Below, one piece after another: positions 1-40,545 of a stretch of 40,545 bases of DNA; position 1 is the first letter of the stretch, and each line of letters begins with the position of its first letter. A model generated the notes under the pieces. The model was not told where the DNA came from, made no database searches, and saw nothing but the letters and a program-made list of their open reading frames with translations. The DNA lies in assembly GCA_902528575.1 (NCBI GenBank), contig CABZSV010000006.1, forward strand, positions 1-40,545. The letters are read 5' to 3'. This DNA comes from an uncultured Pelagibacteraceae bacterium. GTDB taxonomy: Bacteria > Pseudomonadota > Alphaproteobacteria > Pelagibacterales > Pelagibacteraceae. The position numbers and the translations under genes are program-made.

Positions 1-1410
1 GGTGATGGAACTACTACTGCAACTATACTTGCGCAAGCAATTGTCAAAGAAGGTGTGAAGTATGTAACAGCTGGTATGAATCCTATGGATGTTAAAAGAG
101 GAATCGATGCTGCTGTAGAAACAGTAAAAGAAAGCCTTGTTGCATCTGCAAAAAAAGTTAAAGACAGTGATGAAATTGCACAAGTTGGTACAATTTCTGC
201 AAATGGTGATAAAGAAATCGGAACAATGATTGCAAAAGCAATGCAAAAAGTTGGAAACGAGGGTGTTATTACTGTTGAAGAAAATAAAGGTATTGAAACA
301 GAATTAGATGTAGTTGAAGGTATGCAGTTTGATAGAGGATATCTATCACCATACTTTATTACCAACAGTGATAAAATGACTACAGAACTAGATAACCCAT
401 TTATTTTATTACACGAAAAGAAATTAACTAATTTACAGCCAATGGTTCCTCTCTTAGAGGCTGTTGTTCAAGCTGGCAGACCACTTATGATTATTTCTGA
501 AGATGTTGAAGGTGAAGCTTTGGCAACTTTAGTTGTAAACAAACTAAGAGGTGGTTTAAAAGTTGTAGCTGTGAAAGCTCCAGGTTTTGGCGATAGAAGA
601 AAAGCTATGCTTGAGGATATTGCTATTTTAACTGGGGGTCAGGTTATATCTGAAGACTTAGGTATTAAACTTGAAAATGTTAAACTTGATGATCTTGGAT
701 CTTGTAAAAAGATAAAAGTTGATAAAGATAATAGTACTATTGTAAATGGAAGTGGTAAAAAATCTGACATCGAAGCTAGATGTGCATCTATCAAGCAACA
801 AGTTGAAGAAACTACTTCTGATTATGATAGAGAAAAACTTCAAGAGAGACTTGCTAAGTTAGCTGGTGGAGTTGCGGTAATTAAAGTTGGTGGTGCAACT
901 GAAGTTGAAGTTAAAGAAAGAAAAGATAGAGTTGAAGATGCTTTGAATGCAACTAGAGCTGCTGTTGAAGAAGGTATTGTTACTGGTGGTGGTTGTGCAC
1001 TTCTTTATGCTGCTCAAGAGCTTGATAAAGTTAAAGCAAAAGGTGATGACCAGAAAGCTGGTGTTGATCTTGTTAGAAAAGCATTAGAAGCTCCAATTAG
1101 ACAAATTACTAAAAATGCTGGTGTAGATGGTTCAGTAGTAGTTGGTAAATTATTAGAGCAGAAGAAAAAAACTAACGGTTACGATGCTCAAAACGAAGAG
1201 TATTGTGATATGTTTGCAAAAGGTATCATAGACCCAGTTAAAGTTGTTAGAACTGCCTTACAAGACGCTGCTTCAATTGCTGGATTATTAGTTACTACAG
1301 AAGCAATGATTGCTGACAAACCAGAGGAAAAAGATGCTGCTGGCGGTATGCCTGGTGGTATGCCTGGTGGTATGGGCGGCATGGGAGGAATGGGTGGAAT
1401 GGGAATGTAA
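1..1410 (+). CDS. groL: Chaperonin GroEL, 5'-truncated by window edge
   Basis: This is the large subunit of the ATP-driven GroEL/GroES folding chamber in the cytoplasm. The reading frame is open from base 1, so the gene runs in from outside. The first codons read GDGTTTAT, the nucleotide-binding loop that lies near residue 86 of E. coli GroEL, so about 85 N-terminal residues are missing. The first in-frame ATG in the window (55) is internal and is not the start. The apical and intermediate domains follow (for example the [10 protein letters not shown] stretch), then the returning equatorial domain ([13 protein letters not shown]). The protein ends in the Gly/Gly/Met tail typical of bacterial GroEL. 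A strong intrinsic terminator follows 27 nt after the stop, so groEL probably ends its operon. The promoter and groES would lie upstream, outside the window. Confidence 0.98.
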
Positions 1411-1436
1411 TCCCTCATTTTCTAAAACAAAATTTA

Positions 1437-1465
1437 AAAGGCCATCTCAAGATGGCCTTTTTTTT
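1437..1465 (+). terminator. Rho-independent terminator of groEL
   Basis: A 10-bp perfect stem (AAAGGCCATC, bases 1437-1446, with GATGGCCTTT, 1451-1460) closes a TCAA tetraloop. The T run spans 1458-1465. It sits 27 nt after the groEL stop codon and is one of the clearest terminators in the window. Confidence 0.93.
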
Positions 1466-1480
1466 AAGTGAAGTTTAATC

Positions 1481-1597
1481 ATGTCAAAAAGATATAGTGG
1501 AAAATCATTTAAAGACTCGAGTGTTAAAAAAAAACCTAAATTGAGCTTTAAAGAAAAAAGAAAACTTAAAAAAGATAAACAAAAAAAGACAAATTAA
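1481..1597 (+). CDS. Possible 38-residue basic protein
   Basis: A short open frame ATG...TAA begins 15 nt after the groEL terminator T-run and ends 85 nt before typA. It encodes 38 residues (MSKRYSGKSFKDSS..., ending KDKQKKTN), about 40% Lys/Arg with no hydrophobic segment. A weak purine stretch (AAGTGAAG, 1466-1473) lies about 8 nt before the ATG. I do not recognise the family. In such an AT-rich genome an AAA-rich frame of this length can occur by chance. In its favour are the near-absence of other content in the gap and a soluble, strongly basic composition like small RNA- or ribosome-associated proteins. That functional resemblance is only a guess. Confidence 0.4.
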   Translation: MSKRYSGKSFKDSSVKKKPKLSFKEKRKLKKDKQKKTN

Positions 1598-1682
1598 TCC
1601 TGAATTTTGAAAATTATTCAAGCCAGTTATGAGTTTTTTTGAGTTTTAATATCCTTTTAAATATGTATAAGAGCCAGAATTT

Positions 1683-3509
1683 ATGAGCAATAATATCAGA
1701 AACATCACAATCATAGCCCATGTTGATCATGGCAAAACTACTCTAATTGATAATTTAATGAAACAGAGTGGTTCATTTAGAGATAATGAAGTAGTTGATG
1801 AAAGATTAATGGACTCAGGTGAGCTTGAAAAAGAAAGAGGAATTACAATTTTAGCAAAACCTGCTTCAATTAATTGGAACAATTCAAGAATAAATATAAT
1901 CGACACTCCAGGCCACCGAGATTTTGCAGCTGAAGTTGAAAGAGTTTTAAGTATGGCAGATGGAGCACTGTTATTAATTGACTCTGCAGAAGGTGTTATG
2001 CCTCAAACAAAATTTGTATTATCCAAAGCACTTAAACAAGGATTAAAACCAATTGTTGTTATTAATAAATTAGATAAAGCTGATCAAAGAGCTAATGAAG
2101 TTTTAGATGAAACATTTGATTTATTTGTGAGCTTAGATGCAAATGAAGAACAATTAGATTTTCCTGTTCTATATGCAAGTGGAAGATCAGGTTGGGCAGA
2201 TCATGAAGTTGATGGTCCAAGAGATAATTTAAATCCTTTGTTAGATTTAATTGTTGATCATGTAAAACCTGCTGAACTTGATAAAACTAAACCTTTTGCA
2301 ATGTTGTCAACGCTACTTTATGCAGATAGTTTTTTAGGAAGAAGTTTGGTTGGAAGAATTACACAAGGCACTGCAAAAGCTAATCAATCAATAAAAGCAA
2401 TCAATTTGAATGGTGAAAAAGTTGATGAAGGAAAATTAACAAAAATTTTTAGATATGAAGGAACTAAAAAGGTTCCAATAGATGTTGGTGAAGCTGGGGA
2501 TATTGTGGTTGTTGCTGGATTAGAGAAAGCAAATGTTGCTGATACCATATGTGACCTAGAGATTAATGAGCCAATCCCTGCGACACCAATAGATCCTCCT
2601 ACAATGTCAATTACGATTACTGTAAATACTTCACCTTTAGCTGGAACTGAAGGCAAAAAATTAACTAGCACCCAAATAAGAGATAGATTAGTTCAAGAAG
2701 CACAAAACAATGTTGGAATTACATTTTCAGAAAACGAGGGGAAAGACTCTTTTGTCGTAAGTGGTAGAGGTGAACTAATGTTAGAAATTCTTTTAACTCA
2801 AATGAGAAGAGAAGGTTTTGAAATGACAGTAAGCCCTCCAAAAGTATTATATAAAACCGACGAAAGTGGGAATAAACTTGAGCCAATTGAAGAAATTACT
2901 ATGGACCTTGATGAAGAACATTCATCAAAAGTAATTGACTCAATGAACAGAAGAAAAGGCAAACTAATTGAATTAAAAGATACTGGAACTAACAAAAAAA
3001 GATTAATTTTTCATGCACCTACTAGAGGCCTAATGGGGTACACAAGTAGATTTCTTACACTTACAAAAGGAAACGGCGTGATCAACAGAATATTTCATAG
3101 CTATGGTCCTTTTGAAGGAGAGATGGAAGGTAGAAGAAATGGTGCGTTAATTTCAATGGAGCAAGGAAAAGCTGTTGCATTTGCTATCTTCAACTTGCAG
3201 GCACGAGGGGAAATGTTTGTTACACATAATGACTCCGTTTATCCTGGAATGATTGTTGGTCTTTCGCCTAAACCAGGTGACATGATAATCAATGTAATGA
3301 AGGGTAAAAAATTGACCAACATGAGAACTCAGGGCACAGATGAGAATGTTGTACTTACACCTGTAAGAAAAATGTCGATTGCAGAACAACTAAGTATGCT
3401 TAATACAGATGAAGCTTTGGAGGTAACTCCAGACTCATGTAGATTGAGGAAAGCAATTCTTGATCCACACGAAAGAAAAAAAAGTGAAAAAGCTATAGCT
3501 GCTGCTTAA
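1683..3509 (+). CDS. typA: Translational GTPase TypA/BipA
   Basis: TypA (BipA) is a ribosome-binding GTPase of the EF-G superfamily, linked in other bacteria to ribosome assembly and to growth at low temperature or under stress. The 608-residue length is normal for the family. GTPase motifs are intact: G1 AHVDHGKTT (about 12-20), the RGITI switch (52-56), DTPGH (74-78) and NKLD (128-131). Domain II, the EF-G-like domains III and V (GRGELMLEILLTQMRREGFE around residues 364-383) and the BipA-specific C-terminal domain (TRGLMGYTSRFLTLTKGNG) follow. Its stop codon overlaps the stop of the convergent membrane-protein gene by 4 nt. No clear promoter was found in the 85 bp upstream, and no hairpin terminator exists at its 3' end. 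Confidence 0.97.
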   Translation: MSNNIRNITIIAHVDHGKTTLIDNLMKQSGSFRDNEVVDERLMDSGELEKERGITILAKPASINWNNSRINIIDTPGHRDFAAEVERVLSMADGALLLIDSAEGVMPQTKFVLSKALKQGLKPIVVINKLDKADQRANEVLDETFDLFVSLDANEEQLDFPVLYASGRSGWADHEVDGPRDNLNPLLDLIVDHVKPAELDKTKPFAMLSTLLYADSFLGRSLVGRITQGTAKANQSIKAINLNGEKVDEGKLTKIFRYEGTKKVPIDVGEAGDIVVVAGLEKANVADTICDLEINEPIPATPIDPPTMSITITVNTSPLAGTEGKKLTSTQIRDRLVQEAQNNVGITFSENEGKDSFVVSGRGELMLEILLTQMRREGFEMTVSPPKVLYKTDESGNKLEPIEEITMDLDEEHSSKVIDSMNRRKGKLIELKDTGTNKKRLIFHAPTRGLMGYTSRFLTLTKGNGVINRIFHSYGPFEGEMEGRRNGALISMEQGKAVAFAIFNLQARGEMFVTHNDSVYPGMIVGLSPKPGDMIINVMKGKKLTNMRTQGTDENVVLTPVRKMSIAEQLSMLNTDEALEVTPDSCRLRKAILDPHERKKSEKAIAAA

Positions 3510-4153
3510 TCAAAAGTTTTATCAACTAAATAAAGTCCCAAAGCAACGCAAGGACCTATACCGAATGCGAATAATAAAGTTCCAATACCAACCGTTCCTC
3601 CTAAATACCATCCAATACTAACAACTGAAATTTCTAATGTTGCTCTTACAACAGCTATAGGAAAATTAGTTACTTTTTGTAATCCTATCATCAATCCATC
3701 TCTAGGGCCGGCTCCTAAATTTGATACTAAATAAATACCCCCACCTATTCCAACAATAATTACAGAAATTAAGGCTAATAATAATTGATGAATATAATTT
3801 GAAGGTGTTGGAACATATTTGATACAAAGATCAATCATGATAGCAATTATCAAAGCATTAAAAATTGTTCCCATCCCTGGTTTTTGCCCAAGAGGGATCC
3901 ATAAAATTAAAACAGCAATACTTATTAATAATGTTATAGTTCCTATACTTAAATTAACATTTAAAGAAATACCTTGAGCTAAAACACTCCAAGGAGAGGC
4001 TCCTGTGAATGAAACAATTAACAATCCTTCACCTAATCCAAATAAAGACAAACCAAAACACAAGAAAAAAAATGTAGAAAACTTAGGTTTAAAATTAAAT
4101 GGTTTTTCTGAGCTCCATTTTACTTTTGGAATTTTTTTTATTTTTAAAAACAT
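3506..4153 (-). CDS. YczE/YitT-like integral membrane protein
   Basis: This 215-residue protein has about five hydrophobic segments and resembles the YczE/YyaS family of bacterial inner-membrane proteins of unknown transport role. Recognisable family signatures are a GASPWSVLAQGIS motif after the first helix, the related repeat LGAGPRDGLMIGLQ in the middle, and GTVGIGTLLFAFGIGP near the C-terminus. The paired GAxPxD/S motifs suggest an internal duplication, as in transporter-like folds. The N-terminal 25 residues are basic and cytoplasmic by the positive-inside rule. It is convergent with typA (TTAA shared by both stop codons) and divergent from the secreted protein at 4207 across 53 bp. Function is unknown. 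Family assignment rests on motif memory rather than a search. Confidence 0.75.
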   Translation of the reverse strand: MFLKIKKIPKVKWSSEKPFNFKPKFSTFFFLCFGLSLFGLGEGLLIVSFTGASPWSVLAQGISLNVNLSIGTITLLISIAVLILWIPLGQKPGMGTIFNALIIAIMIDLCIKYVPTPSNYIHQLLLALISVIIVGIGGGIYLVSNLGAGPRDGLMIGLQKVTNFPIAVVRATLEISVVSIGWYLGGTVGIGTLLFAFGIGPCVALGLYLVDKTFD

Positions 4154-4206
4154 AATTGTAATAAGCTATATCTATTAATAAAAAATTCTAATATTGTAAC
4201 CAGCAA

Positions 4207-4887
4207 ATGAAAAAGTTTGCAATTATTTTACTTGTTGTATTTTTCTCATCAATTTCTCTAGCTCATATAGGTCATTATAACAAATTTGACAAAATAGAAA
4301 TGGAGATCTTGAGAAATGATGAAGTAATTGGGTATAACAATTATTATTTTAAAAGAGATGGTGAAAAAACGATAGTAAAAAATCAATATAAATTTGAGGT
4401 AAAATTACTATCAGCAACAATATTTAAAGTAGAGGGGTTTGGAGAAGAAATTTATTTTAAAGATAATTTAATATCTTTTCAATCAAAGACACTTCAAAAT
4501 AAAAAAGAAAAATTTGTAAACTTAAAACTAGATAAAAATAATAAAAAGTTTGATATCAAGGGATCATCATATTCAGGTGAAGCTTCTATTAAAAATATTA
4601 TTGGAAATTGGTGGAGCCACAAAATTTTACAAGCTGAAAGCCAAATAAGTCCTATTTCTGGAAGTATAAAAGAACAAATAGTTACTTTTATTGGTAAGGA
4701 AAATATATCAATTAATGGCAAACAATACGAAACCGATCATTTCAAACTTACATCTAAAGATATGTCACTTCCTGAAGATAAAAAATTAAATTTTGATATT
4801 TGGCTTGATAAAAAAACTTCGGTTATCATCAAAGTTACATATGAGAGAATGGGAAATTGGGAATATCGTTTAAAAAATCTTAAATAA
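4207..4887 (+). CDS. Secreted DUF6134-like protein
   Basis: This 226-residue protein has a clear Sec signal peptide (MKKFAIILLVVFFSSISLA, cleavage after the Ala at about 19), so the mature protein should be periplasmic or envelope-associated. The mature part is beta-rich with a repeated pattern of short strands (for example GYNNYYFKRDGE) and ends in a GNWEYRLKNLK motif. These resemble proteins annotated as DUF6134 or DUF3108-like, probably beta-barrel or lipocalin-like folds that may bind a hydrophobic ligand. No catalytic motif is visible. The neighbours are head-to-head with a membrane protein and tail-to-tail with the flavoprotein at 4890, so context gives no function. Confidence 0.65.
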   Translation: MKKFAIILLVVFFSSISLAHIGHYNKFDKIEMEILRNDEVIGYNNYYFKRDGEKTIVKNQYKFEVKLLSATIFKVEGFGEEIYFKDNLISFQSKTLQNKKEKFVNLKLDKNNKKFDIKGSSYSGEASIKNIIGNWWSHKILQAESQISPISGSIKEQIVTFIGKENISINGKQYETDHFKLTSKDMSLPEDKKLNFDIWLDKKTSVIIKVTYERMGNWEYRLKNLK

Positions 4888-4889
4888 AA

Positions 4890-5861
4890 TTATTTATTTA
4901 TTTTTTTATAAAGATCATTTGCACTTATCCATCCAGCTTCTACTCTAGGACCTACAAACCAATCAGCACACACACCTAAATTTAATTTAGTATTCCAATA
5001 ACTTTTAACTTTTAAGGGTCTTGAATTTGAGGAATATTTCCAACCATGATTTAATGAAGTTAGTATTTTTGTTTTTTTAATTTCAGTAAGTTTAAAAAAT
5101 CGATCAATCAAAATATTTGAATTTTTTTCTTTATTTTCTCTATTTTTATTTATTTTTTTATTTGCCCATAAGTTTGTGCTTTGTAATGTCCATAAATCAT
5201 TATTACTTTTAAATCTTTTTTTACTGTTTTCTTTAGCTGCCCATCCTAAAATTTTGTCATCAAATAAATAACTTGACACATTTTTATTAGTTTTTTTTAT
5301 TTCAATCATGACTGTAATGTTTGCATCCATTTTGATTTTTTGTTTAATGAATGGATCCTTAATAAATTGTTTTGACAATTTTTTTAATTGTGGGAAAGGA
5401 CAAGTTAATATTAATTTATCATAATATTTTGTTTGATTATTCTTAAAATCTAATTTCCATTTATTTTTAATATATTTAATCTGCTCTAACTCACTTTGAA
5501 AATTACATTTTAGATTCTTTATTAAATGTTTACTAATATCATTATTGCCTTTGCAGCCAATTATTTTAACATGATTTTTATTTTCTTTTTTTAATTTGTT
5601 TAAAAAAATATGTTTACCATTCCATTTTTTTAAAATTTTTTTTTTACATAATTTTTCAAGAAATTTTTTAAATTTAATTGATTTAGGAGAAATATATTGT
5701 GCACCATGGTCAAATCCTTTTGTCTTATTTAATCTTTTAAAAGAAGATCTACCACCTGGACCTCGGGCTTTGTCATAAATGTGTACAGAATTTTTTTTAC
5801 TTAATAAATTAGCTATTGTTGCTCCAGAAATTCCAGAGCCAATTACACAATAACTACTCAT
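4890..5861 (-). CDS. Renalase-like FAD-dependent oxidoreductase
   Basis: This 323-residue flavoprotein starts with a Rossmann dinucleotide-binding motif (VIGSGISGATIANLL, about 6-20), then the conserved KARGPGGRSSF segment and the DHGAQYI motif typical of the renalase/amine-oxidase-like FAD family. The C-terminal GVCADWFVGPRVEAGW stretch is the FAD-contacting end signature. The usual chemistry is oxidation of an amine or of an aberrant reduced nicotinamide. The real substrate cannot be read from sequence. It is the third gene of a minus-strand operon after tldD and pmbA, and its ATG overlaps the pmbA stop by 4 nt. It has no signal peptide, so it is cytoplasmic. The Lys/Asn-rich middle (residues 100-250) is poorly conserved in appearance. 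Confidence 0.8.
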   Translation of the reverse strand: MSSYCVIGSGISGATIANLLSKKNSVHIYDKARGPGGRSSFKRLNKTKGFDHGAQYISPKSIKFKKFLEKLCKKKILKKWNGKHIFLNKLKKENKNHVKIIGCKGNNDISKHLIKNLKCNFQSELEQIKYIKNKWKLDFKNNQTKYYDKLILTCPFPQLKKLSKQFIKDPFIKQKIKMDANITVMIEIKKTNKNVSSYLFDDKILGWAAKENSKKRFKSNNDLWTLQSTNLWANKKINKNRENKEKNSNILIDRFFKLTEIKKTKILTSLNHGWKYSSNSRPLKVKSYWNTKLNLGVCADWFVGPRVEAGWISANDLYKKINK

Positions 5862-7174
5862 TTTCCTGCAACAGTCATACCCTCTATCATCATAGTTGGT
5901 GAATTGACTGAATATTCGAATTCTAAATCATTTGCTAAAATTATATTTTTGAACATATCCTTAAAATTACCAGCAATTGTTATTTCATTAACGGGATATT
6001 TAAATTCGCCATCTTCAACTAAAAAACCAGTAGCCCCTACTGAATAATCTCCTGTTACAAGATTAGATCCGTGGCCAATAGTTTCAGTAATATAAAGACT
6101 TCTTGAATTTTTTTTCATAATATCTTCATAGCTTATATTTCCTTTTTCAAAATATAAATTGGTAATTCCACCACTTCTTCCATTTGATTTTAAATTTAAT
6201 TTTTTTCCATTGTAAGTATCGACAAGATAATTTTTAAGTATTCCATTCTCTATGAGTTGTAATGTATTTGAATTTACACCTTCTGAATCAAAATTTTGAG
6301 AACCCATTCCTTTAATTATATCTGGTTTATCAATTACATTTATCGAATTAGCAAAAACCTGTTGGTCAATTTTATCTTTTAAAAACGAGGTACCTCTTGC
6401 AATTGCAGAGGCAGATATTGCACTTGCAAAAGCACTTAACATTCCCTTTGAAATTCTTTTATCAAAAATTATGCTAATCTTCTCACTTCCAATTTTCTTA
6501 GGACTCAATTTTCTAATAGTTTGCTTGGCAGCTTTATTTCCGAGTTCTGTTGCTTGCTTAATATCAGACAAATGACGTTTGCTAGAAAATTCGTAGTCTC
6601 TTTCCATGCTATTTTCATCTTTTGCAACTGTTACACAAGAAGCAGCAAAAGAAGAAGTTTTATAACCGTCACAGAAACCATCACTATTAGCTAATATAAA
6701 ATTTGACTTATTTTCAGTGAAACTAGATTCTGTATTTATGATTTGTTTATCAGATGAAGCGGACTCCTCTAATTCTTTTAAATATTTTATTTTTTTATCG
6801 TTTTCGAATCTCGTTTCATCATACAAATTAAGGCTACTAATTTGTTTGGCCAATAAATTTTTATCAGGCAAAGAATTAAATTCATCCTCTGGTGTAATTT
6901 TTGTAGTTTCAAAGCACTTTTCAATTAAAGTTTTTATATTTTCATTTAGTAAATTTGATGATGAAATTGATGACCTTCTTTTACCTAAATAAGTTTCTAT
7001 ACTTAATGCCAATCCATCTGATCTATCTGAGGCTTCTAGGGATTTATTTCTAAAATTAACTGTTTCTGAAATTGAGTGACCAACTGTAACACTTGCATCA
7101 GTTGCTCCCATTTTTTTTGCCAAATCTAAACAATATGAAGCTTTAGATTTTAGAAATTCTTGATCCTTAACCAT
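5858..7174 (-). CDS. pmbA: TldE/PmbA subunit of the TldD/TldE metalloprotease
   Basis: PmbA (TldE) is the partner of TldD in a heteromeric cytoplasmic metalloprotease that, in other bacteria, trims unfolded peptides, processes microcin precursors and degrades the CcdA antitoxin. At 438 residues it is normal length. It carries the family fold signatures (an RNKSLEASDRSDGLALSIET-like N-terminal strand set, a central GMGSQNFDSEGVNS segment, the GHGSNLVTGDYSVGATGF stretch) and ends with the conserved SPTMMIEGMTVAG. As expected for the TldE subunit it lacks the zinc HExxxH motif, which is in TldD. It lies 6 nt downstream of tldD and overlaps the flavoprotein gene by 4 nt, so the three should be co-translated. 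Confidence 0.93.
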   Translation of the reverse strand: MVKDQEFLKSKASYCLDLAKKMGATDASVTVGHSISETVNFRNKSLEASDRSDGLALSIETYLGKRRSSISSSNLLNENIKTLIEKCFETTKITPEDEFNSLPDKNLLAKQISSLNLYDETRFENDKKIKYLKELEESASSDKQIINTESSFTENKSNFILANSDGFCDGYKTSSFAASCVTVAKDENSMERDYEFSSKRHLSDIKQATELGNKAAKQTIRKLSPKKIGSEKISIIFDKRISKGMLSAFASAISASAIARGTSFLKDKIDQQVFANSINVIDKPDIIKGMGSQNFDSEGVNSNTLQLIENGILKNYLVDTYNGKKLNLKSNGRSGGITNLYFEKGNISYEDIMKKNSRSLYITETIGHGSNLVTGDYSVGATGFLVEDGEFKYPVNEITIAGNFKDMFKNIILANDLEFEYSVNSPTMMIEGMTVAGK

Positions 7175-7180
7175 AATATT

Positions 7181-8593
7181 TTAAAGTTTTGTTCCACCAA
7201 CTGTCATTTTATCGATCAAAATTGAAGGTTGAGCGACTCCCACAGGAACTCCTTGTCCTGCTTTTCCACAAGTTCCTATGCCTGGGTCTAACATCATATC
7301 ATTTCCTACCATCGATACTTCTTTAAGTATTGATGGTCCGTCACCAATAAGTGTCGCGCCTTTAATTGGAGATCCAATTTTACCATTATTAATTTCGTAA
7401 GCTTCAGTACAATTAAATACAAATTTTCCAGAAGTAATATCTACCTGGCCACCTCCAAAACTTACTGCAAAAATTCCTTTATCAACAGATTTGATCATTT
7501 CATCTTGAGTTTGATTGCCACTCAACATCATTGTGTTTCTCATTCTTGGCAATACAATATGTCTATAATTTTCTCTTCTTCCAGATCCGGTAGATTTTGT
7601 ATTCATTAATCTTGCATTATGTCTGTCTTGCATAAAATTTTTGAGAATACCATTTTCAATTAGAACAGTTCGCTCAGTTGGCGTTCCCTCATCATCAATA
7701 GTTAAACTGCCTCTTCTATTATCTATTGTACCATCATCAACAATTGTTACCCCCTCACTTGCAACTTTTTCTCCAATAAGATCATGAAATGCTGATGTTT
7801 TTTTTCTATTAAAATCTCCTTCTAGACCATGACCGATTGCTTCATGAATTAATATAGCAGGCCAACCAGGTCCTAAGACTACTTTCATCTCACCAGCAGG
7901 TGCTGGTTTGCTTTCTAAATTTACTGATGCAATTCTAAAGGCCTCTTCACAAACATTTTTCCAATTATCATTTTTTAAATAATCGTCATAAGATTGTCTG
8001 CCACCAATTCCATATACTCCCGTTTCTTTTCTTCCATTTTTTTCCAACATTACAGAGACATTAAATCTAATTAATGGACGTACATCGGTGAGTGCTTCTC
8101 CACCTGATCGAATAATTTCAATTGATTTTTGCTCACCAGCAAAACTAGCAGTCACTTGTTTTACTGATCCATCTTTTTTTCTTAAAAAATCATTTACTTT
8201 ATTTAAAACTTCTAATTTCGAGTCTAAAGATTTTTGTTCAATTGGATTAATATCTTCATAAAATTTTTTATTAGATTTTGGAATTTCATGATTATATGTG
8301 CCTTTAATTGATTTAAGAGTTGATTTAAGATTTTCTGAGGAATTTTTTAATGAATCTTTTGATATTTCGTTAGAATATGAATAAGCAACAACCTCGTTTG
8401 AGATAGCTCTGAAGCCAAATCCTAAATCAGAACTATAGTTTGAGCTTTTTATTTTATTATCATCTAACACAATTGACTCTGATTTTGACTCCTCTAAATA
8501 AAGCTCACCATCATCACAATTATTTAGTGTATCAGATACTATTTTATCTGCATCTTGTCTTGTTAAATCAGATTTGTTAAAGAAATTACTCAT
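7181..8593 (-). CDS. tldD: TldD zinc metalloprotease subunit
   Basis: TldD is the catalytic subunit of the TldD/TldE protease. The 470-residue protein carries the HExxxH zinc motif as HEAIGH at residues 250-255, inside the conserved stretch GWPAILIHEAIGHGLEGD. The C-terminal part keeps other family signatures (GSGRRENYRH, GGGQVDITSGKFVFN, MLDPGIGTCGKAGQGVPV). It is the first gene of a three-gene minus operon with pmbA and a flavoprotein. The start ATG at 8593 is preceded by a possible promoter with -35 TTGAAA (8627-8622) and -10 TATTTA (8605-8600), 16-nt spacer. If real, transcription would begin within a few bases of the ATG, implying a leaderless message. That promoter is only an inference. 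Confidence 0.95.
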   Translation of the reverse strand: MSNFFNKSDLTRQDADKIVSDTLNNCDDGELYLEESKSESIVLDDNKIKSSNYSSDLGFGFRAISNEVVAYSYSNEISKDSLKNSSENLKSTLKSIKGTYNHEIPKSNKKFYEDINPIEQKSLDSKLEVLNKVNDFLRKKDGSVKQVTASFAGEQKSIEIIRSGGEALTDVRPLIRFNVSVMLEKNGRKETGVYGIGGRQSYDDYLKNDNWKNVCEEAFRIASVNLESKPAPAGEMKVVLGPGWPAILIHEAIGHGLEGDFNRKKTSAFHDLIGEKVASEGVTIVDDGTIDNRRGSLTIDDEGTPTERTVLIENGILKNFMQDRHNARLMNTKSTGSGRRENYRHIVLPRMRNTMMLSGNQTQDEMIKSVDKGIFAVSFGGGQVDITSGKFVFNCTEAYEINNGKIGSPIKGATLIGDGPSILKEVSMVGNDMMLDPGIGTCGKAGQGVPVGVAQPSILIDKMTVGGTKL

Positions 8594-8678
8594 TCATCTT
8601 AAATAGTGGTTTGTTGATAATTTTCAACTGATCATTTTACGCATGTACAATTTAATACTAAAAGTTAATTATTATTAA

Positions 8679-9026
8679 ATGAAAGTATTTTTTAATAACT
8701 CTTGTAAAATCTGTAGATCAGAAATTAACTTATATAAAAAAGAAAATATTAAAGATATTGACTGGATAGATATTACAAATAATTCAGATGCTGAAAAAGA
8801 AACATCTAGAAATGACAAAGAATTATTAAGAAGATTGCATGTTAAGGAGAATGGTAAAATTATTGAAGGCGCGGAGGCATTTCTTTATGTTTGGAAAAAA
8901 ATTCCAAAATATAAATTCTTATATAAATTTTTTAAACTACCAATAATTTTCACAATCTTTAAATATGGGTATGAAATAATTGCCTTTTTTTTATATTTGA
9001 AAAATAAAAAACAACTCAAAAACTAG
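8679..9026 (+). CDS. DCC-family thiol-disulfide oxidoreductase-like protein (DUF393)
   Basis: This is a 115-residue thioredoxin-fold-like protein with the N-terminal CxxC motif of the DCC/DUF393 family (MKVFFNNSCKICRSEI; Cys at 9 and 12). The family usually reads DGxCxxC. Here the Asp of that motif is replaced by Asn (NNSC). Further family features are the IDWIDIT strand and the GAEAFLYVWKKIP helix, where DCC proteins typically have GxxAFxxLW. The last 40 residues contain one hydrophobic segment that may sit at the membrane. Redox substrate is unknown. The gene stands alone: it is divergent from tldD over 85 bp and overlaps the convergent membrane-protein gene by 4 nt (CTAG shared by both stops). 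Confidence 0.8.
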   Translation: MKVFFNNSCKICRSEINLYKKENIKDIDWIDITNNSDAEKETSRNDKELLRRLHVKENGKIIEGAEAFLYVWKKIPKYKFLYKFFKLPIIFTIFKYGYEIIAFFLYLKNKKQLKN

Positions 9027-9316
9027 GTTAAGAAAAATATTAAAAATTCACTTAGTAAAGACATAGATAACAAGAACATTATTAATAAAATTGAGTACAT
9101 TAGAGTTATAACTCTATTTCTTTTTCTTCTCAGTCTAACGAAAGTTTTATCATCAAGATCTGAGATATCTCTTTCACCTATAACTGGATAATCATAACTC
9201 CATCGCCAAGTAGACTGACCTAATCTAGAGTCGAGACTATTAAAATATCTTATCCATGCAAGAACATATCTAAATACTAAATATAAAATTATCATTAATG
9301 CAGATGAAAATAACAT
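9023..9316 (-). CDS. Small two-helix membrane protein, unknown
   Basis: This 97-residue protein has an N-terminal hydrophobic helix (about 2-20) and a C-terminal one (about 70-96), separated by a charged segment with DSRLGQSTWRWSYDYP and a basic RLRRKRNR patch just before the second helix. I do not recognise the family. The positive patch suggests the central loop is cytoplasmic. It lies 30 nt downstream of the lysine-rich coiled-coil gene on the same strand, so co-transcription is plausible. It shares its stop with the convergent DCC gene. Confidence 0.6.
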   Translation of the reverse strand: MLFSSALMIILYLVFRYVLAWIRYFNSLDSRLGQSTWRWSYDYPVIGERDISDLDDKTFVRLRRKRNRVITLMYSILLIMFLLSMSLLSEFLIFFLT

Positions 9317-9346
9317 TCTAAATGATACTTAATATTTTAAGATAAT

Positions 9347-10534
9347 TTAATTGATATTTTTGGCTCTTTTTCTTCCGATTAATTGAGTAAGTGCGTCAAC
9401 CATAGTATCTGAAGCCTTAAATATTTCATTATTTTTAAATTCATGAGAAATATTTTTTTCTGGGTTAGTTTTATCTTCAATAACTATTCCTTCATCAGGC
9501 GAATTATTTTTTATATATATTAACAAAAGCCATTCATCATCTGATGCTTCATCCCACTTAACAAATATTTCTCCAGTTTCAAACCTTCTATCAATACATC
9601 TTAAGATGGACATGTGCCTTGTTATGTGTCTTTTGTTTAGCTGAAATACCAAGCTGCTAGCACTTCTGTAAAAACTTTCGAGAGCAAACTCAATTTTTTG
9701 TCTAGCTAAAGTATATTCTTTTTCTTTTTGTAAAAGTGTTTCTCTATCTTCATCTCCTTGAATTTTTACTCCTAAGGCCTCTACTCTTTCCCTAATCTTT
9801 TGATCTCTAATAATTCGGTATTTTTCTTTTAGTTTTTCTATTCTTTGTTGTAAGCCAGCATAATCCTCTCTCTTTTCTCTTAAAGAAATTTTTTCTAATT
9901 TCTCTAATTCTTTAACCTCTCTAACTCTAAATTTTTCAATTTGCTTATCTAATTTTAATTGTTGTAAAAATTGCTTTTGTTTTTCTGCTTGTTCAATTCT
10001 TAAAAGAGCCTGTTCTTTTCTTAAGAATAATTTTATTTCTTTTGTTCTTTGTTTTTCTAATCTAATTTCATCCTTTAAAGCTTGTTCTTTTAATTTAACT
10101 TTTAATTCAGCCTCTTTTTGTTTTTCTTTTGCAATTTTGATCTTTTCTAACCTTTCTTGTTCTTGTTTTTCTAATTTTAATCTTCTTGCTTCATCTTTTT
10201 TTAGAGTTTTATATTGTAAAATTGTATCTGCTATCTTATCAAAAAATGCTTGAATATATTTTTCAAAACCAAAATTTAATCTTAACTTAAATTCAGGCTT
10301 TAGAGAATTTTGAAAGTTAACTAACTTTAAAATAAAATTTGGTTTCTTTGGTGATGTAGATTTATATTTTTTTATTTCTTTTTTAGATTTTTTAACTTTT
10401 CTGTTTTTAGAATTTTTTTTTTGTCTTACCTTAACTTTTTTAATATTGCTTTTCTTGATCTTTTTTAGAGCTTTTTTAATTTTTTTTTTATTTTTGAAAA
10501 AATTTTTTTTTATTTTTTTTTTCTTTTTTTTCAT
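9347..10534 (-). CDS. Lysine-rich coiled-coil protein, unknown
   Basis: This 395-residue protein has a striking three-part build. Residues 1-60 contain 32 lysines and almost no acidic residue. Residues about 100-285 are a long charged helix rich in Glu, Lys, Gln and Leu, predicted by eye to be coiled coil. The final 110 residues look globular (a KWDEASDDEWLLLIYI strand-rich segment and a conserved-looking C-terminal DALTQLIGRKRAKN helix). There is no signal peptide or membrane segment. The basic arm could bind nucleic acid or anionic lipid, which is inference only. The gene starts inside runs of A (minus strand), which makes the exact start and the run length uncertain. It lies 27 nt after a Cfa-type methyltransferase gene and 30 nt before a small membrane-protein gene. 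I recognise no named family. Confidence 0.75.
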   Translation of the reverse strand: MKKKKKKIKKNFFKNKKKIKKALKKIKKSNIKKVKVRQKKNSKNRKVKKSKKEIKKYKSTSPKKPNFILKLVNFQNSLKPEFKLRLNFGFEKYIQAFFDKIADTILQYKTLKKDEARRLKLEKQEQERLEKIKIAKEKQKEAELKVKLKEQALKDEIRLEKQRTKEIKLFLRKEQALLRIEQAEKQKQFLQQLKLDKQIEKFRVREVKELEKLEKISLREKREDYAGLQQRIEKLKEKYRIIRDQKIRERVEALGVKIQGDEDRETLLQKEKEYTLARQKIEFALESFYRSASSLVFQLNKRHITRHMSILRCIDRRFETGEIFVKWDEASDDEWLLLIYIKNNSPDEGIVIEDKTNPEKNISHEFKNNEIFKASDTMVDALTQLIGRKRAKNIN

Positions 10535-10561
10535 TTGAGGAAATTTATATCTATCAATAAT

Positions 10562-11752
10562 TTATTGATAAATATAGTCTCTTGTAACTGGTGTTGAAGA
10601 ATAATTTTTTGTTAATTGAAATTGATATACAACTTGATCACCCCATTTAAATGCCATCTCACAACCTGCAAGATAAAATTCCCACATTCTAAAAAATTTT
10701 TCATCAAACATTTCAATTATTTTTTCTTTGTTTTTGAGACAATTTTCTTTCCAATGTCTTAAAGTGTGCATGTAATGTAGCCTTAAAACTTCAATATCTG
10801 CAACGATTAATCCCGACTTTTCTATATGTGGACTTACCTCACTCAAGCTTGGTGTATATCCACCAGGAAAAATATATTTCGTAATCCACGGATGTGGATC
10901 TCGAGGTGGATTTACTGACCCTATGGTATGAATCAATGAAACTCCATCATCTTTCAAAAGTTTTTCGACTTGTGAAAAAAATTTTCTATAAAATTTTCTT
11001 CCTACATGCTCAAACATTCCAACACTTACTATTCTATCGAATTTTTCGTCTAGCTCCCTATAATCCATAAGTTTAAAGTGTAACTGATTTTCTAAATTAA
11101 GTTCTTTTGCTCTTTTTTTACAATAACTAAATTGATTTTCAGAAAGGGTGATACCTGTGACTTCACAATTTGCACTCTTTGCTATATCAGTTGCAAGCGA
11201 TCCCCATCCGCATCCGATATCTAAGACTTTTTGATTAGGCTTTATATTGAGTTTTTTTATAATATGTTGAATTTTATTATTTTGTGCTGTTTCAAGTGTG
11301 TCTGTTTCATTTTTAAAGTACGCACATGAATATTGTCTTTTAGGATCCAAAAATAAATCATAAAGATCATCTGAAATATCATAATGATGCGAAACGTTCA
11401 TTTTTGATTTTTTTATAAAATTAAAGTTAGTAAAATATCTGTAAGAACCTCTTAATTTATTAATTAAAGAACTGAAAAAATTTAACTCTCCTCTTCCAAA
11501 ATTCATTAAGGAAAGATCTAAAAAATCTGTTAGCGATCCATTTTCTATAATTATTTCTCCATCAGTGTAAGCTTCACCAAAATATAAATCAGGATGAAAT
11601 AATAATTTATAATGGAGGTTTTTATTTAATATTTTAATCTTAATAGGATTTTCACTTTTTGGATTACCAATAATATAGCTTTTAGAATTAGCATCAATTA
11701 GGATAAATCCATCTTTCTTAAAAACATTATTTAAAAACCTAGCTAATTGCAT
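10562..11752 (-). CDS. cfa: Cyclopropane-fatty-acid synthase family methyltransferase
   Basis: This enzyme transfers a methylene or methyl group from S-adenosylmethionine to unsaturated acyl chains of membrane phospholipids. The 396-residue length fits Cfa (about 380). Signatures seen are the active-site YSCAYF motif (Cys143), SAM-binding motif I VLDIGCGWG (176-184), the SVGMFEHVGRKFY segment, the HYMHTLRHWKENC motif with the catalytic-region Tyr, and the C-terminal AGCEMAFKWGDQVVYQFQL. The DapA-like gene ends directly before its ATG (0 nt gap), so the two are translationally coupled. The exact product (cyclopropane versus a methylated fatty acid) cannot be decided from sequence. Confidence 0.9.
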   Translation of the reverse strand: MQLARFLNNVFKKDGFILIDANSKSYIIGNPKSENPIKIKILNKNLHYKLLFHPDLYFGEAYTDGEIIIENGSLTDFLDLSLMNFGRGELNFFSSLINKLRGSYRYFTNFNFIKKSKMNVSHHYDISDDLYDLFLDPKRQYSCAYFKNETDTLETAQNNKIQHIIKKLNIKPNQKVLDIGCGWGSLATDIAKSANCEVTGITLSENQFSYCKKRAKELNLENQLHFKLMDYRELDEKFDRIVSVGMFEHVGRKFYRKFFSQVEKLLKDDGVSLIHTIGSVNPPRDPHPWITKYIFPGGYTPSLSEVSPHIEKSGLIVADIEVLRLHYMHTLRHWKENCLKNKEKIIEMFDEKFFRMWEFYLAGCEMAFKWGDQVVYQFQLTKNYSSTPVTRDYIYQ

Positions 11753-12637
11753 CTAAGCCGCCTTAGTATTATTTAATGAAAAATTTAATTTCTCTAAATT
11801 ATTGATTAATTCTGATGCCTCTTTAGAGTTTAAAATACTAAGTGGTGGCAAAAGATTTTTATAATATATTTTTTTTTTGCTAAAGTATGTGTGTAAACCT
11901 GAAATCAAATTATATTTTTCAAATTCAGCTCTTACCTCACAAAGGTTTTGGTTTACTGTCTGGTCATGTCCATCTTTAAAATCATCATATACCTTTCTTG
12001 CCAGTGAAGAAGTAGCATTACATGTAGCTGTAATAATTCCTGAACAACCTAATTGAAGCCCTTTGAATAATTTGGACTCTGATCCAGGTAAAACTGAAAA
12101 ATTATCAATCTTTAAGTTTTCAAAAAGATTGTAAGAGCTATCTTTTACTCCAATAATATTTTTTGGATATTTTTTTACTAACTCCTCAATACATTCAATA
12201 CTAAACTTATAACCACAAAGTTTTTCAAAATTATATAGCACTATTTCACAATCAGAAATTACTTCTACTATTTTGCTATAAAATTCTATTACTTCTTTAT
12301 CTCCATATTTATAATAAGCAGGCGGCATAATTAAAAATCTATTAAAACCTAAAGATTTAGAAACTCTCATTAAATTAATTGTTTCACCTAAAGAATTTAA
12401 ACCAGTACCAATAATATATTTTTCTTTGTGTTTGCTTGAAGTCAAATGATTTAACAAATTAATTTTTTCAGAGACAGGTATAAGTTGAGCCTGCCCTGTA
12501 CTTCCAAATATAGCTGCTCCGTGACAACCATTGTCTATAACCATTTCTGCGTGCAGAATTGTTTTTTTAATATCAAGCGTCAAATCATCATTTAAGATCG
12601 ACATTGAAGCCGCATAAATGCCTTTAATTTTACTCAT
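11753..12637 (-). CDS. DapA/NanA-superfamily aldolase, substrate unknown
   Basis: This 294-residue TIM-barrel class I aldolase belongs to the dihydrodipicolinate synthase/N-acetylneuraminate lyase superfamily. The phosphate/carboxylate-binding loop reads GSTGQ (where DapA has GTTGE), the active-site Tyr is in VLYNF, and the Schiff-base Lys is in IIGVKDSS. The Arg that in true DapA (YNVPSRTG) binds the substrate carboxylate is Leu here (YNFEKLCG), so lysine biosynthesis is unlikely. A pyruvate-dependent lyase or aldolase acting on another acid is more probable. It abuts cfa with no gap and is divergent from a GT9 gene across 49 bp. Confidence 0.82.
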   Translation of the reverse strand: MSKIKGIYAASMSILNDDLTLDIKKTILHAEMVIDNGCHGAAIFGSTGQAQLIPVSEKINLLNHLTSSKHKEKYIIGTGLNSLGETINLMRVSKSLGFNRFLIMPPAYYKYGDKEVIEFYSKIVEVISDCEIVLYNFEKLCGYKFSIECIEELVKKYPKNIIGVKDSSYNLFENLKIDNFSVLPGSESKLFKGLQLGCSGIITATCNATSSLARKVYDDFKDGHDQTVNQNLCEVRAEFEKYNLISGLHTYFSKKKIYYKNLLPPLSILNSKEASELINNLEKLNFSLNNTKAA

Positions 12638-12686
12638 AGTAAAAATTTATATAAAAATATTAATTAGTAAAGTTTATAAATTAACT

Positions 12687-13646
12687 ATGAAAATATTAGC
12701 TATTCAAAACAGGATGGGTATAGGTGATACGGTAATTTTCCTACCCTATATTAGAGCTATTTCAAATAAATTTGGAGTGCCCGTTAGTTTATTGGTGAAA
12801 GAAAATTCAAAAGCTAACGAGTTTTTAAATCAAACAAATTATATTGATGAAATAATTCACTTAGAAAGAGATAATAAAATAAATCAAAAACATGATGGTT
12901 TTAAAGGATTTTTTAAATTAGCAAATGATCTTAAAAAATATAATTTTGATAAAGTTTTTATTTTTAATTCATCTTTGAGGTATAACTTAATTTCTAGAGC
13001 TGCAGGTATTAAACAAATATTTCAATACCCTTTATTTGAAAAACAAAATCAACATATTACAGAATCTGCTAAAATATTAATAAAAAGATATTTAGATATT
13101 GAAACTAGTGATAATCCAGAAATTCAAATTGATAATGATCTGGTTCAAAAATCGGCAGTAAAATTTAATATAAATGATGAACTTAATGTTTTGTTGGGTA
13201 TAGGTGGTTCAGGTCCAACAAAAAGAATACCATCAAAAACTTTTTTAAAAGTAATGGAAAAATTAGAAGCTTTAAAAAAATGTAGATTTTTTTTAGCTAC
13301 AGGTAAAAATCCAGAAGAACAAAAAATCTTAATGGAAATATTAAATACAAAATTTAGAGAAAAGTGTGTTGCTTTAGATAACCTCAATATAAAAGATACA
13401 TTACCTATTATTAAAAATTGTAATGTTGCAATCTGCAATGATACAAGTTTCTCACATTTATCATCAGCATTAGGAATTAAAACAATTACATTAATGGCAG
13501 ATACACCATTAATTTATGGTTCTTACAACACAAATATGTATCCAATTATTCCTGATGGAGAAATAACAGTTTCTCACAATACTCATGGTAAAGACAAAAT
13601 TAATCCAGATAAAATCTACGAAAAACTATTATCAATAATTAATTAA
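12687..13646 (+). CDS. Glycosyltransferase family 9 (heptosyltransferase-like)
   Basis: This cytoplasmic GT-B enzyme is of the lipopolysaccharide heptosyltransferase family. It begins MKILAIQNRMGIGDTVIFLP, the GT9 N-terminal acceptor-domain motif (GDxxxxLP). The donor-binding half has GGSGPTKRIP and the family signature NCNVAICNDTSFSHLSSALG. I chose the ATG at 12687 (319 residues) over an upstream in-frame ATG at 12618. The longer form would add an uncharacteristic hydrophobic extension, overlap the divergent gene and displace the family's usual N-terminus. It is an orphan: no other LPS gene is visible nearby. Its stop overlaps that of the convergent J-protein by 4 nt (TTAA). Confidence 0.88.
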   Translation: MKILAIQNRMGIGDTVIFLPYIRAISNKFGVPVSLLVKENSKANEFLNQTNYIDEIIHLERDNKINQKHDGFKGFFKLANDLKKYNFDKVFIFNSSLRYNLISRAAGIKQIFQYPLFEKQNQHITESAKILIKRYLDIETSDNPEIQIDNDLVQKSAVKFNINDELNVLLGIGGSGPTKRIPSKTFLKVMEKLEALKKCRFFLATGKNPEEQKILMEILNTKFREKCVALDNLNIKDTLPIIKNCNVAICNDTSFSHLSSALGIKTITLMADTPLIYGSYNTNMYPIIPDGEITVSHNTHGKDKINPDKIYEKLLSIIN

Positions 13647-14146
13647 GAAATATCTTTAAGAACTATCTCTTTTGCTTCATTAACAATAGCTGATAATCTT
13701 GAAGTTTCTGGAGAAATATCTGGGTGAATTTTTTTTTGAATTTTTTGGTAAGCTTTATTTAGAGCTTCTTTAGTTGGTTTTTTATTAATGTCTAAATTTA
13801 AAATCTTATATGCCTCAGATATTGATAATGATGACGAGTTATTATTTTGATATTGATTAAAAGAAAATCTTCCAGAATTTCTTAAAGTTTGAATAAGCCT
13901 ATAAAGAGAAAGCAATTGAAACAATGATAAACCTTTAAGTTTAACTAAAGCAAGACTTGCAAGAGTTAATGGCAATGTGAGTAGAAATTTTCCACCAATA
14001 GCAAATAAAACTGCTAATAAAGCCAATAATAAAATTGTAATCAGCCTAACTCCTTTTGACATTTTTTTTGGAGAAATATTTGACCACCATCTTAATAAAA
14101 AATATAAGATGACTAAAATTACAAGTAGATAAATAATAATATTCAT
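13643..14146 (-). CDS. Membrane-anchored J-domain protein
   Basis: This 167-residue co-chaperone has two or three N-terminal hydrophobic segments (about 1-20 and 36-65) and a C-terminal J-domain-like region (SISEAYKILNLDINKKPTKE...) with the hallmark HPD motif in KIHPDIS. The order, membrane anchor first and J-domain last, is that of TIM14/Pam18-like and alphaproteobacterial DnaJ-like membrane proteins. It probably recruits DnaK to the inner membrane. I prefer the ATG at 14146 because AAGGA (14156-14152, minus) sits 5 nt before it. The longer in-frame start at 14176 would overlap the divergent oligopeptidase gene. The neighbouring GT9 gene is convergent and overlaps by 4 nt. Confidence 0.85.
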   Translation of the reverse strand: MNIIIYLLVILVILYFLLRWWSNISPKKMSKGVRLITILLLALLAVLFAIGGKFLLTLPLTLASLALVKLKGLSLFQLLSLYRLIQTLRNSGRFSFNQYQNNNSSSLSISEAYKILNLDINKKPTKEALNKAYQKIQKKIHPDISPETSRLSAIVNEAKEIVLKDIS

Positions 14147-14161
14147 ATATTTCCTTATTAG

Positions 14162-16237
14162 ATGAAAGTACCACAACTTAAAAAAAAACTAGAGATAAAA
14201 ACTTGTCACAATATTGATTGGGAAGACAATTATAGCTGGATTCATCAAAAAGATATTTTAGAAGTCCTAAAAGATAAAAGTAAGTTAGATCCTGATGTAA
14301 AAAAATATTTAGAAGATGAAAATGCTTACACTGAACATCATTTAAAAGATACAAAAGATATCCAAAAAAAATTATTTGATGAGATTAAAGCAAGAATTAA
14401 ATTAGATGACGAATCTTTGCCCTATAAAGATCATACTTATGAGTACTGGACAAAAACTACAACAAAAGGAAATTATTCAATAAAACTTAGAAAAAAAATT
14501 GGTTCCGAAGATATTGAGGAAATATGGAATGGAGATAAAGAAAAAGAAAAACTTCAAACTGAATATTTTGGGGTTGGAGATTTAGAAGTAAGTAACAATG
14601 ATAAATATCTAGGATATTCTTTAGATCTCAAAGGTTCAGAATATTATACAATTTATTTAAGAGATATAAAAACAAACAAAATTATTTCAAAAGAAATCAC
14701 AGAAACATCAGGGGGAATAACATTTAGTTTGGATGATAAATATATTTTTTATTCTAAACTTGATGAAAATCATAGGGCAAGAACAATATATAGACACAAA
14801 ATAGGAGATTTTGATAATAAGGATGAGTTAATATTTGAGGAGAAAAGTGAAGCTTTTACAGTTGGAATTGGAAAAAGCTCAGATGAAAAATATTATTTCA
14901 TAAATACTTCTGACCATAATACTTCAGAGCAATATTACTTTAAATCAGATGAATTAAATCCATCTCCAAAACTTATTATTAAAAGAGAAAGAGGTGTTCT
15001 GTATTCTGTTAATTCATGGGAAGGTAAATTTTATAATCATACGAATAAAAATGCTGAAGACTTTAAAATTGATATTTGTGACAATTTAGAAAATCAAAAT
15101 TGGCAAACATATATTCCAGCAAAAGATGAAGTTTTAATTGGTGGATTAACATTCCTTAAAAATTGGATTATTCGTGGTGAAACATCAGATGCACTAGATA
15201 AATTATTTGTCAAAAATATTTCTACAAATATAGAAGAAGAATTAATTTTTTCTGATGAATCTGTTTATGTTCCAGGAGTAAGCTTAATTCAAAAAGATAG
15301 AAACACTGATGAAGTTCATTTAGGATACTCCTCACCTAAAACTCCTTCTAGAGTATTTAAATATAATTTAGCAACAAAATCTAAAGAACTTGTTAAAGAA
15401 CAAGAGATCCCATCTGGCCATAATAAAGATGACTATATTGTTGAGAGAATTGAGTTCAAATCTCATGACGGAAGAATGGTTCCATTAACAATTACTAGAC
15501 ACAAAAAAACAAAAATTGATGGGTCTGCAAATGTTTTATTGTATGGATATGGATCCTATGGAAATTCTATGTCCCCAAGCTTTTCTTCTACAAGATTAAG
15601 TCTTATCAATAGAGATATAATTTGGGCCACAGCCCATATAAGAGGTGGTATGGAAAAAGGCATGAAGTGGTGGAAAGAGGGAAAATTAACAAACAAAAAA
15701 AATACTTTTGAAGATTATATTTACGCAGCAAAATATTTGATCGAAAAGAATTATACATCAAAAGGAAATATTATTGGAATGGGTGGTTCAGCTGGAGGAT
15801 TATTAATGGGAGCTGTAGTCAATCAATCTCCTGAATTATTTTTAGGAATTATTATGGCTGTTCCTTTTGTAGATTCTTTAACAACAAATCTAGATCATTC
15901 TTTACCTTTAACTATTGGAGAATTTGACGAATTTGGAAATGCAAAAGAGAATAAAGAACACTTTGATTATATTTTTTCATATGCACCCTACAACAATATT
16001 AAAAAAATGGATTATCCACATATTTTTATTACAACAAGTTTAAGTGATAATAGAGTTTTATTTGATGAACCTGCAAAGTTTACAGCAAAACTTAGAGACT
16101 ATAAAACAGATAATAATTTGCTTCTCTTGAAAACCGAAATGAATGCTGGCCATGGTGGAAAATCAGGAAGAGATGGTGCAATAGAAGAAATTGCTATTGA
16201 CTATGCATTTGCATTAAAAATTTCAAAAAAAATTTAG
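14162..16237 (+). CDS. ptrB: Oligopeptidase B (prolyl oligopeptidase family, S9A)
   Basis: This serine oligopeptidase cleaves short peptides after basic residues in family members and is probably cytoplasmic (no signal peptide). The 691 residues comprise an N-terminal beta-propeller region and a C-terminal alpha/beta-hydrolase domain. The catalytic triad is intact: Ser543 in GGSAGG, Asp629 in SLSDNRV and His664 in NAGHGG. The LYGYGSYGNSMSPSFS strand and the AHIRGGMEKG segment are typical. Only 15 bp separate its ATG from the divergent J-protein start, and no Shine-Dalgarno sequence is visible, so its promoter must lie within the neighbour's coding region or the message is nearly leaderless. 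The hsp20 heat-shock promoter begins 13 nt after its stop. Confidence 0.95.
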   Translation: MKVPQLKKKLEIKTCHNIDWEDNYSWIHQKDILEVLKDKSKLDPDVKKYLEDENAYTEHHLKDTKDIQKKLFDEIKARIKLDDESLPYKDHTYEYWTKTTTKGNYSIKLRKKIGSEDIEEIWNGDKEKEKLQTEYFGVGDLEVSNNDKYLGYSLDLKGSEYYTIYLRDIKTNKIISKEITETSGGITFSLDDKYIFYSKLDENHRARTIYRHKIGDFDNKDELIFEEKSEAFTVGIGKSSDEKYYFINTSDHNTSEQYYFKSDELNPSPKLIIKRERGVLYSVNSWEGKFYNHTNKNAEDFKIDICDNLENQNWQTYIPAKDEVLIGGLTFLKNWIIRGETSDALDKLFVKNISTNIEEELIFSDESVYVPGVSLIQKDRNTDEVHLGYSSPKTPSRVFKYNLATKSKELVKEQEIPSGHNKDDYIVERIEFKSHDGRMVPLTITRHKKTKIDGSANVLLYGYGSYGNSMSPSFSSTRLSLINRDIIWATAHIRGGMEKGMKWWKEGKLTNKKNTFEDYIYAAKYLIEKNYTSKGNIIGMGGSAGGLLMGAVVNQSPELFLGIIMAVPFVDSLTTNLDHSLPLTIGEFDEFGNAKENKEHFDYIFSYAPYNNIKKMDYPHIFITTSLSDNRVLFDEPAKFTAKLRDYKTDNNLLLLKTEMNAGHGGKSGRDGAIEEIAIDYAFALKISKKI

Positions 16238-16249
16238 TACACTTTAAAT

Positions 16250-16277
16250 CTTGAAAAAAACAAATTAATTCCCATAT
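16250..16277 (+). promoter_or_regulatory. Heat-shock (sigma-32/RpoH-type) promoter of hsp20
   Basis: A -35 element CTTGAAA (16250-16256) is followed, after a 14-nt spacer, by -10 CCCATAT (16271-16277, then AA). This closely matches the RpoH consensus CTTGAAA-(11-16 nt)-CCCCATnT, with only the first C of the -10 box missing. It lies in the 102-bp gap ahead of hsp20, with an expected transcript start near 16284 and a leader of about 55 nt. Position ahead of a small heat-shock protein gene makes the assignment strong, although no transcript data are available. Confidence 0.85.
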
Positions 16278-16339
16278 AAACTTAGTAAGTCGCCTAATGG
16301 GGCTTATATAAATAAACTTGCTTAACAAAGGAGGATATT

Positions 16340-16786
16340 ATGACAAGTAAGGATCTATCTATATTTAACTCACTTAGACCTTTTTCAATTGGTTTTGATG
16401 ACATGTTCGACCAATTTGAAAATATGTTGGGAAATGGGAATTTGACGATGCAGTCAAATTATCCACCATACAACATCCGAAAGACAGGTAAAGACAACTA
16501 TGCAATTGAAGTGGCATTGGCTGGCTTTAGCAAAAAAGACGTTGAGGTTGAGTTCGAGGACAATTTATTAACAGTAAGAACAAAACAAGTTAATAAGTCT
16601 GAGGACAGTGATGTTAATGGAGAAATTATTCATAAAGGTATTTCTCAAAGACAATTTGCAAGATCATTCACTATTGCTGATGATGTAAAAGTTAATGGTG
16701 CTGAACTTAAAGATGGTCTTTTAACAATATCTTGTGAAAGAATAATTCCAGAACATAAAAAAAAGAAGCTTATTGAAATTAAATAA
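16340..16786 (+). CDS. Small heat-shock protein Hsp20 (alpha-crystallin family)
   Basis: This ATP-independent holdase binds unfolding proteins in the cytoplasm. The 148-residue length and layout fit class A IbpA-like proteins: an N-terminal arm (LRPFSIGFDDMFDQFENML), an alpha-crystallin domain from about 40 to 130 starting with PPYNIRKTGKDNYAIEVALA, the GISQRQFARSFTIADDVKV strand pair, and the GLLTISCERIIPEHKKKK tail with the I-x-I/V-like anchoring region (IIP). A near-perfect Shine-Dalgarno AAGGAGG (16328-16334) sits 5 nt before the ATG, unusual among its weakly initiated neighbours. Transcription is probably from the RpoH-type promoter at 16250 and ends at the hairpin at 16800. Confidence 0.95.
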   Translation: MTSKDLSIFNSLRPFSIGFDDMFDQFENMLGNGNLTMQSNYPPYNIRKTGKDNYAIEVALAGFSKKDVEVEFEDNLLTVRTKQVNKSEDSDVNGEIIHKGISQRQFARSFTIADDVKVNGAELKDGLLTISCERIIPEHKKKKLIEIK

Positions 16787-16799
16787 GTCTTAAACCTTG

Positions 16800-16823
16800 C
16801 TTGTGGGGATTTCTCCCCACAAG
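16800..16823 (+). terminator. Hairpin terminator between hsp20 and the convergent NCS2 permease
   Basis: A perfect 10-bp GC-rich inverted repeat CTTGTGGGGA (16800-16809) / TCCCCACAAG (16814-16823) with a TTTC loop lies between two convergent genes. Only a short T-rich stretch (TTTAAATT) follows on the plus strand and none on the minus, so the T tail is weak. Its position and stability still support a terminator or a barrier to convergent read-through. Confidence 0.75.
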
Positions 16824-16833
16824 TTTAAATTAG

Positions 16834-18156
16834 TTATTTCTTTGCCATTATAGCATTCAAAGCAAATGCTAATAATCCAGCAGGTATAAGTCCAGTTGTT
16901 AACAGTAGTTTTAAACTTATTCCAAAATCTGGAATATTTTTCACAAAGTCTGGTAACAATGACATCCCAATTCCAAAAGACAAAGAAAGAGCTAAGATTA
17001 ATAAATTTCTTTGATCCATTTCTGCCCTTGAAATCAATTTAATACCAGCAGCCACAATCATACCAAACATAATAATTGCTGCTCCACCTATCACAGACTC
17101 TGGCATCGCTGCAATTATTCCACCTAATTTTGGAAATAATCCCATAAGAACCAAAACTATTCCAGCAATAGTTCCAACGTGTCTACTTACAACTCCTGTA
17201 AACGCAACTAGTCCAGCATTTTGTGAGTAAGATGTATTTGGCATCGCATTAAATATTGCACCAAATGCAGTACCAACACCATCCGCCATAATTCCACCTG
17301 ATATTTCTTTATCTGTTGCTTCTCGTTTAGCACCACCCATCGTAGTAGCACTTATGTCTCCAATTGTTTCAATTGTTGTAACAACTGACATAAACAACAT
17401 AAGAATTATTGCACCAGGTACAAAATCAATTCCATATTGAAGTGGCATTGGAAATGCAAACCATGATGCAGATGCAATTTTACCGTAGTTAACCATTCCT
17501 AGTGCTGCTGCAACTATGAAACCAGCTACTATTCCAATTAAAATTGAGGCTGCAGAAGCCATTCCTTTTCCTCTAAGATTGAAAAAGATAGCAACTATGA
17601 ATACTGAAGCGGCAACTGTTAAGTGATTTGCATTTGCAAAGATTTCAGGTTTATTATTCATTAACCATCCACCTCCACCAGCATACATAAAACCAACTTT
17701 AAGCAAACTAAATCCAATCATAAGTACAACTATACCAGTGACTAATGGTGGGAATAGATGTCTTATTGGTTTTAAAACTTTTCCAATAAAAATTTGAAAA
17801 ATTCCTCCAATGAACGCTGCAGTAAATACCGCACCTAATCCTGCTGCTTTAAATGGTAGCATAATTGGTATAAACGCAAAACTTGTTCCTTGAACAATAG
17901 GAAGTCTTGCACCAATTTCTTTGTATCCAACTGTTTGGATAATTGTTGCAACTCCCGCAACAAACAAAGCCATTTGAATCAAAAATATTTTTTGCTCAGG
18001 CGTTTGACCAAAAACTCCAGCCACAATTATAGGAACCGTTATATTACCAGCAAACATTGCTAGTACATGCTGAATTCCTAAAGGTATGGATTTATTTAAT
18101 GGAAGTTTTTTATCCGGACTGTTTGTAGAGCCCGCTCTTGTTTTTCTTGAAGCCAT
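16834..18156 (-). CDS. NCS2-family purine (xanthine/urate-type) permease
   Basis: This 440-residue inner-membrane symporter of the nucleobase-cation symporter-2 family has roughly 12-14 hydrophobic segments. The TM1 motif GIQHVLAMFAG (Gln/His pair) and the substrate-site segments are intact: IETIGDI (Glu263), ADGVGTAFG (Asp292) and SYSQNAGLVAFTGV (Gln312-Asn313). The QN-x-G form is characteristic of xanthine/uric-acid members (PbuX, PucJ, XanQ types) rather than uracil permeases, which have GENxG. Uptake of xanthine or urate would fit the purine locus that begins 0.6 kb away. The start is supported by GGAGG 4 nt before ATG (18165-18161). It is convergent with hsp20. The 138-bp upstream gap shows no riboswitch I can recognise. 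Confidence 0.9.
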   Translation of the reverse strand: MASRKTRAGSTNSPDKKLPLNKSIPLGIQHVLAMFAGNITVPIIVAGVFGQTPEQKIFLIQMALFVAGVATIIQTVGYKEIGARLPIVQGTSFAFIPIMLPFKAAGLGAVFTAAFIGGIFQIFIGKVLKPIRHLFPPLVTGIVVLMIGFSLLKVGFMYAGGGGWLMNNKPEIFANANHLTVAASVFIVAIFFNLRGKGMASAASILIGIVAGFIVAAALGMVNYGKIASASWFAFPMPLQYGIDFVPGAIILMLFMSVVTTIETIGDISATTMGGAKREATDKEISGGIMADGVGTAFGAIFNAMPNTSYSQNAGLVAFTGVVSRHVGTIAGIVLVLMGLFPKLGGIIAAMPESVIGGAAIIMFGMIVAAGIKLISRAEMDQRNLLILALSLSFGIGMSLLPDFVKNIPDFGISLKLLLTTGLIPAGLLAFALNAIMAKK

Positions 18157-18294
18157 ATAACCTCCGTCGTTAACTAAATATACGTTACATTATTGGCTAT
18201 GAATTAATATAAAAAAACTGATTAGTTTAGAACAACTCCACTTTAGATAGTAAAAAAAACCTATAATGAACAGATTTATTTTAATTAATAGATT

Positions 18295-18600
18295 TTAAAA
18301 GCAACCATTTGAAACAAAACCCACAACTATATTTTCTGAATTTATTTCAAACCTACGTTCACATGGAACAAGGTATTTTTTACTATTATAAACAAACTCA
18401 AAATTGCCTTTAGCATTTTTAAAGTCCTCATCTGGTTTTCCAAGCTCCATCTGAAGTTCACTAGCTGATTTTCCAAGAAATTTACTTAATTTTTCATTTT
18501 CCTTTTCAACAATAGCATCTGTTTTATCTTTAACAGTTTGACACCCTGAAAAAAAAATTAATATAATTATAAGACTTATTGCTGATTTTAATTTTGACAT
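18295..18600 (-). CDS. Small lipoprotein, possibly BamE/SmpA-like
   Basis: This 101-residue protein has a type II signal peptide with lipobox FSGC (lipidated Cys about 20), so it is anchored in the envelope. The mature domain reads FLGKSASELQMELGKPDED..., the LG-x-P-D pattern seen in SmpA/BamE-like and related small alphaproteobacterial lipoproteins. It has two further cysteines (VPCERRF and the final NGCF) that could form a disulfide. It lies 138 bp upstream of the permease on the same strand and 126 bp from the divergent deaminase gene. Function is unknown and the BamE comparison is tentative. Confidence 0.72.
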   Translation of the reverse strand: MSKLKSAISLIIILIFFSGCQTVKDKTDAIVEKENEKLSKFLGKSASELQMELGKPDEDFKNAKGNFEFVYNSKKYLVPCERRFEINSENIVVGFVSNGCF

Positions 18601-18726
18601 AAGTTTAAATTAACACTTTTTGTTTCACAAATTATTAACTTTTAGGTTGTATAAATAATTTATTTATTATTACTTTATAGTTTAATTATAGTAACAATTG
18701 TGTTCTTTATTTGATGGTCCAAGCAT

Positions 18727-19317
18727 ATGAATGAAAAAGCCCTAGAAAAGATACTAAATATATTTTTAAAAGAAGTTTTACCCTTAACCGAACAAGGTGT
18801 TGCCAAAGGTAGTAAAATATTTGGTGCCGCAATAATTAAAAAAGATGATTTATCTCTTGTAGTTGCAGAAACAAACAATGAAATAGAAAATCCATTGTGG
18901 CATGGTGAGATGCATACTCTTAAAAAATTTTATGAATTAGATGCAAATAAAAGACCAAAAGAAAAAGACTGCATGTTCTTAAGTTCACATGAGCCTTGCA
19001 GTATGTGTTTGAGTGCAATCACATTTTCTGGATTTGATAATTTTTATTATTTGTTTCCGTATACTGCCACAAATGATGAATTTAATATTCCACATGATTT
19101 AAATATACTCAAAGAAGTATTTAAAATTAATGATGGAGAATATAATAAAGAAAATTCATATTGGAAAAGTCAGAATATAAATTTACTTATTGAAAATTTA
19201 CCTTCTTCAAAAAATGAAATTATTTTAAATCAATTAGACGAAATTAAAAAAAAATATCAAAAATTATCAAATCAATATCAGGAAAATAAGGATGGAAATT
19301 CTATACCATTAAATTAA
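18727..19317 (+). CDS. Nucleoside/nucleobase deaminase of the CDA superfamily, substrate unknown
   Basis: This 196-residue zinc hydrolase has the cytidine-deaminase fold: the zinc/proton-shuttle motif HGE (His59, Glu61) and PCSMC (Cys91, Cys94) inside SSHEPCSMCLSAITFSG. It is longer than the guanine deaminase at 25450 and has a distinct C-terminal 70 residues (YWKSQNINLLIENLP..., then a Lys/Gln-rich tail). It is the first gene of the operon with the BMP-type ABC importer (3-nt gap). The imported compound, or a close derivative, is therefore a plausible substrate: an aminated purine or pyrimidine. The exact base cannot be read from sequence. The 126-bp region upstream is AT-rich, and the Shine-Dalgarno is weak. 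Confidence 0.85.
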   Translation: MNEKALEKILNIFLKEVLPLTEQGVAKGSKIFGAAIIKKDDLSLVVAETNNEIENPLWHGEMHTLKKFYELDANKRPKEKDCMFLSSHEPCSMCLSAITFSGFDNFYYLFPYTATNDEFNIPHDLNILKEVFKINDGEYNKENSYWKSQNINLLIENLPSSKNEIILNQLDEIKKKYQKLSNQYQENKDGNSIPLN

Positions 19318-19320
19318 TTA

Positions 19321-20811
19321 ATGAATACAAACCTTAAAATTTCAAATGTAACTAAAATATATCCTGGGTGTGTTGCAAACGACAATATTTCACTCGAATT
19401 TATTAGTGGTAAAATTTATGCTCTTCTTGGAGAAAATGGTGCTGGAAAATCTACACTAGTTAAAATTCTATCAGGAGTCATCATTCCTGACGAAGGTAAA
19501 ATTTATTTAAATGAAAATAATCTAAAGCTTAATTCACCATTAGATGCAAAAAAAAATGATATCGGAATGGTATTCCAGCATTTTAATCTTTTTGAAACTT
19601 TGTCCGTATTTGAAAACTTAATAATAGACTCAGATGAACAAAGGGAAAGTGTAAGAGAAAAAATTGATGCAATTATGAAAAAATATAATTTTTCAATTGA
19701 TCTTGATATTCCTGTTCTAAATCTATCAGCAGGTCAAAAACAGAAAGTGGAAATAATAAGATGCCTAATAAGGAGTCCAAAAGTTTTAATTATGGATGAA
19801 CCAACATCTGTATTAACAGAACAAGAAACGAGTGAATTATTCTTATCGTTGAAAAAATTTTCAGATGAAGGAATTTTAATTATTTATATTACACATAAAC
19901 TAAAGGAAGTTATGCAGCTTTGTGATGAAGTTGCTGTAATGAGAAGAGGAAAGTTAGTTTCTGTAAGTGAAATAAAGAACGAAAATATTGAGTCACTTGC
20001 TAACAAAATGGTGGGTCAGAACCTAAAAACAATTAAGAAAAAAAAGGCAAAAACTTCATCAGATCAATTAATTAAAATAACGAATCTTAATTTTACAAGT
20101 GAAGATCCTTTTGAAACAAATTTAATGGATATTAATTTTTCTGTTAATCGAGGGGAGTGTTTAGGAATTGCTGGTATATCAGGAAACGGACAAAGTGAAT
20201 TATTTCAAGTATTAAGTGGTGAAATTATTTCGGAAAAGAACTCCATAGAATTTAACAATAATTATATAGGAGATTTAAGTCCTCAAGAAAGAAGAGAATA
20301 TTTGATGGCCTTTTCTCCAGAGGATAGGCTTGAGCAGGCTGCAATTCCACAAATGAAAATTTTTGAAAATGTAGCTCTAAACAATTTTAAATCATCAAAT
20401 TTTTTTAATAATGGATTAATAAACGAAAACAAAATTAAAGAACATTCCAAAAAAATAATTTCAGATTTTAATGTTAATACGGACAACGTTGAATTAAAAA
20501 GCCAATTTTTGTCCGGAGGTAATCTTCAAAAATTAATTATTGGAAGAGAATTAATAACATCTCCAGATTTATTAATTTGTTTTAATCCAACTTGGGGTCT
20601 AGATGTTGGAGCAATAAATTATATCCACGAAACATTGATTAAAATCAATGAACAAAATAAATCAATTATATTAATATCTACAGACACTGATGAATTATTA
20701 AAATTAAGTGATAAAATTTCAGTAATTCATAAAGGAAAGTTGTCAAAAATTATGAATTCTGAAGAAGTTACCTCTGAAAAACTTGGGATACTAATGGGAG
20801 GAGCAAATTGA
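19321..20811 (+). CDS. BMP-type ABC importer, double ATP-binding protein
   Basis: This 496-residue protein with two fused ABC domains is the RbsA/YufO-like ATPase of nucleoside/nucleobase importers. Domain 1 has Walker A GENGAGKST (37-45), signature LSAGQKQKVE and Walker B VLIMDEPTS. Domain 2 has the degenerate Walker A GISGNGQSE and signature SGGNLQKLIIGREL, ending in FNPTWGLDVGA in place of the usual ...PTxGLD motif. A weaker second site is normal for this family. The gene is 3 nt after the deaminase and its TGA overlaps the TTG start of the first permease gene. Confidence 0.94.
   Translation: MNTNLKISNVTKIYPGCVANDNISLEFISGKIYALLGENGAGKSTLVKILSGVIIPDEGKIYLNENNLKLNSPLDAKKNDIGMVFQHFNLFETLSVFENLIIDSDEQRESVREKIDAIMKKYNFSIDLDIPVLNLSAGQKQKVEIIRCLIRSPKVLIMDEPTSVLTEQETSELFLSLKKFSDEGILIIYITHKLKEVMQLCDEVAVMRRGKLVSVSEIKNENIESLANKMVGQNLKTIKKKKAKTSSDQLIKITNLNFTSEDPFETNLMDINFSVNRGECLGIAGISGNGQSELFQVLSGEIISEKNSIEFNNNYIGDLSPQERREYLMAFSPEDRLEQAAIPQMKIFENVALNNFKSSNFFNNGLINENKIKEHSKKIISDFNVNTDNVELKSQFLSGGNLQKLIIGRELITSPDLLICFNPTWGLDVGAINYIHETLIKINEQNKSIILISTDTDELLKLSDKISVIHKGKLSKIMNSEEVTSEKLGILMGGAN
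20796..20810 (+). promoter_or_regulatory. Shine-Dalgarno and TTG start of the first permease
   Basis: GGGAGGAG (20796-20803) lies 4 nt before TTG (20808-20810), which overlaps the TGA (20809-20811) of the ATPase gene. The tight Shine-Dalgarno decides the start in favour of the non-ATG codon and implies translational coupling. Confidence 0.7.
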
Positions 20812-21872
20812 TTAAAATCGTAAAAAGAGATCAACCATCAAGAGCTATTTTTTTCTTTACACCCGTATTAGCTATTATTCTAACATTAGTAGCGGGAGGT
20901 TTGATTTTTTTTATTTTAGGTTTTAAACCATTTGAAGCTCTTAAATTTTTTTTCATAGTTCCAATTGCAGATAAATATGGTTTCAGTGAATTACTATTAA
21001 AAGCTACACCTCTTTGTTTAATAGCAATCGGTTTATCTTTTTGTTTTAAAAGTAATAACTGGAATATTGGAGCCGAAGGACAATTAACTTTCGGGGCGAT
21101 AGTTTCTGGAGGAGTTGCATTATTGTTTTATGAGCAAGAAGGATTTTACATTCTTCCAACAGTAATTTTAGCTGGTGCAATCGGTGGTATGCTTTATGCA
21201 TCAATACCCGCAATATTAAAAACTTACTTTAATACAAATGAAATATTAGTAAGTCTTATGTTGGTATATGTCTCAAAATTAATTTTAGACTATCTTGTTG
21301 TTGGCCCTTGGAGTAATCCAGAGGGGTTTAATTTTCCTGAAACTAGACAGTTCAGTGACTCTGCTAAACTTCCGTTGTTATTTGAAGGACTGAGAATTCA
21401 CGCGGGAATATTTTTAGCTTTAGCTGCGGTGGTTATCAGTTGGTTTGTTTTTTATAAAACGTATTTAGGGTTCCAAATGAAAGTTTCGGGTTTTAGTTTA
21501 AAGACAGCAAAATATGCCGGATACAAAGGTAAAAAAATGATCATCCTTGTTTTTCTAATAAGTGGTGCTTGTGCAGGTTTAGCTGGAGTTGGAGAAATAA
21601 CTGGACCTATTGGACAGCTTCATAGAGAAATTTCTCCAGATTATGGTTTTACTGCTATAATTGTAGCGTTTTTGGGTCGTTTACATCCTGTCGGTATTAT
21701 CTTTGCATCTCTAGTCGTTGCAATAACTTATCTGGGTGCTGAGACAGCTCAAATATTTATGCAAATACCTAAATATACTGGTCAGGTTTTTCAAGGAATG
21801 ATTTTATTTTTTCTTCTTGCATCAGATTATTTACTTTTTTTCAAAATTAAATTTATAGGTTTAAAAAAATGA
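20808..21872 (+). CDS. BMP-type ABC importer, permease subunit 1
   Basis: This 354-residue inner-membrane subunit (YufP-like, branched-chain-type ABC permease fold) has about nine to ten hydrophobic segments. Family hallmarks are FKSNNWNIGAEGQLTFGAI (the NIG-x-EGQ motif), NEILVSLMLVYV and SGACAGLAGVGEITG. It starts with TTG overlapping the stop of the ATPase gene, and its own end overlaps the start of permease 2 (ATGA). The set of ATPase, two permeases and binding protein is the complete importer. Confidence 0.93.
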   Translation: MIKIVKRDQPSRAIFFFTPVLAIILTLVAGGLIFFILGFKPFEALKFFFIVPIADKYGFSELLLKATPLCLIAIGLSFCFKSNNWNIGAEGQLTFGAIVSGGVALLFYEQEGFYILPTVILAGAIGGMLYASIPAILKTYFNTNEILVSLMLVYVSKLILDYLVVGPWSNPEGFNFPETRQFSDSAKLPLLFEGLRIHAGIFLALAAVVISWFVFYKTYLGFQMKVSGFSLKTAKYAGYKGKKMIILVFLISGACAGLAGVGEITGPIGQLHREISPDYGFTAIIVAFLGRLHPVGIIFASLVVAITYLGAETAQIFMQIPKYTGQVFQGMILFFLLASDYLLFFKIKFIGLKK

Positions 21873-22801
21873 TCATCGATATAAATTTTATTGGACTGAT
21901 AATTGCATCAATCATGGCCTCCGCTGTTCCTTTAATCCTAGCATCTTGTGGTGAACTGATTACAGAAAGGTCTGGAGTTTTAAACCTTGGTGTTGAAGGA
22001 ATGATGATCATTGGTGCTATTTCAGGTTTCGCATTAATGACTGTTACAGGAAGTTTAATTATTGCAATTTTTGGTGCAATGTTAGCTGGAGTTTTAATTT
22101 CAACTATTTTTGCATTCCTGACGCAAACATTGATCACAAATCATGTTGCTACTGGTTTGGCGCTTACCATATTTGGAATTGGTATTTCTGCGATGATAGG
22201 AAAAAATTTTGTAGGTATTCCTGGAAAAGAGTTTCCTGTTTTATTTGAGGGTTTAAAAGATACAATACCACTTTTAGGTCCAATATTATTTGGACATTCA
22301 ATTGTTTTTTATTTTGCTTTTGCCCTTCCCTTCATAACTAGCTATTTTTTAAAAAAAACGAAAATTGGATTAATTGTAAGAGCTGTAGGAGACTCACCTG
22401 AGTCTGCATCTAATCAAGGAATAAATGTTAGGCTAGTTCGTTACGCTTGTATACTTTATGGAGGCGCAATGAGTGGACTTGCTGGTGCATATTTATCCAT
22501 GATTTATACTCCCCAGTGGATTGAAAATATGACAGGTGGAAGAGGTTGGATCGCATTGGCTCTGGTGGTTTTCTCAACCTGGAATCCTATTAAAATTTTG
22601 ATTGGTGCTATGATTTTTGGTGGGTTAACAATTATTCAATTTCATATGCAAGCAATTGGAGTAAGAATTCCTGTGCAATTTTTAACAGCTCTACCTTACA
22701 TCGTTACAATAATAGTTTTAGTTGTAATTTCTCGTGATAGTAGAAAAATTAGGCTAAGTACTCCTAGTTCTCTGGGGAAATCTTTTCATAAAGACAATTA
22801 A
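21869..22801 (+). CDS. BMP-type ABC importer, permease subunit 2
   Basis: This 310-residue second permease (YufQ-like) has about eight hydrophobic helices. The conserved motifs are GELITERSGVLNLGVEGMM near the N-terminus, the cytoplasmic coupling stretch VRAVGDSPESASNQGINV and GGAMSGLAGAYLSM. It overlaps permease 1 by 4 nt and is followed by a 77-bp AT-rich gap before the binding-protein gene. That gap may hold a separate promoter or an mRNA-processing site raising binding-protein output, but nothing there is decisive. Confidence 0.93.
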   Translation: MIIDINFIGLIIASIMASAVPLILASCGELITERSGVLNLGVEGMMIIGAISGFALMTVTGSLIIAIFGAMLAGVLISTIFAFLTQTLITNHVATGLALTIFGIGISAMIGKNFVGIPGKEFPVLFEGLKDTIPLLGPILFGHSIVFYFAFALPFITSYFLKKTKIGLIVRAVGDSPESASNQGINVRLVRYACILYGGAMSGLAGAYLSMIYTPQWIENMTGGRGWIALALVVFSTWNPIKILIGAMIFGGLTIIQFHMQAIGVRIPVQFLTALPYIVTIIVLVVISRDSRKIRLSTPSSLGKSFHKDN

Positions 22802-22878
22802 TTCTAAAATAATTATTTTTTTTAAGATAATTTAATCTAAATTTAAATAATTAAAAAATCAAAAGGGGAAATAAATTT

Positions 22879-23949
22879 ATGCATAAATTTTTAATTCGAT
22901 CTTTCGTCTCTTCTTTAGTTTTATTATTTACATTAACTGTAGCTGCAGTTGCCAAAGATGTTAAGGCAGCATTTGTTTATATTGGTCCAACTGGTGACCA
23001 TGGATGGACATATCAGCATGATGTAGGTAGAAAAGCTGTTGAAGCTGCCGGATTTAAAACAACTTACGTAGAAGGTGTTCCAGAAAGTGCCGATGCTGAG
23101 AGGGTTCTTAGACAATTAGCTAACTCTGGTCATGATGTTATCTTTACAACTAGTTTTGGATATATGAATCCAACTAACAAAGTTGCAAAAGAATTTCCAA
23201 ATGTAAAATTTGAACATGCTACTGGATACAAAAGAGAACATCCAAATGTTTCAACATACGCAGCTAGATTCTATGAAGGTAGAACTATCTTAGGAACAAT
23301 TGCTGGAACTATGACAAAATCAAATGTTATTGGTTATGTTGCATCTTTTCCAATTCCTGAAGTTATCAGAGGTATCAATTCATTTACTTTAGCAGCTCAA
23401 AAAGTTAACCCAAATATTAAAACTAAAATTGTTTGGGCTTTCACATGGTATGATCCGGGTAAAGAAGCAGAGGCAGCAAAAGCTTTAATCGATCAAGGTG
23501 CTGATGTAATTGCTCAACATACAGATAGTACTGCTATTGTTCAAATGGCTGAAAAAGCTGGAGTATATGCTTTTGGACAAGCAAGTGATATGGACAAGTT
23601 TGCTCCTAAAGCTGTATTAACTTCAGTTGAGAACAATTGGGGACCATATTACGTAGACAGAGTTAAAGCAGTTGCAAATGGTACATGGAGTCAAAAAGAT
23701 ACTTGGCATGGTATTGGAGATGGTATGGTTGTGATATCAGATTTGGACTCACAAATGCCAGCTGATCTGAGATCAAAAGTTAAAAAACTTCAGGCAGATT
23801 TAGCATCTGGAAAAGTTCATTCTTTCACAGGACCAATTTATGACCAAAAAGGTAACTTGATGGTTGCTGAAGGAAAAACTGCAGATGATGGAATGCTTGC
23901 AGGAATGATGACTTACGTTAAAGGTGTTGAAGGAGATATACCTAAGTAA
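22879..23949 (+). CDS. BMP-family periplasmic substrate-binding protein (purine/nucleoside-type)
   Basis: This 356-residue solute-binding protein of the BMP/PnrA family delivers substrate to the importer encoded directly upstream. A Sec signal peptide spans about 1-25 (ending VAAVAKD). There is no lipobox Cys, so it is a free periplasmic protein, unlike the lipoprotein PnrA/TmpC. The family motifs YIGPTGDHGWTYQHDVGR and ASFPIPEVIRGINSF are clear. A good Shine-Dalgarno (AAAAGGGG, 22861-22868) sits 10 nt before ATG. Gene context with deaminases, xanthine dehydrogenase and a phosphoribosyltransferase points to a purine base or nucleoside as ligand. A strong bidirectional terminator follows. Confidence 0.92.
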   Translation: MHKFLIRSFVSSLVLLFTLTVAAVAKDVKAAFVYIGPTGDHGWTYQHDVGRKAVEAAGFKTTYVEGVPESADAERVLRQLANSGHDVIFTTSFGYMNPTNKVAKEFPNVKFEHATGYKREHPNVSTYAARFYEGRTILGTIAGTMTKSNVIGYVASFPIPEVIRGINSFTLAAQKVNPNIKTKIVWAFTWYDPGKEAEAAKALIDQGADVIAQHTDSTAIVQMAEKAGVYAFGQASDMDKFAPKAVLTSVENNWGPYYVDRVKAVANGTWSQKDTWHGIGDGMVVISDLDSQMPADLRSKVKKLQADLASGKVHSFTGPIYDQKGNLMVAEGKTADDGMLAGMMTYVKGVEGDIPK

Positions 23950-23972
23950 TCAGTTTTCAATTTAAAAAATTT

Positions 23973-24002
23973 AAAAGGCCGGTTTTTTAACTGGCCTTTT
24001 TT
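23973..24002. terminator. Shared bidirectional terminator of importer and purine-degradation operons
   Basis: A 12-bp stem (23973-23984 with 23989-24000, one G.T pair) closes a TTTT loop. The core is AAAAGGCC/GGCCTTTT. T runs flank it on both strands (plus 23997-24002; minus, complement of the A run at 23973-23976). It lies between the stop of the BMP gene and the stop of the convergent phosphoribosyltransferase gene, whose last codon touches it. Confidence 0.9.
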
Positions 24003-24525
24003 ATATCTGATGTTTTTTTTTGATTTGTTCAATCCTTAATTCTTCATAAATTTCGAAGGGTTGTACTATCCAAGGATTATCAGGAAGCCTTTTTGCACAG
24101 AAGTCTGGCTCAAATGTTGATTTCTTTTTTTTAAATAATGTTGCAGTTTTAATGTCTTCTATTTTATCCTTAATGGGTTCGTATTTTTTTAACCAATCTA
24201 TACTTTTGTTAAAAGTAATTCCTGTGTCAGATAAATCATCACATAAAAGTATTTTTCCACCCATATTAGGTGCTATCGAACTCATTTCTCTTGAAAACAC
24301 AATATCACCTTGCTCATCCTCTACTCCCTTACCACTGTAAGATTCAACGGCAAGATACGCACATTTTAATTTAAAAATTCTACTTAAAACATCTATCATC
24401 GGCGCTGCTCCACGCATGATGCCGATTAGTATGGTTGGTTTATATCCGCTCTCATCAATTTGGATTGCAAGCTTCTCAACAGTTTTATTGTACTCGTCCC
24501 AGCTGACAATCATTTTTTCAGACAT
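24001..24525 (-). CDS. Purine phosphoribosyltransferase (Gpt/hypoxanthine-guanine type)
   Basis: This 174-residue type I phosphoribosyltransferase joins a 6-oxopurine base to PRPP to give the nucleotide. The PRPP-binding loop is ILLCDDLSDTGIT (92-104), the pyrophosphate loop is GIMRGAAPM (35-43), and the C-terminal base-stacking segment is NPWIVQPFE, as in xanthine-guanine phosphoribosyltransferases. It is the last gene of the minus-strand purine operon, 16 nt after puuD, and provides the salvage branch for the same bases that GuaD and xanthine dehydrogenase would destroy. The precise preference among guanine, xanthine and hypoxanthine is not readable. Confidence 0.88.
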   Translation of the reverse strand: MSEKMIVSWDEYNKTVEKLAIQIDESGYKPTILIGIMRGAAPMIDVLSRIFKLKCAYLAVESYSGKGVEDEQGDIVFSREMSSIAPNMGGKILLCDDLSDTGITFNKSIDWLKKYEPIKDKIEDIKTATLFKKKKSTFEPDFCAKRLPDNPWIVQPFEIYEELRIEQIKKKHQI

Positions 24526-24541
24526 AATTTTTTATATCTAT

Positions 24542-25450
24542 TTATTTAAATAATAAAACTAAAACTGCAAGAACGATAAGTGCTATTATTGAGGATATTA
24601 AAATATACAACCTATGAATGTTTCTCCCTCTTAAATTAAAATAATGTCTTGCTACACCAGAAATAACAGCAATCGCACACAATATTAACCAATTATATTG
24701 ATGATAAACTAAAAAGCTCGAATGCCCTGAAAGCATTATAAACAAAACTAAAAAAGTGGAATAATTATTATGAATTGATCTCTGTTTAGCTGCTAGAGAC
24801 AGACTCATATCAAATTTTTCACCTCTTTCACTACTACTTATTATGTTCATTTGATTAGGTATAATTACCGTGAAAACGTTGCCAAACATATTGGATCCAA
24901 TGATTAATCCAACACTTAAAATTGCAAATTTCGGTCCAAATAATTTTGTAAGTCCAAATGAAACAACTGCTAACAAAATTATTCCTAAGGATATAAATAA
25001 AATATTATTCTCAATTAATTTTGATTTACATAAAAGATCATAAATAAACCAAGCTACAATCAATGATAAAAGCGAAATAATAATAGCATAACTTGGAGGC
25101 ATTAAAAGAACACGCTTATCAACCATCAATACTCCAGCGTTATAATAGTAAATTACAACTAATAGCAACATTCCAGTTACAAAAGTTAAGTAACTTTGCC
25201 ACTTAAAGATTACCAATCTATTTAAGTAATCCTGAGGTGGAGATGTTTTTAACCTTGAAAGTTTGTAAAAAAAACCTGAATGCATCAGATATCCTTCACC
25301 ATCGATATCATCACTTGTTATATTTTTATTTAAATTATTATCTAAGTAATTAAATAAAAAACTATTACCTACCCATAATATTGCAAATAATACATGGCCC
25401 CATCTAAGAATAACTTCTAACCATTTTATTGTATAAGGTAAAAATTCCAT
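24542..25450 (-). CDS. puuD: Membrane urate oxidase PuuD, membrane domain only
   Basis: PuuD oxidises urate to 5-hydroxyisourate at the inner membrane and passes electrons to cytochrome c. The 302-residue protein matches the N-terminal membrane domain of the family: RWGHVLFAILWVGNSF, the HSGFFYKL motif, a SIHNNYSTFLVLFIMLSGH helix pair with conserved His-Asn-Asn, and GVARHYFNLRGR. About eight to nine hydrophobic helices are visible. It stops right after the last helix (ending VLAVLVLLFK), whereas PuuD proteins usually carry a further C-terminal cytochrome c domain with CxxCH. Its ATG overlaps the guaD stop (TAATG). The neighbouring xdh and uraH genes make and consume its substrate and product, which supports the call. 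Confidence 0.9.
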   Translation of the reverse strand: MEFLPYTIKWLEVILRWGHVLFAILWVGNSFLFNYLDNNLNKNITSDDIDGEGYLMHSGFFYKLSRLKTSPPQDYLNRLVIFKWQSYLTFVTGMLLLVVIYYYNAGVLMVDKRVLLMPPSYAIIISLLSLIVAWFIYDLLCKSKLIENNILFISLGIILLAVVSFGLTKLFGPKFAILSVGLIIGSNMFGNVFTVIIPNQMNIISSSERGEKFDMSLSLAAKQRSIHNNYSTFLVLFIMLSGHSSFLVYHQYNWLILCAIAVISGVARHYFNLRGRNIHRLYILISSIIALIVLAVLVLLFK

Positions 25451-25920
25451 TAATATTTTATTTTATCTACTTTTTTATCCCAAATTTCAAATGCTTTTAA
25501 AGCTTCATCTCTGAGCATTTGAACCATTTTAATTTTCCTATCATCAATTTTTTTTGGGATTTCTGTATAAATAAAGGAGTCATCGAAATCTATATTTTTT
25601 GCATCTTCTCTAGTATTTGCATAATATATTTTATCTAATCTTGACCAATAAATTGCTGAGAGACACATCGGACAAGGTTCACAAGATGTATAAATCTCGC
25701 ATCCAGAGAGATCAAAAGTATTTAAATTTTTACAGGCTTCCCTAATTGCTACTATTTCTCCATGAGCAGTTGGATCATTTGAAGAAGTAACTTTATTTGA
25801 ACCCTCTGCAATAATCTTATCATCCTTAACTATAACACTTCCAAAGGGACCGCCAATTGTATTTGCACTATTTATTGAAATTTCAATAGCTTTCGCCATA
25901 AATTTTTTTTTATCTTCCAT
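25450..25920 (-). CDS. guaD: Guanine deaminase
   Basis: This 156-residue zinc deaminase of the CDA superfamily converts guanine to xanthine. The zinc site is HGE (His53, Glu55) and PCPMC (Cys83, Cys86). The C-terminal FDDSFIYTEI segment and the overall length match Bacillus subtilis GuaD (156 residues), which supports guanine rather than tRNA-adenosine as substrate. It sits between xdhB (1-nt gap) and puuD (1-nt overlap), exactly where xanthine supply is needed. Confidence 0.9.
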   Translation of the reverse strand: MEDKKKFMAKAIEISINSANTIGGPFGSVIVKDDKIIAEGSNKVTSSNDPTAHGEIVAIREACKNLNTFDLSGCEIYTSCEPCPMCLSAIYWSRLDKIYYANTREDAKNIDFDDSFIYTEIPKKIDDRKIKMVQMLRDEALKAFEIWDKKVDKIKY

Positions 25921-25921
25921 T

Positions 25922-28225
25922 TTAATTTTTTATTTTATTTTTAATTTTGTTAATGCTCATTAAAATTCTTTCAGGGGTTGCTGGTGCATTTAGTTCTGGT
26001 GCAAACTGATAATTTCCAATTGAAGCAACTGCATCTTTTATTGCATAAAAAACACTCATGGCTAGCATCAAAGGGGGTTCACCAGTTGTTTTTGCTTTAT
26101 TAACAACTTTTTCTTTATTTAATCCTTCTTTAAAAATTTCTACATTAAATTTTTTTGGAATATCACTTACTGCAGGTATTTTGTAAGTCGATGGAGAAAA
26201 AGTTGTAATCTGGCCATCTGATTTCCACTTCAATTCCTCAATTGTAAGCCAACCTTGTCCTTGTACAAAACCGCCCTCTATCTGGCCCAGTTCTAGTGCT
26301 GGATTTATTGGTTTTCCAGCATCATGTAAGATATCCACTCTTTCCAGCATGTTTTCACCAGTCAATGTATCTACAGTTACTTCCGAAACAGCTGCTCCGT
26401 AACAAAAGTAATAAAAAGGTCTTCCTCTAAATTTTTTTTTATCAAAATTAATTTTTGGTGTTGAATAGAAGCCTGATGATGAAAGAGAAATTCTGTTTAA
26501 ATATGCCTCTTGAATTATGCTTTTAAATTCAAATTGTCTGTTTCCAAATATTATGTATTGGTCTTTATAAACTGCCTCTTGATTGTAGATCTTATATTTT
26601 TTCTTAATAAATTTTTCTAAATTCAATTTAATTTTTGCTACTGCATTTAGAGCTGCTGCTCCATTAAGGTCTGTAGTTGATGAAGCGGCGCTAGCTGAAG
26701 TATTTGGAACCTTGGCTGTATTTGTTGATGAGATATGAACTAAATTATATGGTAATCCTAGAGAGTTTGCCACTAATTGAGCAATCTTTGTATGAGTTCC
26801 CTGACCCATTTCAATGCCTCCATGATTCAAATGAACACTTCCATCTGTATAAATATGAACTAAAGCTCCAGCTTGATTTAAGTGAATTGTAGTAAATGAA
26901 ATACCAAATTTTAAAGGTGTAATGGCTATACCTTTCTTTTTAAACTTATTTTTTTCATTAAATTTTCTTATATCCGAATATCTTTTCTTATAATTAGATT
27001 TACTTTCTAAATTTTTAAATATTTCATTAATGACATTATCTTCAACCGTCATTCCATAATGAGTTACATTCTTTTTATCTTTTTGATAAAAATTTTTCTT
27101 TCTAACCTCTATAGGATCTTTTTTTAAATACCTTGCGATATTATCTATAATATTTTCTATAGCCATCATCCCTTGATTACCACCAAATCCTCTAAATGCA
27201 GTTGAGGTTGGAATATTTGTTTTACATAAATTATTTGTTACCTCGATATCTGAAATATAATATGCATTATCTATATGAAGCAAAGCTCTCTCGTTTATTG
27301 CTGCTGATAAATCGGGTGATATTCCACAATTAGAAGATAAATTTAATTTTAGCCCTTCAATGATACCTTCATCATTAAAACCAACTTCATATTCAGATAA
27401 AAATTCATGTCTCTTACCAGTTAAAATTATATCATCATCTCTATCCAATCTTAATTTAACTGGTTGACCTGATTTTCTTGCCAACAATGCACAAATGCAT
27501 GCTGTCATGAAATTTGTTTCCTTTCCTCCAAAACCACCTCCTATTCTTCTAACTTCAACATTTATTGAGTTACTTTTTTGATTAAACATTTTTGCAATTA
27601 ATTGTTGAGTTTCTGATGGATGTTGTGTTGAACTATAAACTAAAAAATTATCATCCTCTTTAGGAACAACAAAAGCTGTCTGGCCCTCTAAATAAAAGTG
27701 CTCTTGGCTTCCAGTTGTAAAATTTCCTTTTAAATTATTTTTTGAATTTTTTATTTTTTTTGAAGGGTTACCTTTTTTAATTTTTCTAGGTTTAAATAAA
27801 AATTGCCTTTTATTTAGAGCTTCTTTAATTGTAATAACAGTTTTTAAATCTTTATAGGTAATTTTGGCTTTTAATACTGCCTTTCTAGCAAGCTCTGTAG
27901 TTGTAGCAGCTACAGCAAATAATGGCTGACCAAAAAACTCAACTTTTTTTTCTGGAAAAATTGGATCACCATCAAAAACTGGACCCACATCATTCCTACC
28001 AGGGATATCTCTTTGAGTAACTATTGATATTACTCCTTCACTTTTTTTTACCTCGGTTAAGTCTATATTTTTGATTATTGCATGGGCTTTTTTGCTTAAA
28101 CCAATAGCGCCATAAATTGTATTTTTTGGTTCATTAATATCATCAGTATACTCTGCATATCCACTTACATGCTTATAGGCACTGTCATGTGGTCTTATTT
28201 CCTCAATATAGTTCTCTTTGCTCAT
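25922..28225 (-). CDS. xdhB: Xanthine dehydrogenase molybdopterin subunit
   Basis: This large subunit binds the molybdenum cofactor and oxidises hypoxanthine to xanthine and xanthine to urate. The 767-residue length matches XdhB of Rhodobacter capsulatus. The key active-site positions known from the bovine and Rhodobacter enzymes are kept: the Glu of GGFGGKE (Glu236), the Arg of TAFRGFGG (Arg345) and the catalytic-base Glu of GEPP (Glu716). The KFGISFT and MGQGTHTKI segments are also present. Purine specificity is therefore well supported, against related aldehyde oxidases. It directly follows xdhA (TAA then ATG, no gap) and precedes guaD. Confidence 0.96.
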   Translation of the reverse strand: MSKENYIEEIRPHDSAYKHVSGYAEYTDDINEPKNTIYGAIGLSKKAHAIIKNIDLTEVKKSEGVISIVTQRDIPGRNDVGPVFDGDPIFPEKKVEFFGQPLFAVAATTTELARKAVLKAKITYKDLKTVITIKEALNKRQFLFKPRKIKKGNPSKKIKNSKNNLKGNFTTGSQEHFYLEGQTAFVVPKEDDNFLVYSSTQHPSETQQLIAKMFNQKSNSINVEVRRIGGGFGGKETNFMTACICALLARKSGQPVKLRLDRDDDIILTGKRHEFLSEYEVGFNDEGIIEGLKLNLSSNCGISPDLSAAINERALLHIDNAYYISDIEVTNNLCKTNIPTSTAFRGFGGNQGMMAIENIIDNIARYLKKDPIEVRKKNFYQKDKKNVTHYGMTVEDNVINEIFKNLESKSNYKKRYSDIRKFNEKNKFKKKGIAITPLKFGISFTTIHLNQAGALVHIYTDGSVHLNHGGIEMGQGTHTKIAQLVANSLGLPYNLVHISSTNTAKVPNTSASAASSTTDLNGAAALNAVAKIKLNLEKFIKKKYKIYNQEAVYKDQYIIFGNRQFEFKSIIQEAYLNRISLSSSGFYSTPKINFDKKKFRGRPFYYFCYGAAVSEVTVDTLTGENMLERVDILHDAGKPINPALELGQIEGGFVQGQGWLTIEELKWKSDGQITTFSPSTYKIPAVSDIPKKFNVEIFKEGLNKEKVVNKAKTTGEPPLMLAMSVFYAIKDAVASIGNYQFAPELNAPATPERILMSINKIKNKIKN

Positions 28226-29662
28226 TTAGTTTACTCTTGATAACTTATTTAAATTTATTTCTACAAAACATTTCATTAATAAATTTTTTGCTATCTCTAA
28301 TCTGTATTCTTTGCTAGCTCTCATGTCTCCAATAGGACTTAAATCTTTTTCTAAATATTTTTGTGCTTGATCAAAAGTATTGATCGTAAGTGGCTTATTT
28401 TTAAGAATTTTTTCACATGCTTTAGCTCTTTTTGGTACAGCAGCCATACCTCCATATGCAATATAAACCTCTTTAATTTTATTATTATTAATCTCAAAAT
28501 TAAAAGATCCACAAACAGATGAAATATCATCATCAAATCTTTTTGAGATCTTAAATGCCTTAAAAATATTTTTCTTAAATAATGGTATTTTAATTGAGTG
28601 TATAAACTCATTGTTTTTTAATTTAGTTTTTCTGTAACCAAGAAAAAAATTATTTAAAGGTAATACTTTTCTTTTATTAAAACTTTCAATTAAAACCTCT
28701 GCATTTAATGAGAGTAAAATTGGTAATGTATCTCCTATTGGAGATGCGGTTGCAATATTGCCACCTATGGTTCCCACATTTCGAATTTGAACAGAACCAT
28801 ATCTCTTAAGAACCGAATAAAAATCTGGATAATGTTTTTTAATTTCTTTTTCAAATTTTATTAAAGGTGTAGCGGAACCAACTTCTAAATAATTTTTACT
28901 TACTTTGATAAAATCTAATTCATTAATTTCTTTTAAATCAATTATAAATGGAATTTCTTTTCTCTCTTTTGTAACTTTTAAAGATAAGTCGGTACCTCCA
29001 GCAAGAAAACTAAAATTAGTATGTTTTTTAATTATACCTTTTAAATCTTTAATATTTTTTGGTGAAAAATAAATCTTATCATCTTTTTTAATATAAATAT
29101 TTTTTGGTTTAATTTTTTTTAATTGCTGAATAATTTTATTTTTATTTTTAGAAAATTGATCATTTTTATTTATTTTATTTAAACTTTTTGCAGCATCAAT
29201 TATAGGTCTATAACCAGTACAACGACATAAATTACCGGATATAGAATCTGATATTAATTCATTATTAAGATTTTTGTTATTTTTAAACATTGAAAATAAC
29301 GACATGACAAATCCTGGTGTGCAGAAACCACATTGAGATCCATGAAATTTCACCATTGCGTCTTGCACCGGATGAAGTTGTCCATTTTTAGAAACTAAAT
29401 CTTCCACAATTATAAGTTGTTTACCATTCAGTGTTGGGACAAACGAAATACAAGAATTAATTGCTTTATATTCAATTTTATTATTGACTAATTCACCTAA
29501 AACAATTGTACATGCACCACAACCACCTTCTGAACATCCCTCTTTAGTTCCGGTCTTTTTTAATTCAGTTCTAATATAATTTAGTAATGTTTGATTTGGA
29601 TCAGGATTTTTGATTACTATAAGCTTATCATTTAATAGAAATTTAACAGAACTCGATATCAC
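28226..29662 (-). CDS. xdhA: Xanthine dehydrogenase FeS/FAD subunit
   Basis: This 478-residue small subunit carries electrons from the molybdenum site to FAD and NAD. The plant-type [2Fe-2S] cluster ligands are Cys43, Cys48, Cys51 and Cys71 (CSEGGCGACT). The second cluster ligands are Cys111, Cys114, Cys146 and Cys148 (QCGFCTPG, NLCRCTG). The FAD domain has FLAGGTDL (219-226) and NVGTIGGN (295-302). The start is GTG (29662-29660), directly after the uraH stop (TAAGTG), with AGAGG about 8 nt upstream inside uraH. No xdhC cofactor-insertion gene is present in this window. Confidence 0.95.
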   Translation of the reverse strand: MISSSVKFLLNDKLIVIKNPDPNQTLLNYIRTELKKTGTKEGCSEGGCGACTIVLGELVNNKIEYKAINSCISFVPTLNGKQLIIVEDLVSKNGQLHPVQDAMVKFHGSQCGFCTPGFVMSLFSMFKNNKNLNNELISDSISGNLCRCTGYRPIIDAAKSLNKINKNDQFSKNKNKIIQQLKKIKPKNIYIKKDDKIYFSPKNIKDLKGIIKKHTNFSFLAGGTDLSLKVTKERKEIPFIIDLKEINELDFIKVSKNYLEVGSATPLIKFEKEIKKHYPDFYSVLKRYGSVQIRNVGTIGGNIATASPIGDTLPILLSLNAEVLIESFNKRKVLPLNNFFLGYRKTKLKNNEFIHSIKIPLFKKNIFKAFKISKRFDDDISSVCGSFNFEINNNKIKEVYIAYGGMAAVPKRAKACEKILKNKPLTINTFDQAQKYLEKDLSPIGDMRASKEYRLEIAKNLLMKCFVEINLNKLSRVN

Positions 29663-30013
29663 TTAACTACCTCTATAAGTAGAATAACTCCAAGGTGAAA
29701 CAAGTAAAGGAACATGATAATGTTGTGAGGGATCTGAAATACCAAATCTTATAACAACATCATCCAAGAATGGTACATCGCTAGCTGAAGATATATTTTT
29801 AAAATAGTCACCAATATGAAAAATTAATTCATATTTACCCTTAATGAAAACATCTCCCTCTGCTAATGGTGAATTAGCTCTACCATCATCATTGAGTTTT
29901 ATTGACGTTAATTTTTTTCGTTCTGAATTATTAATATAAAACAAATCAACTATGATACCTTTGCCAGGTTTACCAGAATACACATCTAAAACATGAGTTG
30001 TGAGCTTTGTCAT
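29663..30013 (-). CDS. uraH: 5-Hydroxyisourate hydrolase (transthyretin-like)
   Basis: This 116-residue enzyme hydrolyses 5-hydroxyisourate, the product of PuuD, to OHCU. It starts with LTTHVLDVYSGKPGKG, the conserved N-terminal histidine motif, and ends in the diagnostic tetrapeptide YRGS. The HYHVPLLVSPW stretch before the end is also conserved. It is the first gene of the minus-strand operon (uraH-xdhA-xdhB-guaD-puuD-phosphoribosyltransferase) and is divergent from uraD, the next enzyme in the pathway. A perfect TATAAT lies just 3 nt before its ATG. Confidence 0.96.
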   Translation of the reverse strand: MTKLTTHVLDVYSGKPGKGIIVDLFYINNSERKKLTSIKLNDDGRANSPLAEGDVFIKGKYELIFHIGDYFKNISSASDVPFLDDVVIRFGISDPSQHYHVPLLVSPWSYSTYRGS

Positions 30014-30060
30014 AAAATTATAGTATCATTTAATTTCAAACTTAAATTTTTAAAAGTTAT
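30014..30060. promoter_or_regulatory. 47-bp divergent control region of the two urate-degradation operons
   Basis: The gap between the uraH and uraD start codons is only 47 bp and almost pure A/T. On the minus strand a perfect -10 hexamer TATAAT (30022-30017) ends 3 nt before the uraH ATG, so the uraH message would begin at or near its start codon. No convincing -35 box, operator palindrome or Shine-Dalgarno is visible for either gene. In such AT-rich sequence a chance TATAAT cannot be excluded. Confidence 0.5.
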
Positions 30061-30558
30061 ATGAGAACAATAGATAACATTAACGATCTTAACAAGTCTG
30101 ATTTTTTGTCTATATTTGGTAATGTTTTTGAAAAAACTGAGTCAGTTGCTATGGAAGCTTTTGAGTTAAAACCATTTAAAAACTTTGAAGATATTGTGTT
30201 TAAAATGCTTGATATTTATGAAAATTACGAAAAAAATAAAATTTTAGAGATTTTAAATGCACATCCTGAGCTTGCTGTAGCAAAAAAAATGACCTCTGAA
30301 TCTATATCAGAACAAGCCTCTGCAAAATTAAACCAATGTTCTAATGATGAATATGAAGAATTTAAAAAATTAAATTCAGAATATAAAAAAAAGTTTAATT
30401 TTCCTTTTATAATTGCTGTAAAAGGCAAAGATAAAAATGAAATTTTGAATAATTTTAGACAAAGAATACAAAGTGATGTAGAAAGTGAATTCCTTGAGGC
30501 GAAAAAACAAGTAAAAAAAATCGCAACCTTTCGTTTGAATGAAATAAATAAAAAATGA
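30061..30558 (+). CDS. uraD: OHCU decarboxylase
   Basis: UraD converts 2-oxo-4-hydroxy-4-carboxy-5-ureidoimidazoline to S-allantoin. The 165-residue all-helical protein has the active-site HPEL motif (His68, Glu70), the SISEQASAKL motif with Glu84-Gln85, and the C-terminal FPFIIAVKG signature. The final KKIATFRLNEI helix is typical. It starts the plus-strand operon uraD-alc-allA-puuE, in which each gene overlaps the next by 4 nt (ATGA). Confidence 0.95.
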   Translation: MRTIDNINDLNKSDFLSIFGNVFEKTESVAMEAFELKPFKNFEDIVFKMLDIYENYEKNKILEILNAHPELAVAKKMTSESISEQASAKLNQCSNDEYEEFKKLNSEYKKKFNFPFIIAVKGKDKNEILNNFRQRIQSDVESEFLEAKKQVKKIATFRLNEINKK

Positions 30559-31541
30559 AAAAATTTATAAGTGCAAAAATGATTAACTTAGCGGATCCAA
30601 GAATTGGATCTAAGGTAATATTTAAGACTGACGATTTTTTTGCGGCTGCTCACAGAATATTAAACATCGAAACTCCAGTTTTTAAAGATGGACTATTTGA
30701 CAAACATGGTAAATGGATGGATGGATGGGAAACAAGGAGAAGAAGATCAAAAGGTTTTGATTATTTAATTTTAAAACTTGGTAAACCTGGAAAGATATTT
30801 GATATAGACATTGACACAACACATTTCAATGGAAATCAGCCCACACATGCTTCGTTAGAGGGTTGCTTAAGTAAAACAAAGCCTAATAAGAAAACAAAAT
30901 GGATTTCTTTACTGAGCAAAAAAAAACTTGGGCCAAGCCGAAACCACAGCTTCAAATCAAGCAACAAATCTGTTTTTAATTATATAAGACTAAACATTTT
31001 TCCGGATGGTGGAGTTGCAAGACTAAGGCTTTATGGAAAAATTGAAATGGAGAAAAACTTTTTAAATCATAAAACTATCAACCTTACTTCTGTTTTAAAT
31101 GGCGCTTCAATTATTGGTTGTAATAATGAACATTTCGGCAGGGCTGAAAATATCATAGCACCTGGTAAAGGAAAAAATATGGGAGATGGTTGGGAAACAA
31201 GAAGAAGTAGAGGAAAAAACTTTGATTGGCTTATAATAAAATTTGGAAAACCAGGATTAATTAAAAAACTAGAGATAGATACCCATCATTTTAAAGGAAA
31301 CTACCCCGATAGTTGTTCAATCCAAACTGCAAGCATTTCAAAAGATCTGTCCAATAAATCAATTGTCAATAATTCAAAAAATTGGAAATTTATTTTAAAT
31401 AAGTCAAAACTGTCAGCTCACAAGAAACATATTTTTAAAAAATTCTTAATTAAGAGAAGTAAAGAAAATTATCTTAAAATAAATATCTATCCAGACGGTG
31501 GAATTTCAAGAATCAGGGCATTTGGAAATTTTGTGAGATGA
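30555..31541 (+). CDS. alc: Allantoicase
   Basis: Allantoicase splits allantoate into S-ureidoglycolate and urea. The 328-residue protein shows the internal duplication of the family: the motif DGWETRRRR at 56-64 recurs as DGWETRRSR at about 212-220, each followed by (N/D)FD(Y/W)LI and a GKPG turn. Both repeats end in a similar sequence (NIFPDGGVARLRLYG and NIYPDGGISRIRAFG). This is the urea-releasing branch, not the ammonia-releasing allantoate amidohydrolase. It overlaps uraD and allA by 4 nt each. Confidence 0.96.
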   Translation: MKKFISAKMINLADPRIGSKVIFKTDDFFAAAHRILNIETPVFKDGLFDKHGKWMDGWETRRRRSKGFDYLILKLGKPGKIFDIDIDTTHFNGNQPTHASLEGCLSKTKPNKKTKWISLLSKKKLGPSRNHSFKSSNKSVFNYIRLNIFPDGGVARLRLYGKIEMEKNFLNHKTINLTSVLNGASIIGCNNEHFGRAENIIAPGKGKNMGDGWETRRSRGKNFDWLIIKFGKPGLIKKLEIDTHHFKGNYPDSCSIQTASISKDLSNKSIVNNSKNWKFILNKSKLSAHKKHIFKKFLIKRSKENYLKINIYPDGGISRIRAFGNFVR

Positions 31542-32029
31542 AAATAATAAAAGCAAAAAAAATTACTAAAAAAAATTTTTCTAAATTTGGTCAATTAATA
31601 GATACGTCAAAAAAAAATCCTATAAATATTAATGATGGGTATGCAAAAAGATTTGATAATTTGATAAACGTAGATGCATCTAAAAACAAAGGGAAAGCAA
31701 TTGTTAGTATTTTTAAAGCAAAAAAAAGAAGGTTTCCTATGAAAATCGATATGATGGAAAAACATCCTTTAGGAAGCCAGGCCTTTATACCAATGGAAGA
31801 TACAAAATTTTTAGTATTTGTAGCACCAAAAGGAGATAAACCAGATGTAAATAAAATCCAATCCTTTTTAGTCCCAAAACAAACTGGAGTTAATTACAAT
31901 GCTGGTATTTGGCACTTTCCGTTGATTTCTATGAAAAATATGAATTTTCTAATTGTTGATAGAAAAGGAAAAGGAAACAATCTTGTTATTTATAAATTTA
32001 AAAAAGATAAAATTATTTTGAAAAAATGA
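31538..32029 (+). CDS. allA: Ureidoglycolate lyase
   Basis: AllA cleaves ureidoglycolate to glyoxylate and urea, the last step of the pathway. The 163-residue cupin-like protein has the family segments KFGQLIDT near the N-terminus, EKHPLGSQAFIPM in the middle and GVNYNAGIWHFPL near the C-terminus, where the His motifs lie. The N-terminal 30 residues are strongly lysine-rich, as often in this genome. It sits in the 4-nt-overlap chain alc-allA-puuE. Confidence 0.94.
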   Translation: MKIIKAKKITKKNFSKFGQLIDTSKKNPININDGYAKRFDNLINVDASKNKGKAIVSIFKAKKRRFPMKIDMMEKHPLGSQAFIPMEDTKFLVFVAPKGDKPDVNKIQSFLVPKQTGVNYNAGIWHFPLISMKNMNFLIVDRKGKGNNLVIYKFKKDKIILKK

Positions 32030-32925
32030 AAAAAAAATACCCAAGAGATTTAGTGGGATATGGTTCCAAAAAAGTTAAGGTAAAGTGGCCTGGTAATGCT
32101 AAGTTAGCTTTGCAATTTGTACTTAATTACGAGGAGGGAGCAGAAAATTGTACTCTTCATGGTGATAAAACTTCAGAAGTATTTTTATCAGAAATTATAG
32201 GAGCAAAACCAATTAAAGGTCGACACTTAAATATGGAATCAATTTATGAATATGGATCAAGAAGAGGGTTTTGGAGAATTCATGATCTATTTAATAAAAA
32301 GAAAATTCCACTTACTATTTTTGGAGTTGGTATGGCATTGGAAAGAAATAAAGAAGTTTGTTCGGCTATAAAAAAAGCAAATTATGAAGTTGCAAGTCAT
32401 GGGTGGAGATGGATTGACTATCAAAATGTATCAAAGAAAAAAGAAAAAAATGATATGCAGCTTGCAGTCAAATCTATAAAAAAGATATTTGGTAATCAAC
32501 CTGCTGGTTGGTACACCGGTAGATGTAGCGAAAATACTTTAGATTTAGTAATTGATAATGGTAGTTTTTTATACTGTAGCGATACATACAGTGACGATCT
32601 TCCTTACTGGATAAAAAAAGGTAATAAAAAACAACTAATGGTTCCTTACACACTTGATAACAATGATATGAGGTTTGCAACCAATCAAGGATTTAATTCA
32701 GGTGAACAATTTTATAATTATTTAAAAGATAGTTTCGATGCCCTTTATGAGGAGGGAAAAACTTCACCTAAGATGATGTCGGTTGGTTTGCATTGTAGAT
32801 TAATTGGAAGACCTGGTAGAATACAGTCTCTTAAAAAATTTTTAAATTACATCACAAAATTTAAAGATATTTGGATCTGCAAAAGAGTAGATATAGCTAA
32901 ACATTGGATAAAAAATTACAGTTAA
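32026..32925 (+). CDS. puuE: Allantoinase PuuE (polysaccharide-deacetylase fold)
   Basis: PuuE hydrolyses allantoin to allantoate. It belongs to the NodB/polysaccharide-deacetylase fold and is unrelated to the amidohydrolase-type AllB. The 299-residue protein starts with the diagnostic YPRDLVGYG motif and continues with LNYEEGAEN, ESIYEYGSRRGFWRI, YEVASHGWRWIDY (SHG(W/Y)RW) and PAGWYTGRCSENT. Together with UraH and UraD it completes conversion of urate to allantoate. It ends the operon and is convergent with the cytochrome c gene, with a 7-nt gap and no hairpin. Confidence 0.95.
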   Translation: MKKKYPRDLVGYGSKKVKVKWPGNAKLALQFVLNYEEGAENCTLHGDKTSEVFLSEIIGAKPIKGRHLNMESIYEYGSRRGFWRIHDLFNKKKIPLTIFGVGMALERNKEVCSAIKKANYEVASHGWRWIDYQNVSKKKEKNDMQLAVKSIKKIFGNQPAGWYTGRCSENTLDLVIDNGSFLYCSDTYSDDLPYWIKKGNKKQLMVPYTLDNNDMRFATNQGFNSGEQFYNYLKDSFDALYEEGKTSPKMMSVGLHCRLIGRPGRIQSLKKFLNYITKFKDIWICKRVDIAKHWIKNYS

Positions 32926-32932
32926 ATTTTTA

Positions 32933-33256
32933 TTATTGTTCAGCAGCTATAGAGGTATAGTGCGCAACTGCTTCTATTTCATCATCAGTTAGTATACCCT
33001 CCATTGCGGGCATTACTCCTATACCGTTTCTAACTGCCATTAAGATTCTTTGAATATCAGGTCTAATTTCATTTAAATTTGGACCAACCATTGCATTCGA
33101 TCCAGCATCTGAGAGCATATGACATGCTGCACAATTTCCAGTACCCAGAAAAACTTCTTTTCCCTTATTAAACAATTCATCAGCATTAGCATGGGTAAAT
33201 GATAAAAGTATCAAAAATAATGATATACCAAAGAAATTTAAAAATAATTTTTTCAC
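32933..33256 (-). CDS. Small periplasmic class I cytochrome c
   Basis: This 107-residue precursor has a Sec signal peptide (MKKLFLNFFGISLFLILLSF, cut near THANA). It has one haem motif CAACH (Cys42, Cys45, His46) and a probable distal ligand Met82 in GVMPAM. The DDEIEAVAHYTSI end is typical of soluble cytochrome c domains. It is a single-domain electron carrier. Because PuuD in this locus lacks its usual cytochrome c domain, this protein may be its electron acceptor, but it is transcribed separately and lies 7.5 kb away. It could equally serve another respiratory step. Confidence 0.92.
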   Translation of the reverse strand: MKKLFLNFFGISLFLILLSFTHANADELFNKGKEVFLGTGNCAACHMLSDAGSNAMVGPNLNEIRPDIQRILMAVRNGIGVMPAMEGILTDDEIEAVAHYTSIAAEQ

Positions 33257-33299
33257 ATAAATTTGGTATCATAATTAAAAAAATTTAAAAAGGAGAATT

Positions 33300-33587
33300 A
33301 TGAAAGCTTATTGGGTTGCAAATTATACTGAAATAAAAGACGACGAAAGACTTAAAAAATATGCTGTTAAAGCAAAAGAAGCGGTTGAAAAATATTCTGG
33401 AAAAATAATAGCGAGAAGTGCAAATAACGTAACTTTAGAAGGCAGAGAAATGGTTAGAGTAGCACTTGCAGAATTTCCAGATATTGAAACAGCAAAAAAT
33501 TGTTACAATTCCGAAGAGTATGTTGAAGCTAGAAAACATTTGGAAAATAATGCTACTAGAGAACACATAATTTTTGAAGGAATGTAA
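33300..33587 (+). CDS. DUF1330 family protein
   Basis: This 95-residue ferredoxin-like alpha/beta-barrel protein has the DUF1330 pattern: KAYWVANYTEI at the N-terminus, a mid-protein strand GKIIARSANNVTLEG, and the FPDIETAKNCYNSEEY motif. Members are dimeric and of unknown role. It has a good Shine-Dalgarno (AAGGAG, 33290-33295) and sits at the edge of the purine locus, divergent from the cytochrome c gene over 43 bp. A link with purine use is possible but not shown. Confidence 0.88.
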   Translation: MKAYWVANYTEIKDDERLKKYAVKAKEAVEKYSGKIIARSANNVTLEGREMVRVALAEFPDIETAKNCYNSEEYVEARKHLENNATREHIIFEGM

Positions 33588-33599
33588 GTTAATAAAGGC

Positions 33600-34235
33600 T
33601 TAATACTGAATAGGTTCGGGATCTATACTTCTCCATAAATACCATGTCGCTACAGAACAGTAAGGGGAAAACTTTTTGTTTAAATATTTCACGTAACTTT
33701 CTGGAGGTAGATATTTTTTATTAAAATTTTTTGAAATAGCTCTTAACAAACCAATATCCTGAATTGGCCAAATATTAGGACGATTATAAGTAAATAATAA
33801 AATCATTTCTGCTGACCATCGTCCAATTTGTCTTAATTGAGAAAGATAAATTATGGCATCTTCATCAGACATTTTGGAAATAAGTCTTGGATTAAACTCT
33901 TTACTTAATATTTTTTGAGCTAAACTTTTTATTCCTTTCACTTTCTGTCTACTTAGACCACAACTTTTGAGCTGGATAGTAGATAACTTGCTTACTGTTT
34001 TTGCGTTAATTTTATTTTTGCATTTTTTCTTAAATTTTAAAAAAACTGAATTAGCAGCAGCAACGCTAATTTGTTGTCCAATTATACTTTTACAGAGAGA
34101 GAAAAAGACATCTTTTCTTGAAGTTAGCACTGTCTCTGATGGGGATTTATATTTTTTAATCAAAAAAGACATGGTTTTATCTTTTTTAGATAAATATTTT
34201 TTTGCTTTATTCCAGTATGATGGAGTTTTACTCAT
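33600..34235 (-). CDS. DNA-3-methyladenine glycosylase II (AlkA-like, HhH-GPD)
   Basis: This 211-residue base-excision repair glycosylase removes alkylated or deaminated purines from DNA. It has the helix-hairpin-helix LRQIGRWSAEMILLF and the catalytic Asp in WPIQDIGLLRA (GPD loop), plus an IIGQQISVAAA helix near the N-terminus. It lacks the N-terminal extension of E. coli AlkA and is closer to the short MagIII/AlkA-like forms. It overlaps the upstream transporter gene by 8 nt on the same strand (ATGAGTAA), so the two are co-transcribed. A functional tie is not evident. Confidence 0.9.
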   Translation of the reverse strand: MSKTPSYWNKAKKYLSKKDKTMSFLIKKYKSPSETVLTSRKDVFFSLCKSIIGQQISVAAANSVFLKFKKKCKNKINAKTVSKLSTIQLKSCGLSRQKVKGIKSLAQKILSKEFNPRLISKMSDEDAIIYLSQLRQIGRWSAEMILLFTYNRPNIWPIQDIGLLRAISKNFNKKYLPPESYVKYLNKKFSPYCSVATWYLWRSIDPEPIQY

Positions 34236-35109
34236 GTCGTGAAACAGATATCTTTTTTTTCAAATACATCTCTCTTCTAAATATAATAATAGATGAAACT
34301 ATAACTAATAAGGCACCTAATAAAGTTTTAGAAGTTGGTATTTCATTCCAAATAAAATATCCAAAAATTATTGCAAATACTAATCCAAGATATTTTAAAG
34401 GGGAAACTAAACTTACTTCTGAATATTTATAAGATTGTGATAACCATAAATTAGCAAGACCACCTAATATACCAACCATAGATAGCAAAAATAAATCAAT
34501 TAAACTTGGCAAAATCCATCCCTGATAGATAGATAGAAAACTTAAAAGCATTATTGAGAATGAAAAGAAAAAACTAATCAACCAGGCAGGTTCAGTCGAT
34601 GATAATTTTCTTATAGCAATAGCAACGTAAGATAGACCTAAGCAAAAAATTATTGGATAAATATAATATAAATTTAAAGAGCTAAAACCTGGTTCAGTTA
34701 TGAAAATTATACCAACAAATCCAACTAGGACCGCTAACCATCTATAAATACCAACTTTTTCTTTTAATAAAAAAATTGAAAATATTGTTATAAATATTGG
34801 TGCTGCAAAAGATATACTTACAACTGTTGCCAAAGGTAAATTTCTTAATGCTACAAATATAGAAACCAAAGCAATTAATCCTGCTAAACATCTTTTAAAA
34901 TGAAGAAATGGTCTAGTTGTTTTATAAAAATCTAAATATCTATCTTTAGGAATAAGAAATAAAATAGGAATTATTCCACAAAATCCTCTGAAAAATAATA
35001 CTTGTCCAACGGGATAATCCTCAGACCATTTAACAATCACATCCATAAGTGAAAATGCACATACCGATATGAACATGTAAAAAAAGCCTAATTGATTTTT
35101 TGATAGCAT
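34228..35109 (-). CDS. DMT superfamily (EamA) transporter
   Basis: This 293-residue inner-membrane protein has ten hydrophobic helices in two EamA repeats. Typical marks are FSLMDVIVKW in helix 1, the GQVLFFRGFCG segment, the LPLATVVSISFAAPIFITIF region, and the second repeat with LAGLAN-like ILGGLANLWLSQSYK and SPLKYLGLVFAIIFGYFIW. It exports or imports an unknown small metabolite. It is divergent from msrA over 34 bp and overlaps the glycosylase gene by 8 nt. Confidence 0.92.
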   Translation of the reverse strand: MLSKNQLGFFYMFISVCAFSLMDVIVKWSEDYPVGQVLFFRGFCGIIPILFLIPKDRYLDFYKTTRPFLHFKRCLAGLIALVSIFVALRNLPLATVVSISFAAPIFITIFSIFLLKEKVGIYRWLAVLVGFVGIIFITEPGFSSLNLYYIYPIIFCLGLSYVAIAIRKLSSTEPAWLISFFFSFSIMLLSFLSIYQGWILPSLIDLFLLSMVGILGGLANLWLSQSYKYSEVSLVSPLKYLGLVFAIIFGYFIWNEIPTSKTLLGALLVIVSSIIIFRREMYLKKKISVSRHE

Positions 35110-35143
35110 ATGATTAACTTTAAATTAATTAAGTTAATTATCA

Positions 35144-35587
35144 ATGGAAATAGCAATTTTAGGATTAGGATGTTTTTGGGGACCAGAAATTAAGTTTAGT
35201 AAACTTGATGGAATTATAAAAACAGAAGTAGGTTATTGTGGAGGTCATAATGCTGAAACAAATTATAAAGAGGTATGCACAGGCACAACAAATCATGCAG
35301 AAGTAGTAAAATTAGATTTTGATCCTAAAGTAATATCTTACGAAAAAATTCTTGAATATTTTTTTGAAATTCATGATCCAACAACTTTAAATTCTCAAGG
35401 ACCAGATTTTGGAACCCAATATAGAAGTGAAATATTTTATTTAAATGATCAACAAAAAATTACTGCTGAAAAAATGATAGAAAAAGAAAACGTCAAATTA
35501 TCAGGAAAAGTAGTAACAAAAACTTCTTTAGTTAAAAATTATTGCCCAGCTGAAGAGTATCATCAAAGATATTTGGAAAAAAGATAA
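35144..35587 (+). CDS. msrA: Peptide methionine sulfoxide reductase MsrA
   Basis: MsrA reduces methionine-S-sulfoxide in damaged proteins. The 147-residue protein is a minimal form: the catalytic motif is GCFWG (Cys10), followed by VGYCGG, YKEVCTGTTNHAEVV and FGTQYRSEIFY, ending at YCPAEEYHQRYLEKR. It lacks the long C-terminal tail with resolving cysteines of the E. coli enzyme. The extra Cys in VGYCGG (family usually Ala/Ser/Met) and in YCPAEEYHQ may serve that purpose. It is the first gene of a plus operon with sseA (1-nt gap) and the RND pair. Confidence 0.95.
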   Translation: MEIAILGLGCFWGPEIKFSKLDGIIKTEVGYCGGHNAETNYKEVCTGTTNHAEVVKLDFDPKVISYEKILEYFFEIHDPTTLNSQGPDFGTQYRSEIFYLNDQQKITAEKMIEKENVKLSGKVVTKTSLVKNYCPAEEYHQRYLEKR

Positions 35588-35588
35588 A

Positions 35589-36401
35589 ATGTCTTTAGTC
35601 GATACAAGTTGGTTAGAAAATAATATTGATAAAGTAAAAATTATTGATTGCTCATGGCATATGCCTCAAACTCAAAGAAATGGTTTTGAGGAATATACAG
35701 AGGAGCATATTCCAAATGCTATTTTTTTTGATTTAGATAAAAATTCTAAATTAGATACTGATTTACCACATATGCTTACTGATACTAAATCTTGGGAAAA
35801 AATAATGAGCAACATGGGTATAGAAAATAATGATCGAATAGTAATTTATGATAATTCTGATGTTATTAGTTCTTGTAGATGTTGGTACAATTTAATTTAT
35901 TACGGACATGATCCTAAACTAGTTCATGTTCTGGATGGTGGATTAAAAAAATGGAAAAAAGAAAATAAACCTACAGATAACAAAGAAGTAACCAATCAAG
36001 CTTCAAAGTATATATGCAAAGAAAATATAGAACTAGTTAAAAATAAAAAACAAATAGATGAAAATATTAATTCAAATGAATTTAATGTTGTTGATGCAAG
36101 AAGTAGAGAAAGATTTGAAGGCAAAGTTGATGAACCAAGGAAAGGTCTTAGAAGTGGTTCAATAAAAAATTCTTTTTGCCTACCCTTTTCTGAATTAGTA
36201 AACGAAGACCATACTTTCGTTAGTAAAGATAAAATAATGGAAAAATTTAAGTCCTTTAAATTTGACCATGATAAAAATCTAGTGTTTTCATGTGGTTCTG
36301 GAGTGACTGCAAGTGTATTGGCACTAGCTTATTCTTTAATAAATGCTAAATATATGCCGACAATTTACGATGGCTCTTGGGCTGAATACGGAAAAAATTA
36401 A
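35589..36401 (+). CDS. sseA: 3-Mercaptopyruvate/thiosulfate sulfurtransferase
   Basis: This 270-residue protein has two rhodanese domains: an inactive N-terminal one (residues about 5-125, ending VHVLDGGLKKW) and a catalytic C-terminal one (about 160-270, beginning NVVDARSRERF). The active loop is CGSGVTA with Cys235. The CGSG form points to 3-mercaptopyruvate sulfurtransferase rather than thiosulfate rhodanese (CRKG). It transfers sulfur to a nucleophile such as a thiol or cyanide in the cytoplasm. It is in one operon with msrA and, 3 nt later, the RND adaptor gene. Confidence 0.92.
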   Translation: MSLVDTSWLENNIDKVKIIDCSWHMPQTQRNGFEEYTEEHIPNAIFFDLDKNSKLDTDLPHMLTDTKSWEKIMSNMGIENNDRIVIYDNSDVISSCRCWYNLIYYGHDPKLVHVLDGGLKKWKKENKPTDNKEVTNQASKYICKENIELVKNKKQIDENINSNEFNVVDARSRERFEGKVDEPRKGLRSGSIKNSFCLPFSELVNEDHTFVSKDKIMEKFKSFKFDHDKNLVFSCGSGVTASVLALAYSLINAKYMPTIYDGSWAEYGKN

Positions 36402-36404
36402 CTT

Positions 36405-37400
36405 ATGAAAACATCTACAAAAATAACAAGTATAATAATCATATTTTTCTTAATCATTGCAACAGTGATCATTGGAAGAACAATGATAGGAAATCATTTC
36501 AAGAAAAAATTTAGTAAAAGACCGCCTCCTGGAATAATAATAACCACTACTCAAGAGAGAGTTTTTGAAAATGTTGTTAGTACCTATGGGACTGCAACTC
36601 CAATTCAAACACAATCATTTAAAATTGAAAAATATGAAATAGTAAAACCTATAAAATTTAATCAAAAAGTTAAAAAGGGTGATGTAATTGCTGAGCTTAA
36701 AAATCGAAAAGTTATTGCTCAATTTGATGGTGTTATTGGAAAAAGAGAATTTTCGGAAGATATAGAAGTTTCAAAATCCTCAATATTAATTAATCTTGAA
36801 GATACTAGCTCAATATATTGTGATGTAGATATACCTGAAATTTTTGTACCATTTATTGAGGTTGGTCTGCCAGTTGATATTAAATTTTCTGGATATAAAA
36901 ATAAAATTTATAAAGGTGAAGTAGACTCTTTTGCTAGCAGGATAAGTGAGGATACAAGAGCTTTAGCAACAAGAATTAAGATGGATAACTCATCAGGTGA
37001 AATTTTACCTGGCTCATTTTTAGAAATATCAATTAAATATGATGTGAGAAATGGCTTAAGTGCTCCTGACACTAGTACAATTGTCGAGGGTGAAAATGTT
37101 TTTATTTATAAAGTAGATGAAAAAAATAAAGTAATGAAAACAAAGGTAACCATTGGTGATAGATATTTGGGATTTGTAGAAATATTAGATGGATTAAATA
37201 ATGGAGATAAAATTGTTGCAGAAGGAACAAAAAAAGTAAGACCAAATTTAACAATCAGACCTATAGAGAAAGGTGCTAAAAAAAAACAAGGAAATTCTAG
37301 CTGGGGTAAAAAAGATAAATCAAAAAAAGCTGAAGAAAAAAAAGGTAAATTTGATTGGTTGAAAAATATTTTTAAAAAATCAGATAAAGAGAAAAAATAA
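36405..37400 (+). CDS. RND efflux periplasmic adaptor, hairpin-less form
   Basis: This 331-residue membrane-fusion protein has an N-terminal signal anchor (about 8-24). The lipoyl half-motifs are KKGDVIAELKN (90-100) and VIAQFDGVIGKREF (103-116). The beta-barrel domain (VDIPEIFVPFIEVGLPVDIKF) and the membrane-proximal domain (SAPDTSTIVEG...) follow. Adaptors normally insert an alpha-helical hairpin of tens of residues between the two lipoyl halves to reach the outer-membrane channel. Here only a few residues (Arg-Lys) separate them, so the hairpin appears absent. The last 40 residues form an unusual Lys/Ser-rich tail. It pairs with the RND pump gene 4 nt downstream. No outer-membrane TolC-type gene is in the window. 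Confidence 0.9.
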   Translation: MKTSTKITSIIIIFFLIIATVIIGRTMIGNHFKKKFSKRPPPGIIITTTQERVFENVVSTYGTATPIQTQSFKIEKYEIVKPIKFNQKVKKGDVIAELKNRKVIAQFDGVIGKREFSEDIEVSKSSILINLEDTSSIYCDVDIPEIFVPFIEVGLPVDIKFSGYKNKIYKGEVDSFASRISEDTRALATRIKMDNSSGEILPGSFLEISIKYDVRNGLSAPDTSTIVEGENVFIYKVDEKNKVMKTKVTIGDRYLGFVEILDGLNNGDKIVAEGTKKVRPNLTIRPIEKGAKKKQGNSSWGKKDKSKKAEEKKGKFDWLKNIFKKSDKEKK

Positions 37401-37404
37401 TTAA

Positions 37405-40400
37405 ATGTATATAACTGAAGTTAGCATTAAACGACCTGTTGTTGCTTGGGTCATGTCTTTAATATTAATTATTTTTGGTATTTTTGTATTTTTAGAATTG
37501 CCAGTAAGAGAACTTCCTGATGGTATACAGCCTCCGGTAGTTCAAGTTCAAACCGATTATAAATCTGCTTCAGCTGAAATTGTTGATGAAGAAATAACTC
37601 AAAAATTAGAGGACGTAATTGGTGGAGCTGAGGGTATCAAAAATATTGACTCAAGTTCTCTTAATGGAAGAAGTAGAATTAATATTCAATTCAACACAGA
37701 CATTGATTTAGATGATGCTGCTAATGATATTAGAGAAAGGGTTGCAAGAGTTGTAGATAATTTACCAAGTGAGTCAAACCCTCCTCAAATTTTAAAACAA
37801 GCAGCAGGTTTTACAACTACAATGTGGGTAGCATTATCATCCCCAACATGGAATGATCTAGATCTTGGTGATTATGCTGAAAGATATCTAATAGATGCAT
37901 TTTCAAGCGTACCAAACGTTGGTCGAATTTTAGTTGGTGGATTACGAGAGCTTAGTGTTAGAGTTTGGATAGATCCAATAAAATTAGCCGCAAATGATCT
38001 TACAATTCAAGAAGTTGAAAGAGCTCTTAGAAATGAGAATATAAATCTTCCAGCTGGAACTTTAGAAGCTAATAATAAAGACTTAACTTTAAACATTGAT
38101 AAATCCTATACTAATATTGATACTATTAAACAATTACCACTTAAGAAAAATAAAGAAAAAGTTATCATTTTATCTGACGTGGCTAATATAGAATTTGGAC
38201 CTGTTTCAGAAAAAACTTTATTTAAAGCACAAAGAAAAAATGCAGTAAATTTAAAAACCGTAGGAATTGGAATTTATGCAAAAAGTGGTGCATCGACAGT
38301 AGAGCTTTCTAAACAAATAAAAATTAAAATTAAAGAACTTAATAAATCTTTACCTGATGGTTTAAAATTAGAAATAGCATTTAATAGAGCTACCTACATT
38401 GGTGCAGCAATTGAAGAAGTATATAAAAGTTTAGTAATTGCGTTCGTATTAGTTGTTTTGATTATTTATCTTTTTTTAGGTAACCTTAAAGCTGTAATAG
38501 TTCCTGCGGTTGCTTTACCAGTTAGTCTTATTGGATCATTTCTTGGATTATATATATTTGATCTATCAATTAATATTTTTGTATTACTAAGTTTTATTCT
38601 AGCAATTGGTATAATCACTGATGACTCTGTGATCATGACCGATGCAATTTATACGAGAATTGAAAACGGTGAAACACCATTAGTGGCTGCATACAAAGGT
38701 TCTAAACAAATTACATTTGCAATTATTGCAACTACTTTAATTCTTATAGCAGTATTTTTACCTTTAATTTTTATTAAAGGAATATCAGGAACTTTATTTA
38801 AAGAAACAGCAATAGCCTTATCTTTTTCAATTGTTGTATCTTCTTTTGTGGCATTAACCTTATCTCCAATGCTAGGAAGTAAATTTTTAAACAAAAAAGA
38901 AAAAATTAATTTGTTCGTAAAAAAATTCAATAATGGATTTAAATCTTTTACAGGATTTTATGTAAACTCTCTTAAATATTGGGTGAATAAACAAAAAACT
39001 ATTTCAATATTTATAATTTTTATTATAGCTGCTTCAGCTTATTTGTTTAATTTTTCCAAAAAAGAATTGATACCAACTGAAGATAGGGGTGCTTATTTAA
39101 TTATTGGGTCAACTGATGAAGGAAGTTCATTTGAATATACACAAGAAAAAGCTCAAATAATTGAAGGAAGAATATTAAGATTATTGCAGGCAGAAGACAG
39201 TCCATATGCAAGACTAATAATGAGAGTTCCTGGTTTCGGAAGATCTGCAACGTCATATAACAGTTTTATAATTATTGCATTACTTGATGAATGGAAAAAT
39301 AGAGAAAAAGGTAGTCAAACAATATTAAGAGAAGCTATTGGACAAGTAGTTTCTGTGCCTGAAACTTTTGCTTTTCCAATTTCTCCACAATCAATAAGAG
39401 TATCTAGTTACAATAAGCCCGTTCAAATGGTCATATATGGATCTAGTTACGAAGAATTAGAAGAAATTCAAAATAGTGTCTTAAGAGAATTAAGAAAAAA
39501 TAGAAATATGTCTAGAATTGAAAGCGATTATACAAAAAATAAACCTGAGGTTAAATTAATCACAAATAAAAACAGAGCAAATGATTTGGGAGTTTCTACT
39601 GAAAATATAGGTAGAACTCTAGAAACCCTTTATGGAGGAAAAAGAGTAACAACTTTTAGTAAAGAAGGAAGAGAATACCCAATCATTTTACAACAATATT
39701 TGGCAGACAGAAGAGATAAAGATGGTTTATCAAAAATTTTTGTTAGATCTGAAACAACTGGTAAACTTGTATCTGTTGCAAGTTTAGTTGAGTTTAAAGA
39801 GAAAGGTACTGCTGAAGCGCTTCCAAGATACAATCGTCAAAGAGCAGTTACAATTTCTGCTGCGCTTGCAGAGGATTACACTCTAACAGAGGCTATTAAA
39901 TACCTGGAAAATGTCATGATTAGAGTTGCTCCTCAAAATCAAATCACCTGGAAAGGAAAATCTGAAGAGTTAAAAGAAACAACAAATGAAATATACTTAA
40001 TTTTTGCTCTTGCTTTGTTAACTGCTTATTTGGTTATGGCAGCAACATTTAATTCGTTTGTTCATCCATTTATTATTATTTTAACAGTTCCATTAGCTGT
40101 ATTTGGTGGCTTAGTATTTATTTTATTTTTAAATAGTTCGGTAAATATTTTCTCTCAAATCGCTTTAATAATACTTATTGGTATATCCACAAAGAATAGT
40201 ATTTTGATTGTAGACTATACAAACCAAATAAGAACTACTGGTGTTAAAATCCAGGATGCTATAATTAAAGCTTGCCAACTTAGAATTCGACCAATCATAA
40301 TGACCTCACTTAGTACAATGATAGCAATGCTTCCATTAGTTATTGGGAATATTGGACCAGGTGCAGGTGAAGGCTCTAGATTAGCTGTGGGTTCTACAAT

Positions 40401-40527
40401 TTTAGGAGGAATGATTATTTCAACTTTCTTTACTTTATATGTAACTCCAACAATGTATTTGGCTCTTGCAAAAAATACTAAGCGAATTGATGCAGTTGAT
40501 ATTGAATTAAAAAAACAGCTGAATTAA
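37405..40527 (+). CDS. RND efflux pump permease (AcrB/HAE1 family)
   Basis: This 1040-residue proton-driven trimeric exporter is in the inner membrane with large periplasmic domains. It has the expected 12-helix, two-fold layout. The N-terminal signature is MYITEVSIKRPVVAWVMS. The proton-relay aspartates lie in TM4 as IITDDSVIMTDAI (Asp-Asp pair), and the TM10 Lys is in ISTKNSILIVDY. The conserved LPVRELPDGIQPP segment lines the porter domain. The helix after the DD pair reads TDAIYTRIENG where many HAE1 pumps have VENIER, a subgroup difference. It is complete, with 18 bases of sequence left after the stop. Substrate is unknown. The adaptor is encoded just upstream. Confidence 0.96.
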   Translation: MYITEVSIKRPVVAWVMSLILIIFGIFVFLELPVRELPDGIQPPVVQVQTDYKSASAEIVDEEITQKLEDVIGGAEGIKNIDSSSLNGRSRINIQFNTDIDLDDAANDIRERVARVVDNLPSESNPPQILKQAAGFTTTMWVALSSPTWNDLDLGDYAERYLIDAFSSVPNVGRILVGGLRELSVRVWIDPIKLAANDLTIQEVERALRNENINLPAGTLEANNKDLTLNIDKSYTNIDTIKQLPLKKNKEKVIILSDVANIEFGPVSEKTLFKAQRKNAVNLKTVGIGIYAKSGASTVELSKQIKIKIKELNKSLPDGLKLEIAFNRATYIGAAIEEVYKSLVIAFVLVVLIIYLFLGNLKAVIVPAVALPVSLIGSFLGLYIFDLSINIFVLLSFILAIGIITDDSVIMTDAIYTRIENGETPLVAAYKGSKQITFAIIATTLILIAVFLPLIFIKGISGTLFKETAIALSFSIVVSSFVALTLSPMLGSKFLNKKEKINLFVKKFNNGFKSFTGFYVNSLKYWVNKQKTISIFIIFIIAASAYLFNFSKKELIPTEDRGAYLIIGSTDEGSSFEYTQEKAQIIEGRILRLLQAEDSPYARLIMRVPGFGRSATSYNSFIIIALLDEWKNREKGSQTILREAIGQVVSVPETFAFPISPQSIRVSSYNKPVQMVIYGSSYEELEEIQNSVLRELRKNRNMSRIESDYTKNKPEVKLITNKNRANDLGVSTENIGRTLETLYGGKRVTTFSKEGREYPIILQQYLADRRDKDGLSKIFVRSETTGKLVSVASLVEFKEKGTAEALPRYNRQRAVTISAALAEDYTLTEAIKYLENVMIRVAPQNQITWKGKSEELKETTNEIYLIFALALLTAYLVMAATFNSFVHPFIIILTVPLAVFGGLVFILFLNSSVNIFSQIALIILIGISTKNSILIVDYTNQIRTTGVKIQDAIIKACQLRIRPIIMTSLSTMIAMLPLVIGNIGPGAGEGSRLAVGSTILGGMIISTFFTLYVTPTMYLALAKNTKRIDAVDIELKKQLN

Positions 40528-40545
40528 AAAATAATATATTTTGAC

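Follow-up and report, generated by a model that had tools for sequence, protein, structure and literature searches.

A tail-less PuuD and a separate cytochrome c in a purine degradation locus of SAR11 bacteria

Where would the electrons from urate go in a bacterium whose PuuD has no cytochrome c domain? The question is raised by a purine locus in the window analysed here, a 40,545-nucleotide stretch of DNA from an uncultured Pelagibacteraceae bacterium. Doniselli et al. (2015) showed, by deleting the gene, that PuuD acts as the urate oxidase in Agrobacterium fabrum, and they argued that the cytochrome mediates electron transfer; the C-terminal cytochrome c domain of PuuD, with a CXXCH motif and a distal Met, was called invariant. 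Electron transfer to respiration was weighed against superoxide scavenging and the first was favoured, azide inhibition being inconclusive (PMC4562309). What the cytochrome does in PuuD is thus still debated, and this is why a split of PuuD matters: in a natural split, the cytochrome is a separate protein that can be added or removed to decide its role. In the accessible portions of the literature (PMC11698098, PMC12636525, PMC12021255, PMC8437039, PMC4562309 and PMC3597751 included), SAR11 bacteria are nowhere described as having a PuuD without the tail, or a cytochrome that goes with it; in PMC12636525 and PMC8437039, puuD is the name of a polyamine gene.

Gene content and recurrence of the locus

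A SAR11 purine pathway with these genes is already known (PMC7318151, PMC11698098). Haro-Moreno et al. (2020) placed an aerobic purine degradation cluster within a genomic island (PMC7318151). Braakman et al. (2025), in the legend of their Fig. 3, list an NCS2 permease, purine deaminases 1 and 2, an ABC transporter, a phosphoribosyltransferase, PuuD, the molybdenum and FAD subunits of xanthine dehydrogenase (XDH), hiuH, uraD, alc, ugl and PuuE, and they give NADH, glyoxylate and urea as the products of the operon (PMC11698098). The window locus has the same gene list in the same organism group, with the uptake, deaminase, XDH, PuuD, hiuH, uraD, alc, ugl and PuuE genes present together (Table 1). 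In that legend, gene f is urate oxidase (PuuD) and no cytochrome is listed, and the word "cytochrome" does not occur in the main text of the paper as accessible (PMC11698098); the window locus, in contrast, has a cytochrome gene.

Table 1. Features of the purine locus, with positions in the window and the matches on which each assignment rests.
Feature	Position	Strand	Basis
NCS2 xanthine/uracil-type permease	16834..18156	-	PF00860 303 bits; NCBIfam ncs2 above cut-off; pbuX 408.7 vs 414, just under cut-off
Second deaminase, zinc deaminase fold, substrate unsure	18727..19317	+	PF00383 40.7 bits; nearest PDB chains named guanine deaminase, E 2e-6; no match in NCBIfam search
ABC importer ATPase, BMP/nucleoside type	19321..20811	+	best NCBIfam family (of 186; top 25 all below cut-off) is putative B6 transporter ATPase
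ABC importer permease 1	20808..21872	+	NCBIfam, below cut-off
ABC importer permease 2	21869..22801	+	NCBIfam, below cut-off
BMP-type periplasmic binding protein	22879..23949	+	nearest PDB 3s99 E 1e-119; 6pi5 (atrazine periplasmic binding protein) E 3e-109
Inverted repeat, probable terminator where two operons converge	23973..24000	.	12-pair stem, T tail on + strand
Purine phosphoribosyltransferase (salvage), substrate unsure	24001..24525	-	PF00156 95.7 bits; nearest PDB purine phosphoribosyltransferase GpT-2, E 1e-10
Tail-less PuuD, consisting of the urate oxidase membrane domain (DUF989) alone	24542..25450	-	PF06181 283.6 bits, profile 2-293 of 295
Guanine deaminase-like GuaD	25450..25920	-	nearest PDB guanine deaminase 1wkq/1tiy, E 4e-48, residues 5-155
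XdhB, xanthine dehydrogenase molybdenum subunit	25922..28225	-	TIGR02965 1110 bits, cut-off 849.5
XdhA, xanthine dehydrogenase FeS/FAD subunit	28226..29662	-	TIGR02963 585 bits, cut-off 467
UraH, 5-hydroxyisourate (HIU) hydrolase	29663..30013	-	TIGR02962 123 bits, cut-off 87
Divergent intergenic region, 47 bp	30014..30060	.	
UraD, OHCU decarboxylase	30061..30558	+	TIGR03164 161 bits, cut-off 96
Alc, allantoicase	30555..31541	+	TIGR02961 392 bits, cut-off 278
AllA, ureidoglycolate lyase	31538..32029	+	PF04115 168.5 bits, cut-off 23
PuuE, allantoinase	32026..32925	+	TIGR03212 486 bits, cut-off 425
Small c-type cytochrome, CAACH, SorU-like, predicted exported	32933..33256	-	PF13442 45 bits; nearest PDB 4pw9_B E 2e-19

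Six of the products pass NCBIfam equivalog cut-offs, as follows: XdhB, XdhA, HIU hydrolase, OHCU decarboxylase, allantoicase and PuuE. AllA falls under all eight NCBIfam ureidoglycolate lyase cut-offs shown, and for both deaminases, the phosphoribosyltransferase and the transporters the assignment goes no further than the family. Since the NCS2 permease counts as part of the locus, the locus begins earlier than position 18727, where the preliminary description had started; the cytochrome c gene is the last ORF of the range described there, and we think that it is part of the system.

The observation made in the preliminary description is confirmed, and its interpretation is partly supported. 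The purine import, salvage and oxidation genes that it named are all present in the place and order given, with family matches, and it was right about the SAR11-type organism group, the pathway, the salvage branch and the tight arrangement. The 47-bp divergent gap is likewise where it was said to be. An inverted repeat does lie at the proposed bidirectional terminator, but that it acts in both directions is only plausible, since the terminator scan scored the plus strand alone and the whole region is poorer in terminator-like sites than shuffled sequences (3 against a mean of 6.1). No Rfam riboswitch match at gathering score was obtained within the window. The genes for a route to glyoxylate and two urea are there, but urea need not be the endpoint because a urease alpha gene is found in the same genome (G000:C35). 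Misassembly, which had been named as a possible refutation, is unlikely given that the same gene order is found in other assemblies of the group. The locus had also been put forward as a strain-specific niche trait; it is instead a published, recurrent and flexible trait of SAR11 (PMC7318151; PMC11698098).

The comparison across SAR11 genomes that had been suggested bears out a recurrent presence and order, but the arrangement varies. A true PuuD is encoded by 31 of 121 genomes sampled from the genus and 26 of 197 sampled from the order, this genome being included in both counts; most purine operon genes are reported in ~18-22% of SAR11 genomes in the accessible text of Braakman et al. (PMC11698098). 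The placing of this genome in SAR11 rests on the best 80 of 215 PuuD loci, which are 96-100% identical and are named as Pelagibacteraceae or Pelagibacter, and two near-identical full gene strings make up 40 of the 80 named loci. The complete loci that were read have the run PRT-puuD-deaminase-xdhB-xdhA-uraH beside uraD, and the context of PuuD with HIU hydrolase and OHCU decarboxylase is found in the window and in the loci of its relatives. The genes alc-allA-puuE are missing from 11 loci; in five of the six such loci from the genus sample, alc is on another contig. Nine loci of one locus set and six of the other have no ABC importer.

PuuD without a cytochrome c domain

The product of what had been called simply puuD has no cytochrome c domain. 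At the end of the locus stands a cytochrome gene of its own, unnamed in the preliminary description. The PuuD of the Agrobacterium fabrum type and the SAR11 copy have in common a full-length DUF989 (PF06181), the conserved histidines and the link to purine genes; the former has a C-terminal cytochrome c domain (PMC4562309) and the latter does not. The profile search of the window PuuD found no such domain, all 47 SAR11 copies read end at about 302 aa without one, and in each of the 80 named loci the last residue of the match, 302, is directly followed by a TAA codon.

Outside SAR11, long frames are found in 193 of 194 distinct full-length PuuD matches (E below 1e-80), the exception being the genome G248. 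In the class sample, 88 of 90 full-length matches lie in open frames of at least 395 aa, with this genome and G248 as the two exceptions, and CXXCH was present in all 30 loci read out of these 88. In the phylum sample, the frames are long in 117 of 118, the other one being this genome. Twelve matches are common to the two samples; the class count omits G353 (E 4e-35, 842-aa frame), and the phylum count omits G900, which a contig end truncates. In a tree, a very long branch parts the SAR11 PuuDs from the fused PuuDs; the tree is unrooted, and whether the fused or the tail-less form came first cannot be read from it.

The predicted structure of the tail-less PuuD has eight long helices, with a mean pLDDT of 79. 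Foldseek gave no match to the model at E <= 0.001, and a PDB sequence search with PuuD returned nothing credible. In a second structure comparison, the top matches were 9ivk ("tmFAP", Z 10.0) and soluble bundles. Below them came seven entries for cytochrome bd oxidase, at Z 6.2-7.3, with alignments that cover most of the model; this likeness of the helical bundle may be only a common arrangement.

A separate c-type cytochrome in the PuuD locus

The nearest solved relative of the locus cytochrome is one chain of PDB entry 4pw9, the other chain of which is a sulfite oxidase. We take this entry to be the SorT/SorU sulfite dehydrogenase, with SorU as its cytochrome. The pairing with a sulfite oxidase means that a cytochrome of this type serves as an oxidoreductase partner. 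The locus cytochrome is, like SorU, a small c-type protein, but it misses the NCBIfam SorU cut-off (84.1 bits against 100) and lies in a urate locus, with no SorT-type sulfite oxidase gene among the neighbouring genes of the window. A cytochrome paralogue in L179 does adjoin a SorT-type gene. An origin by fission of the PuuD gene, by which the free cytochrome would be the cut-off PuuD tail, is rejected by profile scores and by phylogeny, as follows. An HMM built from 27 fused PuuD cytochrome domains gives the standalone cytochromes 2.5-10.6 bits, against 108-138 bits for its training members, and the tree parts the two groups with a support of 100/100.

The cytochrome gene is present in 43 of 48 informative SAR11 PuuD loci. 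With a close homologue defined by 53% identity or more, 27 genomes of the genus sample (n = 121) have both genes, 4 have PuuD only, 2 the cytochrome only and 88 neither (Fisher p 2e-20); the corresponding numbers for the order sample (n = 197) are 21, 5, 0 and 171 (Fisher p 7e-24). These p values overstate independence, because the relatives form one lineage. Over both samples, PuuD is found in 45 of the 47 genomes with a close homologue, and in 43 of these 45 the homologue is inside the PuuD locus. In G020 and G053 (55% and 58% complete), a close homologue occurs without PuuD, beside sulfur-type genes.

The cytochrome gene lies about 5-8 kb from puuD; it is convergent with puuE, so that the two do not form one operon. 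It adjoins uraD in 8 of the 11 loci that lack alc-allA-puuE. Conversely, ten allantoin-gene (puuE-alc) loci at other sites, some of them cut by contig ends, contain no CXXCH ORF of 60-199 aa. The cytochrome thus tracks the urate half of the pathway, and a linkage to the allantoin genes is rejected.

A putative two-component urate oxidase

We propose, with moderate confidence and from gene content, that the tail-less membrane PuuD oxidises urate and that the free cytochrome takes the electrons to respiration, the two making up a two-component enzyme. Purines would enter through the NCS2 permease and the BMP-type ABC importer, the deaminases would provide xanthine and hypoxanthine, and XdhAB would oxidise these to urate with the formation of NADH. 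The tail-less DUF989 membrane protein would then oxidise urate, and the SorU-type cytochrome c would take up its electrons on the outer side of the membrane and pass them to the respiratory chain, doing the work of the cytochrome domain that other PuuDs carry as a fusion. UraH and UraD would convert the product of urate oxidation to allantoin, from which PuuE, Alc and AllA would yield glyoxylate and two urea; the phosphoribosyltransferase would form a salvage branch, and the urease encoded elsewhere in the genome could free ammonia. If the proposal is true, SAR11 purine use has a second energy-yielding step beyond the NADH named by Braakman et al., and urate would presumably be oxidised without formation of hydrogen peroxide. 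It is tempting to go further, though more tentatively, and to suggest that a free SorU-type cytochrome has replaced the tethered one of PuuD, and that these streamlined cells use the same family as an exchangeable electron shuttle, whether the locus is one for urate, for sulfite (SorT-like) or of the APS-reductase type.

The five cytochrome-less loci and G248 leave room for a general cytochrome pool. The tail-less PuuD would feed this pool, and the neighbouring cytochrome would have another job or be one of several acceptors, a reading that we consider rather unlikely. In two of the five PuuD-bearing genomes concerned, G066 and G084, a close cytochrome homologue sits beside aprBA/xsc-like genes; in the other three (G568, G611 and G623), there is only a 43-46% paralogue, which in both of the cases read has moaA and a SorT-like gene nearby. 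Close homologues stand beside sulfur-type genes in four genomes. G248, a class-mate from outside the SAR11 order, has a DUF989-only PuuD of about 303 aa directly after uraH. The 19.9-kb segment around it also holds an AllA-like match, and none of its six frames contains a CXXCH. This indicates that a tail-less PuuD can exist without a neighbouring cytochrome, which favours the pool; G248 PuuD differs from the SAR11 copies in its place in the tree, on a long branch on the fused side. Against a general pool stand the near-constant company of PuuD and the close homologue, in the same locus in nearly all cases, and the place of the cytochrome beside uraD rather than with allantoin genes elsewhere.

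That the SAR11 DUF989 protein is no urate oxidase at all, being for instance a carrier or an inactive relic, with urate oxidised by another protein or excreted, seems to us very improbable. It would accord with an identity of only 32-38% to the 20 fused PuuDs aligned, with the 16 near-invariant DUF989 positions that are altered in all 47 SAR11 copies and with the long separating branch. However, every one of the 47 SAR11 copies retains 42 of the 65 positions that are near-invariant among 27 fused PuuDs, all four near-invariant histidines included, and puuD stays within its run of purine genes beside uraD in the complete loci read. Still less credible, and largely refuted, is a merely positional presence of the cytochrome as part of the allantoin half or of the flank (DUF1330, HhH-GPD), as its place in the window between puuE and that flank, divergent from the DUF1330 gene, might suggest, since the ten puuE-alc loci elsewhere lack a CXXCH ORF and the five cytochrome-less loci retain the flank.

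The objection that XDH would lack its molybdenum cofactor here is set aside by the presence of a MoaA-type gene (PF06463, used as the marker) in this genome. Of the 53 PuuD-bearing genomes known, 41 were tested; the marker was found in 33 of them, and in all 13 of at least 90% completeness, against 8 of 14 genomes without PuuD (p 0.016).

The purine locus and its distribution in SAR11

The preliminary description placed a complete locus for purine import, salvage and oxidation in a streamlined genome. Pfam and NCBIfam searches agree with it on the genes, which are present and in the order described (see the table). Six of the locus enzymes score above NCBIfam equivalog cut-offs and AllA above its own Pfam cut-off, while the deaminases, the phosphoribosyltransferase and the transporters are assigned by these profiles to family level, without substrate. 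Among solved structures, 3s99 and an atrazine-binding protein closely resemble the ABC importer's binding protein. The 47-bp divergent gap was found as described. Between the convergent operons there is indeed an inverted repeat, which the scan scores as a terminator on one strand only; a bidirectional terminator there is plausible at most. The flanks are conserved, in distant relatives too: the locus has hsp20 and prolyl oligopeptidase to one side of it and HhH-GPD, EamA, msrA and sseA to the other.

Features of the contig and of the purine locus
Feature	Position (strand)	Remark
GroEL-like and TypA-like genes	55-3509	start of contig; names presumed from translations
NCS2 permease	16834-18156	also part of the locus
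Purine locus	18727-33256	import, salvage and oxidation
Deaminase 2	18727-19317	guanine deaminase structures match weakly, E 2e-6
PuuD	24542-25450 (-)	
Deaminase 1	25450-25920	nearest solved structure guanine deaminase, E 4e-48
Free cytochrome	32933-33256 (-)	
DUF1330 gene	33300-33587	divergent from the free cytochrome
RND-type efflux pair	36405-40527	end of contig; names presumed from translations

The source genome is 980 kb and 75% complete, and the window is one whole contig of it. When the window's PuuD was scanned against genome contigs, 215 stretches encoded a relative, of which the best 80 were kept; these are 96-100% identical and labelled Pelagibacteraceae or, in one case, Candidatus Pelagibacter ubique. 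Those with AG- names we take to be single-cell genomes. The window's gene order recurs in many of the 80 loci, and misassembly is therefore unlikely. One of the 80 has its flank genes inverted, directly before xdhA, and is a probable chimera.

As far as the accessible parts of these sources go, an aerobic purine degradation cluster within a SAR11 genomic island was described by Haro-Moreno 2020 (PMC7318151), Braakman 2025 (PMC11698098) gives the same gene list and takes up the use of energy, carbon and nitrogen as well as cryptic nitrogen cycles, and an ISME J 2025 paper (PMC12636525) names purine-oxidising offshore genera. The preliminary reading is thus correct, and as a pathway it was already known; the feature it overlooked is the urate step. 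Nor is the locus a strain-specific trait, given the published SAR11 cluster and the presence of true PuuD, defined as a match to at least 228 of 295 profile positions, in 53 distinct SAR11 genomes (31 of 121 in the genus sample, 26 of 197 in the order sample). A short PF06181 match only, mostly of 64-91 positions in a frame of about 200 aa, occurs in 68 of the remaining 90 genus genomes; judged by match counts, 97 of the 121 have such a frame. That of the window's own genome (G000:C13:2194-2385) covers about positions 174-237 only. These frames may be the short DUF989 variant of Doniselli 2015 (PMC4562309).

The locus varies in content. Eleven loci lack alc-allA-puuE (genomes G001, G023, G030, G065, G073, G101, G568, G611, G623, G668 and G674), and alc is on another contig in five of the six genus-sample genomes concerned. 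The ABC importer is absent from nine loci (L062-L066, L068, L088-L090) and from six more (L171-L176), and is replaced in L066 by a Xan_ur_permease gene. A second type of SAR11 allantoin locus (L273-L282) has the order puuE-alc-allA, near a permease gene of NCS1 type in the two for which ORFs were listed, L273 (Pfam: Transp_cyt_pur) and L277, which looks alike. Of the 41 PuuD-bearing genomes tested for urease alpha, 18 have a match over the cut-off, the window's included, as against none of 14 genomes without PuuD, one of which (G521) matches under the cut-off.

PuuD without a cytochrome tail

PuuD consists of DUF989 and a C-terminal cytochrome c, and full-length DUF989 proteins carry the cytochrome domain, according to the accessible text of Doniselli 2015 (PMC4562309). 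The SAR11 PuuD is likewise full-length in DUF989 but, in contrast to the proteins described there, lacks the C-terminal cytochrome c. All 47 SAR11 copies read have open frames of 299-306 aa, and TAA follows residue 302 in every one of the best 80 of the 215 loci. Outside SAR11, 193 of 194 distinct full-length matches (nearly the whole profile covered, E below 1e-80) are long, frame length being only a proxy for the fused domain. In the class sample 88 of 90 have frames of at least 395 aa, the short two being from the window's genome and from G248, a non-SAR11 class-mate; in the phylum sample 117 of 118 have at least 399 aa, the exception again being the window's genome. Twelve genomes are common to both samples, and G353 (E 4e-35, 842-aa frame) and G900 (cut by a contig end) stand outside the respective counts. 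CXXCH was present in all 30 long class matches read of the 88, one of them locus L115.

Across 27 fused PuuDs, 65 positions are near-invariant. All 47 SAR11 copies keep 42 of them and differ at 16, and the remaining seven are partly kept. His 19, 57, 227 and 243 are among the DUF989 positions kept throughout. The predicted structural model has eight long helices, and sequence and structure searches gave no convincing match among solved structures.

A separate cytochrome in the locus

Judged from its sequence, the product of the ORF at the end of the locus appears to be an exported c-type cytochrome: it begins with a hydrophobic stretch and has CAACH and a distal Met-Pro, which are features of that class. 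In the genus sample 29 of the 121 genomes have a close homologue (53-99% identity), and 27 of the 29 carry PuuD; in the four PuuD-bearing genomes lacking one (G015, G022, G052, G103), contigs end before the expected site. In the order sample, all 21 of 197 genomes with a close homologue (54-99%) carry PuuD, and five carry PuuD alone: G022 and G649, where the contig ends, and G568, G611 and G623. Among the 48 informative loci, those with the far side assembled (27 from the genus sample and 21 further from the order sample), 43 contain the cytochrome. Fourteen of these 43 rest on coordinates on one contig, with the DNA unread, and two (G071, G115) are split over two contigs, the cytochrome adjoining puuE on the second. 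Of the best 80 loci, 60 have it; in each of the remaining 20, among them the probable chimera, under 6 kb of sequence is available on that side. The five informative loci without it are those of G066, G084, G568, G611 and G623; a DUF1330-like match is on the same flank in all five.

The cytochrome is directly beside uraD in eight of the 11 loci without alc-allA-puuE and absent from the other three. In ten puuE-alc loci at other sites (six from PuuD-bearing genomes, four from genomes without PuuD), some cut by contig ends, no CXXCH ORF of 60-199 aa was found. Judged by these two comparisons, the cytochrome goes with the urate half of the pathway.

That it is a cut-off PuuD tail is ruled out: an HMM of the 27 fused domains scores its own training members at 108-138 bits and the standalone cytochromes at 2.5-10.6 bits, and in a tree a 100/100 branch separates all the fused domains from the standalone ones. 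On this sequence evidence, the free cytochrome is best read as a replacement for the fused domain. Its nearest solved relative is chain B of 4pw9, an entry in which that chain is found with a sulfite oxidase chain. What appears to be newly noted is a urate oxidase whose putative electron-carrying domain is a separate, unrelated cytochrome.

The proposed electron path and other possible partners

From the genes observed, we infer an electron path and a partnership of PuuD with the cytochrome. Cytoplasmic XdhAB would yield urate, which the DUF989 protein would oxidise; two electrons would cross the membrane, passing first to the free cytochrome and then to the terminal oxidase, and UraH and UraD would finish the conversion to allantoin. 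If this mechanism holds, hydrogen peroxide is avoided and energy conserved.

In G248, a 303-aa DUF989 protein, a candidate second tail-less urate oxidase, directly follows uraH, whose product is 48% identical to the window's UraH; the two genes lie at 8902-10179 of locus L132. The 19.9-kb locus also has an AllA-like match and a CobW/HypB/UreG gene, and no CXXCH was found within it in six frames. Its PuuD is on the fused side of the tree, on a long branch. This case points to more than one loss of the tail, and to tail-less enzymes whose cytochrome need not be encoded next door. It weakens the proposed partnership somewhat, and lowers its odds.

Close homologues of the cytochrome are also found elsewhere. 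In G066 and G084 one adjoins genes for AprA/AprB-like, TauE or Xsc-like proteins. We presume the names AprA, AprB and Xsc from the sequences; Pfam finds FAD_binding_2 with Succ_DH_flav_C, TauE, and TPP enzyme domains in three such neighbours in L092 and L094. G568, G611 and G623 have no closer relative than a paralogue of 43-46% identity; in G568 and G611 it adjoins a MoaA gene and a SorT-like gene, the SorT-like gene and the cytochrome together lying at L179 7809-9380 and L180 5687-7259. The nearest solved relatives of the SorT-like gene in G568 are the sulfite oxidases 4pw3/4pw9, and the G611 copy looks alike, the Pfam and PDB comparison of the SorT-like gene with its SorU-like cytochrome covering L179 only. 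There is a hint that one cytochrome type may serve several SAR11 oxidoreductases. Across L092, L093, L094 and L096 (G020, G053, G066 and G084), the cytochrome homologue adjoins APS-reductase-like, TauE or Xsc-like sulfur genes.
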